Shown one piece after another: positions 1 through 64,000 of a stretch of 64,000 nt of DNA. This stretch comes from Favolaschia claudopus (taxonomy: Eukaryota > Basidiomycota > Agaricomycetes > Agaricales > Mycenaceae). Below the pieces are notes generated by a model. The model was not told the DNA's origin. It made no database searches and saw only the letters and a list, made by a program, of their open reading frames with translations. Each line of letters starts with the position of its first letter. Position 1 is the first letter of the stretch. The position numbers and the translations under genes were made by a program. The stretch spans positions 62,001 through 126,000 of the forward strand of contig JAWWNJ010000125.1 in assembly GCA_037176885.1 (NCBI GenBank). The letters are read 5' to 3'.

Positions 1-57
1 TCTATCTTCTTCCCTTTCTTCTGCGCTCAAAAATATTACTGCAATCTCTATGTACAG

Positions 58-762
58 TGAATGCGATCCACACACCGGCACTGTATGTCGTTCTTGGTAT
101 TTTCTTTTACAAAGCTGACATGACATATATAAGGGCGTTCCTCCCGCCACCGTAGCCGAGTTCACTCTGTCCGGCGGCGGAACAACCGACAACTACGATG
201 GTAAGCACCCTTCCCTCATTTTTGCATATTCCTATCCTCTAAATATATTCAATTAATTTTCCTCTCTTTCCCTCTAGTATCCCTCGTCGATGGATTCAAC
301 GTCCCTATCACCGTCACCAACACCGTCGGCTGCGACATCCCTTCCTGCCCCACCGACCTCAACCCGACCTGCCCCGCCGAGCTCTCCGTCGCCGACCCGA
401 GTGGCAAAATCGCTGGCTGCTACAGCTCATGCAAGGCTAACCTGGACGGAAACCCCGGTCGGTATTCATCTATTCTGACGCGTAGAACTCGCATAAGTAC
501 TTACATTCGTGCAGCCAACTCCCCGAATTGCTGCTCTGGCGACTTCGATGTCCCAGCGACCTGCCCCAGCTCGGGCGTCGCGTTCTACGACGCAAGTTCC
601 CCCCGTCCCACAGACCCCCATTATATTAACTCTTCTTTGCAGTTCTTCAAGAAAGCCTGCCCCAACTCCTACGCATACCCCTACGACGAATCCAGCGGCA
701 CGGCTCTCTGGTACTGCGACTCGAGCAAGAATGCCGATTTCACCATCACTTTTTGTGGATGA
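58..762 (+). CDS. Thaumatin-like protein, 3' part (5' end outside the window)
   Basis: This is the C-terminal half of a secreted thaumatin-like (GH64-TLP-SPI type) protein, a family of fungal cell-wall or glucan-associated beta proteins. The exons are 58-82, 134-200, 278-457, 515-591 and 643-762, and they join in frame. They give a Cys-rich sequence with the family segments GVPPATVAEFTL, NSPNCCSGDF, FFKKACPNSYAYPYDE and a terminal TFCG, all typical of fungal TLPs. Bases 1-57 read as the end of an upstream intron, so the start and signal peptide lie outside the window. The fourth intron begins GCAAGT rather than GT, because only a junction at 591/643 keeps the conserved FYD-FFKKAC reading. Function in the cell is inferred from the family only. 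Confidence 0.9.
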
Positions 763-1379
763 ATCATCGTCGATTAGTACTAGTACTCATGAAGTCCAAT
801 AAGAATTAAACGTACTCGCAGTATACCCGCTGCTGATGTACATACATACCACGAATTGTAATATTGCACAAATACCATCATACATCTTCATGAATGAACG
901 TCTTAATCTTTACTGCACATGTGCGGTGGCTTTCCCATCCAGGTCAGCTCTCTTCCCCTCCTCCTCGCTCCGGACTCGGAGTTTTCTGATGAAACTCTGA
1001 GAGATTTCTCTCTTTTGATTGTTTCTTGTTTCGGATTTCGAGTTTCCCTTGTTTTCTCTTGTCGGTAAGGTCCAAGCAAGGTCTTCTATTTGAACACAAA
1101 TCAAACAGCTAAGTACTGGCGTAAGTATCCCGACAGCTTCGCATCATCGCATGGGCTCGACTCGGAGCGGTTTAACTTTTTGTTCCGCATAAGATGGTGG
1201 CTTGGCGGCTCCTAAATGTCTGTGAAATGACATGCGGCGGTTGCAGGTTTGATTTTGAGGAGCGTTTCTGCCTGTATCAGTGCATTACTATGATTCACGC
1301 GTTTTCGCTGCTGTACCGGCCCGAAGTTGGTGCCGGTACAAATGCCGCGATAATCATCAGCACTTGTTCTCTTACCACG
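763..1379. other. Intergenic, no gene seen
   Basis: No coding exon or RNA gene was recognised. Short open frames here lack family-like sequence. The stretch holds the 3' flank of the thaumatin-like gene and the 5' flank of the F-box gene. Confidence 0.5.
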
Positions 1380-3005
1380 ATGACCGTTCTATGGTGTTTG
1401 CCTGTTCGCCTGTTGAAACGACTTCCTTCGTTCAAGACAGCGCAGCCTCGCGACGACCTTCCCTTCGAACTCTGGCTCACAATCTTTCAATTTCTCGACG
1501 TCCTCGCGTTGGGGGCCGTCTGTCGAGTTAGTCGCGCATTCAACATCTGCGCGACGCCGCTCTACCTTCAGCGCCTTGGAATGTCCCGGGCGGATCTTAA
1601 CTCCGGGGCATTCATCCTTCCACCGAACACTGGGGTTTTCCCTGCGCTTCGGACAGCCTGCTCTCTTCCCCCCGCCCGCAGGCTAGCTTGCGATATTTCT
1701 GGGCCAACGAAGTTCCAGATAATGCACTATCTACGAATCTTCATCTCCAAACAAACCCATCTCGAGAATATTGACCTGAGGTTGCCCTGGAAGGACGACT
1801 TCAGTGAGGGCTGGCGGGATGGGAAGAAGAATCTTCCACGACGAGTCGTGCAGAAGGAGGTTTGTCGCCTCCTCAACAGCGTTATGCCACGAGGCAAAAC
1901 TGTACTCATTGTTCCCGATCGAGTGATCCTCAACAGCTCTACGCCAAAGCAGGCTCCTTCGTGGCGCTTGATTCGTCGGATCACTGCACCACCTCGTGGA
2001 ATTCGAGCCAAAGTTCGCAGCGCAACCGCTGTCACCAAGCGGCAGCCTACGACCATGGACCTCATTCTGCGCGCCAACAGTTGCGACCTAGATGGAGCCA
2101 CCACGCGCTCCGACTCGTATGCCCTCGACGCGCTGTTCACGTTGAACGTCAAATACGCTCCAGCGCACAGCCCCGGGGATTGGTCAATAGCAGTGTTCGA
2201 TGGCAGAAACATAAAGTGTCTTGATTTGACATCCGCACTGTCTGTCCAGGGCTGGCACAACGTTCTGCCACATTTGCATCTCCCTGATCTAGAAGAGCTG
2301 TCGATGGGGAAGGCGCCAGCGTACAGTGCTTCGGAACTGCATGACATCGGAGCAGACGAATTGGACGCGTTTTTAATTCGACACCGAGGCATCGAGCGCT
2401 TGGAATATTATCCCCAACCCTCTCATCGATCCGATTTCCTTCATTCGGAATTCTGTTTTGCTTTCCTTGGCCGTTTGACGCACCTCACGATCACGCCCTC
2501 ACATTTCATCCGATTACATGTCGCTCCATACATGTTCCCCACACTCACAGATCTTATTCTGTTTACGCCGACATCAATTTCTACGATCGATGCGGCGGAT
2601 GAATTTCTTCTCGTTCTTAACCTACTCGCGTTGACGAACAAGGATGGCAACGGCCAGGACGATGGTATATGTCTCCGCTTCCCCGGCTCCTGGCTCTCTC
2701 CCCCACCACCCGATCTCTCGATCGAGTGCATCTCATCCGTCATCATCACAGGGGATTTTATTCTGGATGTTGACGATTTTGTTGGATTTCTCGCACCGTT
2801 CGAGCCAGGATTGAAGATGCTGGAGGTGCAGCCCGCGGCGAAGCGGACGTTTCAGCATATTCAATTCGTGGATGAGTTGCGCGGGAGGGTGCGGTGGTTG
2901 GATGGAATTACTTGTTTGAGGACTGAGTATGTGAGAGGCGATGTTAAAGGATTCGCTGAGGGAAAGGCGCCGGAGAAGGCTGATATCAAATACGATGACG
3001 AATAA
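1380..3005 (+). CDS. F-box protein with leucine-rich C-terminal region
   Basis: This is a putative substrate adaptor of an SCF ubiquitin ligase. A single exon gives about 541 residues from the ATG at 1380. An F-box lies at about residues 25-65 (DLPFELWLTIFQFLDVLAL, then CRVSRAFN), which would bind Skp1. The remainder has irregular Leu-rich segments resembling the degenerate LRR regions of the large Agaricomycete F-box families. The frame stays open upstream to an ATG at 1194, but those extra 62 residues look unlike protein. The ATG at 1380 places the F-box near the N-terminus, as is usual, so I chose it. The target protein is unknown. Confidence 0.75.
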   Translation: MTVLWCLPVRLLKRLPSFKTAQPRDDLPFELWLTIFQFLDVLALGAVCRVSRAFNICATPLYLQRLGMSRADLNSGAFILPPNTGVFPALRTACSLPPARRLACDISGPTKFQIMHYLRIFISKQTHLENIDLRLPWKDDFSEGWRDGKKNLPRRVVQKEVCRLLNSVMPRGKTVLIVPDRVILNSSTPKQAPSWRLIRRITAPPRGIRAKVRSATAVTKRQPTTMDLILRANSCDLDGATTRSDSYALDALFTLNVKYAPAHSPGDWSIAVFDGRNIKCLDLTSALSVQGWHNVLPHLHLPDLEELSMGKAPAYSASELHDIGADELDAFLIRHRGIERLEYYPQPSHRSDFLHSEFCFAFLGRLTHLTITPSHFIRLHVAPYMFPTLTDLILFTPTSISTIDAADEFLLVLNLLALTNKDGNGQDDGICLRFPGSWLSPPPPDLSIECISSVIITGDFILDVDDFVGFLAPFEPGLKMLEVQPAAKRTFQHIQFVDELRGRVRWLDGITCLRTEYVRGDVKGFAEGKAPEKADIKYDDE

Positions 3006-3839
3006 TTTGGAGGTGAACTGCCAACATCCGGATCGGATGAATTTGAATGAATTGCTCAATTTATGTTCGTACGTTGCGGAAGTTCTTGATGTGTTTCTGC
3101 AGCTAATTACCGCCTCAGTTTATCGGGTCTCTTTCGCCGCGCTCGAGGCAATGAGGGAGCTGCGGAAGAGAAACGAGAAGATGGAGATCCACGTGGGGTT
3201 CCCAACAGTTAATCTGTTGGACGATAGGATTGAATTGTATTGATTATCTCTCCAGTTTGTCGCTCTCAATTCATGATTGTCAAGGATCTGTTTGCAGGTT
3301 AATTCAGACACTCATACCAAATGGGCGGGGAGCACGTAAGGAAGTAGAATTCGATCCGTACTTGCAGATATCATGCACTATAGGGACGAGGACCTTTGTA
3401 TTCCATTGTCTTAAGAGACTAACTTTCATGTATTCTTCGCGGTTTCCAAGTTGTTGCAAGGCGTGAGTCTACACTGCTTACCCAAACCTGACGATCAGGG
3501 CAGGATCTCTCGGACCTGTCGCGGTCCGCCGCCGGGGAATTCAAGGAAGGAGAAAAACACAGAGTCAGGTGACCGCGTTTTACGGTAAGCACCATGTTGC
3601 CATGGTCACACTGGTGCCTCAACTGTATGTATCTCCCTCAACTGGCAATTCTTAGAACGTTCAAGTCGAATTGTGAGGGCATTCACATTTAGCCCAGACA
3701 TTACCACACCCCGCGAATTAGCCCTATATTTTTCTGTTTATTCCATCAGCAAAATTTGGTTCAATTTTTTAGTTGCCGAAATGCCGCCGAGTGATAGTGA
3801 TCAATAAGAGTCACCAGATCCTTCTTGCCTCCGACCACC
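3006..3839. other. Intergenic, no gene seen
   Basis: No supported gene. It separates the F-box gene from the MFS transporter, two genes in the same orientation. Short frames in this interval show no domain-like sequence. Confidence 0.5.
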
Positions 3840-5778
3840 ATGTCGCACCAAGAAGAGAGGATGTCTGAGGCGGCTACAAGAAAGCCTACGCCCCTTCCAA
3901 GGCTACAACTCTTCATTCTCATCCTCATCCAGTTCTCAGAGCCAGTCACTGGTCAGTCTTGGATATTTTTTCTCGCTGAAATTTAGTTCATTGGCCCATT
4001 GTAAATTCAGCCTTGGTCATCTACCCATTCATTATTCAATTCGTCCGAGATACCGGCGTCACCGGAAACGATGAAACAAAAACGGGCTACTATGCTGGAT
4101 TGATCGTACGCATGCCTTATTTCGCGTTGTGAGCAGCCTACTAACTGTGACAAGGAATCCGTTTTCTTCCTCGCAGAATGCCTGACGGTGGTCTACTTCG
4201 GACGTGCCTCCGATAAATTTGGACGTCGTCCTGTACTCCTCTTTGGTCCCATCGGGCTCGCAATCGCGATGTTTGGGTTTGGCCTGTCCAAACGATTCTG
4301 GAGTCTCGTCGTATGGCGCTGTTTTCAAGGCGCTTTCAATGGGAACATCGGTAATTGACTGCCCGGCCGTTCTAATCGATCTCAAATGCTGATTGTCTTT
4401 AGGCGTTTCGAAAAGTGTGATGGCAGAAGTGAGTTTGATCTTCACCGTTGTTGATAGGTTCCGTTGACGCGACCGAAAGATATCGGACTCCACAAACGTA
4501 GCTGAAATTTATTCCTTGCTTCCGTTCATGTGGGCTATTGGAACCTCAGTTGGGTTCGTTTGTTTCCCAAATGTTCGCGTTATCGACTTTGATCTGATTG
4601 TTCTGTATGAAGGCCGTTCATTGGCGGCTCGCTAGCGAATCCTGCCAAGCGGTTCCCGGATTCCTTAGGCAAAATCGCTCTCCTAAGAGAATACCCGTAT
4701 TTCTTGCCGTGCGCCACAGCCGGTGCGCTGGCCCTATTTGCATTCGTCATTGGTTTCTTTGGTCTGAAAGAGGTAGGCGTATTTCTTCTGCCGCCAATTG
4801 CTTTGGAATCTTCACGTTGATACAAATTCAGACCTTGCCATCCGCAGTTGCTCGTCAACGAAAAGCAAAGACTGCCACGGAGACGGAGCCTCTACTTGCT
4901 GATTCCACCTTCACAGCATCACCAGTGGACGAAGAGGAAGCGCCCGTCCCGCCGCTACGTGACCTATTCATCAGCCCAGTCATCATATCACTCACCAGCC
5001 ACGCACTGCTGTGTTTCTGCGAGAGTTCTTATGAGGTATTCAATATATAACCCGTTGTGTCAGTGGTAATCATAACCATTAGGTTCTCATGCCGTTGATA
5101 TACGCCACACCTATAGATACGGGCGGACTTGGTCTGAGGTACGTTGATTTTTGCAATTCAGCGATTGAATCATGCATTTATCTTGCTTCCACGACATCCC
5201 AGCCCGCTATACATAGGCCGAATCATGGCCGTCCTCGGCCTCCTGAACATCTTCACCCAGCTCTTTCTCTCCGCGCGCGTCATCCGCTACCTCGGCCCCC
5301 GCACAATATTCATCACAGCGTTCGCCTGTATGGCTTACTCCTTCCTCGCCTACTCTCTCCTCAACCTCTTCGCGCGGAGAGCAGGGAGGGTCGATGGCTG
5401 GGTGGTAGCGGTGCTGGTCACGCAATGGGCTACGAGTTTCGTTATATACCCGACCTTCGGTGCGTGCTATGCCAATTCTGTCTCGGCTCATTATTCATTC
5501 GTTTTATTTTTTGCCTCTTTTTCACAGCTTGTACACAGATATTCATCGTCAACTCTGCTCCTTCACCGAATACTCTCGGCGGCGTCAACGGTCTTGCTCA
5601 AATGGTCGGCTCCACGACGCGGAGTATCGCTCCTTCCTTCGCGTCGTCAATGTTTGCCACTTCCATCAAACATAACCTGCTGCAAGGAAATCTGGCGTTT
5701 TTCATGTTGAGTGCGATCGCGGCGTATGGGTTTAGGTCAGCGTTTTTGTTGCCGAAGAAGCTGCGCGGAGAGAGCTGA
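3840..5778 (+). CDS. MFS transporter (DHA1-like)
   Basis: This is an integral membrane transporter of the major facilitator superfamily, of the fungal/plant type related to zinc-induced facilitator-like and YCR023C proteins. The substrate is not predictable from sequence. At least eight short exons were joined by eye. The first begins MSHQEERMSEAATRK, followed by the first membrane segment. Motif A appears between TM2 and TM3 as GRASDKFGRRPVLL, and the TM4-TM5 region contains WRCFQGAFNGN. A charged central loop (KAKTATETEPLLADS) separates two six-helix halves. The last exon ends KKLRGES before the TGA at 5776-5778. Introns are about 50-60 bp, for example 3952-4010 and 4106-4154. Exon boundaries in the second half are less certain than the overall call. 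Confidence 0.85.
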
Positions 5779-6096
5779 GTGGGCCGTCTCATGAAATCGA
5801 TCCAAATCTGGAAGGCTAGCTAGAAGCCGTGGCGTAGATATCTCACCGGATGAGTCGTGCATCATCGTCTTATCCACCGTGTATGTCGTATACTCAACTA
5901 TAGACAGACATGTATCACGGTAGTTTCCTTGCTTTTCGATACGTCGGTGGACATCAATCAGTGTCTTAGTGGCGGAAAAGGAGCAAATGTGCGGAAGCAA
6001 AACTGTCTCACTCTCGAGGCTGGAGTTCAATGTGGTGATCAAATCGCTCCTCTTCATCTTTCCTTTCACCACTTCGACTATCGATCTATCACCATA

Positions 6097-7006
6097 ATGT
6101 CTGTTTTTGCTCTCACTTCTCCCTCTTGCGGCGCGGCTGGCCCGCCCGCATCTGTTCTCTACGATATCTTGGACTATTGCTCTTCTGATACTCCTGATCC
6201 TGCTTTCGACTCTCCTGCTCCCGCCGTCGTTGTTCCCACGCCCACCTCCTCTTTTGTCCGTCCGAAACTTTCTACCAAGGCGGTCAGAGATCTCCCTGCT
6301 CTCCTCGCCCAGGCGAAAGCTAAATCACACGCCACTACTACCACTACTACATCTAATTTGGATCCGCTTTCTTCTTGTTTTGCATCAAACGAGGTAAATA
6401 CGATGTCTCACTCCCCTTCCCTCAGTTTCAAAACCATAACTCACTTCTCGCTCTGTCCAGACGTCGTCCGGGACTCCCATCGGCCTCGGTATCCTCATCC
6501 GCTCGTCGAGTCCCAGCTCGCCGACCTCGCCTCAGCTCAAACTCCTCTCCCCGCTCGAATACCGCCAGCCCTCCCCTGCGCTCGGCAGCCACCACGATAT
6601 CCCACCGAACTCACTGTGTCGCAGAATCCAGCGTAGTGCGGCGCCGCTCATGGTTCGCAGCGGCACCGTTCTCACACAGTCCAATACGAAGTCCGTGTCA
6701 CCAGCCGTAGCGAACCGCGCGTCGAAGTACACTGGTCTCGGACACGGGCTCCCCACTTCGTTCAAGGAGACCACAATTAGCCCCACGATAACTTCACCTG
6801 CATCTTACCGATATGTCTCTTCTCCTCGCATCGTATCCGTTATCCTCTCAGCACCTCCCGATCATCTGCACGCCCAGTTCCATCCCGAAAATACACAAAA
6901 AATAGCGGCACGCGTGTGGGCGGCTGCTTCTCGTCGATTCGAAGCTCTGTTGAACCAAAAATCCAGAAATAAAGGTGGCGAGGAAGCGAAAAATACGAAA
7001 ACCTAG
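6097..7006 (+). CDS. Ser/Pro/Thr-rich protein of unknown function
   Basis: I do not recognise a domain. Two exons join in frame across an intron running from GTAAATAC to GTCCAG (about 6392-6461). The product is roughly 280 residues. The N-terminal third is rich in Ala, Pro and Ser and includes a run of Thr. The middle contains SSSPSSPTSPQLKLLSPLEYR, a low-complexity phospho-site-like stretch. The C-terminal part (HPENTQKIAARVWAAASRRF, then a basic tail) is more conserved-looking and probably helical. It is likely a largely disordered nuclear or regulatory protein, but no function is claimed. The start is the first in-frame ATG after stop codons. Confidence 0.55.
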
Positions 7007-7505
7007 AAGGAATGACGTTGAAGCGGGTCAAGGTCGGGGTCTGTTGTCATCAGTAGAGAATAAACAGAAAAAAGGGTAGAATGATTCAATCGAGACTGAA
7101 CTAAATATGTTGTCTTGATATAATATGTCTACGTCCATCCATATTTGAATTTCCCGTATGCCAGCCCCAGGATGTTTGGAAATCAACAGGGACGTGAGCA
7201 GAAGTTCCGAGTTTGGGGGTCATTGCGATAATCACGCCACCGTGTTTCTCTGAACACGATCACGTGACAATGCATCCGCTTGCTCCGTGACGCGACCGGA
7301 GGAACGTCGAAGTAAGACTAGACTGGGCGTCCTTTACTTGGAATTTCGGGCATGATGGCTGATATCGTCGAGATGATATTATCATATCAAAGATATATAT
7401 GTTGCAACGGGGCGGTCAGAGCAATACACTCCGGCTAACACTGACCTCTTATGACTCATTCGATGTAAGGATGACTGAGGGTAAAAGAAAAAAAAAAGCG
7501 ACAAA
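7007..7505. other. Intergenic, no gene seen
   Basis: No coding exon recognised. The right end contains an A-run at about 7485-7498, which is the T-run terminator of the minus-strand tRNA-like gene that follows. Confidence 0.5.
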
Positions 7506-7597
7506 GCGACCCGGCGGGAATTGAACCCACATCTTCTCCAACCACCAGCAGTTTAGGGTCAGGGAGCAGAGATATCGTACCGTTGGACCACGGGCCA
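7506..7597 (-). tRNA. tRNA-like gene with probable intron (Gly-CCC suggested)
   Basis: Read on the minus strand, the 92-nt sequence has a 7-bp acceptor stem (TGGCCCG with CGGGTCG). It has an A-box-like TGGTCCAACGG, a T-arm GTGGG-TTCAATT-CCCGC matching a B box, and a long T-run just downstream that would terminate Pol III. The anticodon arm can fold as CTCTG/TGGAG around a loop carrying CTCCCT plus about 20 nt that would be an intron. That reads as anticodon CCC (Gly), but the stem has two wobble pairs, so identity is tentative. Confidence 0.55.
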
Positions 7598-7997
7598 CGA
7601 AAGAGAACCACGATTCGAGGTGGTAGATGACAAATGCTGAAACAACTGCTCAAGACGCAGAGCGGGTTTACACGAAGAAATTCAGCAGGGCCATACAAAG
7701 GATGAGAATTGATGCATATTGATGTTCGGCTTTGCACAGTATCGGCAGATTACTATGCGTTGACTTGAAGTGGGTCTCAGCTCTACAAAGAAACTGAGAA
7801 CTCCATGCGAGTGACTCTTGAGCTCATTACCAGAGGTAGACTCCATATTGCACAGTTAAGGCACAGCAAAGCCATAGATTAAACTGGAGTACTTACGTGT
7901 TTGATGGCTCACTTTCAAAGTTATCATTCGATCGAGAATTGTACCGCGGGTTGCGCGACTCTGTTGGTGATGCAAAACAATCTGTAACTACAACTCA

Positions 7998-8090
7998 GTG
8001 CCCCGACGAGAATCGAACTCGCAATCTCCGGCTGATCATTCGCATTCATGGTATAGCCTGCGCGGTGTCGTACCATTAGACCACGGGACT
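7998..8090 (-). tRNA. tRNA-like sequence, anticodon unresolved (possible tRNA pseudogene)
   Basis: This is a second minus-strand tRNA-like sequence, about 400 bp from the first and of almost equal length. It shares TGGTCTAATGGTACGA (A box) and has a T-arm GCGAG-TTCGATT-CTCGT and an acceptor stem with one mismatch at the first pair. The anticodon arm does not fold cleanly, and only a weak T-run follows. It is either an intron-containing tRNA or a decayed copy. Confidence 0.45.
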
Positions 8091-8522
8091 AAGTTCTGCA
8101 GATACTCCACGACTTTGCACGGATTTTCCACGTCGCGTCAAAGGAATCGGGTCATCCATCCAGATCTTGACAGAGACACTTTGTCCGTGAAGAGGCAGAG
8201 AAGAAAGCCGGTGAGAAAAAAATAGGGCCATTATCGGAAACATCGTGTTCGCTATATTGTTTATAACTTCCCGGATGTTTAACTTATCCAAGTTTCAGTA
8301 TAGCAATCACGCTGCAGCGAGGCAAAGCTAATCTACAGAATACCCTGAACCGTAACTGGAAGTCGTCAGTTGTGCAGGCGGAATTTGATCGTTTGAAAGG
8401 AAAGAAAGAGAAGTAAAATCGATTTACGCGGTATTTATTCTTGCTGTTTTTCTTTTGGAAAAACCTTGAATTGAGTGCTGCAGGAATACCAAACATAGTA
8501 CAGGTCGAAAAGTATGGCTGTA

Positions 8523-9276
8523 ATACTGGGGCATAATTATTTTGCGCCCAGCTTTGTGAAAATTCACACAGGTCGAGTGCAAATCAGCACAAAAATACAC
8601 AGCTACCGAGGGTGCAGCAAAAACACACACCTTTTTGTGCAGGAAAAAAGGACACAGCCCCATGTCCTGCAGAAACCCACACAGGCAGTAGTTGGCGTTC
8701 AAAATCGGGCAAGTCAAAGCGCTGACGGATCACACGGATCAAAAGAAAATCTTCCGGCATCACAAATCCGCTCACCAAACACACTCAGTGCCCCAAGTGA
8801 GCACTACCAGGTTCGTTTTAGACCATAATGATAGCTTTGACATTAGCTAGAGACAAAGGCACGCTTCCGACAGCTCTGCATTAATAATACTACCTCATCT
8901 GTTGAGGAAGCACTTGGTGGTATTTGCAGATTGCTTCTTCGTCGTATTTGGCCGGCCATGCAATATTCAGTCTTCAAAACCAAAGTCTACCCTCTCCATG
9001 TAGGCCATACATCTTCGAGGAATTATAACTGCAAAGATCGAAGACACATCACAAATATGCTCAGGCCATCACTTCGGCAAGAGCCAGTACATCGGCAATG
9101 TGACGAACCTTGAACTTGTGCGTTTTTAGTAACCTTCAAAAGTGTGCATTTTTTGTGAGGTGTGTATTTTTGCGGCGCATGCACACACCTGTGTAAATTT
9201 TTTGTGTAAGCTGTGTGTTTCTTATGCTAGGTTGTGCGTTTTTTCATCGAAATTGGACATAATTATGCCCCAGTAT
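8523..9276. mobile_element. MITE-like element, 754 bp, TA target site
   Basis: The ends are inverted copies of ATACTGGGGCATAATTAT, flanked on both sides by TA (8521-8522 and 9277-9278). Inside the ends, both sides carry repeated CACACA/TTTTTGTG-type subterminal motifs. No transposase is encoded; the frames inside are short. Perfect TIRs with a TA duplication fit a non-autonomous Tc1/mariner-type element. Confidence 0.75.
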
Positions 9277-9737
9277 TACCCCCAAAGAAAAGATCTTGCG
9301 TGCAATTTTCAATTTTGTTGTTGCAAGTCAGTCCGGCGATCAACCAAATCTGATCGGCAAATAACTCTTGCTCTCAACCTCCATGACCACCGACGTCTTT
9401 ACCAGCATTAGGAGTTTTCTTTGACGCAGTTCAACCTCAGGACCCGTTCTCTCTTCCCTGGACTCTGTGTATTGGATTGCCGCTGGATTTACTTCATTTG
9501 CGGAGCCGCCACTAGAGCAGCTGAGCTGGCAAAATAAATTTCCTCAAATCTCAACGATACATGAATCTCCGAGGCGGTACTTACTTTCAACTTTCAAAAG
9601 ATCTCAGTCGGATTAGTTGAGAACTGTATCGATTGGCGTATGAATAACCTCTGAGGTGTGCCACTCATCCTTTCATATTGCGAGGTTCTAACTGCAAAGT
9701 TCCCTGAGTCCCTGGTGGTATCAATGTAATTAAAGTA

Positions 9738-10034
9738 CTGCCGTTTGCTTAATTCTGTGAAATCCTCGAAAATTTCCGCGGTGTCACGTGATCTGATGCA
9801 TTATTATGCCGCAGCCTGCCGGAAGGTCGAATTTATTATCATTGCTCGAAAATCGCGGTATTGCATGGAAAGTGCTGCCCAGAATCCTTTGATATCCTTC
9901 TACGCTCTCGCTGATTCATTTTTGCTCAACATACCACAGGTATAATAATATCGGCTGCTGCGGCATCCGAATGCCGAACACCACGTGACTCCGCGGAAAT
10001 TTTTGAGGATTTCACAGAATTAAGCAAACGGCAG
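9738..10034. mobile_element. MITE, 297 bp, with 53-bp terminal inverted repeats
   Basis: The left end 9738-9790 and right end 9982-10034 are inverted copies with about two mismatches in 53 bp, both starting CTGCCGTTTGCTTAATTC. TA dinucleotides at 9736-9737 and 10035-10036 form the target-site duplication. There is no coding capacity. The high TIR identity indicates a fairly recent insertion of a Tc1/mariner-type MITE. It lies less than 200 bp from the first in-frame ATG of the next gene. Confidence 0.85.
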
Positions 10035-10225
10035 TATTCAAGCTATCACACGAATCGATTCCATTCACAACTTCACCGTCGTTATCCACTCCACAGTCCG
10101 CTTCCACCCGGATCATAAACACGTTTTTCGCGCGTGCCCGGCTAAATTGGGACGATGCTATCGCGTTGCTTCATAACGCTTCCACGATCTCCACCTCCAT
10201 CCACCCACCGCAATCCAACCCTTCC

Positions 10226-11786
10226 ATGTACGCCAGTACGACACCGATATACGGTGCCCCGCGCCCGATCCCGTCCGATGGAAGCCGCAGTCCGAATCTT
10301 TCTGCTGCTAGCCTAGGCTTCGAGGTCGAACATGTCTCGAGACCACCCTCTGCGATGGGAATGAATCGGCCTCCAGAGCCTGTGTTGGATCCCGAATTCA
10401 TGTATCGCGAACACGTATCGAAGCTGATTGGTGCGAAGTCAAGGCCGTGTAGTGTCTCGGGGAGGATCCCGCTCGATCCGTCTCATCTGGTGCTGTTCTT
10501 TCGATCCAAGGTGCGCTCCATGAAATTATTACGTCTATGTTTCTGTGATCACAATTCATATAGACCGGAATAACTCATTCTCTGGACTTCCCTATCGATA
10601 TCGACTATAACACCCCACCTGCGCTCGACGTTCTCATCGCCGCCTGCAAAAGAACGCAAACTCCAGGCTACGACACACAACTATATGAATCATTTTACTA
10701 TCCACCCAACCTCCCACTCACCCCCTCTCTCGAGATCGCCAACCATCCTATCCTCGATGCTATCCGGAAAATGCTTTTCCCAACGCTCGCCGTCGGCCAC
10801 CACCTCACCCGGCTCACCGTCCGCCGAGAGAAGCTCGACGTCCTCCTCGCAGGCAGCCGCATGCCTCCACAATTACGCGCAATGAACAACGACGGGCGCG
10901 TCGCCACGCTTTCCATCACCCTCCCCGTGCGCTTCCGCGGCGGATCCCTCGTCATTCGGGACAGCGAGGGGAGACAGGAACGGCTCGATACCGCCGCGCC
11001 CACGAGCGATTTAGAGTGGACGGCCTTCACGGGAGAGTGCGATTATGAGGTGGAGACGGTTACGAAGGGACTGAGGATGTCCATCTCTTATGCTGTTTTT
11101 GCGAAGTCGTTTGGCGCGACGACGGCGCTTACTCCGGATCCGCTTTTCACGCCGAACCAGCCTTTCCTCGATCTGTTTCCTCCTGTGTTGCAGATGTCTC
11201 GTGGTCGGAAGATCGGGTTCCTGCTCTCACATGATTATGATGTGGATCCGTCGGTTGTGTTGGCAGAGGCTTTGGTACCGCTCGTGAGTGTTGTCTTATT
11301 TTCTGTCCTGTTATGCATTTTCGCTGATCATTTTCTCCATGTACCTAGCTCCGAGGCGGCGACTCGATGCTCTACCAAGCCTTCAAACTATTCAAACTCG
11401 CACCAATGCTGCACTGGACTGCGGGAGGCTACATCTGGCCCGTCGACCGTCCCGTCGAGCTCTCCAACGACGATCCCAGCGCCGCTCAACGAGCAGCAAG
11501 CGGCTCTCCCCTCCCGCCCATACACGGCGCCTTCAGTAACTCCTCGCCGTTCGGCTACTCTCCCCACATGCCTGGTGCCCTTCCCGCGCAGACGACCGCG
11601 GATATGCTGCGTCTGCGCGTGGAGGAGAGCGGTGCGGTGCCGCTTGCGGCGGCGGAGGTGAATCTGTTGACGGATTGGCGCGCGCAGGAGAGTCCGCCTG
11701 TGGGGAAGGCGAGGGTGCATTTCGTGGAGGCGGGGTTGTTGGAGAAGTTGGTGGTGAATGTGGTGTTGGTTGCGTATGTACATTGA
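10226..11786 (+). CDS. 2OG-Fe(II)-oxygenase-like protein lacking metal ligands
   Basis: It belongs by overall pattern to the large basidiomycete family annotated as prolyl-4-hydroxylase-like. The landmarks are HSLDFPIDIDYNTPPALDVL near the N-terminus, GRVATLSITLPVRFRGGSL in the core and ECDYEVETVTKGLRMSISY at the C-terminal end of the fold. Three exons join in frame with introns near 10511-10563 and 11284-11348. Active members have HxD in the core and His in a segment like DVEHEV. Here no HxD is visible and the distal His position reads Tyr (CDYEV), so catalysis is doubtful. The frame is open upstream to at least 10037 without an ATG. I give the first in-frame ATG; the true 5' exon may have been displaced by the adjacent MITE. 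Confidence 0.6.
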
Positions 11787-11940
11787 AGCATGTAGTGTTT
11801 TCTTTCTGTTATCATGAGTGGAATTTTTTCGCATTTGAAATTGATGCTTCGGCTGGAAACAAAGGGAGACCATGATAGAGCTTATACACAGTATTCTCAA
11901 GCCCGAGTGCAGAGATAGAGTCTGCGTGAAATGCTGGCAT

Positions 11941-11961
11941 CCCGTTCGATTCGGGAACGGG
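11941..11961. repeat. B-box-like 7-bp hairpin
   Basis: CCCGTTC and GAACGGG pair around GATTCGG, and the inner part matches a tRNA T-arm/B box (GTTCGATTC). A T-run lies downstream. A diverged second copy is at 20371-20391. Confidence 0.4.
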
Positions 11962-12031
11962 TCATGCGCTCGTACCTTCGCCTCTTTCTTTTTTTGATAC
12001 ATGGCTTGCACTGTTCAATCCACAAAACCCA

Positions 12032-13607
12032 CTACCGTGACTCATAACAATAATCCAACCCACGCAGAAAACAAAATAACGCAAGGGTAAATCTTACATC
12101 CCACCCAAAAATGAGATACGTCCGAGGAGTTGGTACGCCGAAACTGCGTCTCGCCCCAGAGGTTTTGAACGCAGGAGGTTTCTTGCAGAGCGAGGCATAG
12201 ACACAGTCTCTCCATGCAGAATAGAGGAGGACGGCGAAATTGTTGCCTTCCGGACTGTGGAAGATAATCATTGCTTTGAGGAGAGAAATATCGAAAAGAG
12301 TGGAAATCATACCTCCCACTCGTCCACGGCATCGTATCCCACCACCCAAGCGGATTAACAGCGGGCGCCACAATCCCATCCCTCGTAACATGCGGGTTAC
12401 CCGTACTATCCTCCCCAGCCAGCACCTCACGAATCCCATCCGCCCAAGCAATATACGTCTCGGCGTCAAACATATCCGAAGCATGTACCACCATGCGATA
12501 CGCCACCGCAGCTAACATCGCGCTCCCCGAGATCTCGCCGAATCCATGTCCGTCTTCACCCGATACGTTGTCGAGGTCGAGGTAGTTGCGGAGCAACCCT
12601 TGATCGAGCTGCGACGCGCGCGCGCCGTCGAGAATTTCTTTGATCCAGGAGCTGAGGTCTTTGATTGCGGCGGAACACCACTCGCATTTGTCCTGTGCGA
12701 CGGGGGCTTTGAGTAAAGTAGCGAGGACGCGCGCCATACCCATTGCCGCCCAGCCGTTCCCTGTACTCCAAGCTCCTGGATCGGCGCCTTGGGGACCGAC
12801 GATGTGGCGCCAGAGGCCGTTGGTTGGGGAGGTGCCGATGGGGGAGAAGGATGTGGAGGTTGAGTTGAAGAGGAGGATTTCGCGGTAGAAGCCGCATTGG
12901 GAGTAGGCTGAGTGCAGGAGGGACAGGTCGTTGGTGTCGGCAGCGTAGTATGCGATAAATGGAGGTGCCTGGGTGGGTGACATTAGGCAAGCTTGAACTG
13001 TACCAACAGAAGTAAAGATGGAGAGGAAGACTAACCATGAACATGAAATCCGCCCTACGCGACGCATATGAGCCTTGGACGCGAAATTAATGTGGAGTAG
13101 GGACAGTGAAACTTACCAAATATTAGGGACATCAGCGCGTTGCGAAATAGCGCCATTGGCCCACCGAGGAGCCTTATTCATCAGGTAGTCGATTTCGCTT
13201 GCCGCGGCACTCGCGAAACGGGCATCGGTCTTCCCGAGTAGCACAGCGCCGACGCCAAGACTCGCCGGGTCGCCCGTAGCGCCGTCACCATCCGCCAAAC
13301 CATTAACGCCCGACCCCAGAATGATCTTCTGTTCAGCGTATACAAGAGCAGGGACGTGCGAGGAGGGTAAGTTCGAAACAGGAAACGGTGTGGGTGCGAA
13401 TACGGAGAGTAGTGGCGAGTTGAGCTCGAGGTAAGCTTGTACAGCGGTCCCAAATTCCCAAGAATGGCTTGGGAGTGATTGGGCTTGCTCTGCTACTGCG
13501 GTGATGTTGAAGCCGGGATCGAAAGGCGTTGGGGTGAAGGAGGGAGAGGAGATACTGGTCAAGATTAAGTTGAGGAGGTAGGGAAGCGTATGGTTAGCGG
13601 GTGACAT
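12032..13607 (-). CDS. Six-hairpin glycosidase-like protein (GH105/GH88-type fold)
   Basis: This probable carbohydrate-active enzyme has an (alpha/alpha)6 barrel, the fold used by unsaturated rhamnogalacturonyl hydrolases and relatives. Four exons on the minus strand join as NIW-ADFMFM-APPFIAYYAAD, then a long central exon, then TSG-SPEGNNFAVLLYSAWRDC. Diagnostic segments are ADFMFMAPPFIAYYAAD, GLWRHIVGP, WSTGNGWAAMGMARVL and the C-terminal WWDTMPWTSG. The start at 13607 (MSPANHTLPYLLNL) is the first good in-frame ATG. A signal peptide is not obvious, so a small upstream exon is possible. After the conserved end (RDCVYASLC) the frame runs on about 40 residues that look unconserved. The exact substrate cannot be deduced. 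Confidence 0.65.
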
Positions 13608-14788
13608 GACCTGCCCAGAAGGTGAACGTGAAAGCGAGGTGGGGTTGTTATCTGGATGGCACGAGGTTATATATGAGAACGAGCGTGTTGTAATGCGGGA
13701 ACTCAAGCAGTTTCATCCGGTAAGAGAACTTGATGACGGCGATTACATCCCGCGATTGAATGAAAGATAGATAGATGTCTGGTTGGAAAGGTGTTGAAAT
13801 CATTCTACAGTGAGCTCGATCTTATAATTACTTTAAGTTTTGCATCGAAAACGTACAGTCTGAGTGGCCGTTGTTCGCGGTCGCCTTTGAGGACGCTTGT
13901 ATGATTCCCTCCAAGTATCGCTGTATCTGGAAGAGAATGACGCCGACGAATGAGATTGATGGGAACTATCTGCGACTGCTGCGGAGGAGTTTTGACGCTT
14001 GGCAGAGAGAAGTTGGTTCCTTGTGCTTTTTCTGGATCAGCCCACGACGCCGCGTAGATGGAAATTTTCCCGTGAGCCAAAAAGGCCCGGACATAAGCTC
14101 CTCTGCTGCTATTCGGCGAGATAGGTACGTTACCCGCCCCTTGAAGTATTGGTGGTTACTGGTCAATGTGACTACTGGTCAACTACTGGTGGATAGTAGA
14201 TCTAGATACTTGAAGGAGCCGCACGAATTACAGGTTCGTGCCGTTCAGACGAGATCAAAAGACTCAGATCGTGATGCGGGAGAAAAGAGAAGCAGAGAGC
14301 AGTCTCGGAGCCCAAGGTGGACGGAGCAAATGCACCAGAGCAAAATTTCGTCCTCGAGGAAGCGTCAGAGGTTCGGTGTGACAGTGACCATGATGTAACG
14401 CTGTGCGAATCTGATGCGCCGGAAGGTTCCGTTCAGTGGGTTTCGCCGCCCACTGATGGCTGATGGACTTTTTTGCCTCCCACCACCAACACCAACGGCG
14501 TGGGCGGGAAACTTCGATTTTCACAGAGGCGGGCCGACGGTGTCTTCCACCCTTGACGAGAAATTACGACCAGTGGGCGGCTTCTCGTACTATATACAAG
14601 ATTGCGTGGAAAGCGGCGTCCCTTGCGACAAAAGGGACAGCTTAAGCTGAACCCATGACTTTATTCGAACGGCTGCGTCTCACATGCTCCCGCCTTCTCG
14701 AACCTCTGACGACAACGCCGCTTCCTCAGCAGCCATATAAAGCCGCAGCGGAGCGGCCCGACAACATTCGTATTCTCCTCCCCAGCAT
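13608..14788. other. Intergenic, divergent promoter region
   Basis: This lies between the minus-strand glycosidase and the plus-strand esterase. The frames at 13805-14398 on both strands have no recognisable domain. A TATA box precedes the esterase. Confidence 0.5.
14736..14741 (+). promoter_or_regulatory. TATA box of the carboxylesterase gene
   Basis: TATAAA about 48 bp upstream of the ATG at 14789, in a GC-rich setting, is well placed for a fungal core promoter. Confidence 0.5.
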
Positions 14789-16949
14789 ATGGCATTTCAT
14801 ATGCACCTCCTACAACGGCTGGTACTTCTTTGCGCACTCGTCGTAGCGGCCAGCGCTGCCTCCCAACCCCAGGTCAAACTCGACTATGCTACATACATCG
14901 GGACCCCTCTCGCTGCTGGCGTGAATCAATTCCTAGGAATGCGTTTCGCCGCTCCGCCCATCGGGTCTCTTCGCTGGCGTGCTCCCGCCGATCCGCTTCT
15001 CGAACAAGCTCCAGTTGAGGCGTTCGCGGTGCGGCGCGTTCTCTTTGCGCGAGTCTCATTAGAGTATCGAATATTCATTCGCAGCATGGACCCCTCTGCT
15101 ACAACGTCGGCGGCACATTCGACCCCACGTCGACATCTCTCTCTGAAGATTGTCTCTTCATCGACGTCTACGCGCCTTCATCGAACGTTTCGTCTTCTTC
15201 GCAACAAGCTGGAAAGCAGAACAAACTGCTCCCTGTGTGGTTTTTTATCCAAGGAGGCGGTTATCGGTCCGATTCCAATGCCAACTATAATGGTACAGGT
15301 GTAATCGTGGAATCGGGGCACAATATTGTTGTGGTGAATTTCAATTATCGGGTGAGCGAGCGTTTGTTGAGTTGGAGCTGAGATTGATCTATGACTGTTA
15401 TGAAGGTTGGAGGATTTGGCTTCCTCGCTAGCGAACGGGTGGCACGGGACGGGACGCTGAATGTTGGGCTGTTGGATCAAAGGAAAGCGTTGTTGTGGGT
15501 CAAGAAATATATTTCGAAGGTATGTCTTCCTTCTCATCATGAGGTTAGCCGACTCATTGAATGAATGATCTTTAGTTCGGTGGGGACCCCAACCACGTTG
15601 TCATTCACGGTGCTTCTGCAGGTTCGCTTTTCCTTATTTTAAATTCGTTTTCCCTTCCCTATCACTGAAACCCTAACGCCGAATCGCAGGAGGTGGTTCA
15701 GTAACACACCACCTCACCGCCTATGGTGGCAGAAACGATGGTGCGCAAATAGTCTATCGGTACCCCAATCCGAATCCACTTATATCTTCAATGCGTTCTC
15801 AGAGTTATTCGTCGGCGCCATCGGCGAATCCGTCTTCTGGCCCTGGGAACCACCCGTAGCGGACCTCGAATTCCAGTTCGACATATTTGCCGATGCTGCG
15901 GGATGCCCCGGCAGCCTCAACGGTAGTACTACAAAGGATTCAGAGGGAAGTCAAATGGCGTGTCTCCGCTTACAGAACACATCCACTCTCGTCTCTGCCA
16001 ACCAACTGCATCCCTTCGCTGGACGGATGTCGAATCCGGATTTTTATTGGACCCCCACAATTGATGGGGATTTTGTGAGGGGGGAGTTGTATGATATGTT
16101 TAGCGAGGGGAAGTTTATTCGGGTTTGTCTTTCTTTCGTCTTATCGAATCATAACTTGAACTCATAATCGTCTCGTTTGGCTCCCCCTTCTCGTCTTCGG
16201 CTCCCTTCTTACATCCAGGTCCCCCTCCTCATCGGCGACGCCAACGACGAAGGCACAAACTTCGCCTTCAACGCCTCCACCCCATCCCAGGTCACCTCTT
16301 TCATGCAAGACAACTACCCCAAGCTCACCTCCTCTGACTTGCTGCGGATTTCGACTTTGTACCCCCTGATGCCCCCCCTCCCGAGGCATGCGGCGTATTT
16401 CCCATCTGCTGCCCTCGCTTATGGGGAGGGCACGTTCACGTGTCCGAGTAACTTTGTTGCTGCGCGGATGAGTGGCGAAGGTGAATTGAAGGGTGTGTGG
16501 AATTATCGGTTTAGTGTGGTGCAGGCGGATAGGGAAGCGGCGGGGTTTGGGGTGTCGCATACGAGTGAGGTGAGTGTCGGTTTCTCCTTGCTATAATCCT
16601 TCTCAGTTCTATGCGTAATATTAATTTGGATTCCCCCCGCTTCTAGATCCCAGCAATATTCGGCCCCACATTCGTCCCGGGCGGCCTCAGCACCACATTC
16701 GCTACCACCAACGCACCGATCGTCCCAGTAGTTATGAATTATTTTATATCCTTCGTCAGGGACTTGGATCCGAATGTGCGGAGGTTGGAGGGGACGCCGG
16801 AGTGGGTGAAGTTCGATTCAGATTCAGCCATAGGAGACGGACAAAGGTTGAAATTTGTGCTGAATGACACGCATGTGGAAGGTATTGATAGTGGGGAGAA
16901 GGAACGGTGTGCGTTTTGGAATGAGGTTGGTGCGCGGATTGAGCAATGA
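14789..16949 (+). CDS. Secreted type-B carboxylesterase/lipase
   Basis: This is an alpha/beta-hydrolase of the type-B carboxylesterase family, hydrolysing ester bonds outside the cell. The N-terminus has a signal peptide (MHLLQRLVLLCALVVAASA). Then come YIGTPLAAGVNQFLGMRFA, EDCLFIDVYAP, the oxyanion-hole segment FFIQGGGY, and the nucleophile elbow GASAGGGS with the catalytic Ser. The acid is in DANDEGTNF (Glu) and the His in SHTSEIPAIFG. Eight or so exons join in frame. One intron after GGRND starts GTGCGC and restores ELFVGAIGESVFWPWE. The catalytic triad is complete and the stop is at 16947-16949. The physiological substrate is unknown. Confidence 0.88.
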
Positions 16950-17541
16950 GCAGTAGCTTCTTCATTTTGTTTTGTTTGTTTGGTATAATCAAATGTGTAT
17001 AAAATTAAATATCTCTCTCGGGGGGTTCTTCTGATGAAATCACAGCTCTAACGCGCGAGTGAGACCGGTTTGGCCGGATTTCGGTGGAACGACGCGTATC
17101 GTCCCACGTTCGTCACGTTATCACGTTACCGCGAGTCCGGAGATTTTCGGCGGCCGAATGATGCCGACAGCGCTAATGTGACTCTTCCTTTAACCACCAT
17201 CCAGGACGTGTTATGGCTTCAAGTCGCTCGATCTAGGTCATTACTACGCTAATGAGCGCTACCTTGTGGACTTGAACATTCGAGTCTGGACTCCGGAGCG
17301 GCGGTGGACCGTGGACGGCAGTGGAAGGTTCGCCGTGGTCAAATCGCGCGCTTGCCTCCAGGCTACCGATGAATCTGTCAATTTGGATTCAAACTAGGCT
17401 TTTCTCTGCGGAATCTGACCCGGTACGTGTAATGAAACGACCGCTTCAATGATTATACAAATAAGCTACAATTATTGCACAAAATTATTGTAGATTGTCG
17501 TCCAAAAGTCCAGAATACAAGCCTCAAGGTCCAGCAAACGC
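16950..17541. other. Intergenic between convergent genes
   Basis: The 3' flanks of the esterase (plus) and the FAD oxidase (minus). No gene seen. Confidence 0.5.
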
Positions 17542-19148
17542 TCACTCTGCCCGCTTCACGCAGAAAGTGTTGGGTGTGAACGTTCCGTTTGGATCAGCCA
17601 TCTTCCTCGCCCTCATCAACCTCTCATACTTCGGTCGGTCCTCATAGTACGTCTCCCACACCGAGTCGAGGTCGAACGATCCGTAAGATCCCCACAGGAC
17701 TCGCCGATCCTCCTTGCTGAAGATTCCTTGCGGTCCGATTGCCTCTGCGTCGTTCTGAGCCTCCCATGCTTCGGCCTCCGCTTTCTTCTCGGGTTTGTGG
17801 AAGTTGTCAATCGTCATGCACATTGTCGAGTCACGCCACTAGTGAAAGTTAATGTGAGTTTGGTTTCATCTCCGAAAGAAAAATCAAGTCAACGCACGCT
17901 GTAGGATGTCCCGTTGTTCGCATTCCGCGTGAACATCGAGTTCTTCCCGCCGAAACACTGCAATTGCGCCGAGAGCCACTGCCCATTCGTACTCGGCTCC
18001 ACAATCTTGTCCATCCGACCCACCACCCAATCCACCCATCCATCCTTCACCAACGTTTTCGATTTCGTCACATACGTGCGCTTCACATACGGCAGATCGA
18101 ATTCGCGCGTGTTGCGGAATATCCACTGCGAGGTCAGCTGCGACATGGGCTTTTTCTCGACTTCGCTCTGGAAGAAACATCCCGTCTTGAGCTGCTCGAA
18201 GAAGTTCATGTCGGGTTTGTCGGAGGGGCTTAAGGGGACGTATTGCGCGTAGACGATAATCATGCGCGGCCAGACGGGGTTTCCGTCGTGGCCGAAAATC
18301 TCGGGGTGTTCTTCCTTCATCTTCTCGTCCAGACCGCCGAGGAGACCCAAGATATCGAACGACGCGCTGAGGACGCTGATGCACAGATCGTAGTTGCGCG
18401 GGAAGTTTTCGTCGTCACTCATCTCCGCCAGATGCCCCAGCAGCTTGCGCAATTTCGCCGTATCGTACAGATGCACCGCCCGCAGACCCAAAGAGCCGAC
18501 ATAGTCGGAATCCCGATTTACCTCGAGCAGAAAATGCGTCAGGACGCCGAGATTGCCCGGGCTCCCGCCTAGCCAGGCATAGAACAGCTCGGGATCGCTG
18601 GCGCGCGTGATCTCCTGCTCCTCGCCGTTATGGTCGATGATTTCCAGCGTACGAATGTAGTCCCCGAACAGCCCGAAACTGCGACCAAGCTGGCCGTACC
18701 CGCCCGTCTGCGCGTGTCCGCCTACATGCACCTGCGTGCATTGCCCGTGCGGGACGAAGACGTGGTGTTTGCCGAGGTAGGCGTTGAACTCGCCGAGACT
18801 GTGGCTGACGCTGGCGCGGACGAAGCTGCGCGTGCCTTTCTCGACGTAGACGAGGTCGGCGGGGGCACGGAAGGTTGAGCGGAGGTCGAGCTGGATGTTG
18901 TTTGGGCCGGTGGAGGAGGCGCCGCTGTATTGGTGGCCGCCTGTGCGGATGGCGATGGCTTTGCCGTGGGCTTTGGCATATAAGATGACCTTCTTGATGT
19001 CGTCTTTGGTATGCGGCTGGACGATGAGACCTGGGTTCATATCGTGGTCGATTTCGTGCGTGGATGTGGCGTATTGCCATTGCCATTCGGCGTAGTCCTT
19101 TGAGGAGGGAAGGAATTGGTTTCCGCTGAGTCCTGCGATTGTGGCCAT
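17542..19148 (-). CDS. Berberine-bridge-type FAD-dependent oxidase
   Basis: This is a VAO/PCMH-family flavoprotein oxidising small alcohols, sugars or secondary metabolites with O2. Exons 19148-17898 and 17838-17542, separated by a 59-bp intron, give 515 residues. The FAD domain spans about residues 35-210 and includes RTGGHQYSGASS with the covalent-attachment His at residue 72. It also includes GQCTQVHVGGHAQTGGYG, in which Cys137 occupies the position of the second (cysteinyl) flavin link of BBE enzymes. The C-terminal BBE segment ends RKMADPNGTFTPNTFCVKRAE, the usual family terminus. A TATAAA lies about 55 bp upstream of the start. No signal peptide is obvious at the chosen ATG. Substrate unknown. 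Confidence 0.88.
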
Positions 19149-19202
19149 GTTGGGGGTTGAGGAGGAGTGAGGTTGGTGCCTTGAGAGTTTTTTGGTTCCT
19201 AA

Positions 19203-19208
19203 TTTATA
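19203..19208 (-). promoter_or_regulatory. TATA box of the FAD oxidase gene
   Basis: On the minus strand this reads TATAAA, about 55 bp upstream of the ATG at 19148. Confidence 0.45.
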
Positions 19209-20935
19209 CAGTGTTTGGAAGAATCCGATCACCCCGCCCAGGCCGTTTAGAGTCCGCCGCATTCGGGGCTTGTTGGTGCCAGACGAGCTGCTGCAAACGG
19301 AGCGTTCTATCTGTTATCCTCGGATTGACGCAAAGGTAATCGGTCTTCGCCTCCTTATATTAATTCTCCCCGTCACTGAACATTCGTTCCTAGCGTCGGC
19401 GTTGCTCCTTGCATGCATGCATTAAACCGTATTCGCACAGCAGCAGCGCTATAAATTCCAACCCGTCCTCCTCAAACATCGGGCTGACATGAATCGGCTC
19501 GGTGTGAAATGCACATGTCAGCGAAGCATAGTGGTTGTGGCGGCCGCTGCGGTGTATTCGGTGCCCTGAGCTCTCCGTACTTGGAGTAGGTCCAGAGTCT
19601 AGACTAGAGGACACTGGAATTTGGGGTGTCGCGATCATAATGGTGAGTGACTATTTGATTAGCTGGGCGGATATCGTACTGAAAATACTTACCCCGAAGT
19701 GCTGCGATGATCTTATGTGTTATCCGAAGCGCTTCCTCTGGTCGTGTGCCGATCCGCCTCAGAAGCGCACGACATGCAATCGCCGTTGATTCGGGTCGAT
19801 CTGTTCCCCGCGAAATTGTTGCTCACCGGTACCTATATTTAATTATCTCGGTGGGTGTCTCAGTTCCAACTTCCAAATTCCCTTTATTCGTTGTAAATGC
19901 GGGGAAGTGGGAAGCAAAGCATGGTAAGCTACACTTCCGCTATCATTCGTTGATTTTTCGCTTAATTTTTGGATAGTACGATTCGTTAGTCTATTAGATC
20001 TCCTCAACACCTGCGCGAGATCGAAGTTCTTGCTCGCCGCTGTCGATCGTGTGCCGCCTCAAGTCTCGATGCAACTACATTTATAGAGGGTTAGAGGATC
20101 CGGGGTAATGCGAGGATATGGATAAAGTGAGACTAGTACTGATGTTATCTTTTCTATCATTCTTGATTCTTCATCTTTCTAACGCTCAACGTTGTATTCG
20201 CAGGATGGCTCTTCGCTCGCATATCGCTGAACAGCCTAGGTTGATAAGATCAAGTAATAAGTAGTCTTTTCCATTTCAACCAACTCAAAGACCCGTTGCG
20301 CTGGGCGCGTCCACCTTTCCGTGACCCTTGCATTATGTGACATCTAAGCAAATGTGTGGCGATATGAAGTCCTGTTCGATTCGGGAGCGGGCTATTCCAC
20401 GCTTGGAGCCAAGCTTTTTTACTTTTGTTCGGGTTTAGAGTATTCAGCGGGTGGATGCAATCTGCTTGCGCATGAATCCGTCTGGGTAGTTGAGGAATCA
20501 GTTGAATATTCACGCTACATGATATTATGTACGCTGACAATGTTCAATTTGGGATCAAGGTCGTTTCGCGACTTCGCGAAATTTATTTCAGTGTTTTCTC
20601 TTGCCTCCGCCTCGAGCTCTAGCCAGCATGTGCTTCGGTGTAGTGCTGCCTTCGAGTCCAAATGACTTAGATTCTCTTTGAGTTTTTTCGGCTGGTTCGT
20701 TTTTTGAACCTCAGTGATCCGATTCATTCCGATGAGCGGAGTTCGAAATCAGTTTCTCCTCCCGTCTCCCATTGACCCGATTTCAAATCGCCCTCCATAG
20801 TGCACGACGATGCACCCAACGAATCGGCTTCAATCGTGCCTCAATCGATCTCTCACGCCGACGTCGTGATATAGCACCTATATTGCGACTTCGGAGTCCC
20901 TTTTTTCATTCCGGTACCTCGAACAAGTCCCGGCG
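19209..20935. other. Intergenic, no gene seen
   Basis: About 1.7 kb between divergent genes with only short frames. It contains the second copy of the B-box-like hairpin at 20371-20391. Confidence 0.5.
20371..20391. repeat. Second B-box-like hairpin
   Basis: CCTGTTC and GAGCGGG flank GATTCGG; it differs from the copy at 11941 by two substitutions. Again a T-run lies about 30 nt downstream. Confidence 0.35.
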
Positions 20936-23305
20936 ATGTTCGTCACCCCAAAGCCGCGACGCATCCTCATCGTCGGAGGCGGGCCTTGCGGCCTCGCCGC
21001 GCTGCGCAACCTCACTGAACGAGGAGACTTTGAGGAGGTTGTATTGGTGGAGAGGAGGAAGGATGTCGGCGGGGTTTGGTGTGTCTTCTTCGATTTACTT
21101 GAATTTCTTTTCCTTCGTCTGTCTTATACTCCGCATCTCGAGGTACCTCGAAGACCCTCCCACCAACAACGACACCACGACGCCGCGCAACTACTGGCCC
21201 TCCCCCGCCTACCCCGCCCTCATAGGCAACGTCCTCCCCGAATACCTCTCCTTCTCAGGCCACCCATTCCCCGCCCCGCCATCAGCACATCACCCCACGC
21301 ACCCGCAGCCCTACCCCACGCTCCTCGAGACGCACGCGTACCTCAGGGCGTTTGCGAAGCCGTATCTGGAAAAGGGGGTGGTGTGGCTGGAGCGGGAGGT
21401 GGTGGGGGTTGATGAGGTGGGCGGGGGGGAAGAGGAGGGGGAAGAGGGAGAGGGAGAGGGAGGGGAGGGGAAAGGGTGGATGGTGAGGGTGAGGGATTGG
21501 CGGGGGGTGGGTGAGGGAGGGGTAGGAGAGGAGAGCGTGGAGAGATGGGACGCGGTGGTGATCGCTACCGCATGGTACGACTTTCCCGTCTGGCCTGCTA
21601 TACCGGGGCTGGCGGAGGCGCGGGAGGCGGGAATGGCGACGCACGCGCAGACGTGGCATGGACCTGTGGGGTTCGAGGGGAAGGTGTGTGTGTGTTTCTT
21701 CTTCCTCCTCCTCATCCCCTCTATCCTCTCCCCCTTGCTTCCTCCTTCCTTCCATCCTCCATCCTCCATCTTCCACCCCTTCACGAATCATGCTTACGAA
21801 CGATACCCCAGCGCACCCTCGTCATCGGCAACGCAAACTCCGCCAACGACATCGTCGCCCAGCTCAAGCTCCTCCCCTCCTCCACCCCCTCTTCGCCCGT
21901 CTACCGCTCCACGCGCCGCCCCGCCCTCCGCCGCTTCGCCTTCCTCCCCGACGCGCGCGTGCGAGATGTTCCCCCCGTGGTCAGAATTGCTATTGCAAGT
22001 GCATCTGGTGCGGGTGGGGATGAGCAGCAGCATGAGAAGGATGGGAAGGAGGAGAAAGAGGAGAAGAAACTTACCATCGAGCTACGAAACGGAGAAATCC
22101 TACAAGGCATCGACAGGGTGGTGTTAGGGACGGGGTACAGCGCCGCCGCGGCGCCGTTCGTTCGTGTTTTGGGGGATCATTCCTCCTCTCCCTCCTCCTC
22201 ACCACCACCTTCTCCGTCTCCCCCATCTTCTCCTTCCACCTCGCCACCGTCTTCTATCAAATTGGCGAAAACTCTCTACCCCCTAACAACCCCACACACC
22301 TCCCCCCCGCGCATCCCCGCGCTCTACCACCACATCCTCTACGCTTTCAATCCTTCCCTCGCGTTCGTGGGCGCGGTGATGAGCTATACGCCGTTCGTGC
22401 TGGGGGATTTGGTTGGGTGGTGGGTGAGTGGGTTTCTTCGTTCGTTCGTTCGTTCCGTCCCACGTGTCACTCAAGCCTTCTCTCACTTCCTCGTTTCCTG
22501 TACCTAACTGTTTTCTGTCTTTTCTTCATCTTCATAATCCGTCGTTCCTGAGCTCGCTCTTTTACTTATACATATAATTCGTGCTCCTCAGGTTCATTTC
22601 TCCTTCCTCCTCACCTTGACGATTTCTCTCTTTCTTTTCTTTTTGATTCGTTTTTACTTGTCTTTCCTTCCTTTCTTCCTTGCCTTTATCTGATCATATG
22701 AACTCAACGCACCGCAGCTCTCCCTCGTCTGGCAAGGCCGCATCGCGATCCCCGCGACGATTGGGGAGAGGTTGGAGGGGGAGCGGGGGAGGGTGGAGAG
22801 GGTGCGGGGGATGAGGGGTGCGGTTGGGGTGCATGAAGCGGTAGCGACGCAGAAGGCGGTACTGGCGGTACTGGTGGAGAAGACGACGAATTCGGGCGTA
22901 GAAGGAGGAAAGGAGGTAACGGAGAAAGAGAAGGAGGAAATTGACGAAGTAGAAGCGAGTTCCCTCCTTGCGTATCACATCCTCGGGAAGGAAGAGCAGG
23001 GGTATGCGCGGGGGTTGAGGGAGGAGATTTTGGATGCTGTTGCGGCGGGGCTGGGTGAGGAGTCGGCGGGGGAAGGGTATCCGCTAATTGGAATCGGGGA
23101 AGGTGGGGAGGAAGAAGATGAAAGTAGGAAAGAGAAAGAGATAGGGAGGCGCATGAAGGAGAAAGAAAAAGCCTGGGCGGCGAGTCTGCCGACGTGGAGT
23201 GACGAGGAGTGGGCGAGACGGGAGGGGATGTATGAGCGGAAGTGGGAGTGGTTGAGGAGGGAGGCGGAGGCGGCTGGCGGTGGGGGTGGCGAGGCTGTAA
23301 TTTGA
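20936..23305 (+). CDS. Flavin-containing monooxygenase (FMO-like)
   Basis: This is an NADPH- and FAD-dependent monooxygenase. The N-terminal Rossmann motif is VGGGPCGLAALRNL, followed by ERRKDVGGVW. The first intron restores W-YLEDPPTNND. The FMO identifying region reads HAQTWHGPVGFEGK and is joined across an intron (about 21682-21811) to the NADPH site RTLVIGNANSANDI. A later LGTGY motif (VVLGTGYSA) closes the fold. The gene has unusual insertions: a Gly/Glu-rich stretch from a polypurine tract at 21418-21480 and a Ser/Pro-rich stretch near 22185-22255. A long pyrimidine-rich intron runs from about 22423 to 22717. The C-terminal exon is strongly charged. Enough motifs are intact for it to be active; the substrate is unknown. 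Confidence 0.85.
21418..21480 (+). repeat. Polypurine (GGGGAA-type) low-complexity tract
   Basis: An almost uninterrupted run of G and A within the FMO exon encodes a Gly/Glu-rich insertion. It is the densest part of a purine-rich region reaching about 21560. Confidence 0.7.
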
Positions 23306-24183
23306 GGTGAGTGTCCAGGTCTTGGCGGAGTTCTAGGCAAGTCTGAATTCATTTTGATTAGGCATGTGTAGAGTAGGGTATGCTGCAAATTGCAATGGAA
23401 TGGATACTATTACTATGATACTATCCTTTCCTTCCATGGCCAGCTGCAGGGTATTCAATTTCTAGAGCAAGAGAGGCTTTTTTTTTCTCTTTCACAGCGG
23501 TGTGGGGATCACGGATTTGGACTCGCATTCAATTCAATTCGGGGTAAGTACAGTACAGTTATTGAACAAAACGGCGGGATGACGGATGAACAGCGCAAAT
23601 CATCTTATCTCATACATACAGCTTTCCCTTTCGCCGAAGCGGAGGCAGGTCCGTGATCGGCGAGGGGTTCAATTCGGAAGTTTCTGAATGCCGACTCGGA
23701 TACTCTGGTTGGAGGCGCGTTATTCGCTGTTATTCGTTTCTTTTCTATGCAAATCGCTGTACATACTAAGCGGATTTTTTTTTTTGATTTCGCCGTCGGG
23801 GATGGCGAGTAAGACGATCCCAGTTCGAGTCTACACTTTAATCTCCTTGGTGAGTCGTTGAAATTTGCGTCTTTCGTCCCGCTCAAGTGCACGAACGTGG
23901 GCATTGTTAGCGCATTATTCGACTGGAACACACGACGCATAGAGGTAAGTATGCCGCAAATCCACCACGTCGATATCCAACTTGTGTATAGCCACTGATT
24001 CTACTCCCGCAATCGCAAGAAACGCTGTGGTCGATCACTTCATCGCTTCATTCTATCATTCAATACTCGTCACTGCCCAACGGTGCCGCGTTTCTATGCG
24101 AAGTCTGACGTCGACGAGAAAGATATAAATTTTCGCGACAGACGAGATAACTCGGACCTGAATACACCTACTCATCCTCACTC
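23306..24183. other. Intergenic, no gene seen
   Basis: Contains a T-run near 23771-23784 and the promoter of the next gene, with TATAAA at 24124-24129 about 55 bp before its ATG. No coding exon recognised. Confidence 0.5.
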
Positions 24184-25373
24184 ATGTCCCAGTTCACCTT
24201 CGAAGCTGGAGCAGCGCTCATATTTTTGATCCTAGTGCGTTTCTTATCTCGTCAATATCTCGTTCTTGCACCCATTGATTTCTAACGACAACAAGTATCT
24301 CCTTCTCTTCATATTTCTCCTCTTCAAATACATCAACCGCAGCATCCAATTAAAGTCCCGCTGGACGGTCCTCTTTCTTCATATTCTCATTCGCCTGGCG
24401 TCGCAAGGATGTGGGATTGGTTTCGGCATGACAGGGTTTGCGAATACGGGGCTATTCCTCGCGTTCCTCGTTCTCGGGGCGGAGGGGTATTTCAGTTTGG
24501 TGAGTCCCACCCGTGACAACAAATACTACCTTCTTACCCCCATCTCGGATTGGGTCTACCACAGGTCCTGTGCACGTTCCGCTTCCTCATCGCCTGGCAC
24601 GAAGAGAACCTCCCCTCCCACACCTCCTGGCTCGAACCCCTCCGCAACGACCCAACGAAACCCAAACCCACCTCATCACAACGCACCATCCAAGCCTACG
24701 CCTTCCTCCTCCTCGGGCCGTTCGCACTATTCTGGTACCCCGACAACGCCATGGCAGCCATCCACTCCCTCCTCCTCTACGCCAACCTCCTCATCGTCCT
24801 CGGCGGCGCCTTCCTCTCCAAGGCGGACTTCCGGCACCTCGATGCGGCGGATACGGTCAGGAGGTTGAATTTGAGCAAGATTATGCGGACGACGGGGCAG
24901 GGGGTGTTTTTGGCGTGTAATGCGGTGTTGTTGGGGTTTGTGGTTGTTACGGCGTTGAGGGATAGGAGGAGGAGGGGGGTGGTACATCCGACGCTGGTGG
25001 TGTTGTTTGTGGTGTGGTTCCCGCTTATTGTGCGAGGGGCGTTTGGGGTGCTTCAGGCGGCGGATTTTAGGGTAAGTGTTTTGAACTTTTGTGAAGATGG
25101 ATGGTATTCAACGTGTTGGTGGATAGTTCTCGTACTATAATCGTGGGTGATAAGTATTGTTCTCATTATATGATGACTGAATTTGATTCAAATTCAGCGG
25201 ACAATTACGACGCGCACGGATTCACGCGGAGCTACACGCTGATGGAATATTTGTTGGGAGTAACCACAGAATGGCTTGCGTGCGTCCCCTCATCTCATTC
25301 GTTTCCCTTCAAGGTTCACCAGTTCGTTCAGCTGCTTCCTCCTCTGCTGCACATATCACACATCGAAAGGTGA
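24184..25373 (+). CDS. Multi-pass membrane protein, DUF7702-like
   Basis: This fungal integral membrane protein of unknown role has about seven predicted helices. Exons join as FLIL-YLLLFIFLLFKYINRS, then GYFSL-VLCTFRFLIAWHEENL. The helices end with FAL(F)WYPDNAMAAIHSLLLY, VLGGAFLSKADF and VVLFVVWFPLIVRGAFG. The conserved C-terminal block is recovered only if a 16-nt micro-exon at 25127-25142 is used, giving DFR-FSYYNP-DNYDAHGFTRSYTLMEYLLGVTTEW. That block (DNYDAHGFT, then EYLLGVT.EWLA) is characteristic of this family. The last residues after WLAC are less certain. A TATA box lies upstream. No function is claimed. Confidence 0.7.
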
Positions 25374-25852
25374 CTCGCAAGACAGCATGCACGATCTCAA
25401 GCGATTCAACGAAGCCGATGAAAGGTCATGCAATAGATTTGATAATGGAAAATGTTTGAAATATAGGCGTCGGTGTTCGTCGGAACGCGGTATAGTCGTG
25501 CAGAATTGGTACAGCCGACTCAGTTGATTCTTATTCTCAATGTATATCATTTGTTAGCACCTTAATGAAGTTGAACCACGATCAAGCCGATTGATCCCAT
25601 CGGCACTTTATTGACTCCCGGACGCGGCGACGATCTCCCGGCCAATCCGAATTCTCCGGATCGAGCGGCATTGACTCGGCTCAACCGGTGACTAGGCGAG
25701 AACGAGATTCAAAAGAAAAGCGTCCTCGTTGTATGTAAAACTATCAAAGCTACTTCCTAGACTTCTCTACGGTACCGGTGGAGTCTTTGGTGTCAAGGGT
25801 ATCAAGATGAGATGTGTCAAACCCCTTTGAGATGAATTCAATTTCCGTGAGC
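25374..25852. other. Intergenic, no gene seen
   Basis: The convergent 3' flanks of the DUF7702-like gene and the interrupted DUF6534 gene. No coding exon recognised. Confidence 0.5.
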
Positions 25853-27187
25853 TCAAAGAGACAGAAATCGACCTACCGTCATAACAATACAGTCTGGCTC
25901 GCGAGTCGTATTTGAAGAGCCGGCAACGTTGATATCGAGAACCCCTCGCGAAGAAGCCTGGGCTGTAGTGCCTTCGACATCGGTCCAGAATGCGCTCTGT
26001 GGGATGACTTGGGTGGCCGTTGAAGCTCGCTCCATCGTGAATATTGGAGCCCTTGAATTGAGTGTCGCCATGAGGACGTTGGAGTATCTGTGGCGGACAT
26101 CATTTTTTGGTTGTTTGATTCAAGAAGGATTTACAGTTTCCCTAGCGTCAGGAATCTGAATACCTCTTCAGTCAACTTATGATCGGCTTGGAAGAACGAA
26201 GAGATTGCACAGAATGAAGTGGAAGTTCCACTGCCCGCAAGTCAACCATAAAATGAGATCGACTGTGGCTCCAATGCTCGTAACGCAGGCAGTCTCGATG
26301 CTGAAAACGATTAACCGATTGATTAGTCCTGTCGTTCGTTGAAACATCGTCCGGCGTTTCTGGGACATAAGCTGGATGCAGAGGTCAGTTGTGAAAACAT
26401 TGAAAACCGTCCGATTTTATTCACGATGGAAACGAGAGTTATGCTGATTGAGATATCGCAAACTGCAATTCCAGCTAGCCAGAACTGATGATAATAGGTC
26501 AGTACCCAATATTTAGCCATAAGTCAAAGGCAACTCCGTCACCGTGACTTCCGGGCTCAGCGCATATATTTCCGACGCGCGCCGCCCATCGAGGCATAGC
26601 TTGAAGTTGTAGTAGACTGAAACCGTAAATTGGCTAACCATCGCCTACAAAACCATCGTGTCTTGTCAATGTGTAAATGCAGCGTTACCATTTTGCTTAC
26701 ACAGCCAATAAGGGCAGGGAACCATCGCATCTTCGTCAACCTCGTAATTCGCCAGATGTAGAAGCCTTGAGCCATAGCAGCCACTTGAGGTGGTTTCAGT
26801 ACGCCACTGAGCCCTTGATACAAGATCCTCACAGAGTCCATTGAGAGTCGGGAGAGGGATCCATGACCAGTCGATGACCTCTAGTGTGTCGGGATCGCCC
26901 CAGCCCGGACCATAGGCGTTCCAAGCTCCGATAGTGACGAAGATGGTGTATATCGTTTCGAGGACGAATAAGACCCAGACTATCGCCGTGTCGGAGTAAG
27001 GTGGGTAGACAGTCAAAGACGAAATCACAAACCAAACGCCTTGATACCCCGTCCGTCGTTCGGAAAGGCTTGGGAGTAGAAATCTGAGGAGTGGGTCGGA
27101 ATCATCATCGCGGGACGATTCGGTGAACGTACAGACTTGGATAATGAGCATGCCGTATAGCCAGTAGTTCCACATGTATCCCAGGAC
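25853..27187 (-). pseudogene. DUF6534 membrane protein, exons 2 onward (gene split by transposon)
   Basis: This multi-pass basidiomycete membrane protein has no known function. From the acceptor at 27187 the exons read VLGYMWNYWLYGMLIIQV, YFYSQAFPNDGR, VWVLFVLETIYTIF, GAWNAYGPGWGDPDTLE and LPTLNGL. They continue with MAQGFYIWRITRLTK, FWLAGIAVCDISISITLV and TTGLINRLIVFSIETACVTS, and end in a block containing VLMATLNSRAP. All are family hallmarks in the right order. The missing first exon (MSYLTDLDFRSTGPL) is 22 kb away at 49239-49283 beyond the inserted element. An open frame running into the element just upstream (27190-27348) is repeat sequence, not the gene. Internal splice sites near 26160-26330 are not fully resolved. 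Confidence 0.8.
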
Positions 27188-27239
27188 CTGTAGAATTGAT
27201 ATAATGAAATGAATTCATGAAAGCGTATATCGAGTAGGA

Positions 27240-27246
27240 CACTCAC
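27240..27246. repeat. Target-site duplication, left copy (CACTCAC)
   Basis: Perfect 7-bp direct repeat with 49232-49238. On the minus strand it is GTGAGTG, the donor of the host gene's first intron. An 8-bp reading (CACTCACC) is also possible because the element itself begins with C. Confidence 0.85.
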
Positions 27247-27333
27247 CACTTTAGGCAACCCGGAAATGACCCTTCCTAGGGTCATTAATCCCCTTTGAAT
27301 AAAGGCCCTAACAGGGTCGAATCCCATGGGCCC
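27247..27333. repeat. Left terminal inverted repeat of the large element
   Basis: Ungapped inverted match to 49145-49231, strongest at AGGCAACCC, TAGGG, AATCCC, CCTAA and AATCCCATGGG. Confidence 0.85.
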
Positions 27334-27352
27334 CCCCACGGATCCCAAGTGT

Positions 27353-27786
27353 GGGCGGCCCCTTGACCTCCTTATTTTTAATGGGCGGCCCCATAGATGT
27401 TTGATTTGGGGCCCTCAAGGCATTCCATGGGCGGCCCCATCTCTCATTTCAAACATCTGTGGGGCCGCCCAAGGTATTTCATGGGCGGCCCCATCTCTCA
27501 TTTCTTTTCAGCGGTGGGGCCGCCCAATGTTTTAATTTATATGTGCTTGGGCGCTCCCACTTCAGTAATTCTTTCCTGTTGTTGGGCGCGCCCAATGCAA
27601 CCTTGCAATTCTATCTTGGGCAGCCCCAAGGTGGTATTGCGTTTAGGACATGGGCGGCCCCAGTGTTCAATTTATATTCCTCGCATGGGCGAGCCCATTC
27701 AGAGCCCGTCCTTATATGCTTGGGGCTGCCCAAGCATTATTATTGAATGCGCCTCGGGAACGCCCACTTATCTCTTGGGAGAGCCC
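27353..27786. repeat. Left subterminal array of GC palindromes (14 units)
   Basis: Ten-base GC palindromes start at 27353, 27383, 27429, 27461, 27483, 27516, 27549, 27584, 27618, 27652, 27687, 27722, 27756 and 27777. From 27483 to 27756 the spacing is 33-35 bp with AT-rich spacers of 23-25 bp that differ from one another. Units vary in both arms, for example GGGCGGCCCC, GGGCGCGCCC, GGGCAGCCCC, GGGGCTGCCC and GGGCGAGCCC, usually flanked by CAT/ATG or CTT/AAG. Confidence 0.9.
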
Positions 27787-28071
27787 AGCAAGCATGTCAT
27801 TCAAATAATTTGCTAGCACTACGGGACGAACGACCCCAATCATGTATATATAGGATAAATGATTAATCACTTTCACCTTAGACTGTAATCTTACGATGAT
27901 TGAATTCAGTAACACTCCCATTCGATACACCTTTTGCACAAAACATAAGACTTAGATAAATTCAAGTCCAGCGTGTAAAGTAATCAAACTCGTCAATGAT
28001 TAATCATTTGCCGCGAAGCAAGCTCGTTAATAATTTGTATTCCTAACTAATGCTCTGCCTCTGCCGCTGCT

Positions 28072-28929
28072 CTACATCCCAGAGCGCCGTTCATGAGTGA
28101 TAGTCAATATATGAGGAGGTGTCGGCGACATACCTTTGACCTTTGCAGCATATGCCCTAGCCTTGTCCCCACTCTCAAACACCTCCTCTAGCCGCTTGCT
28201 CAACGCGGCGTATTCCTCGTCTGTCTTCGCGGTCTTCTTGGCTTCACAGAGAGCCTCGATTTCGCACGATCGTCGCCACGCGACTTCTTGGTGTAGTAAA
28301 GGGCGTTCGTGGGCTTTGATACCGGCAGGCACGGGGCGCTTAAAGACGACTGAGACAAATCCGTTAGTTAATGAAAACGAACAGGAAAACGAAGATGAAT
28401 AAACGTACCGTTGTGTAGAGTACATCCCGTTCTTGCCCCATCACAAGCCATGCTGCCAGGTGGGCAGGTGCACTGCTGTACATCATCAAGTGTTGAGCGG
28501 GCCACGCACAGACGAACTCACCGGTGGCGGGGTATCCTCGCTTTCGACATAATCAAAGCGAGGGTTGAGTATGGTGTATCGCCAGCAGCCAAGGCAGATT
28601 TTGTGTATGACGACGAGATATGTTCCTTCAGAATCCCTCTTCAGGAAGTATTCGCCGAACGCCCAGTCGGGGACGACGAGGTGGCAACACTCGCATTTCA
28701 CGTTCTGTAGATGGGGCCCGTTCATGACGTTGAGGTCGTGCTCGGTGAGGTATATGACCAAGCGTTCGCCGAATTTGTTGGTGACACAGCCGATGTCGTA
28801 TCGTTGCTTGTCGTCCTTGGCCTGCTTGTTCAAAAATTGAACGATGTGCAAAAGAGAGGGATAAGGGAGGGAGTCGGCGTTGGCGTCGGCGTTGGGGTCG
28901 GATGGTAGGGTGAAGTGTGTGTGTGTCAT
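28072..28929 (-). CDS. Cys-rich transposon-borne protein of unknown function
   Basis: I do not recognise the family. Three minus-strand exons join as EDTPPP-VQCTCPPGSMACDG and TLHN-VVFKRPVPAG, giving roughly 245 residues. The first exon starts MTHTHFTLPSDPN with an Asn-Ala-Asp repeat. A central Cys cluster (VKCECCHLV, then KICLGCW, then CTCPPGSMAC and GC) could bind zinc. The C-terminal third is a charged helix (KTDEEYAALSKRLEEVFESG). It lies 230 bp downstream of the KDZ transposase on the same strand, inside the element, so it is probably an accessory protein. It could also be a terminal fragment of a larger KDZ-associated protein. Confidence 0.5.
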
Positions 28930-29161
28930 GATAGAGCAGGTGAAGGTTAGAGGAATACCTGTGGTGGACACGGTCAGTTTATATACGTTTTCCAAATGCC
29001 ACCCGCTCACCAATTGTTTACCCAAAACGGCAATGAGTGCTGCCACCATCCGTCGCGCCCATTGTTCTTGCTGCTCGCCGTGTTTGTGGTGAAGTTTAAT
29101 GAAATGCATTCAAACCTGTTTTACATGAATTTGTACGAAGTCTAGTAGTCTAAGCACTACA

Positions 29162-32100
29162 TCAGAAACCGAGGTCAAGATAGCTGTCTACAGTATTTTG
29201 CGCATACACCTCCGCCCTCTGAAACGCCTCAATATCTTCAATCGGCAGTTCTTCCTCCTCACCATCTGCTTCAACCTCCTCCTCATCATCATCATCGACA
29301 TCGCGAGCTACTGTCTTCGCATTCTTATCGTCTAGCCGTACTGCCCGCAACTCGTCATCGCTGGGTCCCCACGGCGGTAGACCCTCGAGCTTGAACGGGA
29401 TGCCACGGATCGCGGTTATCCAGGACGCGCATAGCTTGCATAGTTCCGTGCGGCGCAGCTGAAGCTGGTGTCTCAAACCGAAGTCGTCTGTTTTATATAC
29501 CGTATTAGCTTGTAGATAGGCGGCAGGCTACAATTAACGTACCGTTGTCATCCGCCTCAGCCATCGCCGACGCGACCACCTCCCATTCTTCCGCCAACCA
29601 GTACCGCAACGCCCTGCATTCATGGAATATGCGGACTTCCTCCTCCTCGCAGCGGTCGAGCTCCAGCATCGCCCTGATTCCACTGCGGACGGTGTCGTCC
29701 TTGAGCCACAACGGCGGCTCAGTGTCGTCATCCTCCTCGTCCAGCCCAACGTCTTGCCATATCTCGTCGTCGACGTCCAATCCCCAGATCGCCTTGGGAT
29801 CAATTGGTGCTGGCGGGATGCTGTTCTTTGGGGCCTTGCGCTCCTTGACGAGCTTCTTCATCTCTTTGCACAGAGTATTGTACTGTCGCACTAGAGTCTG
29901 TATGCTGGGATCGCGTCGAGCGACCGCATCTTCAATGTGAGTCTTTAGTTTGTGTTCTGCGTTTCGCCGTGAGCGCACGGATCGCATCAAGTGAGGAGAA
30001 CCATTCTCATACCTGTTTTCTTCTTCCGCCGATACGTTCGTTCCACCCTATCCAACTCAAACTTGCGAGCTCGCAGCTTCTCCCGCAGCCGGTGCTTGAT
30101 AGCGCGGGCGTTCATGCGCTTCGCTATGAACTTGCTCTTCGTCAGGTGCGCCAGGTTTGCGCGATCCTCAACGCCCAGCGCCTTCTCTTTACGCTTCAAC
30201 GTTGCCGTATCCTTCTTCAACTTCTCCCGCGCAGTCTTCAAATCCTCTTGAGCCCGCCTCACGTCCTCTGCATCCGCGTCCAAGTCCATCACCGTCTCTT
30301 CTAACCTGGTTATCCGCTTATTCAGCACGCCAACCGCCTGACGACGGCGTATAATTGCCTCGACGGCGAGTTTGCCCGCGGTTCTGCTACGTTCTGCGCC
30401 AAACGAAATCAAAAAAGGTTCATTAAGGAAGGACCTCAAGAACCATACGTACTAGGCAAAGGCTTCGTTTGTGCTGCCACCTGTTTTCGATGCTCCTCTT
30501 CAAGCAGCTCGCGCGAGTGCCCGCACTCGTCGAATAGTTCCGTCGCCTCTCGCCGCTTGTCTATCATATGGGCCCAGCGTCGGCCTAACCATGCTCCCAA
30601 ACGTCCTATGCTCGCGTTTCGCAGATGACGAATTTGAGTATCCAGCGTATACAGACGCCGATGGTACTGAAGGAGGCTTGAGTAGCTGCTCGCCAGATCC
30701 TGAAAATCAAGACCACTTACCCCACAGACCCGAAGGTACGCTATCAGCTTGCTAATCGAATGCCAGAACCGCTCGCACCCTTCGCCGTCAGACAGACCAA
30801 ACAGTGTCCGACGCCGAGGGTGATACTGCAGCTGGCAGACCCAATTGTGGCCGAAGGCGTGGAGGACAGAGACCGCAAATTCCATGCGCTCCATATACTC
30901 CGGGGGGAAGAAATTCCACTTCCTCAACGACCGCTCGAGCTGGCACACGATGTCGTACAGGAAGCCGACGACGAAGTTCCGGGGGAGATGGCTGAATAAC
31001 ATCTGCAGTAGTGCGAGCATGTTAGACTGCTTTTCTCCCGCGGATTTCATATTCACCACGAATAGAGGGTGGTCGTGCCTGCAGGTGAGAGCCATGAGCC
31101 CGGTGTCGTCAAAAAACCTGGTGCTGCTCTTGATTCTGCGCTCGTCAGCGGCGACGAAGGAAGACTCGCATTCGTCGAGCACCGACTTTGGTACTGGCAG
31201 CCGGGGGTCTTCGAAATGGTCATCCTCTGGCTCCCCGTCCTCGTCGCTTCCGCCTCTCGTTGTACTCGGACGGATGGACTCTACGTACGCGTCCATGGCG
31301 TCAGTCACCTCCGTCGAAACGAAGACAGAGGACGGATGCTGGTGCGCAGGATCCATGCACCCGTTCCCTATGTTTCGTCGCTGGGTAAAGCAGGCGTCCC
31401 CAGCGACGATCCCCGCGATCTTCATCGATGGATTCTCCCATTTCCCTCCGAAGCACGCTGGGCACAGCCAGCGTAGATATTCGCTCGGGCGAGTCCGCTC
31501 CTCCGGAAGGCTGAAGGGATAATCAGCTTGCGCGGGAGGTGGAGAAGACGACGAAGTCGATGGAGATGGAGATGGAGCCCGCTGGCGGCGGCGTTTGGAT
31601 GGTGACGCGGGTGGTGAAGAAGGTGGTGAGGAGTCCGGTGGGGGTGTATCGGGTCGTCTTCGTTTCGTAGGGGAGGAAGGTGCACTTGGTGCTGGTGACG
31701 ATGCAGGAAGCGGGGTATCGGCCGCACGCGGCGTCTCCGGTGCTTCCGCAGCTAATGATTCTCTTGCGGTCGATATGGCGGCATCGATTTTGGCGGCGGT
31801 CAAGTCACGCATGGCGGAATACCATTCTAGCGCGTTGCCAAATCGTCTTCGTAGTGCGTTCTGCTCCGCATGTTAGACCGTTTCAGCATGAGCCAGATAG
31901 TGCGCTTACCCTATTGCTTAACTTGTAACCCATATCGTCCAAGACTTCCTCTAAAGTCGTAGATATCGCGGTATTGTTTGGTGGCAAATTGAGGAATAAC
32001 TTCCTGGCGAATTCTAAGATATGCAAGCCGATCGCTACCGACGGCTCGAGCGGGGAACACGGGAAGAACCCGCGCTTGACCAGCTGAGAGGCCGCTGGGG

Positions 32101-32711
32101 AGCACGGACATATTCGTATTACGATCTCCTCGAGCGCTGGATTTTTTGTCAGTGGCATCAAGCACTCATTCAAATCAGCACGTACAAGTCCAGCGTACGA
32201 GCGTTACTGTGATACGCTTGGTTTTCCCTCTCCCCAGCAGCTCGTCGTAACTGCACCCACACCGTGGCTCCTCCACCATGACGCCGTCCAGATTCCGCAA
32301 GTCGCCCGTTGTCGCCAATAAATCCATAAAAATGGGCACGAGTCGCGGCAGGACCGTGTGTAGCCAGCGATTCGTCTGAGTCTGGCGTTTTTGTGCGTAC
32401 CGACTGTCGACCTGAGGGGGCATTCCCGCATCCAGTTCGTGCAGGCCGAAGTCGTAATCCGCGGGGTCGATGTCGGGGGGTGGAGCCGGCGGTGCCAAGA
32501 ATGGATCATCCTCTGTGTCTGGAAGGCGGTCCCCGCGAATCCCCGCTTGCCCGAAGAGAGGTGGCACCCGCGCCTGAGTGAGCGTACGATTTCCTGCGAG
32601 GTAGACGAGGGGCGTAGGTGCCTTCGAGTTATGGTGAGGCGCGGTGCCCGCGACGGGGGTGCGGGAAGGTGTGGAGAATTTTTTGATGTTCGGCCTGTGA
32701 CTGGGACCCAT
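29162..32711 (-). CDS. KDZ-superfamily (Kyakuja-Dileera-Zisupton) transposase
   Basis: This is the transposase of the large element, roughly 1,000 residues from about seven exons. The N-terminus (MGPSHRPNIKKFSTPSRTP) is a disordered lead. A Cys segment (ICPCSPAASQLVKRGFFPCSP) follows, then a Ser/Pro-rich insertion. The catalytic core contains GDACFTQRRN (first Asp), GFLYDIVCQLERSLRKW (second Asp), LHAFGHNWVCQLQYHPRR and LSDGEGCERFWHSISK (Glu). This is the expected RNase-H-like D..D..E pattern of KDZ enzymes. A basic coiled-coil C-terminal region (LEETVMDLDADAEDVRRA and onward) ends YLDLGF. No frameshift or internal stop was seen across the joined exons, so it may be functional. The start follows from the first ATG of the conserved frame. 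Confidence 0.85.
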
Positions 32712-32968
32712 GGCTGGAGGGAGAGGGAGTTGGTAAGTGTGAGCGGGGCCACTCAAACAATCAACGTTCTCACCTCGATTTCGTACTTCAAATTCTCCGC
32801 CTCCTCCCTCGTCTATATCTCTCTCATTCCATGTTAATGCGCATCCCAATATTATAGCGTATGTGTATGTATCGTATTTACAGAGACATCGTTGTATTAT
32901 TTTTACGCTGAACACTGTTTTCTACAATAATAGCAGGACATTATAACGATACAGTACAATATTTACAA

Positions 32969-33080
32969 GTGTCAAAGCGGGCAATGTGAAAGTAAAGGAC
33001 AAGAGGCAAATGCGCTTCGGTGGCACACAGCGCCAAACTTGATGAGCTGCCGGCGGACGAGGGCACGGAAGACCGCCTCG
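32969..33080 (-). repeat. Shared GC-rich leader repeat, copy 1 (upstream of the transposase)
   Basis: About 113 bp, roughly 93% identical to the inverted copy at 43952-44067. It contains CGGCGGACGAGGGCACGGAA. It lies about 260 bp upstream of the transposase ATG, in the same relative orientation to that gene as copy 3 has to the ORF at 44441. Confidence 0.8.
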
Positions 33081-33125
33081 GTCTTCCGCCTCGGTCTTCT
33101 CGGGCTCGGTCTTCTCGGGCTCGGA
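33071..33125. repeat. Short tandem repeat (CTCGGTCTTC type)
   Basis: Three to four tandem copies of a 15-18 bp unit containing CTCGGTCTTC, adjoining leader repeat copy 1. Confidence 0.65.
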
Positions 33126-33208
33126 CACCGAAAAAAACTCAAAGTCCTTCGTTGTTGAGCGGTGAAAATATTGGTCACATTATTCTGTACGGGAATACAA
33201 ACGAAAAA

Positions 33209-36200
33209 TTAAAGACGAGGGGTTGTACCGAATACTTTATCGCGTAGGGTAATGGACTGATTTTTGGCGAGGCACAAACTTGAAATATGAAAAAATCCCA
33301 ATTCTCCCTGCCCAAATTCTACAGCGACGACCTCAAAGCCGTGCGGGTGTTGAATGTGCGGCGATATAAAACCGTAGCACCCTCGTTTACTAAGGTCTTG
33401 GTTAACGTCGCCGCCGACGACAACCACCCGTTCCACCAACTCATTCAGCAAACGCCCATCCTCAGCTGTGCGGCACGGGCGGACGTACTTGCGCTCGAGA
33501 GGATGCTTGAGACCGCCCACCGTTGCCCCATAGACGTCAATCTTGTCCGCCTTTTGGATTTTCTTCAACTCTCGCTTCTTTGGACCGCGAGACGGGATGT
33601 CTTGCCCCACCAAAATGTACCCTCGCTTCCCCTCCAGCTCGCGGACCTTCTGTGCTAACTTCTCGACCTGCGCAACGCCCACGACGACCACATCCAACCG
33701 TTTCATCGCCAGGCCGGGAATACATAGCCATTCACCATCTTCTTCGCCTGAAAGAAGAAAAAACCGTCAGCTGAAAGGAAAATCACGCCTCGATTGGATA
33801 CATACCGTCGAGTCTGGGCTTGAGGGAGTCAGCGCACCAGAGCGGTTCACCCGAGGGAGTCGGGCAGGGCGTGAGCGGGCGCGGAGGCGGCGGTAGCGGC
33901 GGAAAGAGAGCGGTCTGTTGCTCCGTCGTTTCTATGACTTGGTTGCCGCGCAGGATCCTCTCAGACATGCCTCTCGTTTTCAGCAAAGGTACCATGGTCC
34001 TGGAAATAGACGGAAAAATTAGCAGATAGAAGCAAATTCAGTAGAAAAGCTGTTCATACCGTTCATGGACCACATCCTCAATTCGGATGTGCTGTACCGT
34101 CTCGCCCGCTTCTGCCTTGCGAAGTGTGAGCAGAAAACCCTCATGAACCTTCTCCGCTTGGGCCCGCGCGTTTTGTGCGCGCATGTCGATTCGACGCAGT
34201 CGTTCAGCCCGTTCGTCTTCCCTTGTGGAGAGTGCCTCTTGTCTCCGAATCTCAGCCCACTGATCTTCAAGACGTTGTAGGCGATCCGCGCGTTCCTGGC
34301 TGTTGTACACTCCCGTCACCCTTCCTCTAAACCCCTTCGTAACCCCGACAGCGATGACCAAGGCTTCCAATCCAATGTAATGCCTAGTCGCATCCTTGCG
34401 GGCACTGATAACGTCCAGAGCCTGGGCTGGCGATGTGGCATCCATTTGAATGTGCGCCGCTTGTTGGGGAACGGGGTCCACAGGGGCGTACGAGATCGTG
34501 TCGCCGAGAATGTCGAAGTCGATATCGGCGGCTCTAACCCGAAACTGGTGCAGTACTTGAGCTTCAAAAAAATGTATAGAATTTGAGTAACTCACGACGC
34601 GCTCTTCTTCCCAACGTTCATGACGCCCGGCTCCGTCAATGCGATCCAGCTAAGGTATGAACTTTTAGAAAATATTATTTGCGGATAATGGAGGGAATAC
34701 TCACATCATACAGTTCCACCATACCCTTTCGCTCATCTACCTTTACCACGTACCCCGCCCTGCGCTCATGATGGCCCCAGCGCACCCGTACCAGATCTCC
34801 CACTTCCCACACTCGTACAACGTCGTCCAAGACGTGCGCCGGGGAGCTGCCGAGCGCATCGCGCTCGAGCACTACTTGCGTCCCATACGAGTCGAACGAC
34901 TGTACACGACCGCCCTCCTTCCCATCAACCGTGCGCACACGATCGCCTACTTGAAAAGCGAAAGAAAAGTCGAGCGCGTGGCGCCGCAGATCCGTCGTCT
35001 CGAGATAAATCCCTGCTTCCAGCGAGTCCGGCAGGTATTCCCCGTCGTACGCGGGGATTACTCGCGCGTATTCCTTGCCGTCATTGACTTTCAGACGGGC
35101 TATGAACCCGCTCTGCCCCTTGTACTCCCCGGAAACCACCACCACTCGATCCCCAGGTCTGAGCGCGGGCGACATGTCGGTATGGATCAATCGCCGTAAC
35201 TCGACGTGGTTGCTGCGCGCAAAGACCTGCAGCTCTTCATAGCTCGCCTGCTCAAGAATACCTTGATATGCAGCGAGTGGCGTAGTTCTCGTGGCGGCGA
35301 GGAAGTCGACGGGGGTGAGCAGATGGACTTTATGGCGGGCTTTGGTGATGCGCAAAACGGGCGGTTTTCGATCAGGCGCAAGGAGGGTGTTGTCCGCGAT
35401 GACGAACGCCAGCCGACCCTTGTCTTTGCCCCATCCGAGGCGAACCCACTGGCCCTTCTTCAGCGGGTTCTTGACCTCGACCAAGGCGAGGGCGAGCTTT
35501 CGGGGGAGTCGGGAGTCGAGGGGAGCGTGCTGTGATCGATACGCTGCTAAGGCGCGCCCATTGTGGTGATTCTGGTCGAGCGCTGATTTGGGGCGGGGTG
35601 CGGGAGTCGCGCTGTGCACCGACGGTTGGTGGTGGATTGGGACTTCTCGGGTGACAGTCTCTTCTCGAACGACTGTCCAACCTGGAGGATACTTTATTAC
35701 AGTCGTATATGTCAATGATAAAGATGCACTCACCATGGTATTGTCCCATTTCAGCCAGCGTCTCCTTGCGATACTGAGCTGCTCTGCTTGCAATGACTTC
35801 CTGGATGCGGTGTTCCATGGCATCGTCGATCCTTGAGCGTTGGTCAGGCGGGGCGGCGCTGACGGAGTCCGGTTCCGGCGTGGTGGTGTCGATTGGATTG
35901 ATATTCTCTGAGTCGTCGAGGAAGTCTACAAACAAAGGTTAGGACCGAGTATGAGCCACCGTTACAATACGCACCCCGATCCGCTTGGGTTTCCTCGTCA
36001 TCCGAGTTCTCGCTCATTCCAGCCTCCTCCGCCTCCACATCCAAAAACCTACGCACGTCGCTGGCCTCGCTATGCGCCGCCGCCTGACGAAAACTTTGCA
36101 TGTAATCTTCTTCCTCGTCCTCCTCTTCGTCTCGTTCTTCTTCTTCTTCCTCTTCCTCTTCCTCTTCCTCTTCCTCTTCCTCTTCCTCTTCCTCCGCATC

Positions 36201-36761
36201 GTCGTCACGCGCGCCCAGCTGTGCCTCCATTCTTCGGCGCTTCGGGGGAGGAGGCGGCTAGATACCAGTCAGCATTTATATTCAATGAATCAATAATTAT
36301 TCAGACGAGACGCACCTCAAAAGAAGTGCTTTCCCAATCATCTGCGAACGGTGTCTCTCGAAGGCCTTGACCAATGTACGGCGTTGGAGCGCGAGAATCC
36401 GGGAAGAACAAGGGCGTTTGTTTGCGTATTTGAGAGGCTGGAGGAGAGGGCGGGTATTGATTCTCCAAGTCTTCATTCTGTAAGTGAGGCGGCGCTCCCC
36501 AGTACAGTCGTGGTCCGGAGGATGTGGATTGCTGTTCTTGTGCCTGGGGAGGGTCTGAGATGAGACTTCCGGGTGTTCCTCGCTGCCTACCTCAATACCC
36601 GAGTGGTCCGAAACGCCGTCTGCACTGTCGAGAGGTGGCACTGTGAAATTCGGTCAGTTTGTAGTCCACACGACAAAGCGACGCGGGGCTTACTGGGTGT
36701 ATCACTGTCTTGCATGGCTTGTATGTTGATGGATGGCGATGAACGTCTGGAAGCCGCCATG
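33209..36761 (-). CDS. Spt5-like KOW-domain protein carried by the transposon
   Basis: This resembles the transcription elongation factor Spt5 and bacterial NusG in domain type. About eight exons were joined. The N-terminus from the ATG at 36761 (MAASRRSSPSINIQAMQDSD) leads to a disordered region, then a poly-Glu tract encoded by a hexanucleotide repeat. Next come an NGN-like stretch (HKVHLLTPVDFLAATR) and at least three KOW-type modules: LRPGDRVVVVSGEYKGQSGF, FQVGDRVRTVDGKEGGRVQ and WEVGDLVRVRWGHHERRAGY. A further C-terminal module begins LEGKRGYILVGQDI. A helical arginine-rich region separates the last two. Host Spt5 binds RNA polymerase II with Spt4; whether this copy does is unknown. It sits upstream of the transposase on the same strand. 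Confidence 0.7.
36131..36196. repeat. Hexanucleotide microsatellite encoding poly-Glu
   Basis: Repeated TTCCTC units on the plus strand, read as Glu codons in the minus-strand Spt5-like gene. Confidence 0.85.
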
Positions 36762-37027
36762 GTCGTTGTCAGCGTTTCTCATTATCTCGCCGACGCGGAA
36801 AACATGTCGAGAAATCTTTGAGTCGTGCCAGAGTCTGATTGGGGGCGGAGCGGCGCGTACGGTGCGCATTCATTGCTACTCAATATTTTGGGTGCACATC
36901 ATTCATTCTTTGTAACTACTGACTACGCTGCTCAAGGCAACGACGGACTTACCTGCTCGACATCGAGGTTTTGGCCAAGAAGAGAAAATTCCCACACCGG
37001 CCATAACCGGGCCTGATGTTCCACTCT

Positions 37028-37053
37028 CGGCGGACGAGGGCGCGGAAGGCCGC
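37028..37053 (-). repeat. Shared GC-rich leader repeat, copy 2 (upstream of the Spt5-like gene)
   Basis: Diverged copy of the repeat core CGGCGGACGAGGGC, in the same orientation as copy 1 and about 270 bp upstream of the Spt5-like ATG. Confidence 0.6.
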
Positions 37054-37850
37054 AGCCGCCGAGGCTTGATCATCAAGGGACGATCAACAATCATTAGCGC
37101 CGGCTGCCACTTGCTCTTGACAACCATGTCGGGAGTCGGTGGTGACCGAGCGGGCGGGATAATGAGTTAATGAGTGTGCTGGCGGGGAGCGCGGGTGGAC
37201 GATGCACGCTGAGAGCTTTGCACTAGTGTACAGTATGTGTTTTCTTGAGAGAAACTGACCCAAGTTAAATCAATACATGTCATTCAGCCCGACGACGAGA
37301 AAGGAGGCGGGGTGGGATAACGCGTCGGACACCTGTTCGTCTGCTGATACCATCTCCGCTGTGTCTGACCATAGGTGCTACAGGGATGATATCGCAGGGT
37401 GGCATAGTGGGGAACGGGATGAGCAACAAGCTGGCGGCGAAGTGCGTATTTGTCCCACAAACCTACCTTTTCTGATTACCGAGTCATTCAGGTCACTGCC
37501 GCCGTCGATGTAGCTCGCCCAGTACATGCTGCTCAAGTCGACAAATTGCTGAGGCCGGAGTTTCATCCAGGCAAGTCACCTTCGTAATATTGTTTCTCTT
37601 TCCTAATCTGGAATGTATATCGAGCAGCGGTGGAATCATTGGATGTACTCGACGAGTCTTGTTGTTAGATTTTCAACGGACGCAGTGTGCATGAGGGTTG
37701 GTCTGGGTTCGGTATCTTCTGCGAGCATGGAGCTAGAGGCACTGTGCGTGACATGGACTTGTGTTTGTTTTGGCCACATTCTCTCTAACCCACCTTAACA
37801 GCTTACTATCTGCACTTTCTTCTCAACACTCTCAACTCTCCACTTACCAT

Positions 37851-40800
37851 ATGGCTGGACGCGCTACTCGTTCAAGAACAAAAGCAGCGGCCGCCCCTAC
37901 GGTACGCCTCCTCGATGTCATCGGTATCACAAGCTGACTTCTCGTTGGAATCCTTCAGCCAACGGCACCAGTACAACCGGCACCGACCGCTGAACCACGG
38001 CGAAGGGTAGGTTTCATCGCGGAGTCTGACAAGGGTGGTGTGCTGAACTACTTTTTTCTTCATAGCATACCCGCGCCAACCCCATCGAAGAGAATGCAGT
38101 CGCTCCTAATGCCACCACAAACCAGGTCGGACTCCTTCAGTAATCCCATCTTTCCCTTTATTGACCATGCCACCAGACTGCGCGGCGTCGTGCACCCGCC
38201 AAGTCCGGGACAGGTCGCGGCAAAGTAGGTGCCACACTTTTCGAGGGTATATTGAGCTGAAGCTTCCTCAGAAATCTGCCAAGAAGAATAAGAATACCTC
38301 GAATGAATCGGATGAAGACGACGCTCCCCCCGTAAGTGCTGCCGCAAACGCAGCCGAGGCACCCAACTCACACTCCGTTAGAACGAGGTTCCGTCAAATC
38401 CTCTTGCCACTACGTCAGATTCACACCAAGGTGCACCGAGTAATGTATGTCTGATCCAAGTACTTCGCATTACCCTTTTCTTGACGACTTCGCCAGGAAC
38501 CCGCTCCAGCTGCAGCGGATGATGGAGATTCGGTGGATGAACGACCACCTACTCCTGTGAGCATGATCTTCGATAGCACATCATGAAGTACTAACAAGTT
38601 TTGGAAGAAACGGCCGCGGCGTCGGCCACCGCTCTCCACTTCCCCCCCGCCTCAAGACGTCGACGGTCTGGTCGCTTTTGGGAACGAGTTACAAGACGAC
38701 GCTCAGCTAGAAGACGAAGCTCGCCTACAAGACGAAGCCGAAGCCCGTACACAAGACGAAGCCCGCCTACTCCAGTTTCAAGAAGAATTCGAGGACGACC
38801 ATCCACTCCCTATCCACTCCGATGCTGAATTGGACGACGACACGTCCTTCGCGCTGCTGCATGCCGATGAAGACGATGTCGGCCAGCACCAACACCACCG
38901 TCCGCATGAGCCGGGAGGGCGGACGCTATGGGCGCTGATGCAAGAGACCGAACGGCGGCAACGCGAACCGGTCCCCAAGACGCGCCCTATGGGTCAGGTC
39001 TTCGACGAAGACGGCAAGTTCGTGCCTTCCATGAAGCCCCGCCCCTCCAGGCTCGTTCGGGAGGACAGTGATGACAGTCATGCGGGGGCTGACCCTGGAT
39101 TGGATGATTCTGGGGAGGACAGCGGGGACGACTACTTCGAAACTGAGAAAGCGAAGAAGGAACGGGAGCGGTTCTACGATGGCGACGTTGATGACGAGGA
39201 GGATGAAGAGTTGGCAGGAGAAGAGGAGGAGGAACCGGACGATGGGAAGGGGAAGGGGAAGGCGAAGGCGAAGGCGAAGAAGTCGCGGTCGAAAAAGGCG
39301 AGTGGAAAGGGGAAGGAGGCACCCAAGCGGACAGCAGGGAAGAGTTCGAAGGCGACGGCCGGGAGGGGCGCAGCAGAGGACCAGGGGACTTCAGGGAAGG
39401 GCAAGGGAAAGGCGACGATGCTTCCAACGGCATTGGAGGGTGACGGGTCCGATGTGGAGGAGGATTATTCGGGGAAAGGTCCTCTGCCCCATGCCTGCAA
39501 GGATGACGTGCAGGCGGCTGTGGATGCACTCCACGACGAGCTCGTTCAGCTGGCCCGGAAGTACAATCGGCCTGTGGAGAACCTCCGCAAATTGGCTTTC
39601 GGGAAGCCGACCGTTCCCCGTAAAAGACAGCGATGGAACATGTTCCAGCAATGGCGTGTCCAAGTCGGGGAGCGGCGAGGTGAAAACGGTACGACTATCG
39701 CAATCAGGGCGATTCTTTCTGCTAACCATTCAATCGCAGTTACCAAGGAGGAGTGGAACAAGCAATTGCAGAACGAATATCACGAGCGCCTCAACACTTT
39801 GCCCGAAGACCAACGCCAAGACGAGAAGGCACTCGATGAGCTATTCTCTGACGTTGTCGAGTGGCACGCCGACTATAAGCAGCGCATCGTCGACGAGCTG
39901 ATCCTCACCGGCAAGATGGATAAAGCGATGGGGCCGTACGTCAAATCGCTGAATCAGATTGTGAGTAATGTCCGCCCCGCTGGTTTCTCGACTTAATGAG
40001 ATCTTCCAGTCGACCACCGCATACAACGACCTCGATATTCAAATCTTCGGCTTTATTATCGACATTCATACACACAAGAGTTCTATGTGGGGAGGAACAC
40101 CAGAGTTTGCGGCGTGGCGGGCGGACTCTACGCTGGCCATCCACAGCCAGCTAGCTGACATGGCCGCCATCTACAGGTGGGCTGTTTCTTCCCCACCGCT
40201 CGTGCAACAAGCTGACGCGATAATATCAGAACTTTCAATATCGACTACCGCGCCATGGCTGCGGGGCACCTCGACTTCCCAAAACATACTTTGGTTCGTC
40301 GAGAGAAAGAAACTGCTCGCGACTTTGGACGGCGGCTCATCACGGAGTGCCTGCGTCGAGATCTAGGTCAGTACATATTCCCTGACAATGTGTACATGCT
40401 AATGAGGAATTCAGTGAGAACTCTTGACGACCCCGCCGTGAAACCCGAATGGAGTCTTCCGGAAATGGGGTTTCGACACAAAGTTCGCATCTCAAACTGG
40501 CCAGAGGAGTTGAGCGCGGAGAACGAACGTCCCAAGAAGGGGTGGAAGCCATCGGCGAACGCGGTCACAATCTTGTTGCCGCAGGCGATGAGGAAACTCG
40601 GTATGGTGTCCGGTGCTTCCGCTGCCAGCGCCGACGAGGACGATGATGCATCTGCTGCGGACGACGACGACGACGGCGACGGAACAGATGAGGAACGCAC
40701 CAAGAAATCCGCCAAGAAGCCAAAGCGTGTTGCGGACGACAAACTGTTTTGCATCGAGAGCTGGACCGAAGGCAAGTTGTGGCTTTCATTATGGTAACAA

Positions 40801-42008
40801 TTGACTGACCGGCACGAAATACAGCGGAAAAGGATCTCCCAGACGACGAGCAGGGTGATGTCGCTGTCTTGGTCACCGCCAGCGGCACGGAGCTGGTGCT
40901 TGTGTCGGACAGTCTCAAGTACGGGAAGCACTTGGAGAAAGCGGAACGCAACGAACAGGAGCGACAGAGAAAGGCGGCGGAAAAGGCGGAGAAAGCGGAG
41001 AAGAAGAAAACGGCGGCGAAAAAACCCACTGCGGGGAAGACTAGCCGAGGCGGGAAGATCCTACCTCAGCCCCCTCGGGATACGAATGTCTCCCGTGCCG
41101 TGCCACCCGCTGCTCCAGTCGCTGGACCGTCGAGAATGCCACCTCCGTCGGCCCCGCTCGTCCAGAAACGTTCTCGGGATGAGGTTCATCAAGTCCCGCG
41201 CCCTCTCGCTGGTTCGTCGAGAACGGCTGCGCCGCCTCCTGCCGCCACTTCCAGCTCGTGGCAAACAGCTGCAGTCCTTCCTGCTCCTCCTCGTCCACCG
41301 CAACGCATCCCCGCTTTCAGAAATGCGGTCGCCAGCTCGTCGAGAGTCCAGCTCAGTGCGACAAACGAGGCTTGGGGCCCCACGGGCCACACCTTCGACG
41401 GACACGCGGCGGACGACGGCTTCCAGACGTACGAGCCGGCGGCTGAGGATCCATACGCCATGCGTTCCGAGGAGGAACGGCCCACCAAACGCGTGAAGAC
41501 AGAGCACCAGTTTGGTTCTGGGACGGAACACAAACGCAAAAGAGACGAAGAACTTCCCCTCACGACGCCGCGACCCTCACCTCCTCCCCGCGCTCCCTCA
41601 TCACCTGCGTACCCCTCCGAAATCTACAATCCTCGCTTCTACGAGAGCGAGGGGTATCCACGCGGCTGCGTTGGTGCCTATTTTCCATCAAGACTTCCAA
41701 CGCTGGACATGTCAGCTGGCGAGCGACTAGAACGATGTTGGTTCGCAATGCCAGGCACCATTGAAAGAAGACAAACGCGGTGCCGCTACCAGAGCGCTAA
41801 GAAAACCAGCAAAGAGTTCTACGTCAACAAGTTCAAAGTACGGGATCCCGATGATGACCCCGAAACGGACCTTTTGGCGTCGTATCTCTACAAATGCACC
41901 CCCGACGGCTGGTTTCCAGTGGACGAGAGGCTCGTGCCCTGCGAAGTGCCGAAGCACCGTTACTACCGCGAGGATATTGAAAACGATTTCTTAGAACCCG
42001 TCGAGTAG
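37851..42008 (+). CDS. Large charged transposon-borne protein of unknown function
   Basis: No certain domain. Several small N-terminal exons (MAGRATRSRTKAAAAPT first) join to a long exon beginning near 38610. The protein is about 1,000 residues. The N-terminal third has a QDEAR-type repeat, then alternating acidic and Lys-rich tracts resembling a chromatin-associated tail. A folded central region contains VQAAVDALHDELVQLARKYN, the segment RKRQRWNMFQQWRVQVGERR and a domain with WHADYKQRIVDELILTG. A further region reads FGFIIDIHTHKSSMWGG and HKVRISNWPEEL. The C-terminus is Pro/Ser-rich and ends FLEPVE. It resembles proteins found repeatedly around basidiomycete transposons and may bind DNA or target the element. 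This is inference. Confidence 0.6.
38690..38770 (+). repeat. Short in-frame repeat (about 24 bp, Gln-Asp-Glu-Ala)
   Basis: Diverged tandem copies of a unit with AAGACGAAGC encode repeats of the type LQDEAR within the large charged protein. Confidence 0.6.
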
Positions 42009-42701
42009 TTTTTGAAATACGTCTTGTCGAATATAATCGTGTAATCTCTTGTATGAAAGACAATTTTCTCATCTATACGCCTGAAACGAGCTTCTGTGAA
42101 ATTGAAAGAAACAACACCTTGAGGGTTACGATGGCAGAATGGGATTGGATTCTTGGTGCGTCAGCATTAGTTTCTTTTCACTTGTTCTTTCGTTCATTAA
42201 TACAAGTCTTATCTTAGGAGTCTTCCTCGACTTGAATACGAACTTCAAACGATTCAACGCTGGCTCAAATGGAGGCGAATTTGTTGTTGGGAGGTGAGTA
42301 GTGTCCGTCTCTGTTCATCTCATGAGGTCAAGTAGCTCGATTTGACGACATTACAGTTACTTTATCCACCTGTAGCCTCGCCGCAAGCTCTACAGCAACT
42401 GCGATACAAGGCGCATCGTTCATGCAGTATCATAGTGAACCTTCTTTTGTTCTGATCTCCTGTTGGTTGAACCTAATCTATTTCACGATAATCATACTGA
42501 ACGCTACAAGTTTACATTAATGGCAGGTAAGAACGATCAAGAACCCATCGAAAGAAAAAATAACAAATCTACAGAAGTAACTAAGATCGTGTGCAAGGAA
42601 TGAAATCTACAGACAGTACGTATAACAATCAAAAAAAGAGGAAGAGACGGCAGCTACAGCACGAAAGGTACATGAAAAGCAAGGGTGAGTGAGAGTTAAA
42701 A
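42009..42701. other. Intergenic inside the element
   Basis: Between convergent genes; AT-rich, no coding exon recognised. Confidence 0.5.
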
Positions 42702-43225
42702 CTACATATCTACTATATCCCTCAACAAGCGCGTCAGATTAAGCGCCTTCGTGATTCCCCCAAACCGCCCGACCTCAAACTTCTCGCGATGGAAAACGCG
42801 GCACGCCTCGCACGCGCTGGGCACCTTCCAGGCGTCGCTGGTCTTCAAACACAGGTGGAGACACCGTTCTTGTATGTAATTGGGAAAAAAAACCAAGAGA
42901 TAAATGAGAACTCACCTAGTTTTTTAGCATACCGTGTGCGGACTTTGTCGACAACGGTAATACGGCAACCGGGGCATTGGCGTCGCCATTGGCGCAGGCG
43001 CCGCTGCATGTTGTCGGTCCGCCCCGCCTTCCACTCCACAAGACCGCTGCGGTGCTCCATCTTCAACCAATAAACAAGGCCGGGGCGATCGGAGCGGGAC
43101 GGGCGCGCGGCGAGCACATCGTAAACGCGGCCTAGGGTGTAGGTGGTGAAATATCGCGTCGATTGGTGGCGGGGCAATTGGCGGGCGACGCGCGCGAGGA
43201 GGCGGGCTGCGCACTGAGGGCTCAT
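42702..43225 (-). CDS. GIY-YIG/T5orf172 (DUF1766)-like protein 1
   Basis: This is a small protein of the GIY-YIG-related T5orf172/DUF1766 type. Two exons join as YAKKL-ERCLHLCLKTSD across an intron near 42870-42915. Visible landmarks are LVYWLKMEHRSG (GIY-like strand), WKAGRTDNMQRRLRQWRRQC (the conserved K-GRT-N-RRL-QW pattern), a Glu-His pair (ERCLHL) and CEACRVFHREKFEVG, matching the family's C-x2-C-x2-H-R-E-W/K-F signature. The length, about 157 residues, is near a single domain. Such domains cut or bind DNA in other contexts, and here activity is untested. It lies in the element between the charged protein and the 44441 ORF, on the minus strand. Confidence 0.65.
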
Positions 43226-43951
43226 AAGAATGAAGAGGTGAGTTGGCTTACCTTTCCTCAACGACGTACTCATGCAAAGAATGAAGAAGAAAAGAGTTGT
43301 TGGATGAGGTGCGGGAGAGTAAGAATGATGAGCGGGATGGTCGGGATATGCGCGTGTATGCGCGTGTATGTTGTCGGTGTGGCGAGCGCGAGACGGCGGG
43401 AGACGAGAGAGACGGTCAAGTGAGTTGAAGGGAACTTGGGTATACCTACATATGCGAGCGCGTCGCGTCGCGATCCTCGAATCTATTTGCTTGCCAGCTT
43501 GTTTTCTCTACTTTGAATCTGGATATGATTACTGTCTACTTCGCGTTCAATACAGGCAAGTAAGTGATCTCTTGATTCGACTCGATGCATTCTTGAGCGG
43601 TGTAATGTTACTTAACAAGTTTTTCTTTGGTTGGGGTACTGGCTTGGTGCATTGAGCTTGAAGAGTAACCAAATAATTGTCGTCTCTCGCCCTTGCTTGA
43701 ACACTTGACTTATTCATGGCAAATTGCATGACTTAGTTACTTTCATCGATTTTGTGTTGACATTCGCAGTCAAGACTGACCTTGTGTGCACGTTTACGCG
43801 AAGCTAACTGACCCTTTCATTGTAGTACTTTATTACGCACCCACTGCATCCATGCGACGCGTCTCAGACACCGACCACACCGACGCGACGCGTCTGAGAC
43901 CGCGCGGACGCGGTCAGCTGACTGAGGCGGCCGACCGAAACCCGAGGCGGG

Positions 43952-44067
43952 AGACCGCGGCGGTCTTCCGTGCCCTCGTCCGCCGCCAGCTCATCATGTT
44001 TGGCGCTGTATGCCAACGAAGCGCATTTGCCTCTTGTCTTTTACTTTCATCTTGCCCGCTTTGACAC
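43952..44067 (+). repeat. Shared GC-rich leader repeat, copy 3 (upstream of the 44441 ORF)
   Basis: Inverted relative to copy 1, with about eight differences in 113 bp. It ends at TTGACAC about 370 bp before the ATG at 44441. Confidence 0.8.
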
Positions 44068-44440
44068 TGATATAAATTACAGCTATGTATCGCTTCAACT
44101 CGGCTGGTCGTTGTAGAGTTCATCGTAATTACAACAATAATATAATCTGCACATCGAAATCCGTATTAAGAGAGATAGATAGACAAGGATGCAGAGACTC
44201 GCAACTGTAGAAGCGCGAATCTGAGGTGAGGACATTCGCGCCTCTACTGATACCTACGGACTAATAAATCTCTTCACATGCATCCAGGTCGTCGGCCGAT
44301 ACTCAAAGCTGAAATGGGTGGCAGAACGGCCACCACATTGTTTGGCCCAAAAGGGAAATAGACGGTACGCAGGCGTCGAGCATTTAATACAAGGTCAGCG
44401 TTAGGTCGGGGCATCGCCTGTCTCTCCCCTCTGAACACTC

Positions 44441-45313
44441 ATGCCCGCCGATCGCACCTCAAAGCCCGCCGCGTCCTCCCGGGCTGACTTGAAGAAGCGC
44501 AAGGACCACGCCTCCGACCCCGCTGCACGGAAGCGCGCTGCGACAGCGAGGATTGATGCCCTCGAGAAATTAATAAGTGAGTGGTGATAGACTCCAATGT
44601 TTTGTTAGTTGCGGGGGTGCTGAGGAGATCTACAGAAACCAATAACCCCGTCACCATATCCGACCACGTCCGCGATTTCACCACGGCCGTAGCGCGGTTC
44701 GCGATCGATTTTGATGTACCGTACCGGTCCAAGTCTACCGAGAGTGCGCAAGCCCAGGTGCGCGTCAAATGCGCGATGATTCGGCGCTTCGACGAAATCC
44801 TCAAGGCTCACCGTTCGAACTACATGTCGTTGATGGGGGGAGGGCGGGAGTCCGAGACCCTCGTCATAAACCCATTCCGCCTCGACGACCCGCGCCGTTT
44901 GGAGTTTGACGTTGAGTGTCCGTTTTCCTTCTGCCTATTTCATGAGGCATGCCTGATTGTTTTTTTTTGCCGCTGTTCAGTGCGAAAGCTCGTTGCCGAG
45001 TGGCAAGACGTTCGGATGGACACCCTGCCACCGTTCGACGATCATAAGGGGATCATGTTCAAGATGCCCAACGAGTTTTGGGCGGAGTGGCCCAAAACTG
45101 ACGCGGGTCTCGCACGTTGGCTGCAAAGTATGTCCATTTCATTCATCTTTGCTGAATTATTTGACGAGTTGCTTAATAGTTTCCGTGTACGAGAAGACTT
45201 TGAATACGTTGCAATACGACACCATCGTTGCCGCCAAAATTCGGGTGCCGTCCGTGATGCCACCGCCGCGTGCGTTTCCAGAGAGTGAGACGCTTCGGGA
45301 GTATTTTTTGTAA
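44441..45313 (+). CDS. Transposon-borne protein of unknown function
   Basis: No known domain. The start MPADRTSKPAASSRADLKKR is basic. The exons join as ALEKLI-KTNNPVTISDHVRDF, then EFDVE-VRKLVAEWQDVRMDT and LARWLQ-ISVYEKTLNTLQYD. The product is about 230 residues with a likely helical core (VRVKCAMIRRFDEILKAH). Its ATG follows leader repeat copy 3. It lies inside the large element, between the two GIY-YIG-like genes. Being predicted in a single frame per exon with proper splice sites favours a real gene. Confidence 0.5.
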
Positions 45314-46242
45314 TAGCTATATGTACATATCGTCTCCTCCTGTATATGAGTTAGATTTTGCAAACCGTTTCAAACGATCATTAGCGTCCCGATGTGCGGT
45401 CTTCTGGGTGAAAGTGTACAAGCAAGCAATGAATATAAGTTAGTGCGCTATATTGTTTGATAGCTCAAGAATATCGCGCTGTCCACGCGCTGGAGTGATA
45501 CGATACCCGCGTAAGTCTGTCTACTTTGATTTACGGGATACACTGATAACTCTTCGTATTCAAGTTTACGACTCGGCCCCATCCACTCCAGGCCCTGCCT
45601 GACTCAGTCGAGGTACGCCAAATATGTACTTTCATGAGCTACTGTAATGCTCATTCAATTCTAGATTGAGACGCGCAGAGTACTAGACGAAGCAAGTATA
45701 TAGGACAGTCTACAAGTATCTGGTCTCGTTTCTGAATGTTACATCCGATATAAGTGGATTTCAGTTTCAAAACGATTGAATTCAATTGCATTAGCTAGAT
45801 ACACAGAGGTAGAATCATCGAAGTAGATACTTGACTGGTCCATGGATCCATACCAGCCGAATCCGCTCATTCAAGGTGCAGCCGACCGACGGTTGGGGCG
45901 GCGCGTCTCTCGCATAAGGTTGGTTGTCTTGATCCTTTGGCTGCCGAGCTACTGGCTGAGTTGCATTTCAGGTTGTGAGTGTCGTGTGATCGCAGGATCG
46001 ACGAGCTTAGACATGAACCTGTAAAAGGAATCAATAATCCTTTGTAATGAGCGCACGAAAGCACTCCTGTGTTGGTGCGATACGCGATGCGCGTACGGTG
46101 TGCCGCCGGTGGGCACCATCTTGTCATGGCAAGCCTAATGTATGTTTATTCAGTGTCGGGGTTCAGAGGGCCGCGAGGGACAGAAACTGACCGAGCCTAG
46201 TAATAGATTCACTTCTACGTTCGACAAACGTTTGAAAGATTT
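45314..46242. other. Intergenic inside the element
   Basis: No supported gene; short frames only. Confidence 0.5.
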
Positions 46243-46808
46243 CTACAAGTAGTATCTGAAAGTTGTGAGTTGCAGAATAGATCAGAAATTCGACGAACTC
46301 ACCTATGAATTGGTTGCGCAGTATCAAAGAGCACCTCCTCGACTTCTCGACACACGTCCCCGATGCCCCAGCCCCAAAAGAACTCCCGGTGGGAATGCCC
46401 ACAGGGACAGGGAAACAAACCCACTGCAATTCCGCGCGAACGAAGACGCGCATGTATGACGGCTTCTACACACAGAAGATACGTTAAAAGAACCACAGGA
46501 AGAAATCGACGTACCAGTCAACTTAACACATTTTGTAGGCCAGGCGAATAACCAGTTCGTCGGGGGGCAGTCATCGTACTCGCTCATGCGCCGGGCGAGA
46601 TCGCTAGTCAAGCCGTATTTAATCCCCACATACCACACCCTCATCCCCCAATCGTAAACCCATTGCGCCAGAGCGTAAATCCACCCATCGCGTTCTATGT
46701 AGAGATTGCAGTCGAGTAGGTGGTCTGCACGGTACGCCGGATCGGCACGAGCGCTGGAAACTGTAAGTAAGTTCTCATACTACTTACTCCTACCTACAGA
46801 GCGTTCAT
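46243..46808 (-). CDS. GIY-YIG/T5orf172-like protein 2
   Basis: This is a second GIY-YIG-related protein, clearly different in sequence from the first. Minus-strand exons join as MNAL-SSARADPAYRADH, then CVKLT-EAVIHARLRSRG, then QPIH-RYYL before a stop. Landmarks are WYVGIKYGLTSDLARRMSEYD (GIY-like strand with the K-GLT-L-RRM pattern), a Glu-His pair (EAVIHARL) and PCPCGHSHREFFWGWG, the C-x-C-G-x3-H-R-E-F/W signature. The start at 46808 is chosen because it gives a short first exon with a normal intron. The protein is about 150 residues. It may be an endonuclease-like or DNA-binding accessory of the element; this is inference. Confidence 0.65.
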
Positions 46809-47090
46809 TCGGCGTTTTCGTTCAGGCTCGGAAAGCGGAGGCCATGGCGCTTGTGGGTAGCGAGGAACAACGGGACGAGAGTAAACAGCCGGCATAGATT
46901 GTGGTGGTAGAGGAGCAAGAGGGAAAGTTAGAGTGCGAGAAGAAATTTGGCTTTTTGTTCGCATCCGGCTGGAAACGTTCCGGACCGGGACAGGAAATTA
47001 GAACGCGTCAGTCACGGGACCGCGTCACTCGTTCTGAAATCCCGACGCCGCCTGAATCCCGACACGCGGCATTCCGTGGGCGAGGCGCGC

Positions 47091-47116
47091 GCGGCGTTCC
47101 GTGCCCTCGTCCGCCG
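47091..47116 (+). repeat. Shared GC-rich leader repeat, copy 4
   Basis: Core CCGTGCCCTCGTCCGCCG in the same orientation as copy 3. No gene was found downstream before the right palindrome array, so this copy lacks an obvious partner. Confidence 0.6.
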
Positions 47117-47614
47117 GACCGCAATCAAGCGATGTGTGTGTTTGGATCCAAAGCTCGTCGCTCCTTGTCTCTTACCACCATCTTCTTGCTTGAACTGTCA
47201 CTCCCGATTTCCTCGTCAACGAACTGAACTGCCTCGTCGATCTCGGTGTGTGTGTCAAGTCTTGCCCTACCTAACGTTCTGTTATACTCGGGTTATACTC
47301 GAGTTCGTATGTATCCTGATTCTCGGTTTTAACTTTGTCTTGATTCATTTTCCAAGCATCTCACTCATTCAAGACTCTTACGGCGCCGAATAAAACAATA
47401 GTCAGCTTCAACTACGGCGCCGATTCAAACAAACAGTGAGCTTTAACTTATTCCATCGAGATTCTACTAACTATATAATATACCAGTGCTTGTTTTTTTG
47501 GTACGATGATACGCTCGCTATACGAAGAGTACGAGTAAATACCTTGTGATGTAGTAATGATGTAGTAATGAAAAGTAATAAGAACTGGCGTCCGTCTGCG
47601 GTAGATTCCATTGT

Positions 47615-47982
47615 GGGCGGCCCCATGTCATGGCCGAACTCGAGCATGGGGACGCCCATGTAAAAGTTGATACTGGGAGTGGGCGGCCCCACGAAACAGA
47701 GTAAATGATGGGCGGCCCCAATCGTGGACGTGGGGACGCCCATATAAAATTATTATCGGAGGCGGGGGCCCCCATAGGACGACTCAATCATGGGTGGCCC
47801 CACTCGTGAACGTGGGGACGCCCATGTAAAAGTTGATACAGGGAGTGGGCGGCCCCACGAAACAGAGTGAATGATGGGCGGCCCCACTCGTGAACTTGGG
47901 GACGCCCATGTAAAGTTGATACCGGGAGCGGGCGGCCCCACGAAATAGAGTAAATGATGGGCGGCCCCAATTGGGCTCGCCC
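47615..47982. repeat. Right subterminal array of GC palindromes (14 units, 84-bp higher-order repeat)
   Basis: Palindromes start at 47615, 47648, 47681, 47710, 47732, 47764, 47792, 47814, 47847, 47876, 47898, 47930, 47959 and 47973. The unit GGGGACGCCC recurs at 47648, 47732, 47814 and 47898, giving a period of 82-84 bp. Each period holds two further palindromes, mostly GGGCGGCCCC. Unlike the left array, the spacers are repeated, with AAAGTTGATAC and CACGAAA recurring. Confidence 0.9.
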
Positions 47983-49082
47983 GAACTTGAATACGAGGCC
48001 CACGACTGTATGAAAAGTTTGACGAGTTTCATTCGGTGGTTTGAGCAAGTCTTCATTTAGTGCACTTTCGTTTTAACCAGACACGGGGTGAAGAAAATTG
48101 TAGTAATCAAGGCACTTGGGTGAATTGATAAGACTTAGGATATAATTAAACCCAGCATGGTCGGTTGTAAGGACGCAGTGGGTGCGAAAGACTCGTTCAA
48201 GACTCTTTCGTGGACTTTACTTTACTAATTACTTTATTTCACTCTACTTTGTTGTGTTGTTCTCGTTGAAGCAAGGTGAGATGTTCCTTTCCCGTCAATC
48301 TCTCTATTTACTCCAAGGCATTTAGGTGAACGGTATGTCTACTTTTTTGTAACGAAATGTAAATCTATGGGTGTTGGTTCGAATCCTGTGGCCGTAGCCC
48401 TCATTGTAGGATCATCACCGTAACTGTATTAGGTTTGATTTGGTTGATATTGCGTGTTCAATCAATATTCATGATGTGAGTAAGGGAGAAGTTCGTTGAA
48501 ATATGTTCAAAAAAATTCGCAAAAGGTGATGAATGAGATGTGATGAGATCCCACTCATCTTGCTGTCGACAACACATACTGTACTTATATTAACCTATAC
48601 AGTCATTGCAAACTGTAGTGTGCAAACCATAGCGAAAATACACTATATACTGACAAAATGTGCACAGCTGTAACAATAAATTTGTAACCGTATACAATAC
48701 CAGGTGTGAATATACTACCCTGCGATATACGCACATTTTGCCTGATATTACTGTATGATCACAGTCACAACGTCCAGTCATTGCCCATGCAAGAGATAGG
48801 TATATCTTGCCTTTTGATCTTATGAGCACCTATATACATCTGGCACACAACTGCCGCAGTATGTGTATTGCCCCAGGGAGCACGAGGGAAATGAGAAAAC
48901 TCAAAGCCATGATATTTAATTGCTATCTACACAGAAAAAATGACCAAAATCATAGCTCCAAGAATCACTTGCAACCATGAGAAACGGTGCAGCCAGCGAG
49001 CTACCGCGCAAGAAATATCGTGCGGACCCCCTAATAAATTACAGTCCCAGGGGCTGCTGAAGCACCCCAAAACAGACGAAAT
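47983..49082. other. Non-coding stretch inside the right end of the element
   Basis: AT-rich, no gene recognised, between the main right array and the inner palindrome cluster. Confidence 0.5.
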
Positions 49083-49165
49083 GGGGCTCCCAAAGCACAA
49101 AACTATCGTGCTATGGGCTGCCCCACAAGTCGTATACCATGGGAGGCCCCATGGGATTTGGGCCC
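49083..49165. repeat. Terminal palindrome cluster at the right end
   Basis: GGGGCTCCC at 49083, GGGCTGCCCC at 49115, GGGAGGCCCC inside CAT..ATG at 49141 and GGGCCC near 49160. It overlaps the right terminal repeat. Confidence 0.75.
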
Positions 49166-49231
49166 TTTAGGGTATTCATTCGCCTGGGATTGATATCCCT
49201 AACTTGGGGTCTTTTGGGGTTGCCTGGGGTG
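49145..49231. repeat. Right terminal inverted repeat of the large element
   Basis: Inverted, ungapped counterpart of 27247-27333. Read inward it starts CACCCCAGGCAACCC. Confidence 0.85.
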
Positions 49232-49238
49232 CACTCAC
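49232..49238. repeat. Target-site duplication, right copy (CACTCAC)
   Basis: Direct repeat of 27240-27246. It immediately follows exon 1 of the DUF6534 gene on the minus strand and supplies that exon's GTGAGTG donor. Confidence 0.85.
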
Positions 49239-49283
49239 CAGGGGTCCAGTACTTCGAAAGTCCAAATCTGTGAGATAGCTCAT
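49239..49283 (-). pseudogene. DUF6534 membrane protein, exon 1 (separated by the transposon)
   Basis: Fifteen codons reading MSYLTDLDFRSTGPL end exactly at a GTGAGT donor. Joined to the acceptor at 27187 they continue as VLGYMWNYWLYG, giving the family's usual N-terminal GPL-LG pattern. A TATATAA motif on the minus strand at 49398-49404 is a plausible promoter. The exon and its promoter now face 22 kb of transposon. Confidence 0.8.
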
Positions 49284-50234
49284 CCCAATAGCTTTCAGGA
49301 TACTCACAGATATGGGACATTGACACCAGGAATAACAACGGGTGCCATAGAGCTGACCTCGGATGAACAGAGAAGAGTGGGGACCTGTGAGCTCTGTTAT
49401 ATACGTCGATGCTATATACGACTACGGATATCACGCGGTCGGCTGTGGTGAGATGCAGTCGGTGAGGCTTTTCTTAGAGTGCAGGTCCGGCACGAACAGA
49501 CAGCTGCACGGTGTAGAATGGTAGGCTGACTACAAATCGCTATAAGGTATTTACTCACCGTCTTGCTTCCATCTTGATACTATCTTCAAACTATCTTACA
49601 TACGCGACTTGCACTCTCCCCGAGTCCATCGGTTCCGAGTAGGAGTCGTCCGCCACCGGCACCCCGTCCTTATAAGGATTTTGTAGATGACTGTCGCGTC
49701 CATTTTTGAGGCCTGCGTAATTTCAACAGACAAATTCGGTGTTTCTCATCTCCGACTGACAAGCCTAGGAGATCATCGTAGGAGACCTGTCTGAGAAGCA
49801 GTCATTTCATCTCCGAAAACACCAGAGACGGCGTGGTCCCGATGAGTCGGGGGAAAGCGAAAAACCACATGAGTTATTGACTGTCACGCAATGCTTCAGT
49901 ATTTCATGTGAGTAGACCGACTTGAAGACTCACTCTAGTACTCATCAACCAATCTCAGTACGCCCAATTATGCCTCCAAAGTTTTGTATGTAGTTTGGAC
50001 CAGAAAATATTCAAAAGGCGCAAAAAGACAGATCTGCAGAGCGGAAGTGGCAGGCGCTTCTGGCAGTAGTTGTCGATAAAGCACCTCAATGATTGATGCC
50101 TTGGGTTTCACAATCTTCCAGCTAGTAGTGAAGTCGAAGCAGTGGCATGAAGAACTATGTCACAGTTTGATCATTGATGCTTGGCATTGTTTTGATCCGG
50201 CTTCTCTTCTCCCTCCACGTCCGAATCAAGAATC
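49284..50234. other. Intergenic, divergent promoter region
   Basis: Promoter side of the split DUF6534 gene (minus) and of the F-box gene (plus). No further gene seen. Confidence 0.5.
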
Positions 50235-51391
50235 ATGTCGGCGCGCTCTCCGTTCGAAGTACAGGAGCTGTGCGATTATATGGTCGACTTTCTTCATGAT
50301 GACCCAGCCACTCTCAAAACATGCGCTCTCATTTGTACCTCTATGGTGTCATCAGCGCAGCACCACCTCTTCCATGAGGTCCAATTCGGCAACGGGGTAA
50401 AATGGCGGGACGGCGGAGCTTGCAAGCGGTTTTGCGAGCTCATTACAACCTCTCCGCATCTTGCGCCTCTGGTATACCGCGTCCGGGCATGTTTTACACC
50501 GGAGGTACTTGGCCGACTGGGTCAAGTAGAACTGCCGAATCTGCGGTATCTTGTTCTTTTCCGACCACTCAAGGATAATCTCGCGTCGAAACCCATCCAG
50601 GAGGCAGCATCTCTCATCTGTCGACGATCTATACGGGATCTGAAGCTTCAGGATCTTGCAATCCAAAGCATGGAAGACTTTATCCAGCTCTTCCAACACC
50701 GCGTCGACGATCTCGACAAGCTCACCTTGTCGAGCATCCACGTTCATTTCATAGAAAATGCACCCGTTGACAATGTCGTGCGGACATCGAAACCGAAGCT
50801 CAAAGGCCTGAGCTACAACTCCGTCATGTTCAGCCATTCATGGTTGGCGGATGCCTCGTTTCCTTTCGATCTGACCGCTCTCGAGGAGATGGATATCGGC
50901 GGAGCTATGACGGAAACGTGGCGCCGCATGCTAGAAGTCAATAGTCTGTCGCTTCGGAAATTCTGGATCAACGCTCGTACGTTCATCCATCCCATCAATC
51001 TTCGCTTTTCACGCCGCTAACAGATTCTATAGAGGAGGTTAACACCAGGTTCACCAAGACACCTGTCCCGCCGACACTCCTGGCACGTCTTCCTGCCCTC
51101 CAAGTTCTCACCATCGGGAGTTTGGGCGAGGAGCTCCACGATGTCGAGATTCTACTCGACGGAATACCTCCCAGGCACCAGCTTCAATTGGTGAGACTCA
51201 TGTTGATGACACGCCCAAGAGAGGACATGCTGCAACATCTGGGGACTGCTTTCATGCGATTTGCATGCGATGTGGAAGTTACGCTGCAGCCGTTCTACTC
51301 GCCGGATTCAAACAAGGACGACATGGTGAATCTGGTGAAATCGGCGTTGAGGGAGTTGGCTGAGCAGGGGAGACTATCTGTTCTGTCCTAA
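50235..51391 (+). CDS. F-box-like/leucine-rich protein
   Basis: This is a likely SCF adaptor or relative. Two exons join as FWINA-QEVNTRFTK across an intron near 50979-51034, giving about 366 residues. The N-terminal 50 residues (SPFEVQELCDYMVDFLHDD, then TCALICTSMVSSAQHHLF) match the degenerate F-box found in many Agaricomycete proteins. The rest has spaced Leu-rich segments (LPNLRYLVLF, IRDLKLQDLAI, LKGLSYNSVMF, LEEMDIGG, LPALQVLTIG) typical of LRR-like solenoids. It is oriented away from the transposon. Target unknown. Confidence 0.7.
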
Positions 51392-52083
51392 GGACGGCAA
51401 GTATCATCCTAGTCGTCGCTCCGGATTCGCGTCTCACTCGTGTTTGCTGAACCTAGGTAGCAGCAAATCGATATTTTTTTCTTTGTGAGATTGTCGGTAT
51501 CCGAACTTCTTAGCCTGGATCTTCCTCTTCTTGTTGGTCACACTCCACTGGTTTGTGTTAGTTTCGCTCAATTTCAATGCGCGCGCCAGAGGCATCGGCT
51601 TGAGGCGTTTCAGCTGTTGCATCGGGTGGAGGGTCAAATCACACTTCGCCTTCGACTCGCGAAAGTACGATGATAACACCGAAGTTCCCCAGGTTCATCC
51701 AGGAACATTGCGGAGCTCTCACATAAATGTACTTCACTTGGCTCGGGCATTTCTGCCTGCTTAGATACTCAAGCTGCTGAGAGTTTGCCTTGCAATGTGC
51801 TCTGGGAGCAGAGCACACGACGCTCCCAGAGCACACGACCGATTACAAATTCAGAGACTTGGCCTAATTGTCTTGGCGGCCAAAAAAAAAAAAAAGCGAG
51901 AGCGATAACTTGAAGGTTTCGCATGTGCCAGCATCGTCGCCTTGGGTTTCGCAGCGCCGTTTTCGCCGATTGGCCGACCGCCCGTCCATAGGGCTTGGGT
52001 CCAGGGTCGGGGGTCTCCGACCTGAACAATATACAGGCATTTTTCGGACCATGATCCGAAAATCGACTTGCCTCCTCCCCACC
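51392..52083. other. Intergenic, no gene seen
   Basis: Contains an A-run at about 51882-51895. No coding exon recognised. Confidence 0.5.
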
Positions 52084-54638
52084 ATGTCCTCAAGCTGGTA
52101 CCGCGCCCTGTCAGAGATCCCAGTCCCAACTGCTGCCCATTTTGTAGGCAATGGTATGCACAATCACACTCATCTGAAACACACCCATTGATGCCACATG
52201 TACGTAGTCGTACAGCTGGAGTCCTCAATCAACGATAACGAGCACGATATCAAGAGATCTATAACGACTTCTCTATTCGTTAGTTCTCCCCAGGTCTCAG
52301 TAGGCCCCGCGGTCGAAACGGGAGAGATTGTGGCCTCCGCTGAGGCACCTTCCACGTCGATATGTTTCCCTCGCCGTGTGGTGCTCCGCGAGACATCGGC
52401 ACATAAGAGATATCTCGAGATCTGGATTGGAAACGTCATTGAGGCCAGCAAGGACGTGACTGAACTCCACGATTCGTTTTATACCGACGGTAAGCCTCGA
52501 AATATATACCAACTACCGCAAAATCATTTCCTATTTCTATCAGAATTCTTCTCCGGATTCTCGTTCTCCACAACCGAGCTAGCCTTTTCGTACGTGGCGG
52601 AAGCGAAGCCGCCCACGGACCCGCAAGACAAATTCAAATTCACTCCGAGTTATGGAGAGCTCCTACGGGATAAAAGGCGTCCCACAATCTTCATCCTTCG
52701 CTGGAATCCCTCCTCCATTCCCTGCGAAGTTTCGCTTTACAGTGTATCGCTCGCTCTTCCCAGCGGCTTCGCCGTTTCCCTCGGCCAACCCGTTTTCTGT
52801 CCCCTCAATTCCGACACAATATATGCTACCGGCTACGAAGATACTCCCGACGGCCGACGCTTGGGCCTGAAATGGTGCCCGAACCGACCGTCTGGGATTT
52901 GGTCTATCAAATTACCAGCCACCCTAGACAAACCGGAGGGAAATTCTGTCACACCACTAGTATGCTCAGCGCGGAAACTTACGCCCTCAAACCTCTCGTG
53001 TCGCTCTCCACGCATCTATTTCGACGCCGAACAGAATGCGGCGAAACTATTCTGGCTGTCTTGCGCCTCGGGAGGACCACACGCCGGAACCCTTTCCTTG
53101 CACGTCTTGAACGACCTTGCCTCTCGTGAGGCGAAGAGCCAGATCCTCGTCGACACAGTATGGGAGCCACGCGAATCGGATGGCTTCCCTGGACTGTATC
53201 CCAGCAACGCCAACAATCTCCCGGTTGCGCCTTTCGTGAAACTGGGTGATACTGTCTTCCTGGTCTTCAGCTCGACCTGGGGCGTACGAAACACCGTCCT
53301 GTTGATCTCAACCGTCGACGGGAGTATTAAGGATCTGACTCCGAATTCTGAAGGCGCTTTGTATTCATGGAATATGCTGGCAACTGATGGAACCAAGCGC
53401 TTCGTGTGCTCCCGCAGCGCACTGAATATTCCTCATGAAGTGGTTCTGTGCGAATTCGACTCCCCCGACACGATATCTTCCCGTGTTATTTACACGCCAT
53501 ACATTTCTACTGCTCGTGAGCATTCATGTCCTCCTCTTTGTTTTCTGGCTTGAATTCAAACTTTTTGTTTGCAGTCCGGGCTGCTTTAGAAAAACTGTCT
53601 ACTGTTTTAGTCACGATTCCGGATCGAAGAAAGATACAGACACTTGTCGTTCGACCTGCTCCTACGAATACAACGCCACCCACTATCCACTTCGTTCACG
53701 GCGGTCCGCATGCTGTGATGACAACCAACTTCTCTCCTGCCGTTGCGCTCCTCGCGCTCGAAGGATGTACGTTTCTTCTTTCTCCTTTTCTTCTGCCTAT
53801 CTCGTTCGAACCCGACGTTCCCTGTTACAGATACGATGTCACTCGTGAACTACACCGGCTCTGTCGGTCTCGGAGAGAATTTCGTCCGTGGCCTCATCGG
53901 GAAGTGTGGCACTCTCGACGTGCAGGATTGCATCGCGTCGGTGAGGCATCTCAATAAAATGGGAATATCAGCAGAGGGGAAGGGGAAGCAGTTTGTCATT
54001 GGTGGCAGTCATGGAGGGTTTTTGGCTTCGCATCGTCAGTCAATCATATTCCGCTTTTTTTTCTCACTCGAACTAAAACCATTTTGCTTCCCAGTTATCG
54101 GCCAGTTCCCTGACATATTCACTGCTGCTGTGATTCTTAATCCCGTCATCTCGACCGATCCTATGTCGTCAGACATCCGAGACTGGGTATGTACCTTCAT
54201 ACAAGAACTCGAGTATGACACTGACTCTGACCGTTGTGCTGTCAGTACTTCAACGAATGGGATATCGAATTTCCCTTGTACTCTCTCCCCGAAGGATTCC
54301 CCGAAACCTCAACTCAAGCTCAAGCTTCAATCGAACACCGTCTTCCACCCCGAAGCCTGCCAGCTTCCGAAAGCCTACGCCTTTCCGCCTCAATGGCCTG
54401 GGTAGATCAGGTCCGCGCACATGTCCTGCTTCACATGGGAGGATCGGACGTCCGGGTCACGCCGACGCATGGGTTGGAATATTATCATGCACTGAAAGGT
54501 AACGTGGTGAAGGAAAGGCGAGAACAGGATGTTGAGATGCACTGGTTTGAGAAGGCTGGGCATTCGTTGGATGATGTTGAGACGAGCAGGGTTGTTTGGG
54601 AGACGGCGAGGGAGTGGGTGAATAAGTACAGACTTTGA
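52084..54638 (+). CDS. Acylaminoacyl-peptidase-like serine peptidase (S9C)
   Basis: This cytosolic prolyl-oligopeptidase-family enzyme removes N-acylated amino acids from peptides. The N-terminal beta-propeller is encoded by the long exon 52545-53515. The C-terminal alpha/beta-hydrolase domain has IHFVHGGPHAVMTTNF (oxyanion region), NYTGSVGLGENFVRGL, the nucleophile elbow GGSHGGFLAS (Ser), MGGSDVRVTP (Asp) and KAGHSLDD (His). The triad is therefore complete. Eight or so exons join in frame, including HFVGN-VVQLESSIND and FYTD-EFFSGFSF. The protein ends EWVNKYRL at 54638. The length, about 730 residues, matches the family. Confidence 0.85.
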
Positions 54639-55058
54639 GTTGAACGATTATGAAACCTGCCACGACTCAAATCTTTCCCTTCTTGCGAAGATGGATGTTG
54701 AGTGTAATATCCTGGACTGCGCTGAGAATGACTTCGAAAGTGAAATAATTGTCAACTCATAGTCAGATGAAACAATCAAACTGTTGTGAATTAAAGCGGG
54801 GAGGGCGAGATTAGATATAGAGGTAAGTTATGATTGCAATAGCAATGTTGGTTGGAATGCTGCTTTAGAGCAATCAGATGCTCTAGCAGGAAGTACAGGC
54901 AGGTTTATATACTACTGACTAAAGTATCTAGAATATTCTACAAGTATCTACAGAATACCTGCAATGTCCATTGTGAGTCAAGACTGAGTAAGCGCGCCCG
55001 AAGGCCGAAGCTGTATCTCTAATCAATAATCACAACAAAAACGAGGAAGGATGGCTTA
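54639..55058. other. Convergent 3' flank
   Basis: Between the peptidase and the minus-strand G-alpha-like gene. The expected last exon of a G-alpha (the receptor-coupling helix) was looked for here and not found. Confidence 0.5.
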
Positions 55059-56410
55059 CATTTGACCTGCTGCGGATCTGCAACACTTGCATAATTCGCG
55101 TAGATTTGCCTCTTCGCGGAGTGTTGATCCAGGGAGACGAATCGGTGCAAGAGATAGTCGCATGCTGCGTCATAGTCACTACCGCCCTCGTAGTCGGGGA
55201 AGTAATCGGACTACGTCGAGTGTTCGAAAGGTCAAACGAAGTAGAATGAAGAGCATTCGTATGTTCACCAAAGGAATGCGCGGCAACTTTTCCGCCAAAG
55301 TATCTACCCTCAGGAACAGAATGATGTTGGTCTCTTGGAACCACCGCGAGTTGCATACGGAGTCGAATATTGTGAGAGCATCGGTTAGCTCGTTCTTCGC
55401 GAATAGAGGTGAGTTTCATAGGATGCAGGAAAGTAGATGCATAAAACACACCGCACTCCGGTCCTCGTACAAACACTGATCGTATTGACCTAAATCCGTG
55501 CAGAAGAGAACTGCTGTTACATCCTGAAAGAAATGGATCCATTTCCTTCGCTCCGACCGCTGGCCGAGTGGGTCGAATATTCTGTAACTGAGGTCGCCGA
55601 CCTAAATCCCGGTCAGTTCAAGCCTTCGATGATAAAGTATATAGAACAGGAGGGATTCGTCACCTTGAAACTTATTTCTCGGACACCTGTGTCTCTCACC
55701 CTGGCATGCAGGATATCCTCGTCGGTGGGTAGATAGTCCGCGGCGGCGAGGCGGTCGATCGAGTCACAAAAATATACAATGCCGTCTGCCAGTATGAACT
55801 CAGCACCTCGGTTGACGGCCTCTTGAACGCCCTTATCTGCGGGAAATTTACAGGACATTTTCACCAAACACTCGGGAAACCGACCTTTCCAAACGGCGCG
55901 GATGGAATTTGCGACGACAGGTGGAAGTGTATCGATTTCATTTCGTGCCGCATAAGAGACTAATTCTTCTCGTCGCGCTTCGTTTTCGGTAGAAACTTGG
56001 AGATTCAGTTCTGGCATTGCTTGGAGGATCGCACTCGAAACAAGTGCGCAATGAATCAAAAGGGGCTAGAACCAAAACAACTGACATACCGCATCCCTTG
56101 AACGACGTTGTTGAAAATGACCGCTTTATACGCCTCTCGCTCTGGTTTGCTATAACCTTCACTAAGTGCTTTGAACTGCCTCAACAGCGTCGTCTGCCAT
56201 TCGGGCGAGGACTGAATTGTGCCGAGCAGGAGGATGTTGATCTCGTTGTTGGATTGTAACAAGTCGGTCTTTATCTGCCTTTCAATCTCCTGGTTGCCTA
56301 CACAAATTGGGATGATAAATTTGACTTATGTTGTCCAGAGCGTCCACGTCCTTACGCGCGGTAGCTTCGGATTTTGCCTGTTGCTGGTGGTGGAAAATAT
56401 TCAGAGGCAT
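55059..56410 (-). CDS. G-alpha-like protein with degenerate nucleotide-binding motifs
   Basis: A divergent heterotrimeric G-protein alpha subunit. Exons join as SEATA-RNQEIERQIKTD, VVQGM-RAILQAMPEL, EISFK-VGDLSYRIFD, LFCT-DLGQYDQCLYED and RIPL-SDYFPDYEGG. The helical domain (ILADGIVYFCDSIDRLAAADYLPTDEDIL) and switch II (QRSERRKWIHFF) are well kept. The G1 P-loop GxGESGKS is replaced by GTIQSSPEWQTT, and RVKTTG reads RVRDTG. DVGGQ reads DPLGQ, the NKxD motif is reduced to RVD, and TCAT reads SVAD. After DPQQVK no exon for the C-terminal helix was found; the obvious splice creates a stop. It is probably a non-GTP-binding paralogue or a decaying gene. Confidence 0.75.
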
Positions 56411-56684
56411 TGATTCCTTGTGGAAGGGACGGAGGGTGAGCTTGCGATAGGCGGAGACTCTCCGCTCAGAGGGTAAAGCGCGAGTCGGAGAGAGAACTGT
56501 GACTCGGAGAGCTCGGTGAGAGCTGTTGGCAAGCAGCAAGATGGCTGTTGGCAAGCACCGGCAATGACCGACAGTCGCGGAAGATTCCGACCGGTCCGAG
56601 ATCCCGTGCCTCATGGTATCCCACCCCTCGCCTCGCCTTCTCCGTCTCCCTCGACGTTCTGCTACTTGAATCCCTGTGGATTGA
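56411..56684. other. 5' flank of the G-alpha-like gene
   Basis: Contains repeated GTTGGCAAGCA and GACTCTCCG-like short motifs. No gene. Confidence 0.4.
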
Positions 56685-56982
56685 ATGATGAACAGTCCAT
56701 TTGGCAACAAATCTACCCCAGGGGGACCCAAGTTCGTTCTGTTTCCGCTCCCTCTCTGCTGGTTCTCATCCACCTCGTGGCGCAGATATATCATTGACTT
56801 CAGCAAAGCACTCGCGAATGAAGTCAAAATCCTCTTAGGCGAAGTTGGAAAGCTGCGTGACGAGAAGAGGGCCCTTGAATTGTATGCATCCTCTACCACA
56901 ACTCTGTTCAGGATTAATTCTTACATTTATTTTCCCTGTCGACTGTAGCGTCATCGACGACGTGGTGCTCTGTCCAACTTGA
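56685..56982 (+). CDS. Possible small coiled-coil protein (uncertain)
   Basis: A short ATG frame reads NKSTPGGPKFVLFPLPL, then IDFSKALANEVKILLGEVGKLRDEKRALE. The second part resembles the LREEKR-type helix found in small basidiomycete proteins of unknown function. It may splice to a short exon ending in the stop at 56980-56982, or end at 56948. It could be a fragment. Weak support. Confidence 0.3.
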
Positions 56983-57659
56983 GCTTCGAGACTGCTGTCC
57001 GCTTTTGTCCCTCCCTCACACTCACCGTCGACGAGCCTGTTCTCGCTCGACTGATTGAGGTGCGTGACAGGTCTTTTTGCTTTTCTCACTCAGCTGACCT
57101 CGCGTGTCCTCCCCCGCCAACTCACCCAACCTCACTACCCGCCTACCCGCCAAACCCGCCGTTTCCCTGCAAATCCCCGCCACCTCGTTCTCCCCGCCTT
57201 CCCACCACCAACACCTGCATCACCCGACGCCGAGGCGTCGGTGGCGACGTCACAACAAACGTGCGTCGCCGCTGTTTCGTCTAATATCCGTGCTAACGGG
57301 ATTTTTAGCGCAATCTCCTCTCCCTCCCTTCGCACCACCACCACTACCTCGCTGACCTGCAACCACCGACTCTCCACCTCTCCGACGCCGCCGTTCTCGA
57401 GGCCGCCGCCGACGCGTACATATTACATATAGAAGTAGCTACAAGGTATGTCCACCACTTCCTCCTTTTCCCCACGCCCTACTAACCATATCTCCACTCT
57501 CCCCAGCGCAACGCCTTCCCCTTCGACTCGTACCCACCGCCAGTGCTCCATCTTGACTACTCGACCGCCGCCACCCCACCGACGTCGTCGTTCCGAGGCA
57601 TTCCGCCGTCTTCCCGCCGTCTCGATGCCTTGAAGTCAAAACCACCACTCCCTCTTCCA

Positions 57660-58020
57660 ATCTCGCACCCGCGCCGCGCCGCCACCGACGTCGCTGCTTC
57701 CGCTCTACTCATCTCCGCCCTCCTCGACATCGTTGTGTCGGCGCGCGGAGCGCCGACACCCTCGAAAGATTGCGCTAGAATCAAAATATAAGTGAGTTTC
57801 TTCGTTTTTCGGCAAACAAACGGAAAGTCAGCTCACCTAAGTACGGAGATCCACGTGCCACGCCGCCGCCGCCCTCCTCGTCACCGCCAACGCCAACGTC
57901 GTCGTCTACGCGCTCCGCGCGCCGAGTCGCTCAAGAATGCGCTAGGAATGAAGAAATTAACGTAAGTTCTTACAGTTTTGACGACGAAACGAACGAAAAG
58001 ACTCACCTGTCGCCGCAGAT
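57660..58020 (+). repeat. Duplicated module with GC hairpin
   Basis: Two diverged copies, about 190 bp apart, share CGCCCTCCTCG, GCGCGCGGAGC-like sequence, TTGCGCTAG/ATGCGCTAG, a GTGAGT/GTAAGT donor-like site and CTCACCT..AGATCCACG. The first contains a perfect 10-bp stem GTGTCGGCGC / GCGCCGACAC around GCGGA (57733-57757). Confidence 0.6.
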
Positions 58021-58199
58021 CCACGCGTCGACAGATTGTGTCAATTCGCGCTCGGGAAGCTGGGGCGGGGTGGGAAGAGGTTGATGTCCGTGCGTTCGCG
58101 GCGGGAAGAGGCGGGGGTGTTCGGGATGAGTGGCGGGTCGGCTCTGGAAGTCGAAATGGAAGCGATACAGTCGAAATCGTAGCTACTTTGTACGTATGT

Positions 58200-58990
58200 A
58201 GTCAATTTGAGTAAAATGAAGTCTTGTTTTCAATATCTGCGCGGTGAATCGTCAGTAAATAGTTAATTACGGCGGTATACGACTCGATGAAGCCGCCAAT
58301 CCGAGGGCGCGAGTTGAGTTGAACAGGATTGACATTTTGAAGAGATGGTTATGAACCGTGCGCTGAGTTGGGTTGTCAGCGCACGAAGAAATTGAAGTCA
58401 ATGAAGAGCTTACCTCGGGAACCCTTCAACTTCTTCAATTCAGTTCAGATTTGAGCGCGAGTCGACTCGCTCGCGCTGAACAAACGCGCAGTTGGAGAGT
58501 TGAGTTGAAAATCTGGAAGCAAAGATGAAGGTGAGTTGAGGTTCAACGCAGGAACGGTAAATGAAACGAAATCAACGAGGGGAACGAAATGAAATGAAAG
58601 AAACGGCATACCCGTCGAGATTCAAGATGAAGATGAAGTTGAGTTCAAGTTGAACCCATCCTTGACTTCCCTATACCTGTGACACCGAACGAAGGAAAGA
58701 AAGAAAGAAACAAGAGAAGATAAACGGTACTGAAGCTCACCTCATTCGAGTCCGAGGTTCATTCAACTTCTAATGATACTTCAAGTTTGACTTCAACCTT
58801 GAATGGATTCGTCGACTCTCGACTCTGAGAATCGTTGAGACTTGAACCGAGCTGTAGAACAAGAAAGAATTGAAGATTAAGGTCAGTTGAGGGTTGGTTC
58901 GACTTGAACTTAACTTACTTGATAGAGATATATGAGTAGCTTGAATGTATAGGCACGCGGGCGTGCGATTCAAACCACCCTAGATGCGTC
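58200..58990. other. Non-coding, GAAGTTGA-rich region
   Basis: No gene. Simple-sequence-like repeats of GTTGAGTTGAA, several CTCACCT/CTTACCT motifs, and a hairpin AGCGCGAG..CTCGCGCT near 58456-58479. Confidence 0.5.
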
Positions 58991-59600
58991 CTTCAAAACT
59001 CAAGTCAATAATCAGAGTAACGAATTGAAATCAAACTCGCCTGAGGCAAAAATAGCATAGTTTCGGTATTGAAGTTGAAGTATATGGCGAGCTTGATGCG
59101 CACTTGCATAGTTTCGGCCTCTGTGGTGTAGAAAGGCGAAGTCAGTATCGATTAGAGCGAAGAAGTACGAAGAATGAGACATACCTGGTAGTATACTTGC
59201 ATAGTTTCGGTGTAAATTCGAGCCAGCATAGATTGAGTCTTCAGAATTGAAGTCAGACCGGCAATATTCAGAGTAGGGAATCGAAATCGGACGTACTTGG
59301 GACGAAACTGCCATAGTTTCAGGGTTGAATGTGAAGTACATGAACAGTTTGGTGCGGAGATACATGGTTTCGGCCTCCGGCCCTCGAAATTCAAGTCAGA
59401 GTCAATAACCAGAGTAAGGAACTGAATCTGAACTTACCTGGAACGAAAATAGCATAGTTTCGGGGTTGACTGTGAAGTATAAGGAGAGTTTGATGCGGAA
59501 ATGCATCGTTTCAGCCTTGAGAGTTCAAAAGAGTCAAGTTAGTATCGATTTGTATAGAGAAATAGAAAGGGTTAGACGCACCGGCATAGTTTCGGTCTCG
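58990..59600. repeat. Diverged tandem modules with CATAGTTTCGG
   Basis: CATAGTTTCGG or a one-to-two-base variant recurs at about 59053, 59107, 59199, 59310, 59361, 59452, 59505 and 59584, with GAAGTATA and GAATTCAAGTCAG-like companions. Spacings alternate between about 52 and 80-110 bp. Confidence 0.65.
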
Positions 59601-60049
59601 AGCTAAAGTAAGGGATCCGACGAAACCCTACTAGTAAGTGGAATCAAGTCAGATTGAATCAAGAATTGAACGCGTTAGCGATGCGCACCTTGTACCCAGC
59701 CCAATTCAACCTCAACTTCAAACCCAACGCCGCAACTCTATGTCAAATGAACCAGCGCCGCCTTCAAACCGTTTCTTGAGCTCGATTAGAGTTAACAAGT
59801 TAAAGCTCGCACTCACCTGAGTGAAACCAACCCAGACTCGACAGGAATTAACCCTACAGTCGTTGTCCAGGTCATTCCTTAGAAGAGAACAACGCGAAAG
59901 AAACAAAGACTCGGCTCACCGGGAATCCCCGAGACGGCGCCGAAGTCAATCCAGGTCAAAGGTTTCAAGTGTTGGTTGTATTGAATGAGTCAAATTGAAG
60001 GTATAGATTGAATAAGACTATTGAAACGGTCAGTATTCCTTGATAATAG

Positions 60050-60480
60050 CGGTATCAAAGCTTACCTAGACAGCCGAACTGTGCATCTCAAGAAACTATC
60101 AAACGGTCATTCAAAGTTGAAGCAGTCTATAAGAAAGTGACTTACCTTGTGCACCCAGTCGAAATGTGCATCTCATGCACGTATAGAACGAATACAAACT
60201 GAATGGAGGATCAGTAAGTAAGAGTTCAGAGTAAATCAAAGGATTAATTCACTCACCTGTAATGCAAAGTCGTCGAAATAAGACCTGAAGGCAACTTGAA
60301 AGTCAGTTCCGCGTTGAAAGAGTCGATATGTGCATCACATACAGTTCGAAAATGAATGGAAACTGAATGAAAGGTTAGGAACGGCTTGAGGCATTCAAAG
60401 AATTCGATTCACTCACCTGATAAAGTCGTCGAAATGACTTCAATGTCAGTTCGGCGTTGAAGCAGCCGCATTTTGAATCA
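60050..60480. repeat. Diverged tandem modules with GTGCATC and AAAGTCGTCGAAAT
   Basis: CACTCACCTG followed by AAAGTCGTCGAAAT occurs at about 60253 and 60410. GTCAGTTC(C/G)GCGTTGAA occurs twice and a GTGCATC(T/A)CA motif three times. The period is about 150 bp. Confidence 0.65.
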
Positions 60481-60899
60481 CGTATAGCACAGAAGGAATA
60501 GAAGAGACTCTAATCAGAAGGTTAGCATTGGGTCTGAAGAGATAAGACGACGACTCACTTCATTAAGCACTGAGCAGATTGAAGTGGTACAAGAAGAATT
60601 CAGTATGGCCGTGAATAGAAAGCGGCGTAGTAGAGCCAAGTATTGAATCTAGAATTGAAGGAGAATGTCAGTAAGTGTATCAAATGAGTGAAAAGGGAGT
60701 TTGAAGTCACAAACGACATTGAAGTCAACGAAGAGTCAAAGAAGGGCGAAGGCCGAATAAACCCGAAAGCCGTGTTGAAGCGCGAACACGTCGAATTGAA
60801 GAAATTGAAGAAGGGCTTTGAAGGAAGGATGAATAGAGATTTGAATAAGGATGAGTTGTAGAGGATAAGGAAGGGTAGAAGGGAGGGAGGTTGAAAGTG

Positions 60900-62590
60900 G
60901 GCGGTCAACCCATAGTCAAAATCAATGGTACGAGCTCACCTATATACCCTTCCCCCGGCCCTCCTACGGAATCCTGCTCACCAAATTACCCGAGCATCCG
61001 TCGGGATCGACAGAGCGTCTTGGGAATTGCGGAGCACCGAGCCATTCAGTCGGAAAGAGTGGAAATTGGAGAAGTCGACGGCGAACTGAAAAAAAACATA
61101 AGTTAGCAACCAGATCCACAGAAGATACACGCACGTCAAACAAGATCCGTGTGACTGATGGTGTGACAATCAAGGCCGCCGGGTGGGGGGGAAACTGGGC
61201 TCGAGAAAGTGGAGGGGTCGAGATAGGGGCGAGTTGCCATTGCGGCGTGAAGACGAGTCGACGTGCTTCAAGACTTGGGGAGCAGTAAGATTGGGTAGTC
61301 TAAACAAGGTTTCGGGTGCCAAGAGTCGGAGATGTCAGCATGATACGGCCACGGAAGCGAGGCATTCCAAAACACACCTGAATTCTTCCGGTCGCGACGC
61401 GGCTCCAATCGCTCCAGAACTTTCTCCGAGGCCACGCGTATCCATTACCAATTGATTAGGGGAGCCATGAGTCAGAGGGTTGCGGCACCGCTCACCCAGA
61501 CCCTGGTTTTTCGAAATACGCGCAAAGGCTCCTGCCCGCGCTGTTGGTGTTCCTGGGCGAAAATAGAGCTGCAGTTCGTAAGTAGTAAAGCAAAGTAGGA
61601 TATAGTAACTTACATGACTCTCAGAGGCCACTCAGCGCAGCGGCAGGAATCGACGATGGTGGTGGTGAGAGGCAATGTTTGGAATTTCCTGTTTTGGACT
61701 CCATATCGATGATCCGATCAACACCGTTTTCTTCCGCTCCCCTCATCTCATCTCGTTGAAGGCTTTCTGCCCACGCCCTGTGCGCCTCTGCCAAGCATCA
61801 ACATAGCGGCATGGCGCGCTGGATGCGGTCCTCAAGCTCCGAAGACCCCGAAACCGCCGGAACTAAATCCATGGGCCAATTTCGGCATTTTCTGAGATTT
61901 GCGGTCTTCTGCGGATGCACACTGCTGGCGTTACTTAAAACATTGATGCTTATCACTGGGACTTGCTCGATTTCTTACTGGTTCAAGTCTTCCGGCGTCT
62001 CTGCGGAATTACCTCCTCAAAATACTGCACTCAGGTGCTTGGGCGGCAACTTATTCTTGGCGGTGCGCAAGCGGCGCGTCAAATGCCCCACTCCGGACCT
62101 TCTCACTGTATCCGTCGCGAATCACATCAATGCATAAGTATTCACAATTTGAAATCCACCTCAACGTTATCCCCCAAGCCCAGTTCTGCGCCGCCTGATT
62201 TCTTTCTCTTTCTCTAGCTTTACTTCTTACCCTGAGACAACCCCTCGAGTCTCTCAAGCTGTGAGTTGTTTCAGGGCTGAGCATGCTAAGAAACTCAGGT
62301 ATTCGCGTTCAGGGCCGCCCCAACGCGCTGGAGCGGATCGGAATTATCATGTTCGTAAGTTATTGATTCATTCAAAACCAAAACAAATTCTGCTGATCTT
62401 GTTGCGACGGAGACGCTGAGCCGACACCATTGTGGCGGGTTTGAAACTAACAGAACCAAACCAACGATCCTTTCCTTCCCCCACCACCTTCCCCCCTTTC
62501 GCGCTCACAAATTTCCTCCCTACTCCCCATTTTCAATTCCCAGGAGGTTCAACAGCCTGTTCTAGTCATCGAACACTCGCTGACAATGTG
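60900..62590. other. No convincing gene
   Basis: A frame at 61811-62137 (108 codons, one hydrophobic segment) is the only candidate and has no family-like sequence. The rest is mixed non-coding sequence leading to the terminal array. Confidence 0.45.
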
Positions 62591-62599
62591 TTGACTATC

Positions 62600-64000
62600 C
62601 GTATCGACGCCCCGCGAGCGGGATTTCGCGTGAGTCTTCTCTTGCTCAAAAATCCCTTCACCTCACGCATTTTCTCACCAGGATTTGGCCGCCGGCAGGC
62701 TAACCCCTGCCCCCGAAGCGTAAAGCGACGAGCTCCCTCGTCCTTCAACGTTGCCTTTGTGATCGCTGCTGCCGCCGCGCCGCGCAGCGGCGTGGATAGC
62801 TTTGACTATATGGATCGCGTTCCCGCGAGCAACGTAAGTCCATTGTATTGCTCCTCGTTTGCTCATTTTGACGTATTTTTCAGTACATTTGCACAGAGAA
62901 TTTTGCCGCCGGCAGGCAAATACCCGCTCCCGACGCATAAAACAGCGAATATCCCGGCTGCTTTACAAGATTTTTTGTTGTCGTCGTCGCAGTCGCGCCG
63001 CGGAGCTGCGCGCATAGCTTTGAGTATATGGATCGACATCCCGCCAGCGAGGCTTTCAAGTAAGCTTTCCTTTCATTCAATTTCTGCTTCTCTTGACGCG
63101 TTTTTTTTCAGAGCTGTGAGCCGCGGGCAGGCTAACCTCATTCCCAAAACCCAAACCAGCGGACTCCACACTGCACAGTGCTCTGTTGTTGCCGCCATGG
63201 CCATTGTAGCGCCGTTCACGGCGCACCGAGCTTTGACACGACGTATCGTCGTCCAGCGAGCGGCTCTCCAGGTAAGCTTCGTTTCCTTCTTCTCACGTTC
63301 TCTTTGTCTTACAATTTCTTTCAAGATTTCGAAAGTTTACGTCAAGTTTTCTCGACGTCGGCTAATTTGGGATGAGGTAAGCCCCTCACTCTTTCTCTTC
63401 CAAGTTCTTCCATCCTACTATACGTATGGACGTCCGCGGCCGGGATGTTCTTAATCTAAACCAGTTCAACGCCCCACCTCAAATTTCTATATTTCGGCAT
63501 CCGGCGAGCGACATCTCGTAAGTCCCCGCCCTCATTCCCTCCATTCTCCGCCTCATTTTCACTCTCCAGATTCAGAATTTCTCCGCTGGGCGGCCGTCAT
63601 CACCATCAACCCGACCTCAACATCAAAATTCGATGTTTCGCCGTCCGCCGAGCGACGCTTCGAGCTCCCCACCAGGTACCTCCATCCCCTCATCCTGTTC
63701 AAATTCTCGCTGACTCCATCCTTCCAGAATTTTTTCCTTCCCGCTGCGCGGGGCACTTGATCGACAACAACACCAAGTCCTGAAATCAAAGTATGGAATT
63801 ACGCGTTCCCGCGAGCGAGTGCCTCGTCCTCGTTGATTTCTCGCTGACGCAAGCCTTGCAGAATTTTTTTCTTCCCGCTGCGCGGGGCACTTCCTCACGA
63901 TCAACACAAAGCCCTGAAATCAAAATTTGGAATTTCGCATTCCCGCGAGCGAGATGTTGAGCTCCTTGGTGTTTAGGTGCGTGCCAGAGTCATTTCCAAG
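62600..64000 (+). repeat. Tandem exon-intron-like modules, 216-bp period shortening to about 141 bp
   Basis: CCGCCGGCAGGC or its variant starts at 62689, 62905 and 63121, exactly 216 bp apart. Each unit has a GC hairpin, then a block like ATAGCTTTGACTATATGGATCG, then CCCGCGAGCGA, then a GTAAG..CAG intron-like segment of about 50 bp. Shorter units follow to the window end, including two about 141 bp apart (from about 63733 and 63874) with CCCGCTGCGCGGGGCAC. The array runs off the window. Confidence 0.8.

What the first reader, a model, noticed from the sequence alone, without database searches (positions are those of the whole stretch)
27247..49231. A 22-kb cargo-carrying KDZ-type transposon with defined ends
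The ends were found from the sequence: an ungapped, imperfect 87-bp inverted repeat, a perfect CACTCAC duplication and an interrupted host gene. Between them lie a KDZ-type transposase and at least six other ORFs, including a Spt5-like KOW protein and two GIY-YIG-like proteins. Size, gene content and subterminal palindrome arrays make it look like a complete self-mobilising cassette, not a simple transposon. KDZ elements are known in fungi, but I know of no description of this gene set and end structure.
Basis: partly seen in the sequence, partly recalled or inferred. Interest (0 to 1): 0.95.

Follow-up and report, generated by a model that had tools for sequence, protein, structure and literature searches.

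The report
Mushroom transposon with shuffled gene modules
A wood-rotting mushroom genome holds a family of roughly 20-kb DNA transposons that carry, besides the transposase gene, the same few extra genes again and again, with a short DNA motif in front of several of them that a genome scan found only in these elements, so the elements likely switch on and trade their own helper genes as modules.

Summary
The finding holds. Bases 27247-49231 are a 21,985-bp DNA transposon with imperfect TIRs (59/87 matches), a 7-bp duplication, a KDZ transposase and subterminal palindromes. The host is Favolaschia claudopus. Four more paired-end copies exist (three of 22 kb, one of 41 kb), each with its own 7-8 bp duplication; for three of the five sites the genome also has unoccupied look-alikes (74-92% identical).

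'Cargo' is the wrong word: the extra genes recur. KDZ transposase, Spt5-like KOW protein, a 253-aa protein and a GIY-YIG nuclease lie together at 15 loci, including families whose transposase is only 46-53% identical. A motif precedes the KDZ, KOW and 253-aa genes; its 78 near-matches in 264.6 Mb are all in or beside element loci (reversed control: 0). Genes of one element pair differ strongly in divergence (dS 0.11 to 1.48), and a two-gene block is inverted between copies, so modules are exchanged and flipped.

7-bp duplications and CA..TG ends fit Kyakuja, but the Kyakuja families described are said to lack TIRs. My paper searches listed no description of this gene set. Present mobility, promoter function and helper roles are inferred.

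The parts
27240..27246 (.). left 7-bp target site duplication CACTCAC
27247..27333 (+). left terminal inverted repeat, imperfect (59 of 87 matches to the right one), begins CAC
27327..27732 (.). left subterminal array of TGGGCGGCCCCA palindromes (6 exact), predicted transposase-binding region
28072..28947 (-). predicted Cys-rich protein gene, 3 exons, about 250 aa, no Pfam match
   Evidence: dN/dS 0.66 against C188
29162..32711 (-). KDZ transposase gene, about 1060 aa, with Cys cluster; the 1065-aa database protein P0001 maps along it
   Evidence: KDZ E = 3.5e-53; mapping; D396, D544, E601/E604 of P0001 invariant or nearly so in an alignment of 24 sequences
32958..33099 (-). arm 1: promoter-like repeat before the KDZ gene, 89% complementary to arm 2
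33051..33076 (-). 26-bp element motif before the KDZ gene
33209..36760 (-). Spt5-like KOW protein gene, 9 predicted exons, 1020 aa
37028..37053 (-). 26-bp element motif before the KOW gene; C75, C126, C131, C188 and C206 also have a second, opposite motif here that this copy lacks
37785..42008 (+). large protein gene ('BIG'), about 1200 aa, start uncertain, unknown fold
   Evidence: P0118 maps here
42101..43880 (.). 1.8-kb stretch with GIY-YIG gene 1, absent at this place in C206 and C188
42702..43273 (-). GIY-YIG (T5orf172) gene 1
   Evidence: Pfam T5orf172 4.7e-10
43937..44078 (+). arm 2: promoter-like repeat before the 253-aa gene
43960..43985 (+). 26-bp element motif before the 253-aa gene
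44441..45313 (+). 253-aa protein gene ('P254'), 3 predicted exons, unknown family
46300..46780 (-). GIY-YIG (T5orf172) gene 2, exon limits uncertain
47091..47116 (+). 26-bp element motif, no gene identified behind it
47614..47969 (.). right subterminal palindrome array (6 exact) within 82-84 bp direct repeats
49145..49231 (-). right terminal inverted repeat, ends GTG
49232..49238 (.). right 7-bp target site duplication CACTCAC

Best explanation
The stretch is a KDZ-family DNA transposon with both ends present, one of 14 such related elements found in this genome, which likely moves by transposase-driven cut-and-paste and whose recurring helper genes are predicted to be expressed together from an element-specific promoter motif. 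Shown: matching ends, 7-8 bp duplications, near-identical copies at different sites, a recurring gene set, a motif confined to these elements in the scan, an inverted block and unequal gene divergence. Inferred: the transposase pairs the ends through the TIRs and the palindrome arrays and makes 7-bp staggered cuts; the repeat carrying the motif works as promoter and leader of the KDZ, KOW, 253-aa and (in other copies) BIG genes; recombination between these inverted repeats flips the block between them, and recombination between elements swaps modules. Guessed: the Spt5-like KOW protein keeps the element transcribed in silenced chromatin, and the GIY-YIG nuclease makes breaks that favour its own copying and the exchange of modules.
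For: Ends and copies. Perfect 7-8 bp duplications in 7 of 7 paired-end elements checked, all different; 7 more paired-end elements found by their ends without a check of duplications. Unoccupied look-alikes for 3 of 5 sites. Gene set: KDZ, KOW, 253-aa and GIY-YIG genes together at 15 loci, KDZ+KOW+GIY-YIG at 4 more. Motif: 78 matches with up to 3 mismatches, control 0; 77 of 78 at loci with element genes, the last about 2 kb from an element right end in C36. Constraint, window against C188: dN/dS 0.15 KDZ, 0.28 KOW, 0.28 BIG, 0.38 253-aa, 0.10 GIY1, 0.66 Cys-rich, no internal stops in the matched exons. Mosaicism: dS to C188 0.64 KDZ, 0.29 KOW, 1.48 BIG, 0.11 253-aa, with bootstrap ranges that do not overlap; to C206 0.005 KDZ, 0.007 BIG, but 0.27 KOW, 0.13 253-aa, 0.42 GIY1. 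Inversion of the KOW-BIG block in C188 and C206.
Against: No transcript, binding or excision data. The fifth motif copy has no identified gene behind it, the Cys-rich and GIY-YIG genes have none in front, and in the main family C copies (C125, C47, C60, C88) no match within 3 mismatches stands before KDZ. Of 24 KDZ loci at 44% identity or more, 5 lack the KOW and GIY-YIG genes: C23, C67:967762 and C75:1204632, and C205 and C71:1286127, which have KDZ and BIG only; some KOW loci (C161, C68, C96) have 253-aa and GIY-YIG genes but no KDZ match. The KOW match of this copy is weak (E = 0.0011) and the models of the KOW and BIG proteins are poor (mean pLDDT 40 and 35). The assembly largely holds two haplotypes (86.8% of BUSCO genes duplicated, PMC10905254), so some copies may be alleles and the C205/C206 pair may be one insertion. 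Gene models are my own predictions except where database proteins mapped.
Confidence: 0.77

Rival explanations
1. An ordinary KDZ transposon that picked up passenger genes; the extra genes do nothing for the element and the repeats are leftovers of nested insertions.
For: Gene order differs between families, one copy has a nested Gypsy-like insertion, the Cys-rich gene is weakly constrained (dN/dS 0.66), and 5 of 24 KDZ loci at 44% identity or more lack KOW and GIY-YIG.
Against: The same genes recur with transposases only 46-53% identical; dN/dS is 0.10-0.38 for the other extra genes; the motif is confined to these elements in the scan.
Confidence: 0.16
2. The 142-bp inverted arms are ends of a separate transposon nested in the element, and the motif is its end sequence rather than a promoter.
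For: The arms are inverted, 89% complementary and 11 kb apart, and the block between them is inverted in C188 and C206.
Against: The motif also stands as a back-to-back pair between KOW and BIG in other copies and once near the right end; no second transposase was seen between the arms in the ORFs given to Pfam; the 78 motif hits are all in or beside element loci.
Confidence: 0.08
3. The GIY-YIG genes are independent homing genes that parasitise the transposons, rather than helpers.
For: A unit 91% identical over its main part sits at different places in the window's element and in C188; a 1.8-kb stretch with GIY1 is absent at that place in C206; in C75 this segment is 13% diverged while its left neighbour is 99.4% and its right neighbour 97.5% identical.
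Against: 19 of 19 loci with both KDZ and KOW also have a GIY-YIG match, with strong constraint (dN/dS 0.10); no target duplication or clear insertion site was seen at the slot.
Confidence: 0.35

Closest known systems
Kyakuja DNA transposons (KDZ group) of Agaricomycetes, Kyakuja-1_LB and -2_LB of Laccaria bicolor (PMC12730594)
   Same: KDZ transposase, 7-bp duplications, 5'-CA..TG-3' termini, an extra gene carried.
   Different: Those two are reported to have no TIRs and to carry a TET/JBP dioxygenase. Here there are TIRs (59/87; 351 bp at 92% in a family C element), no TET/JBP match in the ORFs and models given to Pfam, and KOW, GIY-YIG, 253-aa and BIG genes instead.
KDZ1, KDZ2 and KDZ3 of Cryptococcus neoformans (PMC12810828)
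   Same: KDZ transposase with CxC1, TIRs, 8-bp (KDZ1) or 4-8 bp (KDZ2, KDZ3) duplications; shown to move.
   Different: About 9.2-11 kb, TIRs of 139-241 bp; in the passages I read only a transposase with KDZ and CxC1 domains is described.
Starships of Pezizomycotina (recalled, and the listing of PMC12134995)
   Same: Large fungal elements with several genes that move as a unit.
   Different: Starships use a tyrosine recombinase captain; here the enzyme is a DDE-type KDZ transposase with TIRs, in a basidiomycete.

Membership tests
KDZ superfamily | KDZ transposase domain | tested here: met
   Pfam KDZ E = 3.5e-53, 181 bits against cut-off 26.6
KDZ superfamily | Cys cluster (CxC1/CxC2) before the catalytic domain | tested here: inconclusive
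   P0001 CxC1 26.1 bits against cut-off 26.9; the database's precomputed annotation lists PF18802 for P0001
KDZ superfamily | conserved catalytic D, D, E | tested here: met
   D544 invariant, D396 and E601/E604 nearly invariant in 24 aligned sequences; the assignment as catalytic is mine
Kyakuja | 7-bp target site duplication | tested here: met
   7 of 7 elements checked: six with 7 bp, one with 8
Kyakuja | 5'-CA..TG-3' termini | tested here: met
Kyakuja | no TIRs, as reported for the two Laccaria families | tested here: not met
   59/87 matches, 0 of 200,000 random pairs; 351 bp at 92% in a family C element
Kyakuja | transposase groups with Kyakuja in a tree | not tested
   no labelled reference sequences were at hand
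Starship | tyrosine recombinase captain | tested here: not met
   no such domain listed for the 20 ORFs and the gene models scanned with Pfam; KDZ found instead

The most novel reading that the evidence does not exclude
A eukaryotic cut-and-paste transposon organised like a small phage: interchangeable gene modules, several behind a copy of the element's own promoter, including an Spt5-like anti-silencing factor and a homing-type nuclease, with a two-gene block that flips orientation by recombination between the promoters.
Probability: 0.35. Interest if true: 0.85.

Novelty: new variant of a known kind. Interest (0 to 1): 0.66.

Why it matters
It would show that some KDZ transposons are not a transposase with stray cargo but carry a recurring helper set under common control, perhaps with a route other than TET/JBP for evading silencing. 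The near-identical copies, unoccupied look-alike sites and gene modules make this testable. Module exchange and block inversion within a DNA transposon family also give a way to watch how mobile elements assemble their gene sets.

Tried and rejected
Structure prediction of the BIG protein (3 sequences, mean pLDDT 34.6) and of a KOW protein (8 sequences, mean pLDDT 40.1) gave models too poor for fold searches, so none was run. BIG has no Pfam match and no PDB sequence match. A bacterial promoter scan is not meant for fungi and was not used. A search for TET/JBP in the genome (PF12851) did not complete, so whether other elements here carry TET/JBP is open. I considered that the arms are ends of a nested element and that the genes are passengers; see the rivals. 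That C47 holds the other allele of the window's site was not adopted: in C47 the nearest family C element starts about 467 kb from the empty site, in C125 about 20 kb from the insertion, so a paralogue is as likely. The C46 look-alike was not checked base by base (the alignment failed for it). Database searches scored only the 7988-7996 candidates sharing most words, so absence of BIG outside Favolaschia is weak evidence. In one search I clustered hits copied by hand: all 78 motif rows, but only 26 of 96 KDZ rows, 29 of 64 KOW, 18 of 31 of the 253-aa, 12 of 16 BIG and 22 of 52 GIY-YIG rows; left out were further exons of the same loci and most weaker rows, so isolated weak hits are under-counted. 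A first dN/dS run counted four short exons in two reading frames; it was redone with one frame per exon, leaving out short exons of unsure frame, and only those values are used.
Full report
Observation. The window lies in contig C125 (62001-126000) of a 264.6-Mb assembly. Proteins of the element match Favolaschia claudopus records on contigs whose lengths equal those of C131, C75, C188 and C205. The genome paper, of which I read the first of two parts of the text, gives 265 Mb, PacBio reads and 86.8% duplicated BUSCO genes (PMC10905254), so I take it that two haplotypes are largely present.

Ends. The element is 21,985 bp. Its TIRs match at 59 of 87 positions, against a maximum of 42 in 200,000 random pairs. 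The flanking 7-mer CACTCAC is exact. The left end has 7 hits in the genome, the right end 10, of which 6 at 99-100% and 4 at 74-76%. Five family A copies have both ends: C125 (window), C131 (22,004 bp, duplication TCCTAATC), C126 (22,097 bp, CTACAAG), C75 (22,027 bp, AAACGGT) and C206 (41,196 bp, GAGAAAG). C205 shares the left flank of C206 and runs to its contig end. C164 has only a left end and C17 only a right end, with the same 7-mer TCCGAAC beside them.

Unoccupied look-alikes. With the flanks joined, matches span the junction for 3 of 5 sites: the window's site in C47 (90%) and C46 (84%); the C126 site in C157 (92%) and in C68, C63 and C34 (74-76%); the C75 site in C115 (78%) and, less completely, in other places. 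The C131 and C206 sites gave only their own flanks. The C47 locus aligns over 3 kb with one copy of the site, which reads CACTCGC, one base off; in C157 it reads CTACAAA, also one base off. These may be alleles or paralogues.

Genes. My spliced predictions give, left to right: a Cys-rich protein (-), KDZ transposase (-), KOW protein (-), BIG (+), GIY-YIG 1 (-), a 253-aa protein (+, called P254 from its length with the stop), GIY-YIG 2 (-). Pfam supports KDZ (3.5e-53) and T5orf172 (4.7e-10) in this copy, the second GIY-YIG gene only in a hand-joined reading (7e-7), and KOW weakly here (0.0011) but clearly in a relative (P0123, 6.6e-8). A profile of 8 KOW relatives finds Spt5 chains in the PDB at E = 6e-4 to 1e-3, followed by ribosomal L24 chains. 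No Pfam domain at the curated cut-off was found for BIG, the 253-aa or the Cys-rich protein, and no PDB sequence match for BIG. The protein P0001 (1065 aa) maps along the KDZ gene.

The set recurs. Exon searches of the genome with KDZ, KOW, 253-aa, BIG and GIY-YIG 1 give 15 loci where KDZ, KOW, 253-aa and GIY-YIG genes are clustered, and 4 more with KDZ, KOW and GIY-YIG. Family B (C188 at 258-272 kb, C67; KDZ 83%, BIG 43-44%) and family C (C125 at 140-149 kb, C47, C60, C88, C192, with C188 at 53-62 kb and C244 as a subgroup; KDZ 46-53%) are the main ones. Against a perfect set: of 24 KDZ loci at 44% identity or more, 5 lack KOW and GIY-YIG (C23, C67:967762, C75:1204632; C205 and C71:1286127 with KDZ and BIG only), and C161, C68 and C96 have the other genes without a KDZ match. 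The C188 family B element is 20.8 kb with the duplication GAAGGTG. A family C element just downstream of the window, C125:131656-151394, is 19,739 bp with TIRs 92% alike over 351 bp and the duplication CTAGGAA. Its TIR finds seven more paired-end elements (C60, C47, C88, C8, C192, C188, C244; 18.6-20.8 kb except C192 with 42 kb). With the five family A copies, C188 family B and the C125 family C element this makes 14. Duplications were checked in 7 of 14 and found in all 7. Because of the haplotypes some of the 14 may be alleles.

Outside Favolaschia, the transposase has relatives of up to 57% identity in Mycena and more distant ones in other mushrooms (117 proteins in all, some from F. claudopus). 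The KOW search gave 8 proteins, 7 from F. claudopus and one from Mycena epipterygia (29% identity; compared). That Mycena protein and a Mycena KDZ protein (P0057) are both on contigs of 189,746 bp, so probably the same one; I could not read it. The BIG search gave 3 proteins, all from F. claudopus.

Motif. A 26-bp sequence stands 340 bp before the KDZ start, 268 bp before KOW and 456 bp before the 253-aa gene, pointing at each; a fourth copy near the right end has no known gene behind it. C75, C126, C188 and C206 and C131 have a fifth, back-to-back with the KOW one and pointing towards BIG in the window's arrangement, which the window's copy lacks. A 25-base core has 78 matches with up to 3 mismatches in the whole genome, against 0 for the reversed control. 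77 of 78 are at loci with at least one element gene, and the last, C36:1727102, is about 2 kb from an element right end. In the main family C copies (C125, C47, C60, C88) the matches stand before KOW and the 253-aa gene but not before KDZ. The repeat around the motif is 142 bp long and 89% alike before KDZ and the 253-aa gene. That it is a promoter is inferred from position only.

Mosaic and inversion. Against C188, dS is 0.64 for KDZ, 0.29 for KOW, 1.48 for BIG, 0.44 for the Cys-rich gene, 0.11 for the 253-aa gene and 0.19 for GIY-YIG 1; the bootstrap ranges of KDZ, KOW, BIG and the 253-aa gene do not overlap. Against C206 it is 0.005 and 0.007 for KDZ and BIG but 0.27, 0.13 and 0.42 for KOW, 253-aa and GIY-YIG 1. 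One shared history does not readily give this. The KOW-BIG block has opposite orientation in C188 and C206 compared with the window, with break-points at or near the motif repeats; the gene coordinates of C67 show the C188 order, and those of C17 the window's order. GIY-YIG 1 lies after BIG in the window's type but after the 253-aa gene in C188 (90.7% identical over 1.1 kb). In C75 the GIY-YIG 1 segment is only 86.7% identical to the window's, and 47186-48895 also differs.

Palindromes. TGGGCGGCCCCA occurs 12 times exactly, six in each subterminal region, and not in the other 42 kb of the window. I take them as transposase-binding sites by analogy with subterminal repeats of other transposons (recalled).

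Comparison. PMC12730594 (abstract, passages and sections 10 and 34 read) gives the two Laccaria Kyakuja families 7-bp duplications, CA..TG ends and no TIRs, with TET/JBP genes. PMC12810828 (passages read) gives Cryptococcus KDZ elements of about 9-11 kb with TIRs and 8-bp or 4-8 bp duplications. Searches for Kyakuja, KDZ with transposon, basidiomycete and cargo, KDZ transposase with GIY-YIG and KOW, Favolaschia claudopus, Zisupton (25 of 65 papers listed), Mycena with KDZ and cargo genes and KDZ with Agaricomycetes, TIR and GIY-YIG listed no paper whose title or abstract start describes this set; I read into three of them only, the library lacks most subscription journals, and the founding KDZ paper (recalled) is not held.

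Verdict. The boundaries and unit status are right. The interesting part lies beyond the finding: a recurring, regulated-looking and shuffled gene set rather than a one-off cargo load.

Noticed in passing
C206, loci L026-L028 (nested in the 41-kb copy): About 20 kb inserted between the KOW and BIG genes holds a predicted 2251-aa Gypsy-like polyprotein and a 964-aa protein with a Cys cluster; a similar pair lies in C164.
   Followed up: partly
C266:131998-137135, C49:1551978-1557113, C387:27411-32575, C69:628404-637934: Stretches of 5.1-9.5 kb with inverted ends 80-81% like the family C TIR tips, perhaps shorter or non-autonomous relatives.
   Followed up: no
window 37028-37053: The window's copy lacks the second motif of the back-to-back pair present in C131 and other copies, which may lower expression of its BIG gene.
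   Followed up: partly
proteins P0106-P0111: In other mushrooms some KDZ transposases are annotated with PF02902 (a Ulp1-type protease domain; name partly recalled) in the same protein.
   Followed up: no
C205:297196-309927: The end of this contig repeats the C206 insertion with many small gaps, probably an unpolished duplicate of the same locus.
   Followed up: no
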